From positions 62,001 through 126,000 of the forward strand of contig JARLHA010000059.1 in the NCBI GenBank assembly GCA_031292485.1: a stretch of 64,000 bases of DNA, given 5' to 3'. Below, one piece after another: positions 1 to 64,000 of this stretch. Made by a program: the position numbers and the translations under genes. How positions within the stretch are numbered: the first letter of the stretch is position 1; each line of letters begins with the position of its first letter. Under the pieces are notes generated by a model. It worked only from the letters and a program-made list of their open reading frames with translations, was not told the origin of the DNA and did no database searches. The stretch comes from Mucilaginibacter sp. GTDB taxonomy: Bacteria; Bacteroidota; Bacteroidia; Sphingobacteriales; Sphingobacteriaceae.

Positions 1-470
1 TGACCTTTTATTAGTGTTATCCTCTTTACGTTAATCGGGTTGGTGTTTACCTTATATTGATAGAAACACAGGGCCGAAACGGCCAATAGTCCCAACCAAG
101 TAATTGTAAAACAAAGAACGATAGTGGTCGCCCAGGCAAATAGCATTAAACACCCATTTTGACCGCTTATTTGTTTGTACTCAAAGAGTAAATCAAAATA
201 TTTAGGGCTTAAATTGTCAGCGTTATAAAATTGTGGGATAGAATTTGTGTATGAAGATGCGGGAGAGGCGTATGTTTTTCTTGAGGTGGCTTTACCATAA
301 GAAGTATAGCTAATACCGGTTTTGGGAATACTTGCCGTTGTGTATGAGCGACCTTTTGCATTAACACCCATGCGGAAACCTTTGCCGCCAATACTTGTAC
401 CAATACCCGATTTACTAAAATTCAGGTTAACAGGGCCCATTTTTACGGTCTTTCTGAATCTAAACCCCAT
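1..470 (-). CDS. DUF4236 domain protein, 3' end outside window
   Basis: The reverse strand reads open from an ATG at 468-470 to the window edge (156 codons, no stop), so the gene is cut by the edge. The N-terminus MGFRFRKTVKMGPVNLNFS followed by a GIGTSIGGKGFRMGVNAKGR stretch is the hallmark of the DUF4236 family, a short glycine-rich beta module of unknown function. Residues of roughly 125-150 form a hydrophobic segment, so the rest of the protein is probably membrane anchored. No neighbour lies on the same strand inside the window. The family call is firm; the function is unknown. Confidence 0.8.
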   Translation of the reverse strand, partial: MGFRFRKTVKMGPVNLNFSKSGIGTSIGGKGFRMGVNAKGRSYTTASIPKTGISYTSYGKATSRKTYASPASSYTNSIPQFYNADNLSPKYFDLLFEYKQISGQNGCLMLFAWATTIVLCFTITWLGLLAVSALCFYQYKVNTNPINVKRITLIKG

Positions 471-601
471 AATGATTTTGTGATTAAGGTGATTGAATAT
501 TGCAAACGTAAAAAAATGATTAAGATTAAACTTGTCTAAGTTAACATTTACATGGGTGATTAAGTTAACAATTTGAATTAGGGATTATAAATCTAAAATG
601 A

Positions 602-742
602 ATTAACGGCAGTCATCATATTTTCACTCACACGGGGAAAACCGAAATAATTTCGGTTCCTGTTCACAAAAATGAAGATCTCAAGATTGGCTTGCAGAAA
701 AAGTTGATGAGTATAGCAGAAATAGGCGAAGAAGAGCTGTAA
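602..742 (+). pseudogene. HicA-type toxin remnant, 5' truncated
   Basis: One frame, opened by a TGA at 599-601 and closed by TAA at 740-742, encodes 44 residues starting GSHHIFTHTGKTEII and continuing SVPVHKNEDLKIG. This resembles the C-terminal two thirds of HicA mRNA interferases, including the catalytic-histidine motif G-S-H-H and the VPVH strand. The first 15-20 codons and any start codon are missing, and no HicB antitoxin follows. I read it as the decayed remnant of a toxin-antitoxin locus. The rest of the 388-base gap (471-858) shows no supportable gene. Confidence 0.45.
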
Positions 743-858
743 TAAACCAAGGGGAACAAAAAAATTACAATAAAAGAAGATTTCTATTTGAACAAAAGGG
801 GTTTTAATGGCTAATTTTACCTTTATTATACTCCTTTTGAAACCAATCTTTTAAAAAC

Positions 859-1368
859 ATGAAAATACTTTTTTTAATTTTTGCAACGATGCTTTTTGCA
901 CCGTCTTCAGTTTATGATTTCAAATTGAAAAACATCGATGGACAGGATTTTTCGCTGGCCAAATACAGAGGGAAAAAAGTGTTGGTGGTTAACACTGCAT
1001 CCAAATGCGGCTTTACGCCACAATACGCCGAATTACAAAAATTGGCAGACCTTTACAAAGACAAATTGGTTGTTGTGGGCTTTCCCGCCAATAACTTTGG
1101 GCAACAGGAACCGGGAACCGCCACAGAGATCAAAACATTTTGTTCGAAAAACTTCGGCGTAACCTTCCCGCTGAGTGAAAAGGTAAGCGTTAAAGGCGAT
1201 GATATTTGCCCTTTGTTTAAGTTCCTGACGGAAGCACCCAACCCTGACTTTACAGGTGAGATTAAATGGAACTTTGAAAAGTTCCTGATCGATGAGAATG
1301 GCAAACTTATCCACCGTTTCCGCTCACAAACAACACCACTTTCTCCTGACATCACAAAGTATTTGTAA
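859..1368 (+). CDS. glutathione peroxidase family thiol peroxidase
   Basis: This 169-residue protein reduces hydroperoxides. It carries the GPx signature: Cys50 in NTASKCGF (peroxidatic), Gln83 in NFGQQEPG, and Trp137-Asn138 in the KWNFEKF motif. Cys95 in the FCSKNFGVTFP motif sits where the resolving cysteine of thioredoxin-dependent GPx enzymes (yeast Gpx3 type) lies, so the reductant is more likely thioredoxin than glutathione. The N-terminus is hydrophobic (MKILFLIFATMLFA) and suggests export to the periplasm. A hairpin terminator follows at 1389-1420. The next plus-strand operon includes an H2O2-producing oxidase, which would be a fitting partner, although the terminator argues against one shared transcript. 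Confidence 0.9.
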   Translation: MKILFLIFATMLFAPSSVYDFKLKNIDGQDFSLAKYRGKKVLVVNTASKCGFTPQYAELQKLADLYKDKLVVVGFPANNFGQQEPGTATEIKTFCSKNFGVTFPLSEKVSVKGDDICPLFKFLTEAPNPDFTGEIKWNFEKFLIDENGKLIHRFRSQTTPLSPDITKYL

Positions 1369-1388
1369 CCCGGGATTAAAGATTTTCA

Positions 1389-1420
1389 GCCGCCTCAATT
1401 TTTTTGAGACGGCTTTTCTT
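1389..1420 (+). terminator. intrinsic terminator after the peroxidase gene
   Basis: Arms 1389-1398 and 1404-1413 pair with one C-A mismatch around a 5-nt T loop and are followed by TTTTCTT. It sits 20 bp after the peroxidase stop. Confidence 0.7.
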
Positions 1421-1553
1421 ATTTACCCCCTAAAGCCCCCTGCAATTTTTATTAAAATGTGTTGGTATATCTATTACCCGCAGTTGTATATACATTAAGC
1501 CCGTTGGTGTAATTTATTACCACCCTGTTTAATTTTAACTTAGCTTTATACTC

Positions 1554-1606
1554 AACTTAATTAAGTTAACAAACCATTGTTCGCCAAAGGCCGCGAACAA
1601 TGGTTT
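1554..1606. promoter_or_regulatory. paired dyads upstream of the decarboxylase/oxidase operon
   Basis: A 14-bp perfect palindrome (AACTTAATTAAGTT, 1554-1567) is followed after 3 bp by a perfect 14-bp inverted repeat (1571-1584 and 1593-1606, 8-nt loop). The second dyad could be a weak terminator, but its arm is only moderately GC-rich and its T run is short. Lying 65-120 bp before the next gene, the two could equally be operator sites. The function is an inference; the symmetry is seen directly. The remainder of the 303-base gap holds the peroxidase terminator and nothing else I can support. Confidence 0.5.
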
Positions 1607-1671
1607 TGTATCTATTATTTGAACCATTTTTTTGCAATAAAAAATTAATCATCACCTAAGCCCTTATCCCA

Positions 1672-3387
1672 ATGCAAAACCAACAATTTACCGTAGCCGA
1701 CTATTTGTTAACCCGTTTAAAGCAATTGAATGTGACGGATGTGTTTCAAATTCCGGGAGATTATGTAAAACATTTCACTCAGGCCCTGGAGTATTTTGAA
1801 GGGGTTAATGCAATTGGTGCTGTTAACGAGCTGGATGCTGCGTACGCCGCCGATGCCTACGGGCGCACGCGTGGGCTCGGCGCTGTTTCGTTGCAATATG
1901 GCGTAAGCACGTTCAGCGCCCTTAATGCCATTGCCGGCGCTTATGTAGAACGCAGCCCCGTGGTGGTAATCAGCGCTTGTCCCGGCGCGGATGCGCGGCA
2001 GATCACCAAAATGTACGATGTACTGTATCATCATTCAACAGGCAATATGGCTGCCGATCAGGAAATATACCGGCATGTAACCGTCAGCGCTATAACTTTA
2101 AGCACTTCGGTGGGAGCACCCGAAATCATCGACGATTTGCTTATCGCGGCCATTACACACAAACGGCCCGTTTATATAGCTTGTTATAAAGAAGTTTGGG
2201 GCGAACCTTGCCCCATGCCACCTGACAGCGTATTGCAGCCGCTAGTGATTAAAAGCGATCCGCTTGCTCTTGAAAATGCTGTTGAACAGGCCTGGAGCCA
2301 GATAATTGCGGCAAAAAAGCCGCTGATATTTGCCGGGGTTGAGGTGCTTCGGAACGGATTATCGGGTCTTTTGCAACAAATAATAGATGCCAGCGGTATG
2401 CTGTACACCACAACCAGCGAAGGCAAAACCGTGCTCGACGAAAAAGGTGACAAATTTATCGGTACCTATTCGGATGCCGCATCCATCCATGAAGTACGTA
2501 AACTGGTAACCGATGCTGATTGCTTCCTTACGTTCGGGACTATCATTACGGATGATTACCTGGTATTTATTGAAAGTAAATATGCAGATATGGTGCTGGC
2601 AACCACGGGACAAATACGGGCCGGGTATTTTATTTATGAAAATGTAACCATGAAAGATTTTATGGAAGCCCTGCTGCATAAATTTAAAAACGATAATGCC
2701 TACCCGATAAAAACTATTGCGCCTCCGCCACCAGTTTACCCCGAACCATGGTTGGCAAACTCCGACCCTTTTTGGAACGATAAGCCGAATACTATTACCT
2801 ATAACCGTTTTTTTCAGCATTCCATAAAATTTTTGGATGACAATAACCTATTGAAAGATATCGTCATCACCCTTGGCGTAAGTTCATCGTTATATGTGGC
2901 TACCAATGCCTACGGTTTGTCGCAAGGCAGCTTTATTTCGTCAGCAGCCTGGCAGTGCATTGGTTTTGAAACAGGTGCCGCATCGGGCGCGCAGTTGGGA
3001 AGCGGAAAGCGTGCCTGGACCATTGCCGGTGATGGCGGATTCATGATGGTTTGCCAATCGCTTTCAACCCTGGCGCGCAATAATTTAAACGCTGTAATAT
3101 TTGTAATGAGCAATGGTGTATACGCCATTGAACAGGTTTATGTTGATATGGACTCGTTTAAACCAGGCCCACAATATAAATTCGACGCATTTGATATTCT
3201 GCCTAAATGGGACTACCTGCCTCTGGCCAAAGCCTTCGGTGCGGAAGGTTTCCGGGTAACCACTATTAGCGAATTGAAATTGGTACTTGAAAAACTGAAA
3301 AAGATAACTGATAAGCCATCGCTGGTGGAAGTGGTGATTCCCGAAAAGGATTTGCCGCGACAGATGTACCGGCTTGGGAAAGAATAA
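1672..3387 (+). CDS. ThDP-dependent 2-keto-acid decarboxylase (pyruvate/indolepyruvate decarboxylase family)
   Basis: 571 residues, the usual length of the pyruvate/indolepyruvate/phenylpyruvate decarboxylase family, which converts 2-keto acids to aldehydes. Family residues are present: Asp30 in IPGDY, the cofactor-activating Glu53 in VNELDAAYAADAYGR, the His120-His121 pair in LYHHSTG, the ThDP/Mg motif GDG at 453-455 with Asn481, and Glu487 in SNGVYAIEQ. It lacks a signal peptide, so it is cytoplasmic. The next gene, an amino-acid oxidase, starts 26 bp downstream and could supply the keto acid. The exact substrate (pyruvate, indolepyruvate, phenylpyruvate or a branched keto acid) cannot be read from the sequence. 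Confidence 0.88.
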   Translation: MQNQQFTVADYLLTRLKQLNVTDVFQIPGDYVKHFTQALEYFEGVNAIGAVNELDAAYAADAYGRTRGLGAVSLQYGVSTFSALNAIAGAYVERSPVVVISACPGADARQITKMYDVLYHHSTGNMAADQEIYRHVTVSAITLSTSVGAPEIIDDLLIAAITHKRPVYIACYKEVWGEPCPMPPDSVLQPLVIKSDPLALENAVEQAWSQIIAAKKPLIFAGVEVLRNGLSGLLQQIIDASGMLYTTTSEGKTVLDEKGDKFIGTYSDAASIHEVRKLVTDADCFLTFGTIITDDYLVFIESKYADMVLATTGQIRAGYFIYENVTMKDFMEALLHKFKNDNAYPIKTIAPPPPVYPEPWLANSDPFWNDKPNTITYNRFFQHSIKFLDDNNLLKDIVITLGVSSSLYVATNAYGLSQGSFISSAAWQCIGFETGAASGAQLGSGKRAWTIAGDGGFMMVCQSLSTLARNNLNAVIFVMSNGVYAIEQVYVDMDSFKPGPQYKFDAFDILPKWDYLPLAKAFGAEGFRVTTISELKLVLEKLKKITDKPSLVEVVIPEKDLPRQMYRLGKE

Positions 3388-3413
3388 AATTAACCTTATA
3401 AACAAAACATGAT

Positions 3414-5423
3414 ATGAAAAATAAAACTTATTCCATTTTTGGCGCGGGCGCTTCGGGCCTCTATACCGCCTGGCGGCTGTTGAACGGTGAGCCCGATAGT
3501 AAACCAGGAGAGGAAAAACAATTGCTGGCTGGCGATACCCTGGAATTATATGACTGGGGAAAATATGATTTCACCAAAGAGGACCCTGGCACCCGGGCCG
3601 CAGGGGCAAGAGTTTGTACATGGCATTACAACAATGATAAAACACAATCATACCTGGAGCTGGGCGGCATGCGGTATTCTGCATGGAATGGTCAGCCCGG
3701 TGCTATAAACCAGGGGCACAGGCTCGTTACAACCGTAATTAACAAGCTCGGCCTCGATAAATATTCGGTCCCGTTTAATGTGTCTTCCAATACGTTGTTT
3801 TATTTGCGGACGAAGAACATGTACCTGAATGACATTTCTTCGAGCAACCCGGCACCGTACAATGTTGATAATTACGGGGCAACTACCCCCCCTGACACCG
3901 GATTTTCGACGATAGAAAGTTTAGCAGTTAACCCCAATGCCAACCCAAAAACCAGGGCAGAGTGGTGTGAATTCTATCAAAACGGAGCTATAAACGTGGA
4001 ACTTCCGGAGTCATCCGTTTTCCAAAAGGGTGATAAGCTAAAAAACATCGGCTACTGGAACCTGCTGTTTGATCAGTTAGGATCTGAGGGGTTTCAATAT
4101 ACAGCCGATGGAAATGGATATACCTCCAACATCATAAACTGGAATGCTGCGGTTGCTATACAGGCAAATGACGAATTTACGCCTGGAAGCCAATACAAAA
4201 CACTTACGAAAGGTTATTCGAGCATGTTTAATGCTTTGTTTGAAGCGATTGTGCAGCTGGCAAAAAAAAATGGCGTTAAATTTGATTATCAGCCGGATAC
4301 GCGGCTGCATTCTATCCTTGATAAAAACGGAAAAGTCCATTTCAGTTTAGCTACACGTAAAAACCCCGATAAAAAGGCGGCCTCAAAAGTGTCGGATGCG
4401 GCCTGGCTCGCGATGCCGCCGTATGCCCTTGAGCTGGTTGCGCAGGCTACACGTTATGCGGATGATGAAGGGCTGGATGTGCTTAATCACGAAAGCGTTC
4501 AAAACTACCTTAGTTCAGCGATCATGCAGCCGTCCTATAAGATCGGGATGTTTTTTGATACGCCGTGGTGGATAAACGATCCTAACAATAAAAACAACCC
4601 CGTTTACCAGGCACCGATACTTGCCTGGGAATTGACAACAGATGTGCTTGAGGTGCTCGCAAAAAAAGGTTTCCCCTTACGATATATCGAAAAAATCAAC
4701 AAAGACCCGGCTATCCTTAATAATCCATATGCTTCTTCTGCCGCAATAATTGAAGCTGTAGTGCAATGCATTAACGAACGTTTGACGATTGAGCAGGAAA
4801 AAGAGTTGCTTTCCGCATCACAAAGAAACACCATTGGCCCCAGCATTACCGATACCCCGATCAGGCAGGTGGTTTATTTTGGCAATAACGCATTGGACAA
4901 AGATGCAAAGCCTGTTTACGGCATCCTGGCGAGTTATGACGACGAACAGTTTACAAGCTTTTGGGAAGAATTGGAATATGGTAATGATGACGCAGAAAAA
5001 GTGCCATTTTCAGAAAACTACCAGCCACTGATCGGCCCGCGTAAGGCAAAAGAGGTGATGGTGAAAATGCTCCGCCAGCAATTGGCCGCTTTGCATTTTG
5101 GCCCGCAGGCAGATTACAGCATTGTGCCCGAGCCTTTGGAATGCCGCTATATGGATTGGTCGTTACCGCCATTTAATGCCGGGTACCATGCCTATGCAGC
5201 GCATTATAACGTTTGCGATATACAACAAAAGATCCGTAAGCCATCACAACTGATAAAAAATGCTGATGCCAATATTTTTATTGTTGGTGAAGCGTATTCA
5301 AACGACCAGGCCTGGGTGGAAGGCGCTTTTTGCACCGCCGAATCCGTATTAAATGATTTTTTTGGCGTGCGCCCTATTATTGATGACGAGCATTATCCGT
5401 TTATCTGTCCCTGTGGCAGGTGA
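3414..5423 (+). CDS. flavin amine oxidase, putative L-amino-acid oxidase
   Basis: This 669-residue flavoprotein has an N-terminal FAD dinucleotide-binding motif G10-x-G12-x-x-G15 (FGAGASGLYTAWRLL), an ELGGMRY segment near residue 85, and a C-terminal GEAYSNDQAWVEGA motif near 625-640 that closes the FAD site in L-amino-acid and L-lysine oxidases. Such enzymes turn an amino acid into its keto acid with release of ammonia and H2O2. There is no signal peptide or Tat motif. The gene follows the decarboxylase after 26 bp, so the pair would run amino acid to keto acid to aldehyde. The substrate is not determined. The C-terminus ends in an unusual CPCGR tail. Confidence 0.82.
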   Translation: MKNKTYSIFGAGASGLYTAWRLLNGEPDSKPGEEKQLLAGDTLELYDWGKYDFTKEDPGTRAAGARVCTWHYNNDKTQSYLELGGMRYSAWNGQPGAINQGHRLVTTVINKLGLDKYSVPFNVSSNTLFYLRTKNMYLNDISSSNPAPYNVDNYGATTPPDTGFSTIESLAVNPNANPKTRAEWCEFYQNGAINVELPESSVFQKGDKLKNIGYWNLLFDQLGSEGFQYTADGNGYTSNIINWNAAVAIQANDEFTPGSQYKTLTKGYSSMFNALFEAIVQLAKKNGVKFDYQPDTRLHSILDKNGKVHFSLATRKNPDKKAASKVSDAAWLAMPPYALELVAQATRYADDEGLDVLNHESVQNYLSSAIMQPSYKIGMFFDTPWWINDPNNKNNPVYQAPILAWELTTDVLEVLAKKGFPLRYIEKINKDPAILNNPYASSAAIIEAVVQCINERLTIEQEKELLSASQRNTIGPSITDTPIRQVVYFGNNALDKDAKPVYGILASYDDEQFTSFWEELEYGNDDAEKVPFSENYQPLIGPRKAKEVMVKMLRQQLAALHFGPQADYSIVPEPLECRYMDWSLPPFNAGYHAYAAHYNVCDIQQKIRKPSQLIKNADANIFIVGEAYSNDQAWVEGAFCTAESVLNDFFGVRPIIDDEHYPFICPCGR

Positions 5424-5499
5424 TCGTCAGGCAAGGGTATTAATTTATTTTGTTTGTATCCCGGCAAATTTATTTATAAACTTATATGTTAACTGACCG

Positions 5500-5535
5500 G
5501 CCGTCCCGAATTGATTTTGGGGCGGCTTTATTTTG
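5500..5535 (+). terminator. intrinsic terminator after the oxidase gene
   Basis: An 8-bp stem (5500-5507 with 5519-5526, one G-U pair) is followed by TTTATTTTG. It separates the oxidase operon from the convergent xylanase gene. Confidence 0.75.
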
Positions 5536-5634
5536 TTTAACGATTACCGTCCCTCAAACAAACGAATCATCAGATGATACGATCTTTTTTTTGAAAAGCA
5601 AACATAACCTTATGCGCAAATAGATTGCCTGTTC

Positions 5635-6738
5635 TTAATTTGTCAGCCCCCTTAGCAAGCCATAGTAAGCGGGCTTCTTTTTGTAGGCAGCATCAAAAGG
5701 CAGGGGCCAGTCTTTGCGATTAAAAAATACGGGTATCCAGCTATCTGCATCGCTAAATTCCCAGGTAGTAATTCCATAGCGCTGCGCCGCGGGGACAGAG
5801 GCGCGGTAAGTTTCAGCGATAAACTGGTAAAGTGCAGCCTGTTTCACCTGTAGCGCACTGGTAAAAACAATGTTTGGGTCCGCGCCCGGATTTACCGAAA
5901 TATCCAGTTCAGAAACATGAACCAAAAGGCCGGTGGCAGCAAGCCTTTTTAAAGCTGAAGCTATACCAGTTGTATCTGCATTAATATCAATATGCATTTG
6001 CATGCCGATCCCCGAGATGGGTATACCTCTTTTTTTTAAACCGGTTACCAGCGATATCATCGAATCAAGCTTAACACCGCCCCATTCCTGTCCATAGTCA
6101 TTATAAAAAAGCAAAGCATTTGGGTCGGCTTCATGTGCGTAAACGAATGCGCGTGCAATATAATCGGGGCCGAGGTGCTGTCTCCAAATACTTCCTGAAC
6201 CATCACCCGGAGTTGCATCCCGATTGCGTAACTGGCCGTTGTCGTCGCGGATGGCTTCATTTACTACATCCCACGAGGCCACTTTGCCTTTATAATGTAT
6301 AGCTTCGGTTTCGATGTGTGTTTTAAAGAGGCTTTCCCATGCCGATGTATCACCCTGAAAAGTCAACACCCATGGTGGTAGCGCCTGGTGCCAGATAAAA
6401 TTATGCCCGTGCATCCGAAAATGGTGTTGGGCTGCAAAATTGACAAGAGCATCACCCGGGGCATAGTTAAACACGTCTTGCTGCGGTTCGGTAATATCGA
6501 ACTTCATTTCATAGTCGGCCGTCATGCTGTTATATTCTGTAAGGAGCACCCCCTGGTAGTAGTAATTGCTTAAGATGCCGTTAGATGTAACTGCCGAACC
6601 CATGGGAAATGGAGCGGAGGCTTTCAATGTGGCAACAACAGATTGTGTTGACGATGACGAATTCTTTTTACAGCCTTCGGCGAGCAAAAGTCCACAGAAT
6701 AAAGCAAAGCAGATATAATTTTTTAAACGGGCCGGCAT
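5635..6738 (-). CDS. GH10 endo-beta-1,4-xylanase, lipoprotein
   Basis: 367 residues with a lipobox ending at Cys23 (LLLAEGC), so the protein should be lipid-anchored in the cell envelope. The rest is one GH10 catalytic barrel: the acid/base Glu162 in SWDVVNEAI and the nucleophile Glu278 in VHVSELDIS are both present. The HGHNFIWHQ motif and the C-terminal KPAYYGLLRGL also fit the family. It should hydrolyse internal xylan or related beta-1,4 linkages. It stands alone, with no SusCD, carbohydrate-binding module or other hemicellulase next to it; the divergent DUF1080 gene starts 158 bp away and may share a control region. Confidence 0.92.
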   Translation of the reverse strand: MPARLKNYICFALFCGLLLAEGCKKNSSSSTQSVVATLKASAPFPMGSAVTSNGILSNYYYQGVLLTEYNSMTADYEMKFDITEPQQDVFNYAPGDALVNFAAQHHFRMHGHNFIWHQALPPWVLTFQGDTSAWESLFKTHIETEAIHYKGKVASWDVVNEAIRDDNGQLRNRDATPGDGSGSIWRQHLGPDYIARAFVYAHEADPNALLFYNDYGQEWGGVKLDSMISLVTGLKKRGIPISGIGMQMHIDINADTTGIASALKRLAATGLLVHVSELDISVNPGADPNIVFTSALQVKQAALYQFIAETYRASVPAAQRYGITTWEFSDADSWIPVFFNRKDWPLPFDAAYKKKPAYYGLLRGLTN

Positions 6739-6786
6739 TGGTGGCTAAAAATTGGTTCGTGCTTAAAGATAGGTCTTTTGTGGTAG

Positions 6787-6806
6787 AGACGCAATATTTT
6801 GCGTCT
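6787..6806. repeat. 20-bp interspersed palindrome
   Basis: AGACGCAA-TATT-TTGCGTCT is a perfect 8-bp dyad with a 4-nt centre, between the divergent xylanase and DUF1080 genes. Palindromes of this form recur in Bacteroidota intergenic DNA (from general knowledge). Here it might also act as an operator. Confidence 0.6.
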
Positions 6807-6895
6807 GGGCAATGTTACAACCCGGCAGCTTGATTTATTGAAAATCGAAAAAAGATAATCCTTATATTCGATAAAAAATAAACCCATCTCCGGCC

Positions 6896-7744
6896 ATGAA
6901 AACAGCTAAATTTATATTTCCCTTACTGCTTTGTGCCTTCACTTTTGGTTTTACTAACATTGGTAATAAAGACCATTGGAAAAAACTGTTTAACGGAAAA
7001 GACCTGAGCGGTTGGGATACTTATATAGGACCCGACCTGAACGATAGCGGCAAACCCATGACGGGCACGCCCATCGGTCTGAACAATGATCCGCGCCATG
7101 TTTTTTGCATAGTAAAGCAGGATGGGGAAAATGTTATCCGTATTTCAGGCGAGAACCGGGGCGCGATATCTACCCAAAAGGAATATGAAAATTATCACCT
7201 GCAACTACAGTTTAAATGGGGCGCCTTAAGCTGGGGGCAGAAAAAGGGCAAAAAGAAAGACAGCGGACTGTTGTATCATTCGGTTGGCCCTTATGGCGTT
7301 GACTATGGCGCCTGGATGCGCTCACAGGAATTTCAGATAGAGGAAGGCAATTGCGGCGATTACTGGGGCGTTGCCGGCGGCATTGCCGATATGCCGGTGC
7401 TTATCCGGATGGATACCGCCTATATTTATAATCATAGAGGAACCATGACGACCTTTAAAGAAGGCAGCAAACAGGGCCGGCGCTGTATAAAGAACGGCGA
7501 TGCCGAAAATCCATCGGGCCAATGGAACACGGTTGACCTGTACTGCCATGGGGATACCAGCATCCATGTGGTAAATGGTAAAGTAATGATGATCCTATAT
7601 CATAACCGCCAACTGGAGAAGGGGCAGGAATTGCCGCTAACCAAAGGAAAGATCCAGATCCAGTCAGAAGGGGCGGAAGTGTTTTATAAAGGGATAAAAA
7701 TTCAGTCAATAAATAGGCTGCCTGCGGAGTTGGTTAAAGAATAA
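6896..7744 (+). CDS. DUF1080 (3-keto-disaccharide hydrolase-like) secreted protein
   Basis: 282 residues with a signal peptide (about 1-22) and a single concanavalin-like DUF1080 domain, recognised from the opening KKLFNGKDLSGWDTY, the GRGAIST-like segment near residue 90, the KDSGLLYHS strand and the EFQIEEG motif. Members act on glycoside or keto-sugar substrates in the periplasm; some were shown to cleave 3-keto-glycosides, but the role of this copy is inferred. It is expressed divergently from the GH10 gene. A possible -7 box TATATTCG lies about 30 bp upstream but lacks a well-spaced TTG, so I do not list it separately. Confidence 0.82.
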   Translation: MKTAKFIFPLLLCAFTFGFTNIGNKDHWKKLFNGKDLSGWDTYIGPDLNDSGKPMTGTPIGLNNDPRHVFCIVKQDGENVIRISGENRGAISTQKEYENYHLQLQFKWGALSWGQKKGKKKDSGLLYHSVGPYGVDYGAWMRSQEFQIEEGNCGDYWGVAGGIADMPVLIRMDTAYIYNHRGTMTTFKEGSKQGRRCIKNGDAENPSGQWNTVDLYCHGDTSIHVVNGKVMMILYHNRQLEKGQELPLTKGKIQIQSEGAEVFYKGIKIQSINRLPAELVKE

Positions 7745-7746
7745 TT

Positions 7747-7811
7747 AATCCATAGCGATGGGTTTAACCAAAGCTATGGATTGTATTTGCCGGCAATAGG
7801 CCGGCTTTTAT
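7747..7811. terminator. two hairpins between convergent genes
   Basis: A perfect 10-bp stem (7747-7756 with 7773-7782) is followed by a second stem GCCGG/CCGGC (7789-7793 with 7801-7805) and TTTTATAT. The second hairpin is a good plus-strand terminator and overlaps the stop codon of the minus-strand DsrE-like gene. Confidence 0.7.
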
Positions 7812-8290
7812 ATAAACAACATGTGCACTCCTTCGCCGGCGCTTTCTTTATAAAAATCGCCTACGGTGATGATGGCTTCAACACCCTCATAAAGGTCGTC
7901 CCTTGTATAATGGAACATATCCACAGCTAATTTACAGGCCCACATTTTTACACCTGACGCCGTTAAAATATCCAGGAATTCAGGAATTTCCGGCATATCA
8001 ATTTTCTCCATTTCCTTTTTCATCATATTGGATGCCAGGGCTTCCATGCCGGGCAGGCCCCCCAGCATAGTCGGCATATGCATAGCCGGATTACCTACAG
8101 TGGCAACGTGTAAATGTTCCAGTTTCTTTTTGTGAATGGCCTCAAGGCCGAAAAATGTAAAAAATATTTCAGCTGCTATCCCTTCCATCCGGGCCCCGTT
8201 GGCCAGTACAAATGCAGCGTATACATTTTCAAGTGAACCCTTTGAAAGGATGATCATTATTTTTTTTATTGCGCCTTTATCTTCGTTCAT
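7808..8290 (-). CDS. DsrE/DsrF-like (DsrE2-type) sulfur-relay protein
   Basis: 160 residues from the preferred ATG at 8290 (MNEDKGAIKKIMIILSKGS). An upstream in-frame ATG at 8344 would overlap the preceding gene by 35 bp and adds residues that do not look like the family. The IMIILSKGSLENVYAAFVLANGA opening and the VKMWACKLAVDMF strand with Cys119 are typical of DsrE2-like proteins, which carry persulfide sulfur on that cysteine. A methionine-rich stretch (residues 70-100) resembles the extended loop of this subfamily. It is the last gene of a sulfur operon, 19 bp after the TusE/DsrC-like gene. I infer that it passes sulfane sulfur to or from that protein. Confidence 0.82.
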   Translation of the reverse strand: MNEDKGAIKKIMIILSKGSLENVYAAFVLANGARMEGIAAEIFFTFFGLEAIHKKKLEHLHVATVGNPAMHMPTMLGGLPGMEALASNMMKKEMEKIDMPEIPEFLDILTASGVKMWACKLAVDMFHYTRDDLYEGVEAIITVGDFYKESAGEGVHMLFI

Positions 8291-8309
8291 GATCTTATCG
8301 ATTAAAATT

Positions 8310-8618
8310 TTAAATACAGCTGGCGGGTTTTGGTATGCCGGCAATTTTGGTGGCGGTTTTTAACGGCGCGTTCGGAAATAACGAGTAGAGCTCCTTTATA
8401 TCAACCACCCCGCTTTTACCAACGCGCCTGATGCTTAACGCCACCTGGTTTTTCTGCTCATTTTGCAAATATTTGATCACATCCCAATGCCTGGGGGTAA
8501 GTGACAAGTGGTTTTCGGCAGCTATTGCCTCGCCAACTTTTTCGTCCCATTGATTAAAATTGGTTAAATAACCTTCTTCGTTTACGGTAATTGGTTTACC
8601 TGCTATTACTTTTTCCAT
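8310..8618 (-). CDS. TusE/DsrC/DsvC-family sulfur carrier
   Basis: 102 residues ending KIAGIPKPASCI, the conserved flexible tail of the DsrC/TusE family with the penultimate reactive cysteine (Cys101). The family's second cysteine, CysB, would fall around residue 90, where this protein has Thr90. It is therefore the single-cysteine type, like TusE, and cannot form the intramolecular disulfide or trisulfide of true dissimilatory DsrC. No dsrAB genes lie nearby. It starts 15 bp after the sulfide:quinone oxidoreductase gene and precedes a DsrE-like gene, which points to handling of persulfide made from sulfide oxidation. Confidence 0.88.
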   Translation of the reverse strand: MEKVIAGKPITVNEEGYLTNFNQWDEKVGEAIAAENHLSLTPRHWDVIKYLQNEQKNQVALSIRRVGKSGVVDIKELYSLFPNAPLKTATKIAGIPKPASCI

Positions 8619-8633
8619 GATTGTTTTATATTT

Positions 8634-9884
8634 TTATTCGTTCAATGCTTTTTCATAATGTTTTCCAGATTCGGACATGTTTGCCGAAACAAAGGGGATA
8701 TGTGTTCCTTTTAACAGGACGTTCCAATAGATCCACCGGAAGGCCAACTTACCCATATGGTTCATACGGCTTTCTTTAAGTAACCGTAAGGGCCCTATCC
8801 CGGGGAAAGGAAAACTGCCTTCAACCGGTTCGTGCGTATAATTAAAATCGATCAGCAGCGCTTTGTCATTACCTGTTTCGATAAAACAATTGGCGTGGCC
8901 GTCAAACTCTTCGGTAAGAGGCTCGCCCTTAATAAAGTGTAGAATATTATCCGTTAGTATCTCGGCTTCAAAGTGCGCAACAGAGCCCGCTTTAGAGGCC
9001 GGAATATCGCTGGCATCGCCCAAAACAAAAATATTAGGGTATGCCTTTGATTGCAGCGTTGCTTTATTGGTTGGCACATAGTTAAGGTCGTCGCCCATAC
9101 CAGACCGTTCCATTAAATCATCGCCTTTGTTGGTGGGTACGGTTACCAGAATATCAAAGGGGATGGCGCGACCGCCATAGTCAATGATCTCCTTTTTTTC
9201 ATTATCTACCTGTTCAATGGCAAAGTCGCCTTCTATCCTGATGTTTTTTTCATCCAGTAAATGCGTTAAAGCTTCAGTGGCTTTGGGCTTGGTAAAAGCG
9301 CCGCTTAACGGTGTAACATAAGTAATTTCCACTTTCTCGCGCATGTTTTTGTGCTTAAAAAAAGAATCGGCCAAAAAGGCAAATTCAAGCGGAGCGACAG
9401 GGCATTTAATAGGCATTTCAGTAATGTGTACCAACAGTTTGCCGCCGGCCCAATTGCGCAGCTTGTTTCGGAGGGCAAGCGCACCATCGAAAGTGTAGAA
9501 ATCAAAAACCGACTTTTGCCATTCTTCGCCCTTCATTCCCGGAGTTTCTTCGGGGGCTATTTTGGCGCCAGTAGCAATGATCAGCACATCGTAATTCAGT
9601 TGTTTGCCATCGGTTAATTGAACTTTATTTTCTTCGGGCACTATTTTGTCGATCTTGCTCTTAATAAGCGTTACATCTTTTGGGATAAACTCATCAACAG
9701 TTTTAATAATGTCGTCGGGCGTGTAAATGTCGAAAGGAAGAAACAGGAACCCTGGCTGATAATAATGTTTGTCCCGTTCATCAATAATACTGATGTTCCA
9801 ATCGGGAGTTTTAAGATGATGGTGCAAGTGATTTGCCATCATTGTTCCGGCGGTTCCTGCACCAAGTATTACAAGATTTTTCAT
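8634..9884 (-). CDS. sulfide:quinone oxidoreductase-like flavoprotein
   Basis: 416 residues from the ATG at 9884, which begins MKNLVILGAGTAGTMMANHL, the FAD-binding GxGxxG. A longer frame to 10028 adds a 48-residue tail with no family match and is rejected. Cys161 in PIKCPVAPLEF and Cys333 in HANCFIETG match the two redox cysteines of sulfide:quinone oxidoreductases; VLGDAS (288-292) is the second FAD contact. The protein should oxidise sulfide to sulfane sulfur and pass electrons to the quinone pool at the inner membrane. It leads a three-gene operon with the DsrC/TusE-like and DsrE-like carriers, which supports sulfide or persulfide detoxification. Confidence 0.87.
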   Translation of the reverse strand: MKNLVILGAGTAGTMMANHLHHHLKTPDWNISIIDERDKHYYQPGFLFLPFDIYTPDDIIKTVDEFIPKDVTLIKSKIDKIVPEENKVQLTDGKQLNYDVLIIATGAKIAPEETPGMKGEEWQKSVFDFYTFDGALALRNKLRNWAGGKLLVHITEMPIKCPVAPLEFAFLADSFFKHKNMREKVEITYVTPLSGAFTKPKATEALTHLLDEKNIRIEGDFAIEQVDNEKKEIIDYGGRAIPFDILVTVPTNKGDDLMERSGMGDDLNYVPTNKATLQSKAYPNIFVLGDASDIPASKAGSVAHFEAEILTDNILHFIKGEPLTEEFDGHANCFIETGNDKALLIDFNYTHEPVEGSFPFPGIGPLRLLKESRMNHMGKLAFRWIYWNVLLKGTHIPFVSANMSESGKHYEKALNE

Positions 9885-10112
9885 GTGTTTGTATTTGTAT
9901 GTAAAATTCGGCCGGAAAGGCGGGATTAATAATGACCTTGGTTGGGTTACAAAATGATTGTCGGCACAAAAAAAAATGATTGTTTGCAAAAGCATGAAAA
10001 AGCCGCTTTTATGTAACAATTGGTACAAAAAGACAGGCCGCTCGCCAGTATACTTAGCGCCTTATAGAAGCAATAATTTAAGATTTGATGCAAGAAATAA
10101 AACGAGATAATA

Positions 10113-10120
10113 TATATTTG
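10113..10120 (+). promoter_or_regulatory. -7 box of the tRNA-Pro promoter
   Basis: TATATTTG matches the Bacteroidota -7 consensus TAnnTTTG and lies 53 bp before the tRNA. A TTG at 10085-10087 is the nearest -33 candidate, with a rather long 25-bp spacer. Confidence 0.5.
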
Positions 10121-10173
10121 TTCCCCGCTTAACGAGTAACATTAATACGCGAAAGGGGAAACAACCAACAGTT

Positions 10174-10247
10174 CGGGATGTAGCGTAGCCCGGTATCGCG
10201 CCAGCATGGGGTGCTGGAGGTCGGAAGTTCGAATCTTCTCATCCCGA
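10174..10247 (+). tRNA. tRNA-Pro (anticodon GGG)
   Basis: A 74-nt cloverleaf: acceptor CGGGATG pairs with CATCCCG (10240-10246) followed by discriminator A. The anticodon stem CCAGC/GCTGG encloses the loop ATGGGGT, giving anticodon GGG (reads CCC and CCU). The T arm carries GTTCGAATC. The 3' CCA is not encoded and must be added enzymatically. It is transcribed alone, from a TATATTTG box to a strong terminator. Confidence 0.93.
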
Positions 10248-10255
10248 CTTAAAAA

Positions 10256-10291
10256 TAAAAAGCCTTCTGGTGAAAACCAAAAGGCTTTTTT
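10256..10291 (+). terminator. intrinsic terminator of tRNA-Pro
   Basis: The stem AAAAAGCCTT/AAGGCTTTTT, extended by TGGT/ACCA around a GAAA-type loop, ends in TTTTTTG. It begins 9 bp after the tRNA. Confidence 0.88.
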
Positions 10292-10334
10292 GTAGACAGG
10301 TACCGAATGCCTAAGACCCCGGGAGATTGCGCAA

Positions 10335-11468
10335 TCAGTATTGAACACACCTGAATCCGACGTGTTCAAGTCCGCTGTCTTCAGAACTTTTCATTCTTCT
10401 TGATACCCGGTAACCCGAACAATAACTTTCGTTGCATAAAAAGGAGCCGCCACGAATAACTCTTTTTTTGGTATAGGGTTCTGCCGGGTCATAACTTTTC
10501 AGTGGCCCCTGCGGGTTTTTTATTCCGCCCGCTCGGTTTATGGTTTGATAGTAAGTATTGTTGTAATAATCAGCGCACCATTCCCAAACATTGCCCGCCA
10601 TATCATAAAGCCCGAACCCGTTTGCCGGGAATGACGCCACAGGGGCCAGTCCATAAAATTTATCGCGCAGGGTGTTCTGATAGGGGAAATGCCCCTGCCA
10701 TGTATTTGCCTTTGGTTTGCCTTCATCCATAGCTTCATTACCCCAGGGATATATTTTATTTTGAAGGCCGCCCCGTGCGGCCCATTCCCATTCTGCTTCG
10801 GTGGGTAAACGCTTACCTGCCCACTTGCTGTAGGCCACCGCGTCAAACCACGAAACATGTACCACAGGGTAGTGCTCCTTACCTTTTATATTGCTGCCGG
10901 GCCCGTGCGGGTGCCTCCAATTTGCTCCTTTTTTCCATTGCCACCATTGCGTGTAATCGTTCAGGTCGACCGCGTGATTTGGCGGGTCAAACACGAGCGA
11001 TGCCGCTACCAGCAGACTATCATCCGGTTTGGCGGTGCCTGGGGGCAATTGTTTTTTTAATGCGTTCCAATCCGGCTTGCGCTCTGCCGTGGTAATATAG
11101 CCCGTTGCAAGTACAAATTTTGCAAATTCTGCATTCGTTACTTCTGTTGTATCCATCCAAAACCCATCAACCGTTACTTTATGCTTAGGATACTCATCAT
11201 CTGCGGCCTGGTTGTTATCGCCGCCCATCATAAATGTGCCGGTTTTTATCCAAACCATCCCATTGTGGGATGGTTTGGCCGCTATTGATGCTGCCGGATT
11301 TGAAAATCTGCTGCTGAGCGAGACAAAACGCGCAGGAATATTTGATTCGCAGCAAAGTGCCACTTTAGGTAATTTTAATGTCGATTGAATGGTGACTACC
11401 TGTGCCGTTTTTTGCTTACAGCCAAAATATAACAGTAACAAAAAAAAAGGAAATTTTATCAGCTTCAT
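10335..11468 (-). CDS. formylglycine-generating enzyme (sulfatase activator), lipoprotein
   Basis: 377 residues with a lipobox near residue 17 (LLLLYFGC) and a SUMF1/FGE domain. Family blocks are clear: GTFMMGG, FWMDTTEVTNAEFAKFV, PVVHVSWFDAVAYSKWAGKRLPTE and GLYDMAGNVWEWCADYY. The C-terminal GGSFLCNESYC segment holds Cys345 and Cys350, the C-x4-C pair that binds copper in true FGE. That pair separates it from FGE-fold proteins without activity. It would oxidise the CxPxR cysteine of type I sulfatases to formylglycine, and its lipid anchor suggests it acts in the periplasm. The gene begins 20 bp after a sulfatase gene with exactly such a cysteine. Confidence 0.92.
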   Translation of the reverse strand: MKLIKFPFFLLLLYFGCKQKTAQVVTIQSTLKLPKVALCCESNIPARFVSLSSRFSNPAASIAAKPSHNGMVWIKTGTFMMGGDNNQAADDEYPKHKVTVDGFWMDTTEVTNAEFAKFVLATGYITTAERKPDWNALKKQLPPGTAKPDDSLLVAASLVFDPPNHAVDLNDYTQWWQWKKGANWRHPHGPGSNIKGKEHYPVVHVSWFDAVAYSKWAGKRLPTEAEWEWAARGGLQNKIYPWGNEAMDEGKPKANTWQGHFPYQNTLRDKFYGLAPVASFPANGFGLYDMAGNVWEWCADYYNNTYYQTINRAGGIKNPQGPLKSYDPAEPYTKKRVIRGGSFLCNESYCSGYRVSRRMKSSEDSGLEHVGFRCVQY

Positions 11469-11488
11469 GATATCAAAAAAACAAAAGT

Positions 11489-13375
11489 TTAATTCACCTG
11501 CGAACTTGCGGGCTGTTCTTTTGGGAGGTGATGGATCCTGCCTTTAAGCACATCTTCCCAATCAATAAACGGGTAGATATGGTATTTTTTTGCCTGATCG
11601 TCATACAGCGCTTTCAGTTCATTTAGTTTTTCGGGGTATTTATCAGCTACATTGATTCTTTCGTTAAAATCTGTTTTCAGGTCATATAATTCCCAGACAT
11701 CAGTATCAAAGTTGTTTACAACCGGCCCGGCTACGGTGCCTGTTTTTGGCCTGGAGAGATCTATAACGTCCGGATGATGATATACTTCGGCCTTCCAGCC
11801 ATCTTTATAGACAGATCTTGAACCAAAAATGTAGTAATACTGAGTTTTATGTTTTGAGGGCGAATTCGCGTCTTTAAATGAATAAACCAGTGAAGTGCCT
11901 TGCAATGTATCCTGTTTTATGCCCCTGATGTATTCCGGCGGATTAATGCCGAGGTATTCTAATGTGGTCGGCAAAATATCAATCACATGCCCGTATTGTG
12001 TTCGAATACTGCCCGCATTTTTTATCCCTTTTGGATAATAAACAATTAAGGGGTTGCGGGTGCCGCCTTCGGAATTTGCATCCTCTTTCCAGTATTTAAA
12101 CGGGGTGTTGGCCGCCTGCGCCCATCCAAGCGGATAATTGGTTTGCTTTGCGTCGGGCGTACCTATTTCGCCTATCTTTTCAAGATTATGTTTTATGTTT
12201 TCCTCTTCGCTAACCGGATTTCGAAAGACTGACCTGTCTATATCCCCGTTGAATGTACCTTCTTTGCTGGCCCCATTGTCGCCAATAATTACATATACAA
12301 GTGTATTATCAAGCTGTTTGCTTGTTTTTAAATAAGTGATCAGGCGACCAACTTCATTGTCGGCGTAGGTTAGGTAACCAGCATAAACCTCCATAAACCG
12401 TGCATATAATTTCCTTTCATCTTCGGGAAGCGATTTCCAGGCTTTAATATCCGGGTTGCGTTCTGGCAAAACAGCATTGGCCGGAATAATACCCAGTTTT
12501 TTCTGATTGGCAAAAACCGTTTCGCGGAAAACATCCCAGCCGCCATCAAACTTGCCTTTATATTGGTCGCTCCATTCTTTGGCAACCTGGTGCGGGGCAT
12601 GTGTGGCACTCGGTGCATAATACAGAAAGAATGGTTTGTCAGGAGCCGCTTTATGCTGACGGGTAAGATAGAAAATTGCTTTGTCGGTAATTTGCGTGTT
12701 TAAATTGCGCCCGTCCGGCGTAACATGGGCATTGTCTTCCACCAGGTCAGGCTGGTATTGATCAGTTTGTGATCCCAGGAACCCAAAGAAATGGTCGAAT
12801 CCCTTACCCAATGGCCAGCGGTCAAACGGACCGGCGTCTGTGGCATCCTCATCAGGGGTTAGCCCATATTTTCCTACGGCAAAAGTATTATACCCATTCT
12901 CGCGCAAAATCTCGGCAATGGTGCCTTTGTCCGAGGGTATCCGCCCGTCATAGCCCGGAAAGCCTGCTGACAGGCTCGTGTGCGCAAACCCGCCCATGTG
13001 TACATAATGGTGATTCCTGCCGGTTAATAATGCTGCCCGTGTCGGGGCACAAATTGCGCAAGTATGAAAATTGGTATACTTCAGGCCAAGGCTAGCCAAT
13101 GTATCGAAATTCGGGGTGCGGATTACGCCGCCAAAAGTTGACGATGCGCCAAAACCCACATCATCAAGTATGATCAATAACACGTTGGGTGCGCCCTTGG
13201 GCGCTTTTATCGTGGCCGTCCAGGCCTCTTTTGAATCCGCCAGTGTTTTTCCGACAACACCCTGAAAGGGCTGCTGTTGTTGGGTGATATTTTGGGCCGA
13301 TGCAAAATTTAAAGCAAACAACCCGGCTAGTAGCAAGGTGAATTTGCCGGTTGTATTTTTTGATGGTGTTTTCAT
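11489..13375 (-). CDS. type I arylsulfatase (formylglycine-dependent)
   Basis: 628 residues with a signal peptide cleaved near residue 27 (FASAQ). The alkaline-phosphatase-fold sulfatase signature is intact: metal-binding LLIILDDVGFG (66-76) and the modification site C109-A-P-T-R113 followed by AALLTGR. The GKYGLTP and DNGASKEGTF segments supply further metal and sulfate ligands. Overall it resembles the PAS/AtsA-type arylsulfatases. It should hydrolyse sulfate esters in the periplasm after Cys109 becomes formylglycine. Its activator follows directly, and a fatty-acid hydroxylase and a SusCD pair lie upstream, so the sulfated substrate may be imported by that SusCD. Confidence 0.92.
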   Translation of the reverse strand: MKTPSKNTTGKFTLLLAGLFALNFASAQNITQQQQPFQGVVGKTLADSKEAWTATIKAPKGAPNVLLIILDDVGFGASSTFGGVIRTPNFDTLASLGLKYTNFHTCAICAPTRAALLTGRNHHYVHMGGFAHTSLSAGFPGYDGRIPSDKGTIAEILRENGYNTFAVGKYGLTPDEDATDAGPFDRWPLGKGFDHFFGFLGSQTDQYQPDLVEDNAHVTPDGRNLNTQITDKAIFYLTRQHKAAPDKPFFLYYAPSATHAPHQVAKEWSDQYKGKFDGGWDVFRETVFANQKKLGIIPANAVLPERNPDIKAWKSLPEDERKLYARFMEVYAGYLTYADNEVGRLITYLKTSKQLDNTLVYVIIGDNGASKEGTFNGDIDRSVFRNPVSEEENIKHNLEKIGEIGTPDAKQTNYPLGWAQAANTPFKYWKEDANSEGGTRNPLIVYYPKGIKNAGSIRTQYGHVIDILPTTLEYLGINPPEYIRGIKQDTLQGTSLVYSFKDANSPSKHKTQYYYIFGSRSVYKDGWKAEVYHHPDVIDLSRPKTGTVAGPVVNNFDTDVWELYDLKTDFNERINVADKYPEKLNELKALYDDQAKKYHIYPFIDWEDVLKGRIHHLPKEQPASSQVN

Positions 13376-13422
13376 TTTTTAAGGTTTAATAACCATGATT
13401 TAATTTGATTAAGCAGATAGGG

Positions 13423-14379
13423 TTATTGCGTTGCTTGCGCAAACGCAGTGTTGGAGTCATGACCATGACCATTCGCGTTGATGGATACTATCTGCGTATC
13501 CGCAGCGTCCAACTTAACCATTGGTCCATTGGGGGCTAATTCGCTACCTTCAACATTTGATTTAAATATCGGCCACAATAATTGCGCGTACCATGGGTCT
13601 GCTTCGTAGTGCGATATACCGTAGGTTTTGGGATATTGGCGGGAGATAAGGGCTGTGCCGAATATAATGTCCCATAAAAAAAACATGTTACCAAAATTGC
13701 CTTTATAATAGCCTACTCCATCGTCGGCTGTAGCAGCATGATGTGCATGGTGGGTTGCCGGTGTTGATATGGTGCGTTCAAGCACCCAGGCAAGTGGATG
13801 CAATACTTTATATTTATAAAACGGCTTATCCCATGGGATGCTGGAGTGTGCCAGCGTTGTAATAGTGCTTTTTATTCCCCTTACAACAATCGCCGGAATA
13901 CCCAATCCTAAATAAACCAATGCAAGGGTTAAATAGATCTGCGAGAAAAACAGCGTGTAGATGGCATTTTGCCTGCTGGCCATTGCCATGCCCATATAAG
14001 ATGCAGAGTGATGTGTACGGTGGAAGCGCCATAGCCATGGCACCTGGTGATGAAGCCTGTGATACCAGTATTGCGTAAGGTCATCCGCAATAGCAATAAT
14101 AATGCAGCCCCAAAAGAAGGGTACCCAGGCAAATACATTAGCTAAACCAGGGAGCAAAACGGGTAAAAAGTGAAGGGCGACGTATGCAAAAATCGGCCTT
14201 AATACCAGGATTGGCGCGGCAAAGCAGGTAACATCAACCCATCGTTCATTTTTCGGCCATTTTCTTTTATAGAGCCCGAATGAAAATTCAAGCACACCTA
14301 TAAAAAATATTAAAAATGGAAACCCAAAACTATCCAGGTTATCCACTAATTTTTTAACGAAATCAAATATTGCTTCCAT
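13423..14379 (-). CDS. fatty acid hydroxylase / sterol desaturase superfamily membrane enzyme
   Basis: 318 residues with four or more hydrophobic segments and the di-iron histidine cluster of PF04116-type enzymes: H107-R-L-H110-H111, H120-R-T-H123-H124, His178 and H210-H-A-H213-H214. It should hydroxylate or desaturate a lipid in the membrane with O2. The last 40 residues are a soluble tail ending in a His/Asp-rich NGHGHDSN stretch. It lies in a minus-strand run with a SusCD pair, two tiny membrane proteins, a sulfatase and an FGE. The substrate is unknown; a sterol, hopanoid or sphingolipid/sulfonolipid acyl chain are all possible. Confidence 0.85.
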   Translation of the reverse strand: MEAIFDFVKKLVDNLDSFGFPFLIFFIGVLEFSFGLYKRKWPKNERWVDVTCFAAPILVLRPIFAYVALHFLPVLLPGLANVFAWVPFFWGCIIIAIADDLTQYWYHRLHHQVPWLWRFHRTHHSASYMGMAMASRQNAIYTLFFSQIYLTLALVYLGLGIPAIVVRGIKSTITTLAHSSIPWDKPFYKYKVLHPLAWVLERTISTPATHHAHHAATADDGVGYYKGNFGNMFFLWDIIFGTALISRQYPKTYGISHYEADPWYAQLLWPIFKSNVEGSELAPNGPMVKLDAADTQIVSINANGHGHDSNTAFAQATQ

Positions 14380-14382
14380 TGT

Positions 14383-14565
14383 TTATTTGTTATTTGTTTT
14401 TTTTATTGATTTAATTTGTTCCTTTTGAACCGGGCTTTTTTCCCACGGACGCTGCCCCGTAAAATAAAAGGTTAAAAACATCAGCAGAATGGGAAGTATG
14501 TAAATGAATAGGCTTAACAGCACATTCTTTACGATACTCTGTTTAACTTCTTTTTCAATTTTCAT
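14383..14565 (-). CDS. 60-residue membrane protein, unknown
   Basis: I do not recognise a family. The protein has a charged N-terminus (MKIEKEVKQSIVKN), one strongly hydrophobic helix (about 16-38), and a lysine-rich C-terminus. Coupling supports a real gene: its ATG overlaps the stop codon of the upstream small ORF (ATGA, 14562-14565), and it ends 3 bp before the hydroxylase ATG. With its neighbour it may form a small membrane subunit pair serving the hydroxylase, which is an inference from context only. Confidence 0.6.
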   Translation of the reverse strand: MKIEKEVKQSIVKNVLLSLFIYILPILLMFLTFYFTGQRPWEKSPVQKEQIKSIKKTNNK

Positions 14566-14735
14566 GATGTGGTGCTTTTAGTGGGTTGTGTAATCTGTTG
14601 ATTCGCCTTGTCATGGTTGGCGAGTAATTTCCGGGTGAGCCACAGGCCCCCAAAAATGATGAGGAAGGGTACTACGGTGACAACGATGCCTACCAGTATT
14701 TTTTTCCCGATTAGTGTAACATCTGATAAAGTCAT
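14562..14735 (-). CDS. 57-residue membrane protein, unknown
   Basis: Translated by hand from the minus strand between susD and the 60-residue ORF. It starts with ATG at 14735 (MTLSDVTLIGKK), has one long hydrophobic helix (about 13-34), then a hydrophilic Thr/Gln-rich tail, and its TGA overlaps the next ATG by 4 bp. The coupling to the next small ORF and then to the hydroxylase gene suggests one transcript. No family is recognised. It is too short for most gene callers and may be missing from automatic annotation. Confidence 0.6.
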   Translation of the reverse strand: MTLSDVTLIGKKILVGIVVTVVPFLIIFGGLWLTRKLLANHDKANQQITQPTKSTTS

Positions 14736-14831
14736 ATAAATTTAGTTTTTGTTAGTTTCTGATTTATTTTGAATAGTTCATGACTGATAAGCTTTTTTGC
14801 TATGAGCCATGAACTATCAACCATTCGCTAA

Positions 14832-16313
14832 TTAGTATCCGGGGTTTTGTGTAAGCTTTGGATTGAGCTGAATTTCAACCTGCGGTATCGGGAACAAGGT
14901 GTTTTTGCTGCTTGCTGCTGCCTTTGCAGGGTATTTATGCAATGCGTCTACCAAATACGTACCGCCCCTCCTTACAAGGTCAAACCAACGCTGCCCCTCC
15001 TGTATAAATTCCTTTCGCCGTTCTAAAAAAACGGAATCCCTGAAATCAGCCTGATTTAAGCCGGGGGTAAGACCAGGCACATTGGCCCGGGAGCGAACCT
15101 GGTTAATGGCGTTATAGGCTTCAGGTGTAGGAGTTCCATTTATTTCATTTTGAACTTCTGCATACAACAGTAAAATTTCAGAATAGCGGATCACCGGATA
15201 ATTGATCCCGCTTTGTGCCTGGGTGGTTAACGGGTTTAAACTGTAATCAACAAATTTGTTAAAATAGGGTGCAGCTGACCCCTTGTAATATACAGTTTGA
15301 CCTGTTGCGGGATTATATTGTGAGCTATAAAAGGTTACAGCCCGGCGTGTATCGGCAGGGCTATACAATTTATAAAGGCTGCTATCTGCCGGAATATCAA
15401 TTGGCCAGATGCCTGGATTAAAGGAACCGAATTCCTCGCTTAAAAATTGTGTGCTGTTTACCGCGCCAAGATTTGTCTCGAACTGAACGGAAAAAATATG
15501 CTCAACACCATTTTTTGTTGCTTTTTGAAAGGCATCCCTGAAATTTGGGAAAAGGGCGTAACCATAACCTCCGTTAATCACATCATTTAATTGAGCCAGC
15601 GCATTGGGCCAGTTTTGCTGAGTCACATATACTTTTGCAAGTAATGCATGTGCAGCACCACTGGTTACCCTGCCTTTGTTGGCCCCTGTGTAGGTTTTCG
15701 GCAGATTCGTAGCATCTTGCAGATCGGCTATGATCTGGGCATAAACGGCACTTGCCGGCGTTCGGCCAACCAAAAGGTTACTTACATTAATGCTGGTGGG
15801 ATTATGCAATATCAAAGGAACATCGCCATATAGCCGTACCAGGTTAAAGTATAACAGCGCCCTGATAAACTTTGATTCCCTCACCAAGCGGGCACGCTGC
15901 GCTGTATCAAACTGAATGGTTGGAATATTGTCAATAGCAATATTCGCCCTGTTGATCCCGTAATAGTGCTGCTGCCATATTTTTTGTACGCGGCTGTTTG
16001 CGGCAACATAAGTTGCTGTTCCCAAAGCGCGGACATCTGGGTTAGTATTACTTGGGCTGTAGATCTGGTTATCACTGCCGTTTTCAACCAATAAATTGAG
16101 CTGGCGGCCGTATATTGGGAAATCGCCGGCAGGGTCGCTGTTTAATGTGCTGTAAACCGCATTTACTGCTGCATTCGCATCCGCGGCCGTTTGATAAAAT
16201 TGCGAAGATACAATAACCGAACTTGGGTCCTCGGTAAGCTTTTTGCACGAGTAAAGCGTACTAAAAAAGGCAATTATTAGTGTTATTGAAAGTATATTTT
16301 TCATAATTGTCAT
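14832..16313 (-). CDS. SusD/RagB family nutrient-binding lipoprotein
   Basis: 493 residues from ATG 16313, or 490 from ATG 16304 (MKNILSITLI), which gives the cleaner lipoprotein signal ending in TLYSC. The SusD fold is recognised from the TPR-like helices (RESKFIRALLYFNLVRLYGDVPL), the AKVYVTQQNW segment, and the C-terminal RRKEFIQEGQRWFDLVRRG and FPIPQVEIQLNPKLTQNPGY blocks. It forms the lid of the outer-membrane SusCD importer and binds the substrate. It starts 11-20 bp after susC. No glycoside hydrolase follows; the nearest catalytic genes are a hydroxylase and a sulfatase, so the ligand may be a sulfated compound. Confidence 0.95.
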   Translation of the reverse strand: MTIMKNILSITLIIAFFSTLYSCKKLTEDPSSVIVSSQFYQTAADANAAVNAVYSTLNSDPAGDFPIYGRQLNLLVENGSDNQIYSPSNTNPDVRALGTATYVAANSRVQKIWQQHYYGINRANIAIDNIPTIQFDTAQRARLVRESKFIRALLYFNLVRLYGDVPLILHNPTSINVSNLLVGRTPASAVYAQIIADLQDATNLPKTYTGANKGRVTSGAAHALLAKVYVTQQNWPNALAQLNDVINGGYGYALFPNFRDAFQKATKNGVEHIFSVQFETNLGAVNSTQFLSEEFGSFNPGIWPIDIPADSSLYKLYSPADTRRAVTFYSSQYNPATGQTVYYKGSAAPYFNKFVDYSLNPLTTQAQSGINYPVIRYSEILLLYAEVQNEINGTPTPEAYNAINQVRSRANVPGLTPGLNQADFRDSVFLERRKEFIQEGQRWFDLVRRGGTYLVDALHKYPAKAAASSKNTLFPIPQVEIQLNPKLTQNPGY

Positions 16314-16324
16314 TATTAATCTTA

Positions 16325-19300
16325 TTAAAAGGTTACGTTAATGCCTGCCAGGAAGGTCCGTACCGGGGGGTAGGCACCATAGTCAATTCCCTGTTTGGTG
16401 TTGTCGTTATCGTAAAAGTTTGCTTCCGGGTCAAGTCCCTTGTATTTGGTTATGGTTAACAGGTTTTCTCCTGAAACATAGATCCTTACTTTTTTGGCCC
16501 GAATTTTCGAAAGCGTCCCTATAGGAAATGTATATCCCAGCGAAGCATTTTTTAATTTCAGGTATGAACCATCCTGAATATACCTGTCCGTTACCTGGGG
16601 CACAGGTGAGTCGGTTACTCTGGCAACAGTTCCGTTTGGATTGGTTGTGCTCCAGCTATTTAACAAGCTTGCCGAAACGTTTTGGGTTAAAGTCGGCCGC
16701 TCTAAACTTTGCTGTAAAAGGTTAAATATTTTATTACCGTAGGAGCCATTAAAGAATACTGAAAGATCAAAGTTTTGGTAAGTGAAGGTATTAGTTATGC
16801 TTCCGGTAAACTTGGGCTGCGCGCTGCCCAGGCTGTGTTTGTCACTTGTGGTAATTTTGCCGTCACCGTTATTATCAACGTATTTGGTATCGCCCACCTG
16901 TTGCGGTACGCCGGCCAGAAGCGGTGCTCCGTTTGCTAGGTCTTTAGCGGTTAAAAGCCCGTTTGTTGTGTATCCCCAAAATGTACTAACCGGGAGGCCT
17001 ACCTGTACGATGACCGGAGATACCTGTCCCGTTGGCGCTAATGGAAAATAGCTATTAACACCCGGTCCGAGACTTAAAACTTTGTTCCGGTTTAAACCAA
17101 AAACAACGCTTGTTTTCCAGCTGAAAGCATCAGCTTTAATATTATCCGTATTTAATGCAAGTTCAATACCCTTGTTTTGTACGCTGCCTACATTTTCAAG
17201 TTCGCTGGCATAACCGGTATATAATGGTAAGGGCACACTAAGCAATAAGTCGGTTGTTTTTTTATAATAGGCGTCAAAAACCAGGTTAACACGACTGTTA
17301 AACAAGCCAAGGTCAAAACCCAGGTCATATTGGGTGGTAGTTTCCCATTTTAAATCCGGGTTAGCCAATTGCGAGGGTGCAATACCGGTTACCAGGGTAC
17401 TGTTAAAGTAATAATTAGTTGGGGCTAATGCCGACAGGGAGCTATATGGGGGCACTTCTGAATTGCCGGTTTGCCCGGCGCTGAGCCTTACTTTTAAGTT
17501 ATTGATCGTTCCGGCAATGGGTTTAAAGAAATCTTCTTTATCTGCATTCCATGAAAAACCCGCGGACGGGAAAAATCCCCATTTATGATTTGCTCCTAAT
17601 TTTGAGGAGCCATCTGCACGCCCCGACACGGTTAAATTATACTTGTGTTCGTAAGAATAATTAACCCTTGCCAGGTAAGATTCAAGCGTAGAAGAAGCGC
17701 TGCTTGATGATGGCAGGTTGGCGACGCCGGCGTAGGAAAGATTATTAAATTTTAAAAGATCATTCGGAAACTTTTGTGCAGAGGCAACGGATGTGGCATT
17801 CTGTGTGTTTTGAATAGTATAACCGGCCAGTAAGTTTAAAAAGTGGGTATTGTTAAAAGCATGGTCATAAGTAAGCGTATTTTCATTCAGCCAGCTTAAC
17901 TCGTTTCCGGCTCCGACAGAAGCATAGCCACTCGCCGCGTAACCTGTTGAGCTTCCGGCGGGAGAACCCGTGGATGAAGGCGCATAATAATCCTGGGTTG
18001 TATTTAATACATCAACACCGCCTGTAACCTTTAGCACAAGGCCGTCAAGAAGTTTATACTCTGCGGCAACATTACCCAATATCCTGGTAAGAATGGTATT
18101 ATTGGTTGTTGCCGTTATATCTTCCAGGTTATTTGTGGGTGTTGCCAGGTAGGGGTTGGCGGTATTGTAACTGCCGTCGGGATTTTTGATAAGCGCTACA
18201 GGCGAAGTAAACAATAAATTAGCATAGGCATTGCTGAAGTTAATGCTGTTGTATGGGCTGCCATAAAGTTTGCTTTCTTTACTTTGGCTGCCGAAAACGT
18301 TTGTTGTTACTTTGAAGCGTTCAGATATTTCTTTTTCATAATTAACGCGGGCCGAATATCTTTTAAATCCTGTGTTTAACACGGTTCCATCCTGGTCGAA
18401 ATAATTTCCGGAGATCAGGTACCTTGACCGTTCATCGCCACCTGAAACAGATAATTCATCATTTAATATCGGGGCATTCCGAAGTGCGGCTTCCTGCCAA
18501 TTGGAGCCAGCCCCCAGGGCGGATATTTGAGCATCCGAGAAAGTAGGTGCAGCACCATCTGCCGTATTTACATCGTTTACAACGGTGGCCCATTGCGATG
18601 CATTGAGCAGATCGAGCGTTTTAGACACCGACTGCACGCCGTAGTAAGAACTAAAATTGACATTACTGGTTCCTTTCTTGCCTTTTTTTGTGGTGATGAT
18701 TACCACCCCGTTAGCGCCGTGAGAACCATAAATGGCTGTAGCTGATGCGTCTTTTAAAACCTCAATTGACTCGATGTCGCCGGGGTCGATAGTTGAAAGT
18801 GCATTAACGCTGGCGCCGTTGGAGCCCACATTGGCGTAATCGTTGTTGTTATAAACAATAAAGCCATCGATAACATACAACGGCGCGTTACCAAACGAAA
18901 TAGAGTTACCGCCGCGAATACGCACCGTGGCAGTTCCCCCCGGCTGCCCTGAATTCTGCGTAACTGACACGCCCGAAACGCCTCCCTGTAAGATATTATC
19001 AAAGGAGGCCTGTGGCTGGGCAATAAGGTTTTTGGGTACAGATGCTATTGAACCCGTTACATCACTTTTCTTTTGGGTGCCATAGCCAACGATGACCACA
19101 TCGTTCAGCTGGCTTACGTTTTCAGAAAGCTGGATAGTGATCGGGCTGCCATCGGCAACTACTTCTTTGATTTTGTAGCCGATAAAGCTTACAATAAGGG
19201 TGTACGGGAATTTTTGTCCGGTAATAAATGAGAATCTCCCCTTTTGGTCAGTTAATACACCATGCGTAGTCCCTTTAATACGCAGTGCCACACCGGGAAT

Positions 19301-19459
19301 GGTTTGTTTTGTAGCGGAATCTATAACCACCCCTTCCAGCCGCGAGTTGATTAGGGGTTTGGAGTCTTCCTGTGCCAGTAGAGTGAAAGGGATAGTTAAA
19401 AAAATCAGTATTTGAAGTAACCCGATGGTTACCCTTCTGTTATGGATAAATATTTCCAT
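16325..19459 (-). CDS. SusC/RagA TonB-linked outer-membrane transporter
   Basis: 1044 residues with a signal peptide (to about 29), an N-terminal carboxypeptidase-regulatory-like domain (about 40-115, LEGVVIDSATKQTIPGVAL...), a TonB-box/plug start VVIVGYGTQKKSDVTGSI near 122-140, the SusC plug motif IEVLKDASATAIYGSHGANG near 230-250, and a 22-strand barrel ending in NVTF. It imports large nutrients across the outer membrane with SusD. The long 811-bp leader region upstream carries a terminator-like hairpin but no sigma/anti-sigma pair next to it. The nearest ECF sigma, about 3.5 kb upstream, belongs to a different operon. Confidence 0.96.
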   Translation of the reverse strand: MEIFIHNRRVTIGLLQILIFLTIPFTLLAQEDSKPLINSRLEGVVIDSATKQTIPGVALRIKGTTHGVLTDQKGRFSFITGQKFPYTLIVSFIGYKIKEVVADGSPITIQLSENVSQLNDVVIVGYGTQKKSDVTGSIASVPKNLIAQPQASFDNILQGGVSGVSVTQNSGQPGGTATVRIRGGNSISFGNAPLYVIDGFIVYNNNDYANVGSNGASVNALSTIDPGDIESIEVLKDASATAIYGSHGANGVVIITTKKGKKGTSNVNFSSYYGVQSVSKTLDLLNASQWATVVNDVNTADGAAPTFSDAQISALGAGSNWQEAALRNAPILNDELSVSGGDERSRYLISGNYFDQDGTVLNTGFKRYSARVNYEKEISERFKVTTNVFGSQSKESKLYGSPYNSINFSNAYANLLFTSPVALIKNPDGSYNTANPYLATPTNNLEDITATTNNTILTRILGNVAAEYKLLDGLVLKVTGGVDVLNTTQDYYAPSSTGSPAGSSTGYAASGYASVGAGNELSWLNENTLTYDHAFNNTHFLNLLAGYTIQNTQNATSVASAQKFPNDLLKFNNLSYAGVANLPSSSSASSTLESYLARVNYSYEHKYNLTVSGRADGSSKLGANHKWGFFPSAGFSWNADKEDFFKPIAGTINNLKVRLSAGQTGNSEVPPYSSLSALAPTNYYFNSTLVTGIAPSQLANPDLKWETTTQYDLGFDLGLFNSRVNLVFDAYYKKTTDLLLSVPLPLYTGYASELENVGSVQNKGIELALNTDNIKADAFSWKTSVVFGLNRNKVLSLGPGVNSYFPLAPTGQVSPVIVQVGLPVSTFWGYTTNGLLTAKDLANGAPLLAGVPQQVGDTKYVDNNGDGKITTSDKHSLGSAQPKFTGSITNTFTYQNFDLSVFFNGSYGNKIFNLLQQSLERPTLTQNVSASLLNSWSTTNPNGTVARVTDSPVPQVTDRYIQDGSYLKLKNASLGYTFPIGTLSKIRAKKVRIYVSGENLLTITKYKGLDPEANFYDNDNTKQGIDYGAYPPVRTFLAGINVTF

Positions 19460-19557
19460 ATATTTAACGGTTTTATGTTAATGATTAATTGTTAGTAAAA
19501 CTATTTATGATGATCAGTGAGTGATTGCCGTTACTGAGCTGATGCATCGTTGAAATG

Positions 19558-19586
19558 ACCGGCGAGGCTTCCTTGCCGGTTTTTTA
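19558..19586 (+). terminator. strong terminator-like hairpin in the susC leader region
   Basis: A 10-bp stem (19558-19567 with 19571-19580, one G-T pair) with a 3-nt loop is followed by TTTTTT on the plus strand. No plus-strand gene precedes it. On the minus strand it would be a hairpin in the susC 5' leader, about 100 nt before the start codon. Confidence 0.65.
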
Positions 19587-20205
19587 TTCAGATGATATTG
19601 GTTTTTAGTTCATTGCAGATTCGATAAATTTGTAAAACTATGTTAGCGTGTATTTAAAATCCATATTTGTCCCTTTAGTTAATTGACCAAAAAAATAAGC
19701 GGGGGATATAAGATGAGTATTCGCCCTGATCAACAGCAAATGCAAGTGGAAGCACAACACATCATACCCACTAAGACAGGTATGCTGTTGTTTGTTGAGT
19801 CATTGCAAATTTGTAAAAAAGCGGTCATGGCGTTTATTTAACGCAGCAAATATAATAAATTTATTTAATCCCCACTAAATCGATAGATTATATATTTATT
19901 ATAAATTATTTCGACAAGGCCCGGATAAGTTGACGGGAAATTTAAAATAAATAACCTTGAATATAAAAGTGTAAAAACGGTGTTTTATAACCGGGGCCGC
20001 ATTTACCTATAAGGTCAGTGGTGCGATAATCGGGCTGTAGGGCGTTTGGCTGCTTACCCGAAAATATTTCTGATCCCACCCTGTAATTTAACCCGGCCTT
20101 TGTTCCGCAGGCCAGGTTGACTGTCACGCCTGTGATTTTTCCTGCCATATCGGTTAAGTGGGCGTTATTAGCTATACTTCCATCAAAGGAAGTTTTTCAC
20201 ATAAA

Positions 20206-20242
20206 CCAAAAAGCCTGCAGATTTGTCCTGAAGGCTTTTTGG
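20206..20242. terminator. bidirectional terminator after the sigma operon
   Basis: A perfect 11-bp stem CCAAAAAGCCT/AGGCTTTTTGG with a 15-nt loop. It lies 29 bp after the stop of the minus-strand DUF5777 gene, the last gene of the ECF sigma operon. Confidence 0.8.
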
Positions 20243-20270
20243 GGTTTATTGCAGATATGATAAATCCTTT

Positions 20271-21200
20271 TTATTTATAACTGCTCTTATGATTAAAGTC
20301 AAACAACCTTGAAATTGTAAAACCGATACGGTACTGCCCTTTTCCATAATCAGCCCGGTTATTGCTCAGGTAATTGATCTCTGAAACCGAACGGGCATTG
20401 GTAATGTTAAGCGTAAATACGTGCCCGCCTGTTTCGATCTCGAAGCCAAAACCCAGCGGGTCAGCGAACCCGTTGGCCCCCGTTCTGAAGGAAGAAAAGG
20501 GATGCGCATAATCAATAATCAGGTTCATATGCCTGGTTACCTTTAGGCGGGCTGCTGCAGCAAGTGAAAAAAAGCCCTCCTGGTTGCCCGCAACTAAAGG
20601 GTATGCTGTATTATCCTGGACGAACCCGGGCGAAACCTGTAAGGTAAAATTTGAACCAAACTGTTTGGCAAGGATCAACTGGCCAAAATAGGAGAGCCTG
20701 TCGCCAAAACTATTGTATGTGTTGTAGGGCCTTACAGCAACCTGGCCCAAAACGGTTAATGAAACAGGCACACTGTTATCCGTTGTTTGGTGCAGCAGGG
20801 CATATTTAAGTTCCATATCCGCTAACCCGCCAAGGGTTGGTTGGGTACTTCTGCCCAAATGGATATTTAAATTATCGGTGATCCCGTATTCAAAGCCGAT
20901 ATAAACATCGGCTACGTCGTCGAGGCCATAAAAAAAGCGGCCGCCGCCATTTTTCCCGGCAAAGTCGCCAAAGCGGTGAATGACCATAAAATTAAGCGTC
21001 TTCTTTTTAACGGTTTCCGTGGTTTGCGACAGAATAAGCCTTGTCGACCTGAAGCCAATAACCGGCAAATCCTTTTGATCGCCGCTCATTGAATTTAGCA
21101 GGGAGTCGGCCGGGTTGCTGGTTTTTTGGGTATCGGCTTTTTGCGCCATTAAGCCTGTACTTACTATAAGAAAGGCCGCTAACAGGAGGTATTTTTTCAT
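20271..21200 (-). CDS. DUF5777 family outer-membrane beta-barrel protein
   Basis: 309 residues with a signal peptide (to about 20, GLMAQKA) and repeated amphipathic strands typical of an outer-membrane barrel. Segments such as LNFMVIHRFGDFAGKNGGGRFFYGLDDVADVYIG-type text and GLGRSTQ-like strands place it in DUF5777, a Bacteroidota family often found next to YceI genes. It starts 9 bp after the YceI gene and ends a four-gene operon (sigma, anti-sigma/barrel, YceI, DUF5777). The role is unknown; a lipid or quinone-related envelope function is suggested only by its YceI neighbour. Confidence 0.8.
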   Translation of the reverse strand: MKKYLLLAAFLIVSTGLMAQKADTQKTSNPADSLLNSMSGDQKDLPVIGFRSTRLILSQTTETVKKKTLNFMVIHRFGDFAGKNGGGRFFYGLDDVADVYIGFEYGITDNLNIHLGRSTQPTLGGLADMELKYALLHQTTDNSVPVSLTVLGQVAVRPYNTYNSFGDRLSYFGQLILAKQFGSNFTLQVSPGFVQDNTAYPLVAGNQEGFFSLAAAARLKVTRHMNLIIDYAHPFSSFRTGANGFADPLGFGFEIETGGHVFTLNITNARSVSEINYLSNNRADYGKGQYRIGFTISRLFDFNHKSSYK

Positions 21201-21209
21201 GATTGATGT

Positions 21210-21761
21210 TTATTTGGTTGAGTTATATTTTGCGTAAATAGCCGAAACGTCTACCTTAATGCTTTCGGCAATGTTGTGAAAAACAATGCTGGGGATGTCG
21301 ATGTGGTGATCGACGCATTTAACCATAAAAGACGATTCCATGGAAATTACCCCGTTTTTTATGGAGAAAGACCCTGGTATGGTTCTTTTTTGGGTGACCC
21401 CATGCACCGTTAAGTCGCCTGTAACAGTTATAGGGAAAGTGCCGTCTTTGGTAATGTCAACGGGTTCCTTAATAGCGCCTTTAAATGTGGCTTTTGGATA
21501 TTTATCACTCTCCATATAGTCGGAGTTAAAATGATCCTGCATTAAGGATTTTGGAAACTGGAACGTGCGGATTGCTACACTGAAATCCAGTTCACCCGTT
21601 GCCGGATTATAAACCGAGGCCCCTGTTTGGCTAACGGCCTTTATGTCTTCGATCGGTGCGCTCGAAAAAAGACCGATTCTGGCGTTTTTGCAGACATAAA
21701 GGTCCTGTCCTGCCTGGTTAATGCTCATCCAGGCAAGTAAAATAATACTGATATACTTCAT
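21210..21761 (-). CDS. YceI family periplasmic lipid-binding-like protein
   Basis: 183 residues with an N-terminal signal and one YceI (lipocalin-like) domain. The family pattern is seen in IGLFSSAPIEDIKA, TFQFPKSLMQDHFNSDYMESDKYPKATFKG and ITVTGDLTVHGVTQKRTIPG. YceI proteins form a barrel that binds isoprenoid-type lipids in the periplasm. It sits 4 bp after the anti-sigma/barrel gene and 9 bp before DUF5777 in the sigma operon, so it should be induced with the ECF sigma factor. The central DHFNSDYMES box is intact. Confidence 0.9.
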   Translation of the reverse strand: MKYISIILLAWMSINQAGQDLYVCKNARIGLFSSAPIEDIKAVSQTGASVYNPATGELDFSVAIRTFQFPKSLMQDHFNSDYMESDKYPKATFKGAIKEPVDITKDGTFPITVTGDLTVHGVTQKRTIPGSFSIKNGVISMESSFMVKCVDHHIDIPSIVFHNIAESIKVDVSAIYAKYNSTK

Positions 21762-21765
21762 TTTT

Positions 21766-23001
21766 CTAAGGTGTTGATGACGAATTTAAATTCCAGCTTA
21801 GCCCTATGGCCACCCCGGTTGTTTGCAGCCTCACCTGGCTATACCCGATATTTGTAAGCGGGAGTTTTACGTAGGGCTGTATTGTCAATCCAACTTTTTG
21901 GTTTAGCTGGCGCTGGTAAGTGGCGTTAAGATTAAGTACTCCGAAAAAATATTTATTGCTATTGGGCACCGTATAATTTGACGGGCCGGTTAGGTATGTA
22001 TTTGCATAATTAAACTTATAGCTCTCGTGCAGCATGATATAGGACGACAGACCAGTGCCGATAGATATTTTATTTTGATGTTTGTTAAACACCTGGTACC
22101 CTACGTTAATGGGTATATCAAGCATCCTGCAATCGGCCGTAACATTTATAGGGTCGGCCTTGAATTGATAGAGCGTATGGTAATTTTCAAAGCCGGTGAT
22201 GTAGGGTTTTACAGAATAAACTGCGCCCGTAGTTATGGTTAATTTTTTTGATACCTCAGCCGAAAACTGCAAGCCAATATTGGTGCCCATTTTACTTTGC
22301 TGGAAAGAGCCCACGCCGTTTATATCAGGCGCGGCCAAAACCGTTAGCGCATATTGCGGCACAAAAGATCGTTGTGTATTTATTCTTTTCATGTTCTTTT
22401 TATCTACAGACGTGATGGCTGTCGCATTGCTTTTTTTCGACAAATCGACTAACTGTAAAGGTTGTATAGCTAAGTGCTCGTTTTCGAATTGAGGCATCCG
22501 GCTTTTTGAAGCCAGCGTCTCGCCTGACCGGTCAACCAATGTATCTTTAATAGCTGTAACCTGGCCGGTGGTACGGCGGGCGCCATCGGCAGATGTCGTA
22601 AATGTCTTATTACCTGCTCTGTTTTTGCCGCGATTTATATTGTCGGCATAATTAACAGGTACGGGTGTTTGGTTGATGGTATGGCCTGCTGGTTGCCGGG
22701 CGGGCCCGCCGTTTTTACCGGAATTTCCAATTGGATGATTTATAACAGCCACCGGTTTGCCTGATGAGTTATGTTGATTATTGGCGCCTTTAAAAAACCA
22801 CCAGCCAAAAAACAGCAGCAATAAGGCGGCAACGCCGCTTAAAACAGGCAGCCAGTAAATAATACCCCGTGGTTTTTTATGCTGATCCAGCATTTTTTCA
22901 AAGGAACCCCAGTCCTCCTCCCGGAAACCGGCCTGGTTCACAGGATCCTCCAGTTTCGTTTTGAAAAGATTGTCTAACCCTTCGTTTCTCTCTTTGTTCA
23001 T
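21766..23001 (-). CDS. anti-sigma-like protein fused to an outer-membrane-type beta-barrel domain
   Basis: 411 residues. Residues 1-45 (NLFKTKLEDPVNQAGFREEDW) resemble the cytoplasmic N-terminus of Bacteroidota anti-sigma/porin fusions. A transmembrane helix follows at about 47-69 (YWLPVLSGVAALLLLFFGWWFF), then a low-complexity linker rich in Asn, Gly and Pro, and from about residue 215 a porin-like domain ending in SWNL. The start ATG overlaps the sigma gene's stop (ATGA, 22998-23001), so the two are translationally coupled. I infer that it holds or signals to the sigma factor; how a barrel-type domain sits behind an inner-membrane helix is not obvious. Confidence 0.72.
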   Translation of the reverse strand: MNKERNEGLDNLFKTKLEDPVNQAGFREEDWGSFEKMLDQHKKPRGIIYWLPVLSGVAALLLLFFGWWFFKGANNQHNSSGKPVAVINHPIGNSGKNGGPARQPAGHTINQTPVPVNYADNINRGKNRAGNKTFTTSADGARRTTGQVTAIKDTLVDRSGETLASKSRMPQFENEHLAIQPLQLVDLSKKSNATAITSVDKKNMKRINTQRSFVPQYALTVLAAPDINGVGSFQQSKMGTNIGLQFSAEVSKKLTITTGAVYSVKPYITGFENYHTLYQFKADPINVTADCRMLDIPINVGYQVFNKHQNKISIGTGLSSYIMLHESYKFNYANTYLTGPSNYTVPNSNKYFFGVLNLNATYQRQLNQKVGLTIQPYVKLPLTNIGYSQVRLQTTGVAIGLSWNLNSSSTP

Positions 23002-23642
23002 TCTCTAATACCTTTATTTATAAATACCCCATTCATGTTTACCGCATTAATAGCTACATAGGTGGTATTGTAATCAACGCCGTTATTGTATTTGGCATTT
23101 TGGGCCGATATATCGGCCTCCAATATCATTTGTTTGAGTTTATGCCGGGCTTTATGCAAATTTGATTTTGATGTGCCGGCATTTATGTTCAGCATCTCGC
23201 CGATCTCTTCATGCGAATACCCATCAATAGCAAACAGGTTGAATACTGTTCGGTAGGCCTGCGGGAGGCGTTGCACCATCGCTAACAGGTCGTTATAATG
23301 CAGGTTTCTGTCAACAAGTTCTCCGTCGGTAACGTGTTCCGCCATATCCAGGTCCTCGGTGTAGGCCATTTTTAAATTTGCCCTGTAAAAGTCAATGGAA
23401 ACATTTCTCATGATCTTGCCAAGCCAGGCTTTAAATGGACGGGATACATCGTAACTCTCAATATGGGTAAAGACTTTAAAAAAGCCCTGGTTCATTACCT
23501 CAGCAGCTTCATCCCTGTTTCCTGCGTAGCGCAGGCAAATACCCATGGAAAATCCATAGAATGCTTTATACAGCATTTTCTGACATTTTCTATCCTGCTT
23601 AATACAGCCCCCGATAAGTTTATATAGCTCTTCTTCGCTCAT
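22998..23642 (-). CDS. ECF-type RNA polymerase sigma factor
   Basis: 214 residues with sigma region 2 (about 20-95: YKAFYGFSMGICLRYAGNRDEA, then FKVFTHIESYDVSRPFKAWLGKIMRN) and region 4 (about 130-175: LPQAYRTVFNLFAIDGYSHEEIGEMLNI, a helix-turn-helix). Region 3 is missing, as in the ECF class. The C-terminal 40 residues are an unusual Asn-rich extension. It opens a four-gene minus-strand operon. About 49 bp upstream lies GGCAACC-N16-CG, the same spaced motif found in front of five more sites in the glycan region on its other side. I infer autoregulation and control of that locus. Confidence 0.92.
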   Translation of the reverse strand: MSEEELYKLIGGCIKQDRKCQKMLYKAFYGFSMGICLRYAGNRDEAAEVMNQGFFKVFTHIESYDVSRPFKAWLGKIMRNVSIDFYRANLKMAYTEDLDMAEHVTDGELVDRNLHYNDLLAMVQRLPQAYRTVFNLFAIDGYSHEEIGEMLNINAGTSKSNLHKARHKLKQMILEADISAQNAKYNNGVDYNTTYVAINAVNMNGVFINKGIRE

Positions 23643-23690
23643 TAAGTTGTATACCTGCTAGCATGTGTAAAAAATTTCCTTATCCACCTA

Positions 23691-23720
23691 CATCACGGTA
23701 GCTGGTAATCAAAGGTTGCC
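23691..23720 (-). promoter_or_regulatory. ECF promoter motif before the sigma operon
   Basis: Minus strand: GGCAACC (23720-23714), 16-bp spacer, CGTGATG (23697-23691). The AAC-type -35 and CGT-type -10 with 16-bp spacing is the general ECF promoter layout. The start codon lies 48 bp downstream. Confidence 0.65.
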
Positions 23721-23829
23721 TGAATGCTGGCGGTGGCCTGTAATCATTTGATTATCAATAAATTATTTTGTCAATTAAAAATAGCTCAAACTTAACGACG
23801 GGGATGATCAACTAATATTTATTTCAACA

Positions 23830-23859
23830 GGCAACCCTAATGAGTGAGTAAACGGTATA
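23830..23859 (+). promoter_or_regulatory. ECF promoter motif before the glycan locus
   Basis: Plus strand: GGCAACC (23830-23836), 16-bp spacer, CGGTATA (from 23853). The -10 differs from the other copies (CGG, not CGT). It lies about 40 bp before the first glycosyltransferase and points away from the sigma operon motif in the same gap. Confidence 0.6.
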
Positions 23860-23901
23860 TAAACAAACACAGGGTTATCATTATTAATAAAAAAGCATTA
23901 G

Positions 23902-24699
23902 ATGGTTCCGGTTTCTATCGTAATAATTACAAAAAATGAGGCTGCTACAATAGCGGTCTGTGTTGAAAAATGCAGGCTGATCTCCGACGACATCGTGGTA
24001 ATTGATAACGATAGTACCGATGGGACGCCGGATATTGCCGGTGCGTACGGATGCAGGGTTTTTAAAAAAAACTGGGACGGATATGGCGCCAATAAAAATA
24101 AAGGCATTGACGCCGCCAAATATGATTGGATTTTGAGCGTTGATGCGGATGAAATGCCTGATGTGGAGTTGGCGATTTCACTGCATCAGTTAAAATTTAA
24201 CGATCCGGGGATTGTTTATGATATTAAATTCAGGTCGTATTTCGGAAAAAAGGCCATTCGGTTTGGCAGTTGGGGGCGCGACCACCATATCCGTCTTTTC
24301 AACCGCACCCGGGTTAGATGGTCGGAAACAATAGTGCATGAAACCCTTGTTATGCCGCAAAACATCAGCGTAAAAAAAATAGTGGGGCATATACACCATT
24401 ATTCAGTAAAGGATGCCGCCGAGTACGATACAAAGGGCAGCTTTTATGCAAAACTGAGCGCAAAAAAATATTTTAATGCGGGCAAAAAAGCGAGTGCGGT
24501 TAAGCTGTATATCTCACCAGTTTTTGGCTTCATCAAAAACTATATTTTTTACCTCGGCTTTCTGGACGGCCACGAAGGCTGGGAAATAGCAAAATCTACT
24601 GTAAAAAACACCCGGAGAAAATATCTTTATTTAAGCCAGCTGCAAAACCTGAACGAGAAAAGGCAGGCCGTTAAAGACAGTTACGTTGTAGAATATTGA
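23902..24699 (+). CDS. GT2 family glycosyltransferase (WaaE/KdtX-like)
   Basis: 265 residues with the GT-A fold opening VSIVIITKNEAATI, an early acidic pair DNDSTDGT and the metal-binding DVDADE-type motif (LSVDADEMP, about 79-87). The region around ETIVHE (about 140) and HHYSVKDAAEY match the KdtX/WaaE-like branch that adds sugars to lipopolysaccharide cores or lipid carriers. A C-terminal hydrophobic hairpin (about 190-215) would attach it to the inner face of the cytoplasmic membrane. It is the first gene of the plus-strand glycan run and follows an ECF-type promoter motif. Confidence 0.87.
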   Translation: MVPVSIVIITKNEAATIAVCVEKCRLISDDIVVIDNDSTDGTPDIAGAYGCRVFKKNWDGYGANKNKGIDAAKYDWILSVDADEMPDVELAISLHQLKFNDPGIVYDIKFRSYFGKKAIRFGSWGRDHHIRLFNRTRVRWSETIVHETLVMPQNISVKKIVGHIHHYSVKDAAEYDTKGSFYAKLSAKKYFNAGKKASAVKLYISPVFGFIKNYIFYLGFLDGHEGWEIAKSTVKNTRRKYLYLSQLQNLNEKRQAVKDSYVVEY

Positions 24700-24768
24700 T
24701 TGGATTCATTCATTATATTTAAGTAATTTTCCTATAAATGATCATTCTTAATTGATGAATAGCAGGCT

Positions 24769-26181
24769 ATGAAAAAAGGACTGGTCCAAAATCTTTCGGT
24801 AAATGCTGGTCAGCTTATTATTAACCAACTTTTAGGTCTCGGCATATTTTATGTCCTTTCGACAGGGCTCGATAAAAACAGCTTCGGGCAAATCAATCTT
24901 GTATTAGCCATTCTGCTTTCGGTATTTAATATATTGTCATTTGGTATGGACCAGATGGTGGTTAAAAAAATAGCAGGGGGAAGGGACACATCATCTGTTC
25001 TTTCCATTTACCTGGTGCACGTACTTATTTCAGGGTTAATTTTTTATGGATTAATACTTGCCGGGTCTGTTTTTTTTCACAACAGAAATGAGTTATACAG
25101 TTTATTATTGCTGATTGGGATTGGTAAACTGATGATTTTCTTTTCAACGCCATTTAAACAGGCTGCAAACGGAATGGAAAGATTCAGGTTGATGGCATAT
25201 ATGTCAGTGATATCTAATCTTGTAAGATGTTCAGGCCTTATCATCCTTGCCATTTTACATCATTTAAGCCTGCATAATGTTATTTTTATATTTATTGGTG
25301 GGGATATTATTGAACTCGTGTTTTGTGTTTATTTGTTCAATCATTCTACAAAAATTCCGGTAACGCTCAAATGGGACAGCGCAGGTTATAAAAAACTACT
25401 ACTTGAATCGTTACCACAAACAGGCGTTGTATTAATTACCTCGGCTCTGGCCAGGTTCGACTGGATCTTTATCGGTTTTATGGTATCGGCTGTAAAATTG
25501 GCCGAGTATAGTTTTGCCTATAAGATCTTTGAAATATCAACGTTACCCCTTTTGGCAATAGCCCCGTTGCTTATTCCCCGTTTCACAAAACTGTTTCAAT
25601 CTGCCGATATCCGGGTTGGTGAGTTGAAGTTTTTGGTAAGAATGGAAATGATACTGGCTGCTTTTACCGGATTGTTGCTGAACCTATGCTGGAGCCCCGT
25701 TATTGACAGGATCACATCCGGCAAATACGGGCTGATCAATATAAAAACGATATTCATTTTATCCTTATGCCTTCCTGTGCTCTATTTGAATAATTTTTTA
25801 TGGACTGTCTATTTCGCACAGGGAAGGTTGAAAATGATCCTCATTTCGTTTATACTTACCTTCCTGGTAAATGTATTAGGAGATATTCTGTTAATCCCTT
25901 TTTTTAAAAATGAAGGTGCGGCATTTGCTTTTTTAGCTGCCTGTATTGTTCAATCTGTTTATTATTTAAAACAAGGCACATTTCCCGAACTTAAAAGTGT
26001 TTGGCAGCCTTTGATCCCTTGCACCCTATGTGCGCTGGTAAGCGGCTTTTTATCCCGGGCGCTGTTTCCCGATAGTTGGCTCGTGCTGCCTGCGGCGATA
26101 CTTGTTTATCTTGGGTTACTTTTTGTTTCAACACAACTAAGAATATCAGACGGTAAATCGCTGAGACGGTTATTTAATTGA
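24769..26181 (+). CDS. Wzx-like polysaccharide flippase
   Basis: 470 residues, almost all hydrophobic, with about 12-14 membrane helices and the polysaccharide-synthesis (MOP superfamily) pattern: an N-terminal ISVNAGQLIINQ-like helix, a QMVVKKIAG loop, AANGMERFRLMA near residue 135, and a central SLPQTGVVLITSALARFDW segment. It should flip a lipid-linked oligosaccharide or repeat unit across the inner membrane. It lies 69 bp after the WaaE-like gene, and polymerase/ligase-like genes follow, so the set looks like a Wzx/Wzy-type system. Confidence 0.85.
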   Translation: MKKGLVQNLSVNAGQLIINQLLGLGIFYVLSTGLDKNSFGQINLVLAILLSVFNILSFGMDQMVVKKIAGGRDTSSVLSIYLVHVLISGLIFYGLILAGSVFFHNRNELYSLLLLIGIGKLMIFFSTPFKQAANGMERFRLMAYMSVISNLVRCSGLIILAILHHLSLHNVIFIFIGGDIIELVFCVYLFNHSTKIPVTLKWDSAGYKKLLLESLPQTGVVLITSALARFDWIFIGFMVSAVKLAEYSFAYKIFEISTLPLLAIAPLLIPRFTKLFQSADIRVGELKFLVRMEMILAAFTGLLLNLCWSPVIDRITSGKYGLINIKTIFILSLCLPVLYLNNFLWTVYFAQGRLKMILISFILTFLVNVLGDILLIPFFKNEGAAFAFLAACIVQSVYYLKQGTFPELKSVWQPLIPCTLCALVSGFLSRALFPDSWLVLPAAILVYLGLLFVSTQLRISDGKSLRRLFN

Positions 26182-26210
26182 TAAAACAGCCACATTTCAT
26201 CTGTCACACT

Positions 26211-26240
26211 GGCAACCCTTTCCATTTTCAGGCCGTAATC
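26211..26240 (+). promoter_or_regulatory. ECF promoter motif before the Wzy-like gene
   Basis: GGCAACC (26211-26217), 16-bp spacer, CGTAATC (26234-26240). It lies about 40 bp before the next start codon, inside an otherwise continuous plus-strand run. Confidence 0.65.
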
Positions 26241-26278
26241 TTTATGAGGTATCCACTGGATTATTTTGTTAAGAACGG

Positions 26279-27907
26279 ATGAAGAACGGCATAAATATTT
26301 TCAAAAAGCTTTTAAACAACATTGACGGGAAGCTGCTGCTTTTCCTGATACTTTTTTTAAATGTAAAGTTAGCCGTAAAAATACCGGCCATCATCATCAT
26401 TTATTTGCTGCAATTTAATTTCAGCTTTGGGTTCAGCCTAAAAAACTCAAGACTGCCGCTTTTTTACTTGTTGATTATCGGCGTGGCCTTTATTGGCCTT
26501 TTAGCCAACCATCACTTTACTGAACCCGGTTACCTGCCGCTTTTTTTTACCGGTATCTTCTTTTGGGGACTATGCATTTTAGCGGTACACCAGGTAAAGC
26601 TGTCGGTTGAAAACAACGATACCGAAGTTATCCACCGCACCATCCTTGTTTTTTTTCTGATCAATGCGTTGATTTCATTTTACAATATCGGGCTTATTAT
26701 GTGGCAGGCCGGCACGATCAATCCCTATACCTACCAGGGCGAATACCAGAAGTATTTTATTGGTACCGGTGATTACATCCTCGGTTTGACCTTTGATATT
26801 TCAACAACAAATGCCGTTTTAAATGCGCTCGGCGTAATTTACTTTCTCGATAGAGAAAAGCCATTAATGGTGCTCACTTGCATGGCCGTTTTGCTTTTAA
26901 CAGGCAGCAATTTCACCAATATTATACTAATAGCCATACTCGCCTTCCTATTTATCTTCAAGAGCAGTAAAGATCAAAAAAGCATCATTGTTATCTGCCT
27001 CATGTTCCTTGTTGTTTTTATGGCGAAAGTTTCGCCGCAAAACAACAAATATACGGGCGATACCATAGCCAATATTATTCATCCTCAAAAACCACTTCCT
27101 GCAACGATTGCTAAAATACAGGTTGTCGCTCCCGGGCCGGATGAGATCAAACGGAAAATCGCGCAGCGATATTTAGACAGTTTAAGGCGGGGTTCGAATA
27201 AAAGCACTGTACCAACACCAACCCCAAAAGCCATCCTTCCCAAAACGGAGAATGGAAGAATTCTTATTGCAGGCCCCGACATCAATACCCCGCCCTACCA
27301 AACACCTACGGATACAACTCCTGAACAAGGGACATTGCTGACATTTATTGATACGCACAAAGCCTACCTTGCGCTTTCATCCGAAAGTGATTTCATCCAG
27401 GGGGCGCCAGGCAAGGTCATCAGCCAGTTGCAAACCATAAAGTTTTTAGAGAGACATCCAGTTAAGATAATAGCAGGCGATGGTATAGGAAATTTTTCAT
27501 CAAAACTTGCTTTTAAAGCCACCGGACTTGGCTTTGCAGGTGGCTGGCCCGAAAAATATAGATATATCAGTAAGGATTTCCTGTTAAACCACCTGGATGT
27601 CTACCTCAACTTTTTTAGTAAACGCACCGGCTTTCATTCGTTAACCAATAGCCCATACTCGGTGTATGATCAACTATTAGGCGAGTATGGCTTGCTGGGT
27701 ATGACAGCATTTCTGATCTTTTACGTTTGGTTTTTCGCCAGGCATTATAAAAGGCTTACTTACGGGATCCCGCTATTAATACTTATGCTGGCGGTGTTTT
27801 CCATCGATTACTGGTTTGAGCAATTATCGGTGGTCGTATTTTTCGAATTACTGCTATTCCTCAATATTAAAGAAACCACCAAAATAGTCGGGTATGTACA
27901 GGGATGA
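26279..27907 (+). CDS. O-antigen polymerase/ligase-like membrane protein
   Basis: 542 residues with about 10 membrane helices. A large extracytoplasmic loop (about 260-420) contains a Pro/Thr-rich low-complexity stretch (STVPTPTPKAILPKTENGR) and, toward its end, GDGIGNFSSKLA, which resembles the catalytic loop of Wzy polymerases and WaaL ligases. No sequence signature separates the two roles. The loop is longer than usual. It has its own ECF-type promoter motif, and its end overlaps the next glycosyltransferase by 14 bp, so the two are co-translated. Confidence 0.72.
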   Translation: MKNGINIFKKLLNNIDGKLLLFLILFLNVKLAVKIPAIIIIYLLQFNFSFGFSLKNSRLPLFYLLIIGVAFIGLLANHHFTEPGYLPLFFTGIFFWGLCILAVHQVKLSVENNDTEVIHRTILVFFLINALISFYNIGLIMWQAGTINPYTYQGEYQKYFIGTGDYILGLTFDISTTNAVLNALGVIYFLDREKPLMVLTCMAVLLLTGSNFTNIILIAILAFLFIFKSSKDQKSIIVICLMFLVVFMAKVSPQNNKYTGDTIANIIHPQKPLPATIAKIQVVAPGPDEIKRKIAQRYLDSLRRGSNKSTVPTPTPKAILPKTENGRILIAGPDINTPPYQTPTDTTPEQGTLLTFIDTHKAYLALSSESDFIQGAPGKVISQLQTIKFLERHPVKIIAGDGIGNFSSKLAFKATGLGFAGGWPEKYRYISKDFLLNHLDVYLNFFSKRTGFHSLTNSPYSVYDQLLGEYGLLGMTAFLIFYVWFFARHYKRLTYGIPLLILMLAVFSIDYWFEQLSVVVFFELLLFLNIKETTKIVGYVQG

Positions 27908-28856
27908 TCCAAAAGTTACGGTTTTAATGCCTGCCTATAACGCCGGTAAATACATTGGTGAAGCCATCGCCTCGGTATTGGAACAATCATTTGCCGATTT
28001 TGAGTTGCTGATTGTTAACGATGGATCGACGGATGACACTGCTGAAATTATACAAGCATTTAAAGATCCCCGCATCGTATTAATTCACCAGGAAAATAAG
28101 GGTGTTGCTTCGGCGCTTAACACAGGCCTTGCCCGTGCACGGGCGCCTTTTGTTGCAAGGTTTGATGCAGATGATATATGCTATCCCAACAGGTTAAAGG
28201 CCCAGTACGATTTTATAACGGCCCATCCCGAATACAGTATTATTGGATCAGCGGCTGATTATGTTGATGCGGCGGGGCATTTTATTTTCACGCACCATCC
28301 GCAGGCTCATTTAAATGAAGAGATCCAGGAGTTAAAATATTCAGTATGCCCATTTATACACTCCAGCGTTTTTTACAAAAAGGAAGTGGTTATTGACAAT
28401 GGGGGATATAATGAGCATGCCCATACCTACGAGGATCATTTTTTATGGGTGAACATTTTGAAGAATGAGAAGGCCTGCAACCTTTCACAAGCGCTGATCG
28501 AAGTAAGGCTCAACCCCGAATCTGTTACGATTGATGAAAAGTGGCATTCGCGGAAATTCCTTTCTATAAAATATGAAACGCTGCGAAAACGCAGCATTAC
28601 CGAAGCGGAAGGCATAGAACTTTTTCAGGTAAGCGGGAAGCGCTATTCACCCAAAATAAAGCAGGGTGCATACTATGCTTTATGCGGAAAAAAATTTCTG
28701 CTGAATAATTATCAGCCTGAAAAGGCGCGGACTAATATGGCAAGGGCCATCACTCTGCAGCCTTTTCGCCTGGATAATTACCTGCTGTATACCGTAAGTT
28801 ATTTTCCTGAAAGGTTCATTAACTGGCTCCATCGAATTCATCGGGATCAAGCATAA
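27894..28856 (+). CDS. GT2 family glycosyltransferase
   Basis: 320 residues with a complete GT2 domain: VTVLMPAYNAGKYIGEAIASV, the VNDGSTDDT nucleotide-binding motif (about 41-49), and ARFDADDICYP (about 90-100) with the DxD metal site. The acceptor part carries the ED motif in HTYEDHFLWV. It transfers a sugar from a nucleotide donor on the cytoplasmic side; donor and acceptor cannot be predicted. The start lies inside the preceding gene (14-bp overlap), and the next gene follows after 10 bp. Confidence 0.9.
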   Translation: MYRDDPKVTVLMPAYNAGKYIGEAIASVLEQSFADFELLIVNDGSTDDTAEIIQAFKDPRIVLIHQENKGVASALNTGLARARAPFVARFDADDICYPNRLKAQYDFITAHPEYSIIGSAADYVDAAGHFIFTHHPQAHLNEEIQELKYSVCPFIHSSVFYKKEVVIDNGGYNEHAHTYEDHFLWVNILKNEKACNLSQALIEVRLNPESVTIDEKWHSRKFLSIKYETLRKRSITEAEGIELFQVSGKRYSPKIKQGAYYALCGKKFLLNNYQPEKARTNMARAITLQPFRLDNYLLYTVSYFPERFINWLHRIHRDQA

Positions 28857-28866
28857 TATTATTATC

Positions 28867-29943
28867 ATGAAGACAGCATTCATCACCAGATCAACACTAT
28901 ACACCGCCCCGGGCGGCGATACCGTGCAGGTTGAGCAAACCGCCAGGGGACTGGCCGAATTGGGAGTGGATACCGAAATTCTATTATCAAACCAGGCTAT
29001 TACCTACGGCGATTACGACTTGCTGCATTTTTTTAATATCATTCGCCCTGCTGATATTCTTTATCATAGCAAAAAAGCGAATAAGCCGTTTGTGGTTTCT
29101 ACCATTTTGGTGAATTATAGCGAATATGATAAAAACCATCGCGAGGGTATAGGTGCCTTGGTCAGATATTTACCCGGCGACGGTATTGAATATATTAAGA
29201 CGATGGCCCGCTGGGTATTGGGTCGCGATCACCTTGCAAGCCTGGATTATGCGTGGAAAGGCCAGCGGAAAAGTATTATGGAAATATTGGCGAAGACAAG
29301 TATGATCCTTCCCAATTCTGAATCGGAATACCGCCGGGTTCAGCAAAAATATCAGAGCAGGGTTAGGTATGCCGTGGTTCCAAATGCCATCGATCCGGCT
29401 TTATTCAAAAATAACCCTGAAACAAAAAAAGATAGTCAATTAGTGCTTTGTGTAGCAAGGATTGAAGGAATAAAAAACCAGTTGAACCTGATCAGCGCGT
29501 TAAACAATACCCGGTTCCGGTTACTTATCATTGGCGCTCCTGCCCCCAATCAGCCTGATTATTACCGGCAATGCCGGGAGACAGCCGCTGAGAACATCTC
29601 TTTTATAGGCCAACTTCCGCAAGAAGATTTAGTACCCTATTACCAAAGCGCCAAAGTGCATGTACTACCAAGTTGGTTTGAAACCACCGGATTAAGCTCA
29701 ATTGAAGCGGCCGCTATGGGGTGTAACATAGTAATAACCGACAAAGGCGATCCCCGCGAGTATTTTGAAAACGAGGCTTTTTATTGTGACCCATCAAACC
29801 CGCAAAGCATACTTGAAGCCGTTGAGCGGGCAAGTGAAGCTCCCAACTGCGAAAAACTACAGCAAAAAATTCTGAATCAATATACCTGGAAACATACCGC
29901 AATACAAACATTGAAGGCATACCAATTAACCGCTGCAACATGA
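28867..29943 (+). CDS. GT4 family glycosyltransferase
   Basis: 358 residues with the two-domain GT-B architecture. The N-terminal domain opens TAFITRSTLYTAPGGDTVQVEQTARGLAELG, and the C-terminal domain carries CVARIEGIKNQ and the GT4 E-x7-E region in PSWFETTGLSSIEAAAMG (about 260-278). It is a retaining transferase for glycan assembly. Its stop overlaps the next ATG by 4 bp (29940-29943), showing an operon. The sugar is unknown. Confidence 0.9.
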   Translation: MKTAFITRSTLYTAPGGDTVQVEQTARGLAELGVDTEILLSNQAITYGDYDLLHFFNIIRPADILYHSKKANKPFVVSTILVNYSEYDKNHREGIGALVRYLPGDGIEYIKTMARWVLGRDHLASLDYAWKGQRKSIMEILAKTSMILPNSESEYRRVQQKYQSRVRYAVVPNAIDPALFKNNPETKKDSQLVLCVARIEGIKNQLNLISALNNTRFRLLIIGAPAPNQPDYYRQCRETAAENISFIGQLPQEDLVPYYQSAKVHVLPSWFETTGLSSIEAAAMGCNIVITDKGDPREYFENEAFYCDPSNPQSILEAVERASEAPNCEKLQQKILNQYTWKHTAIQTLKAYQLTAAT

Positions 29944-31067
29944 AATTAAGAATAGCGATTTTAGGAACAAGGGGCATCCCTAACTATTACGGGGGCTTTG
30001 AACATATATCAGAATATGTTTCGGAAGGCCTTGTAAAAAGAGGGTATTCTGTTACCGTTTATAATTCACACAATCACCATTATCAGAAAGATAACTGGAA
30101 CGGCGTAGAAATACGGCACTGTTTTGATCCGGAATACCTGGTTGGCACGGCGGGGCAGTTTGCCTATGATTTTAACTGCCTGTTGGATGCGCGGAAAAGA
30201 AGTTTTGATGTGGTTTTGATAATGGGCTATACCAGTAGTTCGGTTTGGGGGAAGTTTTACCCGCCAAACAGTACTATTATTACCAATATGGATGGCCTTG
30301 AATGGAAACGGACCAAATATTCAAAACCGGTGCAGCAATTTTTAAGGTACGCTGAAAAACTTGCTGTAAAGTACAGCCAGTTTTATATTTCGGATTCGCT
30401 GATCATCAAATCGTACCTGGGTGAAAAATATAATATTGAGAGCAAATATATTCCTTACGGCGCCGATCTTTTTTCGGAAGAGGAGCGTGAACAGGTAGAT
30501 AATAGAAAGGCGCTAAAGGAAGACTATTTTTTACTAATGGCGAGGATGGAGCCGGAAAATAATATCGAAACCATTTTAGAAGGCTTTAATAATAGCACCT
30601 CCCGGCGGAAATTTAAGGTATTGGGTAGTACCGATAACCGGTTTGGGAAATTCATAACCCACAGGTTTAAGAACGACGAACGGATAGAGTTTAAGGGTTC
30701 AATATACGATACCGGTAAAGTAAGGGCCCTGCAAAACAACTCGTACCTGTATTTTCACGGGCATAGTGTTGGCGGAACCAATCCATCCCTGTTAGAAGCG
30801 ATGGCCAGCGAGGCACTTATTGCGGCACATAATAATCCCTTTAACCAATCGGTTTTGCATTCCGATGCTTTTTATTTTTCCAACGCAAACGACGTGCGTA
30901 ACCTGGTCGAAACAGTTCAGCGGAAAGAGACCGAAAAAATAATGGTGAACAATAACCTGCAAAAAATAAAATACCAGTTTAACTGGGAGCGGATCATTGA
31001 CCAGTACGAGGCGTTTATTTTGGAATGCCACAAAAAGACAAACCATGAACAAGTTATTGCTGATTAA
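29940..31067 (+). CDS. DUF1972-type glycosyltransferase (rhamnosyltransferase-like)
   Basis: 375 residues. The N-terminal DUF1972 domain opens LRIAILGTRGIPNYYGGFE, a motif seen in rhamnosyl- and related transferases of capsule loci, and the C-terminal GT-B half contains MARMEPENNIETIL and the HGHSVGGTNPSLLEAMA box (about 278-294). It is probably a retaining sugar transferase in repeat-unit assembly. It is coupled to the previous gene by a 4-bp ATGA overlap, and the ATG of the following membrane protein lies 23 bp inside its end. Confidence 0.88.
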   Translation: MKLRIAILGTRGIPNYYGGFEHISEYVSEGLVKRGYSVTVYNSHNHHYQKDNWNGVEIRHCFDPEYLVGTAGQFAYDFNCLLDARKRSFDVVLIMGYTSSSVWGKFYPPNSTIITNMDGLEWKRTKYSKPVQQFLRYAEKLAVKYSQFYISDSLIIKSYLGEKYNIESKYIPYGADLFSEEEREQVDNRKALKEDYFLLMARMEPENNIETILEGFNNSTSRRKFKVLGSTDNRFGKFITHRFKNDERIEFKGSIYDTGKVRALQNNSYLYFHGHSVGGTNPSLLEAMASEALIAAHNNPFNQSVLHSDAFYFSNANDVRNLVETVQRKETEKIMVNNNLQKIKYQFNWERIIDQYEAFILECHKKTNHEQVIAD

Positions 31068-32373
31068 GGACAATTTGGCAAATAAGATAAGCTATTACCA
31101 TGTGATGTTATTTATGGTGAGCTTACCTTTTAATATGTTTTATAGCCACCTTATCCTGGTGAGTTTGTTTATTCATACGCTTATCCACTTAAACAGGAAC
31201 AACATTAAACCTATTTTTAAATGGAGAATGTTTGTATTGTCGTCGGTATTTATAATAACGGTGTTAAGTACTATTTATACCATTAACCCGAATGAAGGAT
31301 TTAATGAATGGGGCAGACACATCACCATTTTGCTTTTCCCGCTGTTGTTTTGCCTTAACCCGCTTGATTTAAAAAAATACCGGCAACAATTACTGATGAC
31401 GTTTGCCCTGGTATGTACCGCAACCATTATTTACCTGTATGCCGATGCGCTGCATACCATAAGACACTATAAGCTGCCTTATTCAAATCTTTTTTCAGCA
31501 GCCTTTACCAACCATAATTTTTCGGAACCGATAGATATGCATGCCACTTTTTTTTCAATGCAGATTGCTGTATCATTCATTTATTTACTTTCTGTTTTGA
31601 TAAAAGAAAAAACGGAGTATAAAAAAGTGTTTTACCTGTTTTGCTTCTTTATTCTTATTGCGGGGATTATCCAGTTGAGTTCGAAGTCGATAGTGATTGC
31701 CTCAATCATCCTGGTAACCTTTGCACTGCCCTTTTTTTCACTAAAAGGGATGGCTCGGTGGAAATTTATGATGGGTTCTTTGGTGCTTTCTGTTTTTGTG
31801 ATTATCGGGATACTAAATTCAGACACTTTTAGGCAACGTTTTGTTAATGAATTAAAAATCGATCTCACCAAATCAAAAGTTGTTGAAACTACCGATAGCC
31901 GCCTGGCCAGATGGGGTGTAGTGATGGAATTGGTTAAAAAAGCCCAGGTAACAGGCTATGGCGCTGGTTCCGAGATCGGACTGCTGCAGGATGGTTTCTA
32001 TAAGCATAAACTATATAGTTCATATTTAAACCGGCTGAACGGGCATAGCCAGTATTTTAGTTTTTTATTAAAATCAGGCATCATTGGCTTGCTGGTATAT
32101 TTAAGCACATTGGCTTTTGGTTTTAGGATCGCCGTCCGGCAAAAGGATCTGCTTTTCTTCACTTTTATGGCCCTTGTCGCCATTGTTTCTTTTTCAGAGA
32201 ATTTGCTGGATGTGGATAAAGGAGTCATCTTCTACGCTTTCTTCTTTTCTTTCTTTATTTTCTCAAATGAAGAGCCCGGTAATAAAGATCTCCCGGTTAA
32301 AATACATCCTTCTGCCGTAAACCAGGAGTCGGAGATATTAATATTGGAAGGCGATTTTACAACGCCGGTTTAA
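31045..32373 (+). CDS. O-antigen ligase family protein
   Basis: 442 residues from the ATG at 31045 (MNKLLLIKDNL). An in-frame ATG at 30997 exists but lies deeper in the previous gene and adds a polar tail. About 10-11 membrane helices are visible, with a Wzy_C-type central region: the LARWGVVMELVKKAQVTGYGAGS segment and GHSQYFSFLLKSGIIGLLVYL, in which the histidine and the arginines are typical of O-antigen ligases and polymerases. It is the second such protein in the locus, so one may polymerise and the other ligate. Confidence 0.82.
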   Translation: MNKLLLIKDNLANKISYYHVMLFMVSLPFNMFYSHLILVSLFIHTLIHLNRNNIKPIFKWRMFVLSSVFIITVLSTIYTINPNEGFNEWGRHITILLFPLLFCLNPLDLKKYRQQLLMTFALVCTATIIYLYADALHTIRHYKLPYSNLFSAAFTNHNFSEPIDMHATFFSMQIAVSFIYLLSVLIKEKTEYKKVFYLFCFFILIAGIIQLSSKSIVIASIILVTFALPFFSLKGMARWKFMMGSLVLSVFVIIGILNSDTFRQRFVNELKIDLTKSKVVETTDSRLARWGVVMELVKKAQVTGYGAGSEIGLLQDGFYKHKLYSSYLNRLNGHSQYFSFLLKSGIIGLLVYLSTLAFGFRIAVRQKDLLFFTFMALVAIVSFSENLLDVDKGVIFYAFFFSFFIFSNEEPGNKDLPVKIHPSAVNQESEILILEGDFTTPV

Positions 32374-32394
32374 AACAATAAAGATGCGGTTAAA

Positions 32395-32424
32395 GGCAAC
32401 CAATCAGCGGGTTTGGCCGTCATT
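32395..32424 (+). promoter_or_regulatory. ECF promoter motif before the nucleotidyltransferase gene
   Basis: GGCAACC (32395-32401), 16-bp spacer, CGTCATT (32418-32424), about 46 bp before the next start codon. Confidence 0.65.
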
Positions 32425-32469
32425 ATTAATATAGGAGTTAAAATATTTTGATGCTAAATAAGAAGAGAA

Positions 32470-33426
32470 ATGCAAAACACTTCGTACCCGTTAATGAATA
32501 AGAATATGTCGGAAGTCAAGGAAAATATATTAGCAACGCTGGCATATTTCGACATGTTCAATTATCCTTTAACCAGGGCAGAGGTATATGTATTTCTCAA
32601 AAAGAAACACCCCTATGACGAGTTTGAACATGCTTTGAGATGCCTGACCGCCAACAGCGCCATTCACCAGTTCGATCGGTTTTACACTTTAAAAAAAGAC
32701 CATTACCCGATCATCCGAAGAAACGATGGCAACAAAAAGGCCGCCGAATTGATTAAAGTGGCCGAAAAAGTTGGAAATATATTGATCCGATTCCCGTATG
32801 TGCGGGGCATAGCGATTTCGGGGTCATTGTCAAAGAATTTTGCAGATGAATTTTCGGATATTGATCTGTTTATTATCACTGCAAAAAACCGGCTATGGGT
32901 AGCGCGCACCATTATGCACTGCTTTAAAAAGCTAACCTACCTGATGAATAAGGAGCACTACTTTTGCATGAATTATTATGTAGATGAGCAGCAACTGGAA
33001 ATAGCCGAAAAGAACATTTATACAGCCATTGAGATAGGCACCCTGATCCCCTTACAGGGAGACCTGGTATTTGAGCAATTTTATATGGAGAATGCCTGGA
33101 CCAGGAATTTCCTACCAAACAAAAACATGCGCGTAGCCACAGCAAAACCGGTGAAAACAGCGTTTTTTAAACGCGTGATAGAGTTCCTGCTTTTTAACCG
33201 CATTGGCAATGCAATTGATAACATGCTGATGAAAATTACGTCTGGCAGGTGGGCAAAAAAAACCCGGGATAAAATGCAAAATAGCCATGGCTTAATTATG
33301 GGAATGGCAACCGGCAAGCATTTTTCAAAACCAGACCCTAAAAACTTCCAGCATAAATTGCTGGCGAAATACGAAAATAAGGTGTTCGATATTTTAAGAG
33401 AAAATGAAAATAGTTTGGCACTTTGA
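32470..33426 (+). CDS. nucleotidyltransferase-fold protein
   Basis: 318 residues. An N-terminal winged-helix-like part (15-75, ENILATLAYFDMFNYPLTRAEVYVFL) precedes a nucleotidyltransferase core with G118-S119 and Asp130/Asp132 in SGSLSKNFADEFSDIDLFII, the GS-x-DxD pattern of DNA polymerase beta-like enzymes. The C-terminal part is rich in basic helices. The winged-helix plus NTase layout is found near glycan and radical SAM genes in other Bacteroidota, from general knowledge; its substrate is unknown. ATGs at residues 9 and 13 are alternative starts. It has its own ECF-type promoter motif. Confidence 0.72.
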   Translation: MQNTSYPLMNKNMSEVKENILATLAYFDMFNYPLTRAEVYVFLKKKHPYDEFEHALRCLTANSAIHQFDRFYTLKKDHYPIIRRNDGNKKAAELIKVAEKVGNILIRFPYVRGIAISGSLSKNFADEFSDIDLFIITAKNRLWVARTIMHCFKKLTYLMNKEHYFCMNYYVDEQQLEIAEKNIYTAIEIGTLIPLQGDLVFEQFYMENAWTRNFLPNKNMRVATAKPVKTAFFKRVIEFLLFNRIGNAIDNMLMKITSGRWAKKTRDKMQNSHGLIMGMATGKHFSKPDPKNFQHKLLAKYENKVFDILRENENSLAL

Positions 33427-33470
33427 TAGATATGCAGATGCCTGTCGACCCGTTTTGAGGTTTAGCCTAT

Positions 33471-33890
33471 TTATTTGAGTTTCATTTGGGCAAAATAGGG
33501 ATGGCCTGGGTTTACAACTAATTTCTGGCGGTAAGGATGGACCAGAACATCCATATCCTCTAAAGGGATCGCACTAAGCAAAGGCTCATTATCTCCAGGC
33601 AGCACCATTGCATTTACTGAACAGCGGCGATTTTTAAAACGCACCTCTATTGGTCCTACCACATTATATTCAACAATATGGCCAATTGCTAACTGTCCTT
33701 TTCGTTGTTCAAGTACAGGGAGTTCCAGTTGCTCCTGAATGTTTTCATTTATACACATGTAAATGCTACCGAAATCAACCAGCATATTTACCGGCATCCT
33801 TTTTATCTCATCTTCGCCAATAAAATTGCGCCTGGCAAGTATCAGTTCTTCGCCATTGATTAGTTCAACTTCAGCATATATCAAGCCCAT
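33471..33890 (-). CDS. retropepsin-like aspartic protease homologue with altered DTG motif
   Basis: 139 residues of the bacterial clan AA (retropepsin-like) fold: MLVDFGSIYMCINENI carries the catalytic Asp39, followed by IGHIVEYNVVGPIEVRFKNRR and PLLSAIPLEDMDVLVHP. In most relatives the motif is D-T-G-S/A; here Phe40 replaces the threonine (D-F-G-S). The Asp is kept, so activity is uncertain and it may be a pseudo-protease. It works as a dimer in related proteins. It lies alone on the minus strand, convergent with the nucleotidyltransferase, and no ECF motif is found before it. Confidence 0.75.
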   Translation of the reverse strand: MGLIYAEVELINGEELILARRNFIGEDEIKRMPVNMLVDFGSIYMCINENIQEQLELPVLEQRKGQLAIGHIVEYNVVGPIEVRFKNRRCSVNAMVLPGDNEPLLSAIPLEDMDVLVHPYRQKLVVNPGHPYFAQMKLK

Positions 33891-34004
33891 GGGGTAATTT
33901 TTTATGAAGTTACAAAAATATTAAAAGTCTCAACCGCGTTTTGCGCGAAAAAGAGAAATCAAAAGGCTTAATCTATTGCGATTGATAGAGAGATGGGGGA
34001 CAGG

Positions 34005-34826
34005 TTATCTCTTTTTGAGCGATATGATATAATAATCACCTATAAATTTCCACGGCCAGCGGGATTTTAATTTGTTTTCTTTAGCTGTTAAAAACCGATA
34101 TGCAGACGGGTGCCTCTCTGCGAAGCCCTCGATATAAGATGGCGGAACAATAGTGCATAGTCCCTCAATACTTATCAAATCAAACTCACCCTTAAGTCTT
34201 TTGATAATATAGGATGGGTTGTAATACCAGCATTTAAAAAGAACGCCTTCTACATGCGCCGACCGGCCATTGCCGCTAAAAAATCGCCTGAATGCCGTGC
34301 GAAATTTGCCTTTAGAAATCAACAGCGTTTCCCATAAGCAAAACTTTGGTAAAATTACCAGGGTGATCATCCCGCCCGCTTTTAACAGTTCACTAAAAGA
34401 AGCAAGTACTATATCAAGTTCACCGGTACAGTTTAACCCTGCAAAATTGGAGAATATCAAATCAAAAGGGCCTTTATTTTTTAACTGAACCAGATGTGTG
34501 AATGAACAAAGTTCGTTGCTCACCTGGTTTTCCATACCAGCCTGCTTTACCTTTTGGGCAAGCTGTTGCTGCATGCCTTTTGAGATATCGGTAGCATGAA
34601 CTTTATATCCGTTTTGTGCAAAAAACAAAGCGTCTTCACCTGTACCACTGTTTAACTCCAGGATGGAACTTCCCGGGGATAAATATTGTAATACGTGCGC
34701 CCGAACCCTTTCCCGTTTGTAACTAATGATGGTGTTACCCGAATAGATTTGATCAAAAACAACAGACTGCCCCGTAAATGCAGCTTCAGCAAGTTGCTCA
34801 TTTATATTTATGGAGGTCGTCTTCAT
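34005..34826 (-). CDS. class I SAM-dependent methyltransferase
   Basis: 273 residues with Rossmann motif I in SILELNSGTGEDALFFAQNG (about 54-73, Asn-Ser in place of the usual Gly-Cys), acidic motif II in VHATDIS, and a post-motif FDLIFSNFAGLN. The C-terminal half has a basic, aromatic segment that may bind the substrate. Its start overlaps the stop of the upstream radical SAM gene (34823-34826), so it is the last gene of a five-gene minus operon. The substrate is unknown. Confidence 0.82.
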   Translation of the reverse strand: MKTTSININEQLAEAAFTGQSVVFDQIYSGNTIISYKRERVRAHVLQYLSPGSSILELNSGTGEDALFFAQNGYKVHATDISKGMQQQLAQKVKQAGMENQVSNELCSFTHLVQLKNKGPFDLIFSNFAGLNCTGELDIVLASFSELLKAGGMITLVILPKFCLWETLLISKGKFRTAFRRFFSGNGRSAHVEGVLFKCWYYNPSYIIKRLKGEFDLISIEGLCTIVPPSYIEGFAERHPSAYRFLTAKENKLKSRWPWKFIGDYYIISLKKR

Positions 34827-36286
34827 TTTTGCACCTCCAGTTTCCGTAATCTCAAACCTTCAATAAACGTTGCCGGGGTGTGATATAACACGGATAGTGC
34901 TTTCCGAAGACTTTTGGCATTGGTGCGGAAGGGGCTCCGGATCAATTTTACCAAACTGTTTTTTGCCAGGTGCTTATGGTAGTTTTGATGAACGTACCGG
35001 TGCAGTTGTTTGTAATAGGATGGCGGAAAGGTATTGTGGAACATCAGCGCCATTTCATCAGAATCCGTCCAGTTGGTTTTTTTCTTCAGATCGGCTTTTA
35101 CTTTTTCGTAAAAAACAGTTCCGGGTAAAGGATAGGATACAGAGATGCCAATTTCAAACGGCAGCAGTTCATTGATCATATCAATGGTTAGCCCAATGTC
35201 TTCCTTCAATTCCCCCGGATAGCCAAACTGGATAAAAAATGATGGTTTGATTCCCAGATGCTTCATCAGCGAAGTGGCCCGGCTGATCTGCTCTACCGTA
35301 ATGCCTTTGTCCATGGCATCCAGGATTTTTTGCGAGCCACTTTCGGCGCCGATCCACACATTTTCACAACCGGCTTCCGCGAGTGCCTTCACCGTGTCTT
35401 CCTCAACAAGCAAATCTGCCCGTGATTGGATCTTGAAGCGGATATTGATCTGCTCCTTTTCCAAAAGCTCAGCCATCACTTTGATCCAACCCGGCTTTAA
35501 ACCGAAGATATCATCACAAAACCAAATGTGATCAATATTGTACCTATCCTTCAATAACTTGATCTCCTCCACCACATTCTCCGGGCTGCGCGAATTGTAG
35601 CGGTTGCCATAAATAGGCTTGGCGCACCAGTTGCATTTAAAGGGGCAGCCGCGGGTGGTGCTCATATTCAGGGAGAAGTACCCGGTATGTTTAAGCCAGG
35701 TTTCCCGGTATAATTCCATATCAACCAGGTCCCAGGCAGGCATTGGCGTGCTGTCGAGGTCTTTTAAAACGGGTCTTCCCGGCGTTTTTATTGCCTGGCT
35801 ATTCTTTATATAAGCCAATCCGTTTATGGCTGAATAATCTTCATTGCCCTTTTCAATATGACCGGCCAGTTCAAGCAAGGTATGTTCGGCTTCGCCGATG
35901 ATTACAAAATCGGCGCCTTCGTTTAAATATTCGGCAAAATGGTCGGTTGAATCGGAGCTTGAAACAATCACCTTACAACCCTCAGCCCGGGCAATCTTGC
36001 ACATACTGAAGGCAGCAGAGCGCATATTGGTCAGGCACATTTTGGTGAGGTAATTGAAGCCGTCATCATAGATCACCAAAAAATCAGGACGGTGGGTTGT
36101 TAGGGCCTGCGTAATCTCTTCCGGATCGCTGATAAACATCGTGTCAAACAATGATACTGCGTAATCATGCTGCCGCATCAAGGCCGCCGCATACAAAGTA
36201 CCCAATGGCGGATAGGGCTGCCCCAATTGCCATTGCTTCGGGTCGAAACGTAAAAAGTAAGAATGTGTGAAGAGGATCTTTTTCAT
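34823..36286 (-). CDS. B12-binding-domain radical SAM enzyme (BchE/HpnJ-like class)
   Basis: 487 residues. The N-terminal cobalamin-binding-like domain (about 1-150) is followed by a radical SAM core with Cys214-x3-Cys218-x2-Cys221 in TRGCPFKCNWCAKP, then WFCDDIFG, and GAESGSQKILDAMDKG. These are hallmarks of the B12/radical SAM family that performs methylations, cyclisations and other C-C chemistry. The canonical B12 Dx-H-x2-G loop is not seen, so cobalamin binding is uncertain. It belongs to the minus operon of three radical SAM enzymes and two methyltransferases, 10 bp downstream of the SPASM gene. Confidence 0.85.
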   Translation of the reverse strand: MKKILFTHSYFLRFDPKQWQLGQPYPPLGTLYAAALMRQHDYAVSLFDTMFISDPEEITQALTTHRPDFLVIYDDGFNYLTKMCLTNMRSAAFSMCKIARAEGCKVIVSSSDSTDHFAEYLNEGADFVIIGEAEHTLLELAGHIEKGNEDYSAINGLAYIKNSQAIKTPGRPVLKDLDSTPMPAWDLVDMELYRETWLKHTGYFSLNMSTTRGCPFKCNWCAKPIYGNRYNSRSPENVVEEIKLLKDRYNIDHIWFCDDIFGLKPGWIKVMAELLEKEQINIRFKIQSRADLLVEEDTVKALAEAGCENVWIGAESGSQKILDAMDKGITVEQISRATSLMKHLGIKPSFFIQFGYPGELKEDIGLTIDMINELLPFEIGISVSYPLPGTVFYEKVKADLKKKTNWTDSDEMALMFHNTFPPSYYKQLHRYVHQNYHKHLAKNSLVKLIRSPFRTNAKSLRKALSVLYHTPATFIEGLRLRKLEVQK

Positions 36287-36296
36287 ACTTTTTAGA

Positions 36297-37343
36297 TCAG
36301 GTTAGTTTGGCAAAAGGCGACAGGTTTAACGAACAAACACATTTTACGCAGGTTGGATTGGTATGCATATCCAGCGTTTTTCTGAAATTTATTACCTCTT
36401 CGCTGTTTAATATAGTCGCCAGTGAGGAACCCCGGATGTTACCAACCACATCGTGAAAAAAGCACGGTCGCACATTACCGTCCGCTTCAATTACGGTTGA
36501 CACCCATGGCGCATTGCATTTTTTAAACGGAAAGGGGTTTAAACCATAAAATGCCGCGTAGTAATCATATATCTGCCTGAGTTTTGCAGGCGACTCTGCA
36601 ATAAAACCGGATTCAAAATCAAACTCATTTGCAATTATTCTATTAATCACCTGTAGTAATTCCGGCAATTCTTTTTCTGAGATCAATATTTCGTGCTGTT
36701 TGGGTTCCGTCCATGCCATTTGGCGGTTAAAAGCATGGCTGCTTACATCGGCAGGCAAAAAGCTTACCTGGTTCAGCCCCATACTTTTTGCGGATTGAAT
36801 GATCGCTTCCCAATTCCTGAAGTTCAGCCGGTGGATCACCGTCCTGGCAGTGATTGGGAAATCAGGATCCAGGTCGTGGAGATATTCCACGCCCTCTTTA
36901 AGCTTGTTGAACGCTCCGGGAATATTCCTGATGGCGTCGTGCAGGACTTCGTCACCATCCAGCGAGACGATAAGGTCATCAACCCACTGCAGTATTTCAT
37001 CCGCATTTTTTTTAATGGTGAGTCCGGTCGTCAACAAGGTTATATTGATATCTGCTGTTTTAAGGATCTCGCATAGCCGGAAGAAATTAGAATTGAGCAA
37101 CGCCTCGCCGCCCGACATGACAACCTGCTGTGTCCCGAATTTTTTTAATGAACTTAACAGCGATTCAATATCCTGTTCTGTCAGCTGTTTCAGGTTTTTA
37201 TTATCTTTCCATATATCGCACATCACGCACCGGCAGTTGCATGCGCTGTGCGGCATCAGGATAACAACAGGCAGTGCACTTATCCTGCTGGTTTGCAGGG
37301 TACGGAACCTGTTGAATGTTTGATATACTGATTGTGCCGACAT
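36297..37343 (-). CDS. radical SAM/SPASM domain protein
   Basis: 348 residues from ATG 37343; a longer frame to 37370 begins with TTG and would overlap the upstream gene. The radical SAM cluster is Cys35-x3-Cys39-x2-Cys42 in SACNCRCVMCDIW. QQVVMSGGEALL and LIVSLDGDEVLHDAIRN are core strands of the family. The C-terminal region holds the SPASM-type cysteines: KKCNAPWVSTVIEADGNVRPCFF and a final CVKCVC cluster. Such enzymes modify peptides or sugars or act as dehydrogenases. No precursor peptide gene is visible nearby, so the substrate is open. Confidence 0.87.
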   Translation of the reverse strand: MSAQSVYQTFNRFRTLQTSRISALPVVILMPHSACNCRCVMCDIWKDNKNLKQLTEQDIESLLSSLKKFGTQQVVMSGGEALLNSNFFRLCEILKTADINITLLTTGLTIKKNADEILQWVDDLIVSLDGDEVLHDAIRNIPGAFNKLKEGVEYLHDLDPDFPITARTVIHRLNFRNWEAIIQSAKSMGLNQVSFLPADVSSHAFNRQMAWTEPKQHEILISEKELPELLQVINRIIANEFDFESGFIAESPAKLRQIYDYYAAFYGLNPFPFKKCNAPWVSTVIEADGNVRPCFFHDVVGNIRGSSLATILNSEEVINFRKTLDMHTNPTCVKCVCSLNLSPFAKLT

Positions 37344-37348
37344 CGTAA

Positions 37349-38092
37349 TTAATTCTTTATGGCTATCCAATAAAAAGGCTCCTTTTTACTGATCCGGTTC
37401 ATTAAACTCCCTGGATTTATGAGCATGGTGCAATTAAACGGAAGAAGATCGGTAGTTGAATGATGAAAATAATGGGCTGCCATTTCCGGAAAGCCCAGGT
37501 TTGTATAGTAGTCAATGCACCTGGCCGCTGCGTTTTTTACTTCGGATGGTTCGTAGAAATGGGAATCCACAAGATGTATTTCTCCATGTTCTGTTAAACA
37601 ATGAAGTGCTTGTTGCAGGACATCCTTTAAGGATGGGAAATATTGTATCGATGCTGCGAATAAAATAATATCAAACTTTTCACCGGGAAATAATTCGGGT
37701 GTAAATATGCCCATTAAAAAATCCAGGTTGTCTTTTTTAAAAACCCGTTTTGCCTGGTTAATCTCAGGTTCATTTATATCCAGCCCAATTACTGTTGTGC
37801 TGGGGATTGCCGACAGGCGCGAGGATAGCCAGCCATTCCCGCAACCAATTTCAAGGATTTTTAAGGGTCTTTTTTTCTTTTTGAGATAGGCGATCAATCG
37901 CATAGATGACCGTTTTCTTATCAGCCATTCATTATAATGGACATGCGATGATTCAACATCGGGAAGGAACATCAACTCCGCATCGGAGACTAACCGCCGC
38001 TCCTTTCTCCGGACGCTGATATACAGTTCTTCGAATGTTGAAGTATTGGTTTCATCAAGGATTGTTTCCATATCATCTCCAGCCGTTTTCAT
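37349..38092 (-). CDS. class I SAM-dependent methyltransferase
   Basis: 247 residues from ATG 38092; an upstream TTG at 38101 is a weaker start. Motif I is LKILEIGCGNGWLSSRLS, motif II TTVIGLDINEPEI, and motif IV DIILFAASIQYFP. The fold is that of small-molecule methyltransferases. It starts 9 bp after the first radical SAM gene and ends 5 bp before the SPASM gene, so it is firmly in the operon. It may methylate the compound these radical SAM enzymes act on; the substrate is unknown. Confidence 0.85.
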   Translation of the reverse strand: MKTAGDDMETILDETNTSTFEELYISVRRKERRLVSDAELMFLPDVESSHVHYNEWLIRKRSSMRLIAYLKKKKRPLKILEIGCGNGWLSSRLSAIPSTTVIGLDINEPEINQAKRVFKKDNLDFLMGIFTPELFPGEKFDIILFAASIQYFPSLKDVLQQALHCLTEHGEIHLVDSHFYEPSEVKNAAARCIDYYTNLGFPEMAAHYFHHSTTDLLPFNCTMLINPGSLMNRISKKEPFYWIAIKN

Positions 38093-38101
38093 AAATAGCA
38101 A

Positions 38102-39601
38102 TTAAAATCCCTGGATTTCCGGTTGACGGTATTTCCAAACCTTTTGCAGTAGTTTGATTTCGTAGGGGTAGCTATACACGTTTACTTTGTAACGCATGCC
38201 GGCTACCAGTTGTATCGCTTTTCGTTTGATGCTGCTGAGGCGGATATCGGTAACCGTTGGGTAAACGCCATTTAGAACCGTTTCAAAGTTTTGGATCTTT
38301 CCTATCATTTCGGGCGTTAACCAGGGCGTAAGCGGGTTTTTCCGCAGGTCGAAATTTTCCCAGGCAGGGCTTATCCAGTCTTCAAGCACTTTCGGGTATT
38401 TAAAACCAGCTGCTTCTACCTGCTTAAACAGGGAAGATCCTTCAGTAGGAACCGGGCTATAGGTATACAGCACAATTTCAGTTCGTGGATTTACGGCCTT
38501 TACTTTTTTAATGAAATCTATTTCAAAATCTATCTGTGCCTCCACCTGTTTGGCTGTTGGCGCCGGTGTACCTAAAACAAAGGAATACTCGGGAATGATA
38601 TCAAATTTCTTCAATCGCTCAGCGAATCGGATGATCTGATCACCTGTCTGTGTACCGCCTTTATCCAATTGGTCCAGTATAAGGTTGTTGCCGCTCTCAG
38701 CGCCAAAGAATATGATCTTGCAACCTGCCTCCCTTATCAATGCTAATGAGGTATCGCTGAACTTGTCCATGGTGTCAATCCTCGCCATTCCCCACCACGA
38801 CATTTTTTCGGGTTTTATCAGTTTTGCAAATTCAACCGTCCTTTTTTCAGAAACAAAGAAATTATTATCATGAAATTCAATGGCATCGGCTCCCCACTTG
38901 TCCTTGATATATTTAACATCATTATAAACCGTTTGGGCTGATTTCGCCTTCCACCGGGCCTCAAAAATGGGTACTACCGCGCAAAAAGAACAGGTAAACG
39001 GGCAGCCAATGCTGGAATGATAGGCCAGTGTTTTTTCGCCCAAAAAGGTTTTACCAAGATATTTTTTAATGTTATAGGTCTCGTTAAGCTTATCGTACGG
39101 CAATGGCGGCAAAGGGTCCTGGTCAAAAAGGTCTTCTTTTTGGGTCTTGACAATTTCATTGCCTGCCTTGTAAATCAAATTCCTGATAAACTCATAAGGT
39201 TTATTGTTTTCAAGTGCGTCTATTAATGATGGGAAGGCATGATCGCCGGGGCCGTTGATAATAAAATCAACATACCCGGAATCCAGGATAATTTTTGGAT
39301 GGCTCGAGGGAAAATAGCCCCCCCATATCATAATGGTATGGGGGAACTTTTCCTTTATCGTTTTTGCAAAAGGTATGGATTGCTTTAGTTGGGGGCCCGG
39401 CATTACCGTAAACCCAAGGTATTTGTATTCGCCGGTGCTTAAATAAGATTCTATTACATCCAGCGGGTTGGCGTCGCGGTTGCCGTCAACAATCACCCAT
39501 TCGTATGTACCTTCAACGGAGGCTGCAATACTTAAAATGGAGTTGGGGATACGGTACTTACCGTTTGCGCTTTGGGGATTAAATAATAAAATCTTACTCA
39601 T
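38102..39601 (-). CDS. B12-binding-domain radical SAM enzyme
   Basis: 499 residues from ATG 39601 (MSKILLFNPQ); a GTG at 39613 is an alternative. The N-terminal B12-binding-like domain includes LGFTVMPGP and MIWGGYFPSSHP. The radical SAM core has Cys200-x3-Cys204-x2-Cys207 in SIGCPFTCSFCAVVP, and FFGAESGNNLILDQLDKG follows. It opens the five-gene minus operon and is divergent from the methyltransferase at 39806. An ECF motif and a large palindrome lie in its leader. It differs clearly from the second B12-type enzyme, so the operon probably does sequential chemistry. Confidence 0.86.
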   Translation of the reverse strand: MSKILLFNPQSANGKYRIPNSILSIAASVEGTYEWVIVDGNRDANPLDVIESYLSTGEYKYLGFTVMPGPQLKQSIPFAKTIKEKFPHTIMIWGGYFPSSHPKIILDSGYVDFIINGPGDHAFPSLIDALENNKPYEFIRNLIYKAGNEIVKTQKEDLFDQDPLPPLPYDKLNETYNIKKYLGKTFLGEKTLAYHSSIGCPFTCSFCAVVPIFEARWKAKSAQTVYNDVKYIKDKWGADAIEFHDNNFFVSEKRTVEFAKLIKPEKMSWWGMARIDTMDKFSDTSLALIREAGCKIIFFGAESGNNLILDQLDKGGTQTGDQIIRFAERLKKFDIIPEYSFVLGTPAPTAKQVEAQIDFEIDFIKKVKAVNPRTEIVLYTYSPVPTEGSSLFKQVEAAGFKYPKVLEDWISPAWENFDLRKNPLTPWLTPEMIGKIQNFETVLNGVYPTVTDIRLSSIKRKAIQLVAGMRYKVNVYSYPYEIKLLQKVWKYRQPEIQGF

Positions 39602-39637
39602 TCTATAAATCACAAAATTGATCTGAATTCTTGCTTA

Positions 39638-39694
39638 TGCCCCCAATAGCGGCGGGCTTAAACCCGCCGCTATTTTAAACCCTCAATGGGGGCA
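39638..39694. repeat. nested palindrome in the radical SAM operon leader
   Basis: A perfect 12-bp stem AATAGCGGCGGG/CCCGCCGCTATT (39645-39656 and 39663-39674, 6-nt loop) is flanked by TGCCCCCA/TGGGGGCA (39638-39645 and 39687-39694). It lies between the ECF motif and the first start codon on the minus strand, so it would be transcribed as a stable hairpin about 45 nt before the gene. It may also be a mobile palindromic repeat of the genome. Confidence 0.7.
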
Positions 39695-39760
39695 ATAAAC
39701 AACAAACCCAATTTAACCATCAAACTATTTTTTCAATGATATGAACTATCACTACTAACA

Positions 39761-39788
39761 ATACGCCCTATAAAAAACTAAGGTTGCC
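39761..39788 (-). promoter_or_regulatory. ECF promoter motif before the radical SAM operon
   Basis: Minus strand: GGCAACC (39788-39782), 16-bp spacer, CGTAT (39765-39761). It predicts a leader of about 150 nt containing the palindrome at 39638-39694. Confidence 0.6.
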
Positions 39789-39805
39789 TGTAAAGGGAAA
39801 TAAAA

Positions 39806-40630
39806 GTGGCAGAGCAACCTTTGGGGACGATGCTCCGTATTTCTTCGTGTAAGGATTGCATATTTCCAGATCAAAACCATCTTGATAACGTGATAAAAAC
39901 TGTAAAAAAATATATCAGCAGGCACTTCTTTCCACCACAGGTAACCGAAAGAGCGGTTGTGGAGGCGTATGACCTGTGGGCCGAAAATTATGATTCGCAG
40001 CCGGGCAACCTGATGCTAGACCTGGATAAAATGCTGTTTTCGAAGCTGATAGAAGGCGTTGAGTTGAAAGAAAAGGTTGTTGCAGACATAGGCTGTGGTA
40101 CCGGCAGGCACTGGATCGAAATTTTTAAAAAAGAACCAGCGAGCTTAACAGGGTTTGATGTCTCTCCCGGAATGCTACATAAATTGAAAGAAAAATTTCC
40201 GCTTGCGGAAACCTACGCCATTACGGATAATAGTTTTTCAGGCATCAGCGATCACAATTTTGATGTCGTAATATCAACGCTAACCGTTGCACATATCGAA
40301 AACCTGAAAGAAGCCCTGGAAGCCTGGTGCCGGATAACTAAGGATGATGGCGACATTATTATAACAGACTTTCATCCCGATACACTGGCTTTTGGCGGTA
40401 AAAGAACATTCAAACACGGGAACACACAAATTGCTGTCAGGAATTTCGTGTATACAGTAGATAAAATCAAAGAGATCCTTTTAACAAATGGCTTTAAAGC
40501 AGTTAGTGAATTCGAAAGGAAAATTGATGAGTCGGTAAAGCATTATTATACCGAACAAAATGCAACGCTGGTTTACGAAAAATTTAAGGGCTTCCCGGTT
40601 ATTTATGGGATTCATTTCAGGAGGGAATAA
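39806..40630 (+). CDS. class I SAM-dependent methyltransferase
   Basis: 274 residues if the GTG at 39806 is used, or 266 from the ATG at 39830 (MLRISSCKDC). Motif I is VVADIGCGTGRHWIEIF, motif II LTGFDVSPGML, and post-II FDVVISTLTVAHIEN, as in UbiE/BioC-type enzymes. It is divergent from the radical SAM operon. Its stop overlaps the next ATG by 1 bp (TAATG), so it is coupled to the amidohydrolase. The pair may modify one substrate in turn, which is an inference. I see no ECF motif on the plus strand in front of it. Confidence 0.85.
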   Translation: MAEQPLGTMLRISSCKDCIFPDQNHLDNVIKTVKKYISRHFFPPQVTERAVVEAYDLWAENYDSQPGNLMLDLDKMLFSKLIEGVELKEKVVADIGCGTGRHWIEIFKKEPASLTGFDVSPGMLHKLKEKFPLAETYAITDNSFSGISDHNFDVVISTLTVAHIENLKEALEAWCRITKDDGDIIITDFHPDTLAFGGKRTFKHGNTQIAVRNFVYTVDKIKEILLTNGFKAVSEFERKIDESVKHYYTEQNATLVYEKFKGFPVIYGIHFRRE

Positions 40631-41787
40631 TGATCTTAAGCAACTTGAAGGCGGTGGGTATTGACGAGATTGTTGATCTCAGGATTGATGGTGATAAAAT
40701 AGCGGCGATATCATCAACCCCGATTCTAAATCAAGACCACGCCATGCAGTTAACTTTTGAAAATGCACTCGTTTTTCCCGGACTTATAAATTCGCACGAC
40801 CACCTTGATTTTAACCTGTTCCCCCAGTTGGGAACCAGGATTTACAATAATTACACCGAATGGGGGCGTGATATCCATCGAACCTATAAAAAAGAAATTG
40901 CTGAGGTTTTAAAAGTTCCTGACTTTTTGCGTGCTGAATGGGGCGTTTATAAAAACCTGCTTTGCGGGGTTACTACTGTGGTTAATCACGGTAAAAGGCT
41001 GAATATGTTTGATGCCCCCATAACAGTTTTTGGAGATACCCATTGTTTACATTCCATAAAGTTTGAGAAATTGTGGAGGATAAAGCTGAATAATCCATTC
41101 AAAACTAAAGTTCCGGTAAATATTCATATTGGTGAAGGGAGCGATTGGCCATCGTTTTTTGAAATTAGTCAATTAGCACAATGGAACCTGCTGAGGAAAA
41201 GGCTCATCGGGGTGCACGCAGTAGCTATGAGCGAGGAACAGGCAAAAAAATTTGAAGCGATAGTTTGGTGTCCGCAGTCCAATTATTTTTTGCTCAACAA
41301 AACCGCACGGGTTGATCTTTTAAAAAACAACACCAAATTGTTATTTGGTACCGATTCGACGCTGACGAGTGAGTGGGATATGTGGGAGCATCTTCGCTCC
41401 GCCCGTGAAGCGAAGCTCATTGCCGACGATGAATTATATCAAACAGTTAATCAAAATGCAGCGAAAACCTGGCAGCTAAACAACGGCGAAATAGCTGTGG
41501 GCAAGGATGCAGATATTGTAGTGGCAAAGATAAAAGACCACAAAAAGGGCTTTGATGCGTATTTCGCGATCACGCCGGCTGACCTGTTGCTGGTGATGCA
41601 TAAAGGGAATATCGGGTTGTTTGATGAAACCATCATGGGCCAGTTAAAAACAATCCGCGTTTCTGAATATAGTAAAATATACATAAACGGTGTTGGCAAA
41701 TATGTCCGGGGTGATTTGCCGGGTTTAATGGAAAAGATAAAAGTGTATTATCCTGCAGCACGTTTTCCGGTAAATGCAAATAATTAA
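40630..41787 (+). CDS. amidohydrolase superfamily metal-dependent hydrolase/deaminase
   Basis: 385 residues with amidohydrolase metal ligands: His56-x-His58 in LINSHDHLDF, His166 in NIHIGEGSD, His196 in GVHAVAM, and Asp242 in FGTDSTLT. The short N- and C-terminal beta parts (V-E-N-A-L-VFPGLINSH and KDADIVVAKI) flank the barrel. The pattern is nearest the cytosine/guanine deaminase and ATZ/TRZ hydrolase branch, so deamination or hydrolysis of an amino- or chloro-heterocycle is likely. It starts inside the methyltransferase stop codon. Its place in a glycan/synthetase locus suggests a role in making or tailoring a metabolite rather than salvage. Confidence 0.85.
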   Translation: MILSNLKAVGIDEIVDLRIDGDKIAAISSTPILNQDHAMQLTFENALVFPGLINSHDHLDFNLFPQLGTRIYNNYTEWGRDIHRTYKKEIAEVLKVPDFLRAEWGVYKNLLCGVTTVVNHGKRLNMFDAPITVFGDTHCLHSIKFEKLWRIKLNNPFKTKVPVNIHIGEGSDWPSFFEISQLAQWNLLRKRLIGVHAVAMSEEQAKKFEAIVWCPQSNYFLLNKTARVDLLKNNTKLLFGTDSTLTSEWDMWEHLRSAREAKLIADDELYQTVNQNAAKTWQLNNGEIAVGKDADIVVAKIKDHKKGFDAYFAITPADLLLVMHKGNIGLFDETIMGQLKTIRVSEYSKIYINGVGKYVRGDLPGLMEKIKVYYPAARFPVNANN

Positions 41788-41827
41788 TTCAGCCCATATT
41801 ACTGATAAATATAACCCGACAAACTAA

Positions 41828-42925
41828 ATGACCTACGTTTTTGTAAGTTTTGCTTATTTACCCGATTTGGACTCGCCGGAAAGGTGGTTTGAAAGAACGG
41901 CGGTTTATTCCGGCGTTTTGGAATGCTTAAGTAAGGAAAATACAGTTCATAACGTAATACGGATCAACTACCAGGGAAAATGCGAGCACAATGGCGTTAC
42001 CACCCACTTTGTTAACTTTGGCAAAAGCAAAGGGTATTTGCCCATTCGGCTAATCAATTTTATAAAAAGCCTGAAGCCCGATGTTTTGTTTGTACAAGGG
42101 TTACACCAGCCACTACAGTTGATCTCATCGGGCTTGTTATTAAATAGACGAATCAAAATAATTGTACAACACCATGCCGAAAAACCATTTACAGGGATAA
42201 AGAAATATATCCAGATAACAGCAGGAAGATTTGTCAACGCTTATTTGTTTGCAGCTGCGTCGATAGGTGAGGATTGGGTGAGCAGAGGAAACATCGCGTC
42301 AGCTCGAAAAATACATGAAGTGATGGAAGTGTCCTCCCGTTTTTATCCTTTGAAGAAGGCCCCTGCGAAATTAAAAACCGGGGCAGAGGGGGCACCCATA
42401 TTTTTATGGGTTGGCCGCCTGAACGCGAATAAAGACCCATTGAATGTTGTGAAGGCATTTTTAAAATTTACAGAAACAACTCCCGGAGCAAGAATGTATA
42501 TGATTTATCATACCGAAGAATTGCTGAATGACATAAAAGCACTGATAAAAAATGCCCCTGTAAAAAATGCCATTGTTTTGGCGGGAAAGGTACCGCACGA
42601 CGATTTGCTTTACTGGTACAACAGTGCTGATTTTTTTATTTCGGGGTCTCACTATGAGGGCAGCGGTACAGCGCTTTGCGAGGCGATTTCATGCGGATGC
42701 ATCCCGGTGGTTACCGATATATTTGCTTTCAGGATGATAACGGACGATGGAAAATGTGGAATATTATATGAACCCGTGAATGAAGAAGCATTGCTGGCGG
42801 CATTGCAACAAACAAAAACCCTGGACTTAGCCGAAAAACGAAACCGGTCCTTAACTTATTTTAAGGAGAACTTGTCATTCGAGGCTATTTCCTCAAAAAT
42901 TCAGCAAATCGCTGCATCTCTTTAG
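41828..42925 (+). CDS. GT4 family glycosyltransferase
   Basis: 365 residues in a GT-B layout. The C-terminal half has FLWVGRLNANKDPLNVVKAF and the GT4 acceptor box SGSHYEGSGTALCEAISCGCIPV (about 275-297). The N-terminus opens YVFVSFAYLPDLDSPERWF and lacks the usual glycine-rich loop. It probably transfers a sugar in glycan or glycoconjugate assembly. It starts 40 bp after the amidohydrolase and is convergent with the next gene, so it ends the plus-strand run. Confidence 0.85.
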   Translation: MTYVFVSFAYLPDLDSPERWFERTAVYSGVLECLSKENTVHNVIRINYQGKCEHNGVTTHFVNFGKSKGYLPIRLINFIKSLKPDVLFVQGLHQPLQLISSGLLLNRRIKIIVQHHAEKPFTGIKKYIQITAGRFVNAYLFAAASIGEDWVSRGNIASARKIHEVMEVSSRFYPLKKAPAKLKTGAEGAPIFLWVGRLNANKDPLNVVKAFLKFTETTPGARMYMIYHTEELLNDIKALIKNAPVKNAIVLAGKVPHDDLLYWYNSADFFISGSHYEGSGTALCEAISCGCIPVVTDIFAFRMITDDGKCGILYEPVNEEALLAALQQTKTLDLAEKRNRSLTYFKENLSFEAISSKIQQIAASL

Positions 42926-42951
42926 TAAATTAAATTCGACAAAGAGATCGC

Positions 42952-44007
42952 TCATACAAACAAGCTGATCACATTTTTTGCGATTTGTTCAATGGGGCAC
43001 ATCAAAACAGGGTCGTGGCCGCGATGGGTGTTTTTTAATATGGTTGATAAAGTCGCGTTCATGGCCTCCTGATCTTTTACCACGTAATGATGCCGGTAAT
43101 CCTTATTCATTGGTTTACAGAAAGACACAACATGAGCCCCGGCGTATAATGCCTCGGATAAAACAGATCCAAACCCTTCATAAGCCGAAGGGTGTAAAAA
43201 CAATTTTGATCGTTGCATCAACGCCAAAACTTCCTTTTGTGGCAACTCACCGGTAAACAACAGGTTGTTTTCTAAATTCAGGGAGGCCGCCAATGTCTTT
43301 AAATTATCCATTTCAGGGCCTTTACCGCAGATAACGGCTTTTATATTCGGGAAATAACTCTTTAAGAAAGCAATGGCTTCTACAAAAATATCGTACCGTT
43401 TCAGGGGGATCAATGAACCGGCGCCTAAAATATCAATGTCTCTTTTTGCAGGCGCAGGCCCAAACATTGAAGTATCAATACCAACCGGGATTATCTGTTG
43501 TGCCGAGACCCAATAGTTTTGCCTGATCTCTGTCGCAATAAAATCAGACAGCGCGATAAGCTCGCTGCCATTGGGCTTTACCCATTTGAAGTATTTATTC
43601 CCGCTTTTGGCATCCTGCCCTAATACCCAGGCGTAATGGTTGAGCCGGTATCGTTTTGCAAAATAACTGCCAACAAAGGCGCACTCCCCGAACCAAAAAC
43701 TCAGTATCCCCAAAAGTTTGCTTTTCTTTTTCAGCCTCAGCATTATCCGCCATGCCTTTATCCATACCCACACTCTATTATACCCACCTCTTTCTTTTCC
43801 GCCAATAGCATATACTTTTATGCCATGCCAGGTGTATACACTTTCAATAAATGGATATTGAAAACTGATGACGACGATATTCAGTCCGGGGCAGATCTTT
43901 TTAAGCGCCCCGGCAAATATTTGCTGGGGAGGAATGCATGCCGTATCCGCCTCATTTTCGGGGAAGCCGGGGCTAAGGATCACCAGGGTTTCAGGCGTAC
44001 GCTTCAT
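42952..44007 (-). CDS. GT4 family glycosyltransferase
   Basis: 351 residues with the GT-B fold. The C-terminal half has ILGAGSLIPLKRYDIFVEAI and the box HPSAYEGFGSVLSEALYAGAHVV (about 275-297). Its start lies inside the end of the ABC transporter gene (17-bp overlap), so the two are made together. A glycosyltransferase coupled to a PglK-like flippase suggests that the glycosylated or lipid-linked product is exported by that transporter. The N-terminal GFPENEADTACIPPQQ segment is typical of colanic-acid-type transferases. Confidence 0.85.
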   Translation of the reverse strand: MKRTPETLVILSPGFPENEADTACIPPQQIFAGALKKICPGLNIVVISFQYPFIESVYTWHGIKVYAIGGKERGGYNRVWVWIKAWRIMLRLKKKSKLLGILSFWFGECAFVGSYFAKRYRLNHYAWVLGQDAKSGNKYFKWVKPNGSELIALSDFIATEIRQNYWVSAQQIIPVGIDTSMFGPAPAKRDIDILGAGSLIPLKRYDIFVEAIAFLKSYFPNIKAVICGKGPEMDNLKTLAASLNLENNLLFTGELPQKEVLALMQRSKLFLHPSAYEGFGSVLSEALYAGAHVVSFCKPMNKDYRHHYVVKDQEAMNATLSTILKNTHRGHDPVLMCPIEQIAKNVISLFV

Positions 44008-45685
44008 CCATCGAAAATATTTTATTACAAAATGATAAACTGGCTTTGCTGTGGGTGATGAACAGGATCATCTTGCCTTGTTGGGCAAGGCCCTGCAAGC
44101 GCATTAATATGGTTCTTTCCGAAAAATCGTCCATTTCACCAAATGGCTCATCCAGGATAAGCAGGTCGAAATCATGGTACAGCGCCCGGGCAAGCATTAT
44201 TCGTTGCCGCTGACCGCCACTTATATTTTTCCCGTTTTCGCGGATCACTTTTTGCACCCCTTCCGGATATTTCTCCAATAACTGACCAAGGCCGCAGAAC
44301 TCAATCACTTCTTCGAGTTCGTCTTTTTTAAATCCATCTTGGGCCAGCGTGATATTTTTTAAAATAGTATCATGGATAAAAAATGGCTGTTGCTTTACAT
44401 AGGAAATGTTGTTGCGGTACATCATTCTGTCCGCAGCGCCTGTTTTTTTATTGTTGATAGTAATGGTTCCGCTATCAGGTTCTAAAAATCCCAATAAAAG
44501 GTTGATGATGGTGGTTTTTCCTTTTCCTGATGGCGCCGACATACCTACAAAATCTCCGGGGGTAATATTGAAACTAGTCCCGTTTAAAACATCGTGATGC
44601 TGGTATTTAAAATGAACATTTTCAAATTGTATGGAATTGATTGAACCGGGCGAGCCTGCGTTTTTAGCATAGTGCATTTCCCCGGTAGGAGAAGCAAGAT
44701 CATTCAGCGTAAATTGATAGGTTTTGATTTGGCCGGCGCTATTTAAAATTTTGATAATCCCCGGGATGATCTTATAGGCCGCCGCCATAAAAACGCCCAT
44801 AGTAAGCAAACTGATTGCAGGTACACTTGCCGACAATTTATTTACGGCTATCAAAATAAAAAAACCCAGCACAGCGAAGGTTTCGATCAGGCGGGAAGGC
44901 AGGCTCTGTAAAGTTTGCTGGGTCGCAATATGATCATTCATCTGCTGCTGGTCTTTGTAATAGCGGTCAGTAAAAAAGCGCTGTTTATCATAAATGTTGC
45001 TCTCCACATACCCGGATAATGATTCCTGCAAATGCTGGATGGTTAGCTGACTGTTGATTTTAATACTGGCACGAATATGTTTTAGTTTCTTTTTGATCAA
45101 CCAACCAAGTATAATAACAGGGGGCAGCAATAAAAGGAACAGGGAAAGGAACAAGCCGGGGTGATAAAAAAGGATCGCTGTTATGGTGAACAAAATCAGG
45201 ATGCTTTGTGAAATGATCTGCTGTACATTGGTTAATATGTAATTACTGAATTCAATAGGCTGCTGGCTTATTTTCCGAAAAAAAACCGATGAATCGGTAT
45301 TTACAAATTGAGCATAATCGCCCTGTAAATACCGCGATATATTACGTTTCGACAAACGGGAGGCTATGCTGTAAAAAAATGTGTATTCTTTTTTCGACAG
45401 CAGGTATCCCAGCCAGTTTTTTAAACTAAACAATATGAAGAAGATGCTTACCAGGAACAAAGGGTTTTTATTACTGATGGATAGCAAATAAATATAGTGG
45501 CCCGGTAATTTGCCCGACGCGTAATAATTGACGACTATTAATAAACCACCCAAAAAAACAATATCAAGCAATCCGATCATGCTGTCAAGCACAGCATGCA
45601 GAAACATTTTTATCCTCTCTTCGGAGTTTAAAATGCTGAGTACGGATAAAATAAAATGCTTCAAATGCCTGTGAATTGGTGTCAA
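43991..45685 (-). CDS. ABC exporter, fused permease and ATPase (PglK/MsbA-like)
   Basis: 564 residues starting with a TTG codon at 45685; a stop codon lies two codons upstream in frame, so the start cannot be further out. Six membrane helices (about 30-320) precede an ATPase domain with Walker A APSGKGKTT (384-392, Ala in place of the first Gly), signature ISGGQRQ (488-494), Walker B LLILDEPF (508-515) and His545. It resembles the lipid-linked-oligosaccharide flippase and MsbA families. It starts an ECF-motif operon with a glycosyltransferase, and the synthetase gene is divergent. It likely flips or exports a glycan, lipid or peptide product. Confidence 0.88.
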   Translation of the reverse strand: MTPIHRHLKHFILSVLSILNSEERIKMFLHAVLDSMIGLLDIVFLGGLLIVVNYYASGKLPGHYIYLLSISNKNPLFLVSIFFILFSLKNWLGYLLSKKEYTFFYSIASRLSKRNISRYLQGDYAQFVNTDSSVFFRKISQQPIEFSNYILTNVQQIISQSILILFTITAILFYHPGLFLSLFLLLLPPVIILGWLIKKKLKHIRASIKINSQLTIQHLQESLSGYVESNIYDKQRFFTDRYYKDQQQMNDHIATQQTLQSLPSRLIETFAVLGFFILIAVNKLSASVPAISLLTMGVFMAAAYKIIPGIIKILNSAGQIKTYQFTLNDLASPTGEMHYAKNAGSPGSINSIQFENVHFKYQHHDVLNGTSFNITPGDFVGMSAPSGKGKTTIINLLLGFLEPDSGTITINNKKTGAADRMMYRNNISYVKQQPFFIHDTILKNITLAQDGFKKDELEEVIEFCGLGQLLEKYPEGVQKVIRENGKNISGGQRQRIMLARALYHDFDLLILDEPFGEMDDFSERTILMRLQGLAQQGKMILFITHSKASLSFCNKIFSMDEAYA

Positions 45686-45753
45686 TTTTTAAAGAGCATA
45701 TTTCACTCTCCGGGTATATCTTATTCATTTTAAGGGATTAACTCCCTGTAAGC

Positions 45754-45782
45754 GTTACGGTTGTGACCGGGCATAAGTTGCC
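45754..45782 (-). promoter_or_regulatory. ECF promoter motif before the ABC exporter
   Basis: Minus strand: GGCAACT (45782-45776), 16-bp spacer, CGTAAC (45759-45754). It differs from the other copies only in the last -35 base (T, not C). The TTG start lies about 70 bp downstream. Confidence 0.6.
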
Positions 45783-45883
45783 TCATGTAAAAAAGATTTT
45801 AATTGATGTTCCGGCCTGCTATATCTCAACCGGAAACGCAAAATAAGCCAGGTTAACCCTCATCTATAGAATTGATGTTGCGC

Positions 45884-45912
45884 AGCAACCAAAAGCACAA
45901 TTTTGCGTATAA
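45884..45912 (+). promoter_or_regulatory. weaker ECF-like motif before the A-PCP-TE gene
   Basis: AGCAACC (45884-45890), 15-bp spacer, CGTATAA (45906-45912). The spacer is one base short and the first -35 base differs, so this copy is less certain than the others. It lies 28 bp before the start codon. Confidence 0.4.
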
Positions 45913-45940
45913 AGGCTGATTAACCAGACCCCTATAAAGT

Positions 45941-48694
45941 ATGACATTATACGCTACTAATATTTTTGAGCCCGAAACCAGCTTTTGGACAGAGAAATTT
46001 ATGAATGCGAAAGACTATTCGTCATTAAAAAAGTTTAATGATACCGTTGTTCTTTACCCCCGTGAAAAAACACTTACTGACCTTTTTGAGGAGCAGGTTT
46101 TACGGAACCCACAGGCAATAGCACTGCGCCGTAACAACGAAATAATGAACTATGGGGAACTTAATAAAAAGGCCAATCAGCTTGCCCGTTACCTTATAGC
46201 GCACGGCGTACAAAGCGGCGATAATGTGGGGCTTTTGGTGGCCAGAAATTTTAATATGATCATCGGAATGCTGGCGATCCTGAAGGCTGGGGCAGCTTAC
46301 GTGCCGATCGATCCGGACTATCCCTTGGACAGACAAGGGTACATTCTTAAAAACTCAAAAGTAAACATCGTTATTACTGATTGTGATTATCCCTTATCGG
46401 CATTGCTCAGCGAGAGCCAGCAGGTAAAATTAAAAGAGATCAGTCTCGATAACCTTAAAAGTGATAAACCCAAGGTAAATATAGAAAGCACACAGCTTGC
46501 ATATACCATTTATACCTCTGGCTCGACAGGTATGCCCAAGGGGGTGATGATTGAGCACCATTCGGCGGTTAATTTGGTGTTGTGGGTAAACAGGGAGTTT
46601 AAGGTTGGCCCGGATGATTGCCTGCTGTTCGTTACCTCTATGTGTTTCGACTTGTCGGTTTACGATGTTTTCGGGTTGCTGGCGGCAGGCGGATCCATCC
46701 TGATCATTGAAAAACAGGAATTAATGGACGTGCCGAAATTAAAGGAATTGATGACTAAACACCGTGTTACTTTTTGGGATTCGGTGCCTTCAACCATCGA
46801 TTATTTTATCAGCATGCAGGAAACGGTTGAAAGTCCCCGTTTTGAAAATGCATTGCGACTGGTTTTTATGAGCGGCGACTGGATACCGGTGGGCCTGCCC
46901 GATAGGATAAAAAAATATTTTCCGGCCACAAAAACGATCAGCCTGGGCGGCGCGACAGAGGGAACTGTATGGAGTAATTTTTACCCGATAGAAAAAACGG
47001 AGGCCCATTGGGCCAGCATACCCTACGGGCGGCCTATGAGCAATAATTTTTATTACATATTGGATGAGCAGCTCAACCCGGTTCCGGTTGGCGAAGTTGG
47101 GGAGCTTTATATAGGCGGTGTAGGCGTCGCCCGGGGCTATGCCCGGGATAATGAAAAAACCAGCAAAGCTTTTTTAAACGATCCGTTTACTGATCAGCTG
47201 GGCGGGAGAATGTATAAAACAGGCGACATGGGCCGCATGATGCCTGATCTGAACATGGAGTTTTTAGGCCGCATTGATGACCAGGTGAAAATCAGGGGAT
47301 TCAGGATAGAGCTGGGAGAAATTAATTCTTTCCTGCAAAAACACGAAAAGGTTAAAACTGCTGTAGTACTGGCTAAACCCGTAAAAGATCGTGAAAAGGA
47401 ACTGGTGGCGTACGTGGTAGGAGAAGCAAGCCCTGCCGAGTTAAGGTCCTTCCTGAATAGCCTGTTGCCGGATTATATGGTTCCAGGCAGTTTTGTGAAA
47501 CTCGATTCAATTCCGTTAACCGGCAATGGCAAAGTAGATAAAAAAGCTTTGTTATTGTACGCGGGCCCTGAAACAGACGAGGTGAGTTTTTTTATTGCAC
47601 CGCGTACAAATGTTGAAAAGCTTTTGGCGGACATATGGGCGGAAGCGCTTAACCTGACCAGGGTTGGCATCTATGATAATTTTTTTCAAATAGGCGGACA
47701 TTCGCTCATCGCGGTTAAAGTGATGACAAAAATTGAACAAAAAACAGGAAAGCGTTTACCGCTGGCCACGCTGTTTGAACACCAAACGGTTGAGCGAATG
47801 GCTCATTTGATCAGTCGCGATGGCCTTTCAATAACGTGGGATTCGCTGGTGCCAATAAAGCCACACGGGAGCAAAACGCCTTTATATATTGTACACGGAG
47901 CGGGACTTAATGTATTGTTGTTTAATGCTGTCGCTATCGGACTTTCGCCCGATCAGCCGGTTTTTGGATTGCAGGCGAAAGGATTAAACGGTATTGATGA
48001 GCCATTAACTACCGTGGAAGATATGGCGGCGCATTATGTTAATGCCATAATGCGGCGAAATCCGGAAGGACCATACGCCCTGGCAGGTTTTTCCATGGGT
48101 GGGGTTATCGCCTTTGAAATGGCCAGGCAGTTTAGTGCCAAGGGGAAAGAAGTAAAGATGCTGGCATTATTTGATACCTATATCGAAAGCAGCACGTATT
48201 ATGATCCGGTATTGGTAAAAATCAGTAAAAATGCACGGTTTTGGTTTAAAAGCATGCTGCACTTTTTAAAAGTCACTTCCGGGTTTAAAAATACTGTTGT
48301 TGAAAAATCAACCCTGATTAAACGCCGGGTATTGGGCCGGTATTGGTCGCTGAGGTACGGGAAAGAGCACAATAAGCCTGGTTTTTTTGGCTATGCTTAT
48401 AAAATAGATAAATATAATACCGATGCTCTTAAACGTTACCGGGTTAGTCCACTGGACATTGAGGTGGAGGCATTTAAGGCCGAAACCCGTACGTTTTATA
48501 CTGAGGACAATGTAAATATGGGGTGGAAGCCTTATGCATTAAAAGGGGTTAATATCCATATCGTCCCGGGCGAACACAATACAATATTCAAGGCGCCCAA
48601 CGATAAAAAATTCGCGGAAATATTGCAACAATGCCTTGATAGGGTTGTAAAATCCACGGAAACCAAAAATGTAACAGAGGCGCTTACCGTTTAA
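45941..48694 (+). CDS. stand-alone A-PCP-TE nonribosomal peptide synthetase-like enzyme
   Basis: 917 residues without a condensation domain. The adenylation domain (about 45-540) has A3 YTSGSTGMPKG (191-201), A4 FDLSVY (236-241), A7 YKTGD, A8 and A10 Lys531. The carrier domain (about 550-620) has the phosphopantetheine Ser588 in GGHSL. The thioesterase (about 645-905) has Ser718 in GFSMGG, Asp745 (27 residues later, as in SrfTE) and His879. My hand alignment gives code D-L-Y-D-F-S-L-V-W-K, nearest the cysteine-type code in memory. It would activate one amino acid and release or transfer it, for example onto the glycan or a lipid; this is an inference. Confidence 0.88.
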   Translation: MTLYATNIFEPETSFWTEKFMNAKDYSSLKKFNDTVVLYPREKTLTDLFEEQVLRNPQAIALRRNNEIMNYGELNKKANQLARYLIAHGVQSGDNVGLLVARNFNMIIGMLAILKAGAAYVPIDPDYPLDRQGYILKNSKVNIVITDCDYPLSALLSESQQVKLKEISLDNLKSDKPKVNIESTQLAYTIYTSGSTGMPKGVMIEHHSAVNLVLWVNREFKVGPDDCLLFVTSMCFDLSVYDVFGLLAAGGSILIIEKQELMDVPKLKELMTKHRVTFWDSVPSTIDYFISMQETVESPRFENALRLVFMSGDWIPVGLPDRIKKYFPATKTISLGGATEGTVWSNFYPIEKTEAHWASIPYGRPMSNNFYYILDEQLNPVPVGEVGELYIGGVGVARGYARDNEKTSKAFLNDPFTDQLGGRMYKTGDMGRMMPDLNMEFLGRIDDQVKIRGFRIELGEINSFLQKHEKVKTAVVLAKPVKDREKELVAYVVGEASPAELRSFLNSLLPDYMVPGSFVKLDSIPLTGNGKVDKKALLLYAGPETDEVSFFIAPRTNVEKLLADIWAEALNLTRVGIYDNFFQIGGHSLIAVKVMTKIEQKTGKRLPLATLFEHQTVERMAHLISRDGLSITWDSLVPIKPHGSKTPLYIVHGAGLNVLLFNAVAIGLSPDQPVFGLQAKGLNGIDEPLTTVEDMAAHYVNAIMRRNPEGPYALAGFSMGGVIAFEMARQFSAKGKEVKMLALFDTYIESSTYYDPVLVKISKNARFWFKSMLHFLKVTSGFKNTVVEKSTLIKRRVLGRYWSLRYGKEHNKPGFFGYAYKIDKYNTDALKRYRVSPLDIEVEAFKAETRTFYTEDNVNMGWKPYALKGVNIHIVPGEHNTIFKAPNDKKFAEILQQCLDRVVKSTETKNVTEALTV

Positions 48695-48768
48695 ATGATT
48701 TAAGCGTTATGCTTTTTTCATCTTTAAAAGGAGGCATAACCAAAACATAACACAAAATGGGGTTGCGG

Positions 48769-48954
48769 CTATAATTTAATTATACCGGTGCCCCATAAAA
48801 CACCAAATACAAAAACGGCCAGTATTATTCCCAAAACAATAAAGCCGGCTGGCCGGTCAAAGTTTAAATTCCAGCCTAATCCGTCTGGCCTCGTAATAAA
48901 GACCGGGCCGGTAGCGGTTTTTTGAGCATGTTTTTTGACGACAACCTGTTTCAT
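48769..48954 (-). CDS. small membrane protein resembling DUF5808
   Basis: 61 residues with a basic N-terminus (MKQVVVKKHAQKTATG), a stretch PVFITRPDGLGWNLNFDRP that resembles DUF5808 (KxxGxGWxLNF), and one C-terminal membrane helix (about 38-58). The family assignment is by pattern only. It lies alone on the minus strand, convergent with the synthetase. The gap after the synthetase (48695-48768) holds a weak hairpin, GTTATGC/GCATAAC (near 48705-48740), that may end transcription on both strands. Confidence 0.55.
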   Translation of the reverse strand: MKQVVVKKHAQKTATGPVFITRPDGLGWNLNFDRPAGFIVLGIILAVFVFGVLWGTGIIKL

Positions 48955-49242
48955 TTGGCGATATATTTACTTATCAAGATGGCTGATAAATATATCCATT
49001 TTACCCTTAATTTTTATTTGGCTTTAAAATCACCCACAATTAAATTTATTGGATAAAACGAACTGTTAAATAGTGGTCTTCAACTGAAAACGAAGCTTGC
49101 TTGGCATACCCTTGTATATGCTCTTTTTTATTTGTTAATTGTACTGCCAATTGGGCGGCTTGCAAACCGCCCTGAGAGATTATAAACACCAAAACAAATC
49201 ATACTTTTTTATTTAATTCTCCGGGAACTGAGCAAGATATTA

Positions 49243-50283
49243 ATGAAGAAAAACCTGTTATTTCTATGTGCTGCCACCGCATTTGCTATGGCCTGTAATA
49301 AAAACAAAAGTATTTCGGTAACAACCTACGCAGGCAGCGGAGCAATAGGCGGGGTAAACGGCAAATCCACAGAGGCTTCATTTTCAAATCTGATGGGGTT
49401 GGCAATTGACTCTGCCGGCAATATGTATGTTGCCGATTCGCGCAACAACCTGATCCGCAAAATAAGCGCGGAAGGTATAGTAACCACGATTGCAGGTAGC
49501 GGAAACCAGGGCTCGGCCGACGGTAAAGGCATCGCAGCATCATTTTTTTTTCCGGCAGCACTTGCCGTTGACGGGCAAGGTATTGTATATGTGGCCGATA
49601 CGCATAACAGCATGATCCGTAAAATAACTCCGGATGGAAATGTAACTACCCTGGCAGGCAGGCCAGATGCCGAAACAATGGATCACCCGGAGGCGATGGT
49701 AAGGTTCGATAATCCTTATGGAATAGCAATAGACAAGGACGGCAATGTTTTTGTTTCCGATTGGGATAAGGACCAGATAAAAAAGGTGAGCCCTGACGGG
49801 AAAGTAAGCGTATATGCCGGTACAGGTGAAAGGGGCTTAAAGGATGGGCCGGCTGGTACCGCTTCATTTTATTTGCCCGAAGGGATCGCCCTGGATCAAA
49901 AAGGCAATCTGTACGTGGCCGACACTTATAATAACCTGATCAGGAAAATAAGTCCGGGAGGAATGGTTTCAACCCTGGCCGGAAGAATTAAACGAGGCTC
50001 AGCAAATGGCAAGGGAGCAGCTGCATCATTCTCTCACCCTGATGGGATAGCTGTCGATAAAAAGGGCAATGTGTATGTCGCTGATGTTGGGAACAACAAG
50101 ATTCGTAAAATTACGCCCGATGGCATGGTAAGCGATTTTGCCGGTTCGGGTAAGCGGGGTGCAGATAATGGAGTCGCACTTGGCGCCACATTTTACAGGC
50201 CGTTCGGTATAACTATTGATAACGCAGGCAATTTATATGTAGCAGATTACCAAAATAATCTTATTCGAAAGGTCGGCAAATGA
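49243..50283 (+). CDS. NHL-repeat beta-propeller lipoprotein
   Basis: 346 residues with a lipobox at Cys18 (AFAMACNK) and six NHL repeats of about 50 residues. Each repeat runs from a loop of the type GLAIDSAGNMYVADSRNNLIRKI to a VTTxAG strand, with the first at about 50 and the last at about 330. The protein is a six-bladed propeller on the cell surface or periplasm. NHL propellers bind proteins or act as lyases and hydrolases, and nothing in the sequence decides which. A PQQ-like propeller lipoprotein follows after 68 bp. The 288-base gap upstream holds a 6-bp GGGCGG/CCGCCC hairpin (49153-49172) and nothing else I can support. Confidence 0.9.
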   Translation: MKKNLLFLCAATAFAMACNKNKSISVTTYAGSGAIGGVNGKSTEASFSNLMGLAIDSAGNMYVADSRNNLIRKISAEGIVTTIAGSGNQGSADGKGIAASFFFPAALAVDGQGIVYVADTHNSMIRKITPDGNVTTLAGRPDAETMDHPEAMVRFDNPYGIAIDKDGNVFVSDWDKDQIKKVSPDGKVSVYAGTGERGLKDGPAGTASFYLPEGIALDQKGNLYVADTYNNLIRKISPGGMVSTLAGRIKRGSANGKGAAASFSHPDGIAVDKKGNVYVADVGNNKIRKITPDGMVSDFAGSGKRGADNGVALGATFYRPFGITIDNAGNLYVADYQNNLIRKVGK

Positions 50284-50351
50284 CCGGTTATATGGAACGA
50301 GGTTTGAAGTAACACATAATTAATCCGGATAACATTAACTAATAAAGAAAT

Positions 50352-52055
50352 ATGATCAAGAAGATTGCGATCCCATTTTTAGTCATACTCATTTGTTTTG
50401 GCTGCAAAAAAAAGGAGACGCCAACACCCGTTGTTGTCGTTACCCCGCCGGATACTTCCACAGGGAAGCCCAATAATGAACACATTAATGTACTGACACA
50501 GCACAATGATAATTCGCGGGCCGGGTTTAACAGCCATGAAACTGTTTTAACAACGGCAAACGTTAATTCAAAGCAGTTTGGCAGGTTGTTTATTTTACCT
50601 GTTGATGATCAAATTTACGCCCAGCCACTGGTTTGCAGTGGTTTGCCGATAGCTTCAGGCACCCATAATGTTGTTTTTATTGCCACCGTAAACAATACAG
50701 TATATGCGTACGATGGTACAAAAGGGAATTTATACTGGAAAAAGAATTTTACGGTTTCAGGAATGAGGGTGCCAAATTCAAATGATATGTCGTCATCCTG
50801 GTGTACGCCTTATACTGATTTTGCCTCAAATATCGGGATCGTTGGTACGCCTGTGATAGATTCCGTTTCAAAAACCATCTATTTTGTTGCCAGGAGCACA
50901 GATGGCCAAAAATTTGTTCAACACCTGCACGCGCTTGACATCACAACCGGCGGCGAAAGGGCGGGCAGCCCTGTATTGATAACAGCAAGCGTTGCAGGCA
51001 CCGGCGACGGCAATGTTAACGGAACCGTAAACTTTGATCCGCTGCGAAATAACCAGCGCCAGGGATTGGCGCTGGTAAATGGGGCTGTTTATATTTCGTG
51101 GTCGTCTCATTGCGACTGGAACCCGTATCATGGATGGATAATAGGCTATAATGCGGCTACATTACAACAACAAATTGTTTACAATGATACCCCCAATGGC
51201 GAAAACGGAGGTATTTGGGAAAGTGGCATGGGTATAGCGGCGGATGCGCAGGGAAGTCTTTATATCACCACGGGCAACGGCACCACTGGTAAAGGGAGCT
51301 TTTCGAGCACGGGCAATGGCACCAACGATATTGGTGGCGAAGCGCCAACGGATTTAACAAACAGGGCTGAGAGTGCCGTTAAACTCACACCATCGGGCGG
51401 AACGCTGCAGGTTAGCAGTTATTTTACCCCGATAAACTATTTGAACCTCAATGCAAACGACCTGGACTATGGGGTTATGGGTACTTTCCTGGTGCCGGGA
51501 ACGAATTTATATATGACGGGTTGTAAAGATGGGAATTTATACCTTTTGAACAAGGACAATATGGGGGGATATTCTCCTTCCATAAATGCGATTCAACAAA
51601 CCATCCCTTTGAATGGCAGCATGCATTGCCAGCCGGCATTTTACAAAGGCGGCATCAACCAATATATGTACGTATGGTCAGAAAATGATCAGCTCAGGGC
51701 TTTTGCATTTAACGGCGGAACGGGTTTGTTTGCAAAAAACGCTATTGTATCCCAGGATCCGGGGCCGAGTGGCGATTGCGGAGCCGATTTGTCAGTTTCG
51801 TCGAACGGCCCAGTTGACGGAACGGGCATTCTCTGGGCTTCTTACGGATTTAACGGTAATGCGGGCAATAGTGTAGTTCCGGGTGTTCTGAGAGCTTTCG
51901 ATGCCAATGATATAACTAAAGAGCTCTGGAACAGTAACCAAACGCCGGGCGACGGCTTAACATCTTATGCAAAGTTTTGCTCGCCGACAATAGCAAACGG
52001 GCGCGTTTATATGCCAACTTTCTCTAACATAGTGGTTGTATATGGATTAAAATGA
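50352..52055 (+). CDS. PQQ-like beta-propeller lipoprotein
   Basis: 567 residues with a lipobox at Cys18 (LICFGCKKK), a Pro/Thr-rich linker, and a propeller built from VxAYDxxxGxxxW-type blades: VYAYDGTKGNLYWKK, LHALDITTGGE, IIGYNAATLQQQIVYN, LYLLNKDNMGG and VLRAFDANDITKELW. These match PQQ-binding-like (outer-membrane quinoprotein-like) repeats. Essential catalytic residues of PQQ dehydrogenases are not visible, so it probably has a binding role. The N-terminal LTQHNDNSRAGFN opening is usual for this secreted group. It follows the NHL gene in the same orientation; co-transcription is likely. Confidence 0.82.
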   Translation: MIKKIAIPFLVILICFGCKKKETPTPVVVVTPPDTSTGKPNNEHINVLTQHNDNSRAGFNSHETVLTTANVNSKQFGRLFILPVDDQIYAQPLVCSGLPIASGTHNVVFIATVNNTVYAYDGTKGNLYWKKNFTVSGMRVPNSNDMSSSWCTPYTDFASNIGIVGTPVIDSVSKTIYFVARSTDGQKFVQHLHALDITTGGERAGSPVLITASVAGTGDGNVNGTVNFDPLRNNQRQGLALVNGAVYISWSSHCDWNPYHGWIIGYNAATLQQQIVYNDTPNGENGGIWESGMGIAADAQGSLYITTGNGTTGKGSFSSTGNGTNDIGGEAPTDLTNRAESAVKLTPSGGTLQVSSYFTPINYLNLNANDLDYGVMGTFLVPGTNLYMTGCKDGNLYLLNKDNMGGYSPSINAIQQTIPLNGSMHCQPAFYKGGINQYMYVWSENDQLRAFAFNGGTGLFAKNAIVSQDPGPSGDCGADLSVSSNGPVDGTGILWASYGFNGNAGNSVVPGVLRAFDANDITKELWNSNQTPGDGLTSYAKFCSPTIANGRVYMPTFSNIVVVYGLK

Positions 52056-52504
52056 AATATCAGGATTAATTACCTGATATAAATAAAGTTTGCGATCTTT
52101 TTAATAAATACTTTAGAGTAGGAAATTATAATAATAATGATAGATTTTATTTGTTGCCGGCACGGCCAACAGATAAGATTCTTTTCGCTCGTCGATAAAT
52201 TTGTGCTCTCTGTCCATTCTCTGCAGGAAATTGTAGATTTCAAACTATTTTGGTTTATAGGTTGATTTACATGCGTTTTTTTACGGGATGTCATCCATTA
52301 GGCTTTTAGGTTTTCTCGCGAATTATCCAACTATATTTTCATTTTAATAAAATAAATGTTTAAACGCGCAGTTGTTAATTTATGTTAAATGTGTATAGAT
52401 AAGGGTTTTTGGAAAGGCAATTTCATTTATACTACAGAATGTTCGGGTAATATTGTTGTAAGGCTCCCGTGTAAAACAAAAGGGTTTAAAATTTTCAGCG
52501 CTGT
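52056..52504. other. 449-bp gap before the apbE operon
   Basis: No gene is supported here. A 74-codon minus-strand ORF (52070-52294) lacks recognisable features. The last 120 bp carry the conserved element at 52383-52455 that recurs before the thioredoxin gene. Confidence 0.5.
52383..52455 (+). promoter_or_regulatory. shared upstream element, copy 1 (before apbE)
   Basis: TGTTAAAT (52383), TTCATTT (52422), CTACA-G-AATGT (52432-52442), and GTA-TATTG (52447-52455), ending 50 bp before apbE. The same blocks, same order and almost same spacing, occur at 55083-55154. Copies this alike suggest a shared regulated promoter. Confidence 0.55.
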
Positions 52505-53449
52505 ATGGATATGGTTATGAATGATCTGTTGGTTTTTAAAAAGAGTTGCAAGCTCATGGGCAACCATTTTGAATTAACGGCCGTTGCTGATGATGAAGAC
52601 TGGGCTAATAAAAGGATTGATGCCGGAATTGCTGAAATACAAAGGATAGAGCGGTTGTTAACCACTTTTAGTGATGATAGCGAAACTAATCAGGTAAATC
52701 AAAACGCGGGAATTATGCCCATCCAGGTAAGCACTGAAACTTTTGACCTGGTTGAGCGCTCCATCAGGATATCGGGGATAACGCAGGGCGCTTTTGATAT
52801 TACTTACGGATCCATTGATAAACGCTTATGGAACTTCGATAAAAACATGACGTCGTTGCCGGATAAGGCTACTGCAAAAAAAATGGTGAGGCTGATCAAC
52901 TACCGGAACGTTGTACTTGACAGGGAAAAAAGCACCATATATTTAAAGGAAAAAGGGATGCGGATTGGATTTGGGGGTATTGGTAAAGGATATGCCGCCG
53001 AAAGGGCCAGGCAGGTGATGAAAGGCCTTGGCGTAACCAGTGGTGTGGTAAACGCGTCGGGTGACCTTTGCGCCTGGGGGCACCAGCCCAATGGAAGCCC
53101 CTGGACCGTCGGCATAGTAAATCCTAATGTATCGAAGGAGATTTTTTCATGGATATCCGTCACCGATATGGCCGTAGCTACTTCGGGTAATTATGAAAAA
53201 TACGTAATGATTGATGGTAAAAAATATTCGCACACAATTGACCCGCGTACGGGGTTGCCGGTTACTGGCATTAAGAGTGTTACAATCATTACCACGAATG
53301 CAGAAATAGCAGATGCAATGGCCACCCCGGTGATGATCATGGGTATTTATACAGGGCTTGATCTGATCAACCAGATGAAAAATATAGAAGCCATCATTAT
53401 TGACGATGATGACAAAATGTACACATCAAAAAACATACATATAAAATAA
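52505..53449 (+). CDS. apbE: FAD:protein FMN transferase (ApbE family)
   Basis: 314 residues with the ApbE catalytic blocks: GGIGKGYAAE (157-166), NASGDLCAWG (183-192), SHTIDPRTGLPV (242-253) and ADAMATPVMIMG (269-280). It should attach FMN to a threonine or serine of a partner protein. Unusually for the family it has no signal peptide or lipobox (start MDMVMNDLLVFKKS), so it may act in the cytoplasm before export of its target. It is the first gene of a tight operon with DUF4266 and DUF3570. ATGs at residues 3 and 5 are alternatives. Confidence 0.9.
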   Translation: MDMVMNDLLVFKKSCKLMGNHFELTAVADDEDWANKRIDAGIAEIQRIERLLTTFSDDSETNQVNQNAGIMPIQVSTETFDLVERSIRISGITQGAFDITYGSIDKRLWNFDKNMTSLPDKATAKKMVRLINYRNVVLDREKSTIYLKEKGMRIGFGGIGKGYAAERARQVMKGLGVTSGVVNASGDLCAWGHQPNGSPWTVGIVNPNVSKEIFSWISVTDMAVATSGNYEKYVMIDGKKYSHTIDPRTGLPVTGIKSVTIITTNAEIADAMATPVMIMGIYTGLDLINQMKNIEAIIIDDDDKMYTSKNIHIK

Positions 53450-53462
53450 AACCCCCGATATA

Positions 53463-53681
53463 ATGAGACAATTGATAAAAATATCGGCCTGCTTACTGCT
53501 CGTCATTTCTGCCACATCATGTGTGCATTTAAAGGAATACCAGAAAAGCAGGCTGAATGACTCTGAAATGGCGCTGACCAACAGAAAGGTAGAAAAAAAC
53601 GAAATGAATTTTCAGTCGTACCGCGAAGCAGCTTCGGGCGCTAATGCCGGGAAAACCGGTGGTGGCTGCGGTTGTAATTAA
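53463..53681 (+). CDS. DUF4266 small lipoprotein
   Basis: 72 residues: a lipobox at Cys20 (VISATSC), a charged middle (KEYQKSRLNDSEMALTNR), and the family's conserved ending KTGGGCGCN with Cys69 and Cys71. The gene lies 13 bp after apbE and 29 bp before DUF3570, the usual arrangement for this family. The paired C-terminal cysteines behind a Gly-rich turn may bind a metal or be modified. No standard ApbE flavinylation motif (D-x4-S/T-G-A-T) is seen, so the target of the ApbE enzyme is still open. Confidence 0.88.
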   Translation: MRQLIKISACLLLVISATSCVHLKEYQKSRLNDSEMALTNRKVEKNEMNFQSYREAASGANAGKTGGGCGCN

Positions 53682-53710
53682 TTATCCGATACCAGTACTA
53701 TTTAAAATTT

Positions 53711-55054
53711 ATGAAGAAAAAGTTTTTATCCGTTATCGGATTTGCAATATTATGCCGTTTTCAAGTCTATGCGCAGGTTAAGACGGATACTGCTACGCTT
53801 CCCAGGCCTGCGTATACCAGCTTATATACGCCGGTTGATCAGGACAGCACTAGTTATAACGCCCGGCAACTTAGGATTGATGAGATCGACCTGGTTTCGA
53901 GTTATTACTCCCAAACAGGAGATCGTTCAGCTGTAATGGGTGGGATGCCCGGCCCCAAAGGGACACAAAATGTCACCGACCTGTCAAACGGCCTTAACCT
54001 GAACCTGGTTTGGCTAAATCAGGCAAATAATAAAAATACGCTGTCTATAGGTTTGGGATATGACCATCATACATCTGCATCTGCTGGTTATGTTGCATTA
54101 AATGGCGGGGCAAAAACAGGCGGGACAAGGTTTTATCCATCGCTCGACTGGACGGTTGAGAATGCAAAAACAGGCGGCACTTTTGGTATAGGCGCTTATT
54201 ATTCGGGCGAATATAATTACAAATCAAAAGGGATTGATTTTCATTGGTCAACAAAAACGACCGATAAAAGCGGCGAGTTTGGCGTTAAATTGCAAGGGTA
54301 TTTTGACAATGTAACATTAATTTATCCTTCAGAACTTATCCCGCCTGCCGCCGTTACTCAACCTGGAAATACGGTTTACACCACTGCGAGCGGACAAACT
54401 GTTATACTAAGCTCAAGCGGCCAGGTGGTTTCGAATTCAAAAAACAGTTTGCCAACCAGTGCGAGAACCACGTTGACGGCATCTTTCTCTTACTCGCAAC
54501 AGATCAACTCAAGATTACAGGTGATGTTTTTGGGTGATGTGGTTACCCAAAGCGGGTATTTGGGTTTGCCTTTCCATAGGGTATATTTTACTACCGGCGA
54601 TACAGCGAAGGTTGAAAAGCTGCCTTCTTCGCGGTTTAAGCTGCCGCTTGGCTTCAGGCTCAATTACTTCCTTGGCGATAATATAATTCTCCGGACGTAT
54701 TACCGATATTATATGGATAATTGGGGAACGCGTTCAAATACAGCAAGTATAGAAGTGCCGTACAAGGTGACACCATTTTTTTCTATCTCGCCGTTTTACC
54801 GGTATTATGATCAAACTGCTTCTAAATATTATGCAGCATACAGAGTGCATAGTGTAACAGATGCTTATTATACCAGTAACGATGAATACTCCAAATTTAA
54901 CGCAGGCTTTTATGGCGTGGGTTTTAGGATAGCGCCGCCCAATGGCGTATTTGGTATGCATAGCTTCCACGAGATGGAAATAAGGTACGGGCACTATACA
55001 CAAACTACCAACCTTGCGTCAGACGTTGTTTCGCTAAGTATGGGCTTTAAATAG
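53711..55054 (+). CDS. DUF3570 outer-membrane protein
   Basis: 447 residues with a signal peptide (about 1-22, RFQVYAQ) and a barrel-type pattern of amphipathic strands. The segment AVMGGMPGPKGTQNVTDLSNGLNLN is typical of DUF3570. The C-terminus FGMHSFHEMEIRYGHY and a final aromatic-ending strand suit an outer-membrane location. It ends the operon with apbE and DUF4266. The three genes are regularly seen together in other genomes, from general knowledge, but the system has no assigned function that I can name with confidence. Confidence 0.85.
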   Translation: MKKKFLSVIGFAILCRFQVYAQVKTDTATLPRPAYTSLYTPVDQDSTSYNARQLRIDEIDLVSSYYSQTGDRSAVMGGMPGPKGTQNVTDLSNGLNLNLVWLNQANNKNTLSIGLGYDHHTSASAGYVALNGGAKTGGTRFYPSLDWTVENAKTGGTFGIGAYYSGEYNYKSKGIDFHWSTKTTDKSGEFGVKLQGYFDNVTLIYPSELIPPAAVTQPGNTVYTTASGQTVILSSSGQVVSNSKNSLPTSARTTLTASFSYSQQINSRLQVMFLGDVVTQSGYLGLPFHRVYFTTGDTAKVEKLPSSRFKLPLGFRLNYFLGDNIILRTYYRYYMDNWGTRSNTASIEVPYKVTPFFSISPFYRYYDQTASKYYAAYRVHSVTDAYYTSNDEYSKFNAGFYGVGFRIAPPNGVFGMHSFHEMEIRYGHYTQTTNLASDVVSLSMGFK

Positions 55055-55082
55055 CCGGTATATTTCGGGCTTGTTAGAGAAC

Positions 55083-55154
55083 TGTTAAATTTTAAGGTGT
55101 TGGGTTATATTATTGTAAAATTCATTTTATCTACAAAATGTGTTTGTATATTGC
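55083..55154 (+). promoter_or_regulatory. shared upstream element, copy 2 (before the thioredoxin gene)
   Basis: TGTTAAAT (55083), TTCATTT (55121), CTACAAAATGT (55131-55141) and GTATATTG (55146-55153), 46 bp before the thioredoxin start. It matches the copy before apbE block by block. Confidence 0.55.
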
Positions 55155-55198
55155 TCATACATAATGGCAGGTAAAACAAAAAAAACAGATTATTTGTT

Positions 55199-55630
55199 AT
55201 GAAAATGCTTTCAATTGCTTTTATGATGTTCTTTTCTTCGGCCGTTAGCTGGCTTGGAGATTTTAGTGTCGCTAAGACAGAGGCGGCGCAGGAACATAAA
55301 TTAATTCTTATTAACTTTTCAGGCTCTGACTGGTGCGGGCCGTGCATACGATTAAGAAAGGAGATCCTCGAGTCGGATGCATTTGTAGCCTATGCTGCAA
55401 AAAACCTGGTATTGGTAAGAGCTGATTTCCCCCGGCAGAAAAAGAATCAATTGAGCCCTGAACAGGTAAAATTGAACGACGCCCTTGCTGATAAATACAA
55501 CCCGGATGGTAAATTCCCCTATACGCTGCTGGTTGATCAAAATGGGAAAGTGCTGTTTTCATGGGAGGGTTACCCTAATGAAAAACCCGAGCAATTTATC
55601 GGGCAAATTGAAGATAACCGTGCTCAATAA
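55199..55630 (+). CDS. thioredoxin-fold protein
   Basis: 143 residues with a hydrophobic N-terminus (likely signal) and a thioredoxin domain: active-site W45-C46-G-P-C49 in GSDWCGPCIRLRKEI and cis-Pro107 in KFPYTLL. It should reduce or isomerise disulfides in the periplasm. It lies 145 bp after DUF3570 but shares an upstream element with apbE, so I infer co-regulation; the DUF4266 protein with its C-terminal cysteines may be its substrate. A strong terminator follows. Confidence 0.9.
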   Translation: MKMLSIAFMMFFSSAVSWLGDFSVAKTEAAQEHKLILINFSGSDWCGPCIRLRKEILESDAFVAYAAKNLVLVRADFPRQKKNQLSPEQVKLNDALADKYNPDGKFPYTLLVDQNGKVLFSWEGYPNEKPEQFIGQIEDNRAQ

Positions 55631-55637
55631 TAATATC

Positions 55638-55668
55638 ATATAAAAGGCCTTTAACCGGCCTTTTATAT
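55638..55668. terminator. terminator after the thioredoxin gene
   Basis: A perfect 12-bp stem ATATAAAAGGCC/GGCCTTTTATAT with a 7-nt loop, 8 bp after the stop. Confidence 0.85.
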
Positions 55669-55735
55669 GTAAATTACAAGAGCCGCGTTGATAACGGGAT
55701 TATTAAGAGAATATATATATTAACACCCTGAAAAT

Positions 55736-55834
55736 ATGATAAACTCATTAAAGATCAATAGTGATCGTATCCTTTTTTATCTATGGCTCGTGCTGATGGG
55801 CATTATATTTTTGTTGAGCGGCACGTTGGTGTAA
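55736..55834 (+). CDS. candidate 32-residue membrane protein
   Basis: An ATG at 55736 opens a 32-codon frame closed by TAA at 55832-55834: MINSLKINSDRILF then a hydrophobic stretch LWLVLMGIIFLLSGTLV. The layout is a short polar start and one membrane helix. It lies in the 407-base gap between the thioredoxin and cytochrome genes, and a hairpin follows at 55987. There is no family match and no coding proof beyond the shape. Confidence 0.35.
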   Translation: MINSLKINSDRILFYLWLVLMGIIFLLSGTLV

Positions 55835-55986
55835 ACAAAACCATGGGGCGTTTGATAACTAATGGGCTATTTATGCCCGGTAAATCAATTCTTGAAATTA
55901 TCGGCTAAACAGCAATTAAAATTCTAAGAGATCAAAAGAACGTTTAGGCAGAGAAGCCTTATTCGTTTAACAAAATACCATGCTTA

Positions 55987-56023
55987 ATGACGCCGTCCGG
56001 AATAATACCCTGGACGGCGTCAT
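55987..56023. terminator. terminator-like inverted repeat before the cytochrome b gene end
   Basis: A perfect 12-bp stem ATGACGCCGTCC/GGACGGCGTCAT, 13-nt loop, with TTTG on the plus side. It serves the minus-strand cytochrome gene and any plus-strand transcript from upstream. Confidence 0.7.
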
Positions 56024-56037
56024 TTTGTGATAAAAGC

Positions 56038-56706
56038 TTATTCTTTTCCGCCGTTAATCATATCTGAAACTATTCCCGGGCTTTCCTTTCGTTCGGCTAA
56101 AAACACACCGGCCAAATGAACTACAATGAAGGCCAGTATCAGGTACATTGTAAACTGGTGGATCTCTCTGAACGCATGAATCGCTTTTAGTGCGGGTACA
56201 TCGTCTTCAAACGCAAGGCATAAACCGGTAACCGCCATGGTGATGATCATCAGGTAAAATATAGCATAAACCGTTTTTACCAAAAAATCGTGGCGGGCGG
56301 TTTCCCGCTGTTGTTTAACACTTTGGTATTTTGCATAGGCGCTTTTCAGGTTTCGTATAAATTTTTGATCAGCGACCTGGAAAAACTCAAGTAATAGCCT
56401 GAAAACAACCAGCCCAACGAGTACATAACCGAAATATGTATGAAGTGTCCAAATCTTGTCGCTCAATTCGTGGGCTACAGAGCGGGCCTGGTCATTGGTA
56501 ACCGTTGCGCCGGCCTCCTTAAGCGTGTCCTGAATAAAAGCGGCGTTTTTGCGCGTTTTTAGCAGCGTTGAATTTAACAAAACGGTTAACAGCGACCCTG
56601 TTATAACCAACGCGTTTAACCAGTGCCACAGACGGAGCCCCGGAGAATTCTTTTTAATTTGTTGCGGATGCACGGGGCTCCGGCGGGTAGGCTCAATTGC
56701 TGCCAT
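56038..56706 (-). CDS. cytochrome b561-type membrane protein
   Basis: 222 residues with four membrane helices and the histidines of a di-heme b561/Ni-hydrogenase-b-like fold: LRLWHWLNALV (helix 1), KIWTLHTYFGYVLVG (helix 2) and REIHQFTMYLILAFIVVHLAG (helix 4). It carries electrons across the membrane between quinone and a periplasmic or membrane partner. A long soluble insert (about 115-145) separates helices 2 and 3. The gene is followed by a terminator. It lies 93 bp downstream of an outer-membrane protein gene on the same strand, next to a two-component system. Confidence 0.85.
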   Translation of the reverse strand: MAAIEPTRRSPVHPQQIKKNSPGLRLWHWLNALVITGSLLTVLLNSTLLKTRKNAAFIQDTLKEAGATVTNDQARSVAHELSDKIWTLHTYFGYVLVGLVVFRLLLEFFQVADQKFIRNLKSAYAKYQSVKQQRETARHDFLVKTVYAIFYLMIITMAVTGLCLAFEDDVPALKAIHAFREIHQFTMYLILAFIVVHLAGVFLAERKESPGIVSDMINGGKE

Positions 56707-56799
56707 ATGATGTTGATATTTTAAAGTTTATAAAGTTGACGCTGCCAATTTTTAACTGGATAACCCTGAAAGTAAAAAAACGTTTTGTTGCGGATTCAT

Positions 56800-57564
56800 T
56801 TAAAATCTCCTGCCCAATATAATTTTAAATATTGACCGGTCTGTACTATTGGTAAAGCCCCGTCCATAACCCGCATTAAACTCCCAGTTTGGGTCGAAAT
56901 TCAAATCCGTGGCCACAAATAATTGGTGCTGTTGTTCTTGCAATGGGTCGTAGTGAAAAAATGGCCCGGTGCTGCCATAGTATTCCAGCCCCAAAGCAAC
57001 CACCTTGCTTACATCATAACTGCCTTTAACATTTGGCGAAAATATCAAACCGCGGTTTTGATCAGGGCCTTTAAAGCTCTGGTCCAGCGTTGGATTGATA
57101 GCTAAATATAAACCACCCCATTTTTTATCAATGATCGGCCTGATCTCCAACGTGGAGGTATTGGCAGAGTATTGAGCCTTTTGAAAACCAAATTCAACCG
57201 ACAGACTTAAGCCCACCGGCCATTTCCAGCTTTCGGGTATGGCCACCCTGGGGCGGATGTGCGAGCCAACATAGGCGGTGCGCCCATCATTGCCGATGGT
57301 ATTAAACAAATAGAACCCGGTTTCAAACCAGGGCAGCCAGCCATGGGTGATCTCAATAGTTTCATGAAAAACATGATTGGTTGGTAAAACGCCGTCAACT
57401 GTAGTTTTACTGCCGTCAAATGTATAGTTGCTGTGCAATTCAAGCATCGTATGGCCCGCGTCAACTGTTTCAGCGCCGTAAACCTGAATTTCGTAGTTGT
57501 CCTGCGCTTTCAGGTTATAAGCCAGTATAAAAGCTAAAATTGCGGTGATGTAATATTTTCGCAT
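56800..57564 (-). CDS. outer-membrane protein, unknown family
   Basis: 254 residues from ATG 57564; the frame extends to 57624 but the ATG at 57564 begins a clean signal peptide (MRKYYITAILAFILAYNLKAQ). The rest is barrel-like with alternating strands and a final aromatic residue (IILGRRF). The segments ELHSNYTF and GWLPWFETGFYLF are unrecognised. The 350 bp from its start to the response-regulator start carry two TGAAG-N6-TGAAG boxes, so it may be a target of that regulator. The cytochrome b gene follows 93 bp downstream. Confidence 0.7.
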   Translation of the reverse strand: MRKYYITAILAFILAYNLKAQDNYEIQVYGAETVDAGHTMLELHSNYTFDGSKTTVDGVLPTNHVFHETIEITHGWLPWFETGFYLFNTIGNDGRTAYVGSHIRPRVAIPESWKWPVGLSLSVEFGFQKAQYSANTSTLEIRPIIDKKWGGLYLAINPTLDQSFKGPDQNRGLIFSPNVKGSYDVSKVVALGLEYYGSTGPFFHYDPLQEQQHQLFVATDLNFDPNWEFNAGYGRGFTNSTDRSIFKIILGRRF

Positions 57565-57775
57565 AGGTTTCAGATTGCTGTTGTCCGTATTTTGATTAAT
57601 CAGTGTATTGCGGACACGATACATTATTGAATTTCCGCATTAACCAAAAGTATACGATTTAAACATTCAAGGCTTATTGTAATCGCAATTTTACCAGTAT
57701 TGTTATATTAATAGGGGTATCCTTTATTTTTAACTAATTTAATTAGTACATTGCTATAAAAATAAGCGGAAAATC

Positions 57776-57791
57776 TGAAGCAATACTGAAG
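57776..57791 (+). promoter_or_regulatory. response-regulator box, copy 1
   Basis: TGAAG-CAATAC-TGAAG: two direct half-sites 11 bp apart, the usual spacing for an OmpR/PhoB-family dimer. It lies 124 bp before the response-regulator start. Confidence 0.5.
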
Positions 57792-57865
57792 TTTAAATTT
57801 TATTAAAGGTTTTTTATAATCTCCCGCCAGTATAATCAACCAGTTATTCATTTCTCTTTTTTTAT

Positions 57866-57881
57866 CTTCAGTTTTGCTTCA
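57866..57881 (-). promoter_or_regulatory. response-regulator box, copy 2 (inverted)
   Basis: On the minus strand it reads TGAAG-CAAAAC-TGAAG, differing from copy 1 by one base. It lies 34 bp before the response-regulator start and is inverted relative to copy 1, 74 bp away. Confidence 0.5.
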
Positions 57882-57914
57882 AAATCATTTTATAGATTTA
57901 ATAAAAATTTAACA

Positions 57915-58586
57915 TTGAAACTCCTGATTGTTGAAGACGAGCAAACCCTGCGCGACACTATTGAAAAGTACTTTACTGAAGAGGGAAGTATTTGCGAAGT
58001 AGCCGAAAATTTAAAAACGGCGCTTAAGAAAATAGCCGTATATGAATACGATTGTATCCTTTTGGATATCGGTTTACCTGATGGGGATGGATTTGCTATC
58101 CTGGAATATCTCCGCGCATCTGGTAAAAATGAATGTGTGCTCATTATTTCAGCCCGAAACTCATTGGATGATAAAATAAAGGGCCTCAACATCGGCGCCG
58201 ATGATTATATTACCAAACCTTTTCACCTGGCCGAATTAAAAGCAAGGCTGATGGCTATCGTTCGCCGGAAAACATTCGGCAGCAACAATATTTTAACGTA
58301 TAATGAGATCAGTATCGACCTATTGGGAAGAAATGTGATGGTAAATGATAAAGTGACTGTGTTAACCAAGAAAGAATATGATATGTTGCTTTATTTTATT
58401 GCCAACAAGGGCAAGGTGATCTCGAAAAATGCGATAGCCGAACATCTTTGGGGCGATGAAATGGATATGCTGGATAGTTTTGATTTTATTTATACCCACA
58501 TTAAAAACCTCAGAAAAAAACTGATGGAATTAAGCGGGAAGGATTTTTTTGCAACCATTTATGGTATTGGCTACAAATTTGTTTAG
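57915..58586 (+). CDS. OmpR/PhoB-family response regulator, TTG start
   Basis: 223 residues. The start codon is TTG (57915), and the protein opens with LLIVEDEQTLRD, the true N-terminus of the family, so the TTG is well supported. Receiver residues are Glu8-Asp9, phosphorylated Asp51 in LLDIGLPDGDG, Ser79 and Lys101 in YITKPF. The C-terminal winged helix (about 125-223) has KKEYDMLLYFIANKG and VISKNAIAEHLWG. It is followed by its kinase after 3 bp. The two TGAAG-type boxes upstream are likely binding sites; this is an inference. Confidence 0.93.
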   Translation: MKLLIVEDEQTLRDTIEKYFTEEGSICEVAENLKTALKKIAVYEYDCILLDIGLPDGDGFAILEYLRASGKNECVLIISARNSLDDKIKGLNIGADDYITKPFHLAELKARLMAIVRRKTFGSNNILTYNEISIDLLGRNVMVNDKVTVLTKKEYDMLLYFIANKGKVISKNAIAEHLWGDEMDMLDSFDFIYTHIKNLRKKLMELSGKDFFATIYGIGYKFV

Positions 58587-58589
58587 TAA

Positions 58590-59852
58590 ATGAAATTAGC
58601 TTCCCATTACAACAAAGTAAGTGTTATTATAAGCGTGTCGGTATTACTGGTCTCCGGATTGGTTTATTACCTTATTATCAATCACATTGCCAGGCAGCAG
58701 CTTGATGACGGCCTGAGTGAGGAAGTTGCGGAGGTGGTTAATTATGTAGCACAGAATCACAAGTTGCCTAAACCGGTGGAGTTTGATGAGGATCAGACTT
58801 CCTTTGCAAAAACAACGCTTACCCATTTTGATACAAGGTTTTTTGATGCACCTTATGCCAACCCCAAAGAAAAGAAAGTAGAAGCCGGCCGCGCCGTATC
58901 GGCGTTGATTAATGCGGATGGTGAAAACTATGTGGTTACTATTATCGAATCAAGGGAGGATACCGAATACCTTATCCAGATTATTTCGGCTATTACACTC
59001 GCTTTAACAGCTGTTTTACTGGGTATCCTCATCATTACCAACAGGTATGTTTTAAATGGCTTATGGCGGCCGTTTTACCGTATTTTGGATCAGGTTAAAT
59101 GGTTTAATGTGGCCGATGCCGGCAAAGTGGCAGCTGTTGACACAAAAGTAGATGAGTTTAAAGACCTGGGCGATGCCGTTGCAAAAATGTCGGCAAGGGT
59201 TACTTTGGAATACCAGGGCCTAAAGGCTTTTACTGAAAACGCCTCGCACGAGATGATGACCCCATTGGCAGTTATAACGTCAAAGCTGGATATGCTGATA
59301 CAGGACGAAACGCTGCAGCCCGATCAGTTTGCCCAGATAACGGATATTTATTCAGCCGCCAGCAGGCTCTCCCGTATAAACCAGTCGCTTTTGCTGCTGG
59401 TAAAAATCGATAACAATTTACTGCAGGATACCGAAAAGCTGAATGTTGAAAAGGTTATCATGGAGAAAGCGCAGCAGTTCCATGAGATGATTATTAACAA
59501 AAATATTCAACTCGACATGGAATTGACCAGCCTGGAAATAAATGCGAGCCGGTATTTAATAGATGTGCTCATTAACAATCTTTTCAGTAATGCGATCAGG
59601 CACAATAAGAATTCAGGAAATATAAAAATTGAACTCTCTGGCAACCGCCTTCAGTTTCAAAATACAGGCGATCCAAACCCATTGCAGCAGGACGCTATTT
59701 TTGAACGTTTTTATAAGGGGCGCACCTCTGATGGCACCGGGCTGGGCTTAGCCATTATAAAAAACATCTGTGCGCTGTATCACTGCGAAATTAAGTATGC
59801 CTTTAAAAAAGGGATGCATTGTTTTTGCATCGACTTTTTTAAGCCAGTTTAA
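58590..59852 (+). CDS. sensor histidine kinase
   Basis: 420 residues: membrane helix 1 (about 11-31), a small periplasmic sensor (about 32-127), helix 2 (about 128-150), a HAMP-like linker, the H-box ENASHEMMTPLAV with phosphoaccepting His220, and the HATPase part with N-box LINNLFSNAIRHNK and G-box GRTSDGTGLGLAIIKN. The H-box reads EMMTP rather than the usual EIRTP or ELRTP. The partner response regulator lies 3 bp upstream. The stimulus cannot be seen from the sequence. It forms a two-gene operon. Confidence 0.93.
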   Translation: MKLASHYNKVSVIISVSVLLVSGLVYYLIINHIARQQLDDGLSEEVAEVVNYVAQNHKLPKPVEFDEDQTSFAKTTLTHFDTRFFDAPYANPKEKKVEAGRAVSALINADGENYVVTIIESREDTEYLIQIISAITLALTAVLLGILIITNRYVLNGLWRPFYRILDQVKWFNVADAGKVAAVDTKVDEFKDLGDAVAKMSARVTLEYQGLKAFTENASHEMMTPLAVITSKLDMLIQDETLQPDQFAQITDIYSAASRLSRINQSLLLLVKIDNNLLQDTEKLNVEKVIMEKAQQFHEMIINKNIQLDMELTSLEINASRYLIDVLINNLFSNAIRHNKNSGNIKIELSGNRLQFQNTGDPNPLQQDAIFERFYKGRTSDGTGLGLAIIKNICALYHCEIKYAFKKGMHCFCIDFFKPV

Positions 59853-59917
59853 AGGCCTGTTGTTGATTTGACCGTATTATTTACCGCGTTGATAGTTTCT
59901 ACTACAAATTTTTTACC

Positions 59918-60049
59918 CTAATCAAACCAATTGGGTACGTTGTCGGCAAGATCTTCAATAATTGACCGCCCGTTTGCACCTTTTTTGGTGATGTAATTGA
60001 TGCCGTAACCTACTGCGGCCCCAACGATGATATATTTCAATAAATGCAT
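59918..60049 (-). CDS. 43-residue YtxH-like small protein
   Basis: Translated by hand from the minus strand: ATG at 60049, TAG at 59918. The sequence begins MHLLKYIIVGAAVGYGINYI, a short glycine-rich membrane-type helix, and continues TKKGANGRSIIEDLADNVPN to end WFD. It resembles the small YtxH-like proteins of Sphingobacteriaceae. It lies within the 349-base gap between the kinase and the 4-TM protein; the rest of that gap shows nothing I can support. Confidence 0.5.
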   Translation of the reverse strand: MHLLKYIIVGAAVGYGINYITKKGANGRSIIEDLADNVPNWFD

Positions 60050-60201
60050 ACTTTTACGTTTTTAAAAATAAACGGCAATTTCGGACGATTGTTTTCCAAA
60101 AATCCAAAAAGGAAATATGTCAGGGAAATAAGGCCAAATGATAAATTAATGTAAATGAGATATTTAAATAAAAATTATCTTTATTTAAACTTTAAAACAA
60201 A

Positions 60202-60615
60202 ATGACCGCTGTTCACTTTACCCTTTCTGCCGCTTGCATAGGTTTGGCAAATATTTTAATAGAATGGTTCATTACCGGGTTTTTATTCCACAAAGCGCAA
60301 TCGCTCACGCCTGACACATGGAAGAAAGAAAGCAGCGGAAGCTATTTATACAGCATTTTCCTGGCTGTTTTATTTGGCGCGCTGTTTACGCTATTTTATA
60401 TCAAGATCGGATCCAAATATGTAATCGCCCATAATTTATGGTCGCATATCAAATTAGGGTTGATGTGCTTTGCCGCGTTCAGTTTTGTAACCGAGATCAA
60501 CAACTTTATTTACATCAACTATCACCGGAAATTTGCTATCGGTAAAATGATTGCTTCGTGCTTGAGCATAGTGGCAGCCGCGCTTATAGCAAGCCACTAT
60601 TACTGGGTTAAATAA
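60202..60615 (+). CDS. four-helix membrane protein, unknown
   Basis: 137 residues with four hydrophobic helices (about 7-28, 48-67, 80-98 and 113-132). I do not recognise a family with confidence; the IEWFITGFLFHKAQ and NNFIYINYHRKFAIG motifs give no function, and it lacks charged catalytic residues. It is convergent with the SirB1-like gene and overlaps its end by 8 bp. The start ATG lies about 10 bp after an A-rich stretch with no clear ribosome-binding site, which is usual for Bacteroidota. Confidence 0.65.
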   Translation: MTAVHFTLSAACIGLANILIEWFITGFLFHKAQSLTPDTWKKESSGSYLYSIFLAVLFGALFTLFYIKIGSKYVIAHNLWSHIKLGLMCFAAFSFVTEINNFIYINYHRKFAIGKMIASCLSIVAAALIASHYYWVK

Positions 60616-61495
60616 GGATGAAGGAACCCGGCGGCGGCGTATCCACAATATGCAACAACTCATTCAACTCTGAAGCTTTTTCAGCCGAACCGGCATGCTC
60701 ATAAGCGCTCACCAGGTTGCGCAATACCCTTTTTATGATATCGGTATTGGAACAAGGTTCGTAAAACTGCTTGTCGAATTTCAAATTCAGCTGTTTTAAA
60801 AACATATCCACATCCCTCCGGCCAAAAATAAAACCCTTGTTAAACGCATTGATATAGAATAATATTCCTCCTTCAAATTCACTCTGCATGGTTTCATCCA
60901 TATAAGCAAGGATAAAATGCTGCGGAAGATTAACGCCATATACAGGGATATCTAATTTTTGCGCAATGATGGAATAAATAATGGCCAGCGAGATTTGGTT
61001 GCCCTTTTTGGTTTCGAGCACCTGGCTGATATAGCTGTTTTGCGGGTCCTGGTGGTTGGCGGTATTGCCGCTGAAACCGTAAATATTATAAAAAACGTGG
61101 TTAATGAGCTTTACCTGTTCGGCCGGGCTGGCCTCGTTCATCATCTGTATCCAAATGTCGCGTTTAATGGCTTCTATCTGGTTAATTACTTTTTGTTCGT
61201 CAAGATCAGGATATTGGTAGCGGTTAATGATCAGTATGCCCTGCAAAAGATCAAACGCCCCGCCATGGAACCATAGGCGCAAGTCGTTTTTTACAATGCC
61301 GAATTGGATCTCGTGCACCAGGTTGGCTATCCGCTCCTGCTGAATGGGGTCAAAGGCTTCTTCCCATGCCGATTCCAGGTACGCTACGGCTTCGGGGCCA
61401 AATGAAAGCAGTTTTTCATGCACGTGTTCAAATATCTCCCTATCCGGATCGTCCAGTAAGCGTATCAGTGATTTTACTTCTGTTGGATTTATCAT
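60608..61495 (-). CDS. SirB1-like transglutaminase-fold protein
   Basis: 295 residues. The central domain (about 130-260) matches the transglutaminase-like core of SirB1: SQVLETKKGNQISLAIIYSIIAQKLDIPVYGVNLPQHFILAY, with the fold's histidine near residue 205. The N-terminal helices (1-120) are HEAT-like. The catalytic Cys is not clear in the segment QVLETKKGN, where the family uses it as a non-catalytic variant. SirB1-type proteins act in ways not fully known. It ends convergently with the 4-TM gene. Confidence 0.8.
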   Translation of the reverse strand: MINPTEVKSLIRLLDDPDREIFEHVHEKLLSFGPEAVAYLESAWEEAFDPIQQERIANLVHEIQFGIVKNDLRLWFHGGAFDLLQGILIINRYQYPDLDEQKVINQIEAIKRDIWIQMMNEASPAEQVKLINHVFYNIYGFSGNTANHQDPQNSYISQVLETKKGNQISLAIIYSIIAQKLDIPVYGVNLPQHFILAYMDETMQSEFEGGILFYINAFNKGFIFGRRDVDMFLKQLNLKFDKQFYEPCSNTDIIKRVLRNLVSAYEHAGSAEKASELNELLHIVDTPPPGSFILI

Positions 61496-61539
61496 GCTCT
61501 GTACTGCTAAAATACTAAACCTTTTATACTTTTACAACC

Positions 61540-62325
61540 ATGTTAAATTTAAGGTTTGCTAAAGAATACCTGCAGCACCGGTTTAAAGCAAAAACCAGGC
61601 ATGGCGTACACTCGCCCTTTGTTTACCGCTTGATTGATAAGGTAATTTACGATTTTACGCCTAAAAAAGTATACACAGATGTTGAAAGCCTGAGAAATCA
61701 ACTTTTAAATGACGAAAGGATAATCACCATTACCGACCTGGGCGCTGGTTCGCTGGTAAATAACAACCGCAAAAAAAAGATTGGCGACATTGCCAAAAAT
61801 GCTTTAAAACCACCTAAACTGGCGCAACTGCTTTACCGTTTGGCGGCCGACCTGCAACCTGCCAATATTATTGAATTAGGGACCTGTTTGGGTACCACCT
61901 CCGTCTACCTGCAAAATGCAAACCCCGCCGCAAAGGTTTATACGCTTGAGGGCTGCCCCGAAACGGCTGCTATCGCCCAAGAAACATTTGTAAAAGCCGG
62001 GGTTGCGAATATGGAATTGATCGTTGGAAATTTCGACAATACACTGCCGGGCGTCATCAAACGTCTTGAAAAACTGGACTTTGTTTTTGTTGACGGCAAT
62101 CACCAAAAAGATGCCACCCTTAAATATTTTGAATGGTGCCTGCCTAAAGTGCATGAAAACACGATGCTAATATTTGATGATATTTACTGGAGCGAAGGCA
62201 TGAAAGAAGCCTGGAACGAGATTAAAGCGCATCCGCAGGTTACCGTTACCGTTGATCTTTTTTGGATCGGCCTGGTGTTTTTCAAACCAGGGCGGGTGAA
62301 GGGGGATTTTTTGGTGCGTGTCTGA
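61540..62325 (+). CDS. class I SAM-dependent O-methyltransferase-like protein
   Basis: 261 residues. The Rossmann motif is NIIELGTCLGTTSVYLQ (about 109-125, Thr-Cys-Leu rather than Gly-x-Gly), followed by KVYTLEGCPE, FDNTLPGVIKRL and DFVFVDGNHQKDATLKYFE with the metal-binding aspartate and histidine, as in catechol-type O-methyltransferases. The N-terminal HGVHSPFVYRLI segment is typical of this Bacteroidota group. It is a monocistronic gene on the plus strand, divergent from the SirB1-like gene by 44 bp. The substrate is unknown. Confidence 0.82.
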   Translation: MLNLRFAKEYLQHRFKAKTRHGVHSPFVYRLIDKVIYDFTPKKVYTDVESLRNQLLNDERIITITDLGAGSLVNNNRKKKIGDIAKNALKPPKLAQLLYRLAADLQPANIIELGTCLGTTSVYLQNANPAAKVYTLEGCPETAAIAQETFVKAGVANMELIVGNFDNTLPGVIKRLEKLDFVFVDGNHQKDATLKYFEWCLPKVHENTMLIFDDIYWSEGMKEAWNEIKAHPQVTVTVDLFWIGLVFFKPGRVKGDFLVRV

Positions 62326-62397
62326 ACTAAGATGCGTAGGATTTTAGGATTTTTTTATTGGGTGCTTTAATTGATGGGGTTGAAAGAAGAAAAACCT

Positions 62398-62487
62398 GTC
62401 ATTGCGAGCGTAACGTGGCAATCGCGAACTTTGCATATCCGCCTGCAAAGTTCGCGATTGCTTCACTCGTACCTCGGTCGCAATGAC
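62398..62487. repeat. REP-like nested palindromic element
   Basis: Outer arms GTCATTGCGA (62398-62407) and TCGCAATGAC (62478-62487) enclose inner arms of 18 bp (62418-62435 and 62444-62461) with an 8-nt loop. Elements with the GTCATTGCGA start are widespread in Bacteroidota genomes (from general knowledge). It separates the methyltransferase gene from hisS. Confidence 0.85.
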
Positions 62488-62539
62488 AACGAAGGGTGAT
62501 TCTGTGTGATTGATACGTTCAAAAATCCGTAAATCATAT

Positions 62540-62547
62540 TACCTTTG
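62540..62547 (+). promoter_or_regulatory. -7 box of the hisS promoter
   Basis: TACCTTTG is a perfect TAnnTTTG match. It ends 5 bp before the hisS ATG, so the mRNA would be nearly leaderless. A TTC, one base off the TTG consensus, lies 19 bp upstream. Confidence 0.6.
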
Positions 62548-62552
62548 CGCCC

Positions 62553-63941
62553 ATGGCATCCATCAAACCATCAGTACCAAAAGGCACCCGCGATTTCTCG
62601 CCCACCGAAATGGTGAGGCGCAATTATATTTTTGATACCATTAAAAGTGTTTTCCGCAAATACGGGTACCAGCAGATAGAAACGCCTTCGATGGAAAACC
62701 TGTCGACCTTAACCGGTAAATATGGTGATGAGGGGGATAAGCTGATATTTAAAGTTTTGAACAGCGGTGATTATTGGAGTGATGCTGAAAGCAGGAAACT
62801 TAAAGATGGAAGCTTCAATTATAACTCGAAATCACTTTTGCCGGTAATCTCTGAAAAAGCCCTCCGTTACGATTTAACTGTTCCCTTCGCCCGGTACGTT
62901 GTACAGCACCAAAACGAGATCACTTTTCCGTTCAAACGTTTCCAGGTGCAGCCGGTTTGGCGCGCCGACAGGCCGCAAAAAGGCCGCTATCGCGAGTTTT
63001 ATCAATGTGATGCGGATGTGGTGGGTTCTGATTCTTTATTGAATGAGGCTGAGTTTGTGTTGATATATGACGAGGCTTTAAGCACGCTGGGATTAAAAGA
63101 TTTCACCATAAAAATAAATAACCGCAAAATACTGACTGGCATTGCGGAGATTATTGATAAAGCCGATAACATTATCGACCTTACCGTAGCGATTGATAAA
63201 CTGGATAAGATCGGACTGGATGGGGTGATCAAAGAATTGATGGAAAGAGGATTTTCAGCAGAGGACATCGAAAAGATAAAACCGGTTATCCTGCTCGAAG
63301 GTACCAATGAACAAAAACTGGAAAGCTTGCGCCTGGCTCTTATTAATTCGGATACCGGCCTGAAAGGTTGCGACGAGATTGAAACGGTATTCAACTATAT
63401 CGCAAACTGCAAACTGCAAACTGCCAACTTAGAGTTAGATATTACCCTTGCCCGTGGCTTAAACTATTATACCGGCGCTATCTTCGAGGTAAAAACCAAT
63501 GAAGTGGCTATGGGCAGCATCGGCGGCGGCGGCAGGTACGACGACCTTACCGGGATGTTCGGACTGAAAGGCCTTACGGGTGTCGGCATTTCTTTTGGCG
63601 CCGACAGGATCTATGATGTGATGGAAGAGTTGAACCTTTTCCCGGCCGAAACGTCTCAAACCACCCAATTGCTCATCTGCTGTTTTGATAAGGACGGCGA
63701 AAAATTTGGCTTCCCGATCATCCTGGAATTAAGGAAACAAGGCGTTAGCGCGGAGCTTTACCCTGCCGGGGCCAAGCTTAAAAAACAGCTGGACTATGCC
63801 AATGGCAAACATATCCCTTATGTAATCATCATCGGCAGCGAGGAAATTGAGAGCGGCCTCCTCACCTTAAAAAACATGGAAACCGGTGTGCAGGAAAAAC
63901 GTACCGTTGAGCAAATTATAGAAGGCAAAGGGAAGCTTTAA
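62553..63941 (+). CDS. hisS: histidyl-tRNA synthetase
   Basis: 462 residues, the usual length of bacterial HisRS. The class II motifs are present: motif 1 near [14 protein letters not shown], motif 2 [29 protein letters not shown], motif 3 [14 protein letters not shown] and [12 protein letters not shown], and the histidine-specific [15 protein letters not shown]. The C-terminal anticodon-binding domain begins about residue 375. It charges tRNA-His. A 28-bp CAAACTG-type heptad repeat lies inside the reading frame (63402-63429), giving the unusual linker segment [10 protein letters not shown]. Confidence 0.97.
63402..63429 (+). repeat. heptad direct repeat inside hisS
   Basis: Four tandem 7-mers, GCAAACT three times and GCCAACT once. 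They encode a short linker between the catalytic insertion region and the [10 protein letters not shown] motif, and are probably a length-variable insertion. Confidence 0.8.
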
Positions 63942-64000
63942 GATAAATCCTAGCAACTTTCTCTGCGATCTTTGTGCCTCCTTTGCGCACTTTGCGGTTA
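63942..64000. other. right-edge intergenic sequence with CTTTGCG-type repeats
   Basis: The sequence TCTTTGTGCC-TCCTTTGCGC-ACTTTGCGG repeats a degenerate (C)TTTGnG unit about every 10 bp. It resembles a common Bacteroidota intergenic repeat and runs into the window edge; no gene begins here. Confidence 0.4.

Follow-up and report, generated by a model that had tools for sequence, protein, structure and literature searches.

The window analyzed here, a 64,000-nucleotide stretch of Mucilaginibacter sp. DNA, carries an ECF sigma factor gene with three further genes in its operon and, beside it, a cluster of genes for glycan assembly, modification, and export (Table 1). The 214-aa sigma factor has the makeup expected of an ECF protein (~200 aa, regions 2 and 4 only), and its best PDB matches are SigW, SigH, and SigE. 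The neighboring cluster resembles Wzx/Wzy-type O-antigen or exopolysaccharide clusters in its flippase, Wzy/WaaL-like proteins, and glycosyltransferases; unlike these, it has predicted ECF-type promoters at the heads of its operons and additionally encodes three methyltransferases, two B12-binding radical SAM enzymes, a SPASM enzyme, a PglK-like ABC transporter, and an amidohydrolase. For the 542-aa membrane protein, the best PDB fold match is a weak one to WaaL (7tpg; prob 0.91, E 0.036; model pLDDT 66), and Wzy_C was weakly detected in 3 of 15 members. The nucleotidyltransferase-fold protein had no PDB match by sequence. A surface glycan, predicted to be polymeric or lipid-linked, is suggested as the product by the Wzx flippase, two Wzy/WaaL-like proteins, several glycosyltransferases, and PglK/MsbA-like ABC transporter, and its unusual modification by the two B12-radical SAM enzymes, SPASM enzyme, three methyltransferases, amidohydrolase, and nucleotidyltransferase-like protein.

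Table 1 Genes and predicted promoters of the sigma operon and glycan cluster (window coordinates; relatives are those with the motif ahead of the orthologous gene, unless stated otherwise)
Feature	Coordinates	Strand	Basis and details
DUF5777 outer-membrane barrel protein, sigma operon	20271..21200	-	Pfam 3.8e-77; kept in 17/21 relatives mapped
YceI-like protein, sigma operon	21210..21761	-	Pfam; kept behind sigma in 17/21 relatives mapped
Candidate Dma-type anti-sigma factor, 411 aa	21766..23001	-	AF2 architecture, Foldseek; overlaps sigma gene by 4 bp
ECF sigma factor, 214 aa, regions 2 and 4 only	22998..23642	-	Pfam Sigma70_r2, Sigma70_r4_2
Predicted sigma operon promoter	23692..23720	-	GGCAACC-N16-CGTGAT; 21/21 relatives; 58/74 named loci
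Predicted GT2/Wzx operon promoter	23830..23858	+	GGCAACC-N16-CGGTAT; 15/15 relatives
Glycosyltransferase family 2 (GT2)	23902..24699	+	Pfam
Wzx-type flippase	24769..26181	+	Pfam Polysacc_synt
Predicted Wzy/WaaL-like and glycosyltransferase operon promoter	26211..26239	+	GGCAACC-N16-CGTAAT; 13/14 relatives; 36/37 loci
WaaL/Wzy-like membrane protein, 542 aa (O-antigen polymerase or ligase type)	26279..27907	+	Fold match
Glycosyltransferase family 2	27894..28856	+	Pfam
GT4-type glycosyltransferase	28867..29943	+	Pfam
DUF1972/GT4-type glycosyltransferase	29940..31067	+	Pfam
Wzy_C O-antigen ligase/polymerase family protein	30997..32373	+	Pfam
Predicted nucleotidyltransferase gene promoter	32395..32423	+	GGCAACC-N16-CGTCAT; 12/12 relatives
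Nucleotidyltransferase-fold protein	32470..33426	+	Pfam Polbeta/NTP_transf_2, weak
Methyltransferase	34005..34826	-	Pfam
B12-binding radical SAM enzyme	34823..36286	-	Pfam
Radical SAM/SPASM enzyme	36297..37370	-	Pfam
Methyltransferase	37349..38101	-	Pfam
B12-binding radical SAM enzyme, head of radical SAM operon	38102..39613	-	Pfam
Predicted radical SAM operon promoter	39760..39788	-	GGCAACC-N16-CGTATT; 7/9 relatives
Predicted methyltransferase promoter, divergent from 39788-	39813..39841	+	AGCAACC-N16-CGTATT; 6/9 relatives (automatic count)
Methyltransferase, GTG start 39890	39890..40630	+	Orthologues about 246 aa
Amidohydrolase	40630..41787	+	Pfam
GT4-type glycosyltransferase	41828..42925	+	Pfam
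GT4-type glycosyltransferase	42952..44007	-	Pfam
MsbA/PglK-like ABC transporter	43991..45685	-	Pfam, NCBIfam
Predicted ABC/GT4 operon promoter	45754..45782	-	GGCAACT-N16-CGTAAC; 9/11 relatives

An orthologue of the 411-aa gene adjoins the sigma gene in all 21 relatives mapped. The protein had no Pfam match at E 0.001, and OMP_b-brl_2 was found in 15 of 23 members. Its AF2 model comprises two short, cytosolic N-terminal helices at residues 4-18 and 28-39 (low confidence), a transmembrane helix at 50-69, a disordered stretch of ~135 residues (71-206, pLDDT mostly near 30), and an eight-strand barrel at 217-404 (pLDDT about 80-95) that Foldseek matched to NspA (TMt 0.76) and OmpA (prob 1.0). Many relatives across the class likewise encode, downstream of sigma, a protein with a transmembrane helix near residue 50. 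This four-part architecture is that of the Dma anti-sigma factors of Bacteroides, whose genes adjoin those of ECF21 sigma factors (PMC13088901). As in the Das/Dma pairs of B. thetaiotaomicron (PMC13088901 and the 2024 PNAS paper cited therein), the sigma gene adjoins its partner, and the 411-aa candidate resembles Dma in architecture, with a putative N-terminal anti-sigma segment, one transmembrane helix, a long disordered tether, and a C-terminal outer-membrane barrel. On the strength of its model, the 411-aa protein is probably an anti-sigma factor spanning both membranes; an ECF21 affiliation of the sigma factor would follow solely from this Dma-type partner. None of the three genes that share the sigma operon, the 411-aa gene (21766-23001) and those for the YceI and DUF5777 envelope proteins, had figured in an earlier, sequence-only reading of this DNA.

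That reading had located six copies of GGCAAC(C/T)-N16-CG, and we verified all of them in the window sequence (every promoter in Table 1 except 39813+). Its description of the -10 element as mostly CGTnAT holds roughly: CGTGAT, CGTAAT, and CGTCAT conform, and CGGTAT, CGTATT (two promoters), and CGTAAC depart from it. A seventh site at 39813+, back to back with 39788-, had been overlooked, perhaps because its first base (A) differs; it precedes a methyltransferase gene whose listed GTG start at 39806 is too early, the GTG at 39890 matching its orthologues. The weaker copy reported at 45884+ (AGCAACC-N15-CGTATA) is present as well. Elsewhere in the window, the N16 form matches once more, at 52559+, within the coding sequence of an ApbE gene. 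With an AAC-type -35, a CGT-type -10, and a spacer of ~16 bp, ahead of genes that include the sigma gene, the sites have the layout of ECF promoters. The motif is also directional and strongly conserved, as operators can be, and might instead be bound by some other DNA-binding regulator; we find this very improbable, as the motif is asymmetric, combines fixed 16-bp spacing with an AAC/CGT layout like that of ECF promoters, and sits tens of bases from gene starts, including that of the sigma gene itself.

We examined how often the motif occurs across the genome (5.73 Mb, covered by pattern searches plus sequence stretches). GGCAACYN16CG has 131 matches, versus 96 for a reversed control, and six of the 131 fall within the 22 kb of the locus, where 0.51 would be expected (Poisson P = 1.5e-5, for a region picked post hoc), which is above chance. 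The stringent form, GGCAACC-N16-CGT, occurs 18 times genome-wide. Four of these are in the cluster, all intergenic; the other 14 consist of 12 coding matches outside the window, the ApbE match at 52559, and one intergenic match that has no gene ahead of it within the stretch inspected (all 13 outside the window were checked for coding context). The intergenic share therefore differs between the cluster (4/4) and elsewhere (1/14; Fisher P = 0.0016). On these genome-wide counts, and with nearly all non-cluster stringent matches in coding sequence, we rejected the notion of a motif common throughout the genome and without preferred position. What argues decisively against chance is its conservation in relatives.

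We fetched 20-40 kb around 21 sigma orthologues and counted the motif ahead of each gene. Of the 91 relative-gene combinations at operon heads, 83 had the N16 motif (counts for each head are given in Table 1), compared with just 4 of 185 for internal, neighboring, or control genes; when the spacing was set to 12-15 or 17-20, four scattered matches appeared in total, three N12 and one N17. Conservation in related genomes, a check proposed by the earlier reading, holds for operon heads across Mucilaginibacter. For the divergent methyltransferase promoter, a wider scan that allowed over-extended start codons raised the count to 8 of 9 relatives. At the sigma gene's own promoter, a sequence resembling GGCAACCTTT-N13-CGTGAT was found in 58 of 74 named loci, mostly 73-84 bases upstream of the start; the remaining 16, which lack an exact match, are mostly paralogues or distant homologues and also include the Dyadobacter and Sunxiuqinia genes and M. 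rivuli, whose sigma promoter is an N17 version (the Dyadobacter copy starts CGCAACC). The flanking CTTT and GAT, which were not set in the search pattern as GCAAC and CGT were, carry 1.5-2 bits per position, with most spacer positions below 0.6. Ahead of the 542-aa gene, the motif was present at 36 of 37 genus loci, compared with none for the reversed motif and a mean of 0.06 for base shuffles; the sole exception, locus L140, differs by one base of the -10 box (GGCAACC-N16-AGTAAT).

Since all sites in the window lie within 22 kb, the copies could in principle reflect local duplication or mere gene neighborhood, without shared control. To this we give next to no credence: the boxes are kept while spacers and flanks vary between sites, and the motif is retained in rearranged or diverged clusters of other relatives (G016 and G042, both rearranged, and G020, G022, and G052). 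Moreover, 1.8 Mb separate cluster and sigma gene in G026, a genome assembled as a single contig, and the motif still stands at all operon heads, including the divergent pair, leading us to reject physical linkage as the cause of motif conservation.

Shared control by the sigma factor can also be viewed through loss of the cluster. Homologues of the sigma factor (E<=0.001) occur in 61 of 61 genus genomes, with orthologues in most, whereas just 36 of the 61 encode a relative of the 542-aa protein from the cluster. Given this wider distribution of the sigma gene, the glycan genes cannot be its only role; by way of its own operon, it perhaps also helps to maintain the envelope. Among genomes that lack the 542-aa gene, the stringent matches of G004 and G035 amount to the sigma promoter plus at most one more, and those of G046 to six, the one at the sigma gene and five further. 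Near the sigma gene, two relatives retain just the first half of the cluster, and because some relatives lack the radical SAM half next to the first, the cluster is modular. Outside the genus, none of 151 sampled genomes from the same order had the cluster, but we found it in Dyadobacter, which belongs to a different order; by this sampling the surface-glycan cluster appears nearly confined to Mucilaginibacter. The Dyadobacter frigoris locus combines a sigma gene (69%) with the cluster from GT2 to nucleotidyltransferase, motifs ahead of three cluster operons, and, in the anti-sigma position, a 460-aa gene that had no match by the similarity search used. The simplest account is that regulator, targets, and promoters travel as one unit.

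We wondered how specific the motif is to this sigma factor. Class-wide, 18 of the 29 best homologues have an upstream [AG]GCAAC[CT]-N14-17-CGT, most often N15 followed by CGTC; judging by these comparisons, the core motif is an old signature of this ECF group, common to many related ECF genes in the class. Because the core is shared in this way, the 16-bp spacer, together with the bases that follow CGT, probably confers specificity, and another ECF factor could contribute. Within the same genome, we found no GGCAACY-N16-CGT upstream of other sigma-like genes (18 of 23, five weak homologues being unaligned and left out), and two such genes have looser matches, GGCAACG-N16-CGC and TGCAACG-N15-CGTC. 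Cross-use by a 67%-identical paralogous sigma was rejected, the paralogue's own promoter being without the motif. That the motif is a general element for several ECF sigmas, so that the cluster answers to more than one, would accord with the class-wide core and with the overlapping ECF regulons suspected in Flavobacterium (PMC9723704); nevertheless, the lack of the stringent motif at every other aligned sigma-like gene, the coding location of all but one of the remaining stringent genome matches, and the clearest cluster-less relatives, in which the motif is all but restricted to the sigma gene, make this unlikely. We infer instead that the neighboring sigma factor reads the motif.

The peptide-synthetase-like gene at 45941-48694 had also been assigned to the regulon, which was not borne out. 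It has no orthologue in the cluster of relatives; its homologues occupy other genomic positions, and the motif is absent upstream of all 11 examined, one of them 88% identical, so we rejected it as a member. On this comparison, the NRPS-like gene and the N15 copy at 45884+ are outside the conserved regulon, and the N15 copy may be a strain-private promoter for this gene.

Taken together, we consider it highly likely, from comparative sequence evidence, that an autoregulated ECF/Dma-type pair drives its own operon and the surface-glycan cluster through GGCAACC-N16-CGTNAT-like promoters. The sigma factor and the two-membrane-spanning Dma-type anti-sigma factor would form an autoregulated switch; upon release by the anti-sigma factor, sigma would direct RNA polymerase to these promoters, driving its own operon (sigma, anti-sigma, YceI, and DUF5777) and six further promoters of the surface-glycan cluster. 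The self-controlled ECF regulon of the sequence-only reading is supported by comparative genomics (the genus-wide motif at operon heads, the 1.8-Mb relocation, and the transfer to another order) for the glycan-assembly genes, those for radical SAM enzymes and methyltransferases, and that for the PglK/MsbA-like transporter, minus the NRPS-like enzyme. There is a precedent for such a self-controlled pair in Bacteroides thetaiotaomicron, where deleting dma2 strongly raises das2, fitting autoregulation (PMC13088901); autoregulation is predicted here too, and both systems have additional operon genes. The outputs differ: the known ones of Das/Dma are vesiculation and altered PUL expression, and the predicted one here is a dedicated glycan-biosynthesis cluster, which a promoter motif shared across the genus defines. 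Like SigP/PorX-PorY of Porphyromonas gingivalis, this would be a Bacteroidota ECF sigma over envelope or secretion genes, and its promoters share a conserved CGT box with the SM6 ECF promoters of Flavobacterium psychrophilum; in the accessible portions of these two accounts (PMC4800418, PMC9723704), the SigP and SM6 targets are type IX secretion genes, and neither a glycan cluster nor a Dma-type anti-sigma is mentioned. A limited literature search found nothing on ECF21 promoters or on a sigma/glycan link in Mucilaginibacter.

Mucilaginibacter, a genus of soil bacteria, is named for its slime. The signal sensed by the pair would be the state of the outer membrane. As a tentative and rather doubtful extension, the Dma-like barrel might sense the regulon's own surface glycan, or the resulting change in the outer membrane, and feed back on the glycan promoters; if true, one protein would link the cell surface to glycan-gene promoters in a feedback loop. 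Dma-type anti-sigma factors are a recent discovery, and little has been learned of the signals to which their sigma factors respond or of the genes that these control directly. Through comparative genomics, the locus yields a defined promoter sequence, seven promoters that carry it, and mutually consistent natural experiments in relocation, loss, and horizontal transfer. It thereby makes what a two-membrane-spanning anti-sigma factor senses a testable question, and ties that question to the synthesis of an unusual surface glycan.

Class-wide, GGCAACC-N14/15/16-CGT, mostly with CGTC, precedes many of the related ECF genes (loci L252-L279), the spacer differing in length from lineage to lineage; this arrangement is a general signature of the ECF group to which the window's sigma factor belongs. 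Within target promoters of the fetched relatives, the bases 3' of the CG tend to be target-specific and conserved between species: sigma promoters carry CGTGAT, GT2 promoters often CGATAT, those of the 542-aa gene CGTAAT and those of the nucleotidyltransferase CGTCAT. Perhaps these bases set a graded series of promoter strengths.

In the window's own genome (G000), a paralogous sigma gene lacks the motif; the Dma-like protein paired with it shares 52% identity with the 411-aa candidate anti-sigma protein, and the end of a histidine-kinase-like gene lies upstream of this sigma gene. Only one further intergenic stringent match was found in this genome, with no downstream gene in the stretch examined. 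The glycan cluster also contains a retropepsin-like protease gene with no counterpart found among the mapped relatives.

Coordinates of features in the window and elsewhere in its genome
Feature	Position	Remark
Paralogous sigma gene	G000:C43:59234-59869 (L086, L296)	67% identical to window sigma
Further intergenic stringent match	G000:C63:88995-89020	
Retropepsin-like aspartic protease gene	33471-33890	within cluster

In Sunxiuqinia dokdonensis (L232), of a distant Bacteroidota lineage, the core sigma operon occurs without the glycan cluster, the sigma (60%), Dma-like, DUF5777 and YceI genes being grouped at one locus. In Dyadobacter frigoris (L230), from another order, the sigma gene is accompanied by the glycan cluster, and motifs are present too, an apparent horizontal transfer of the whole regulon.
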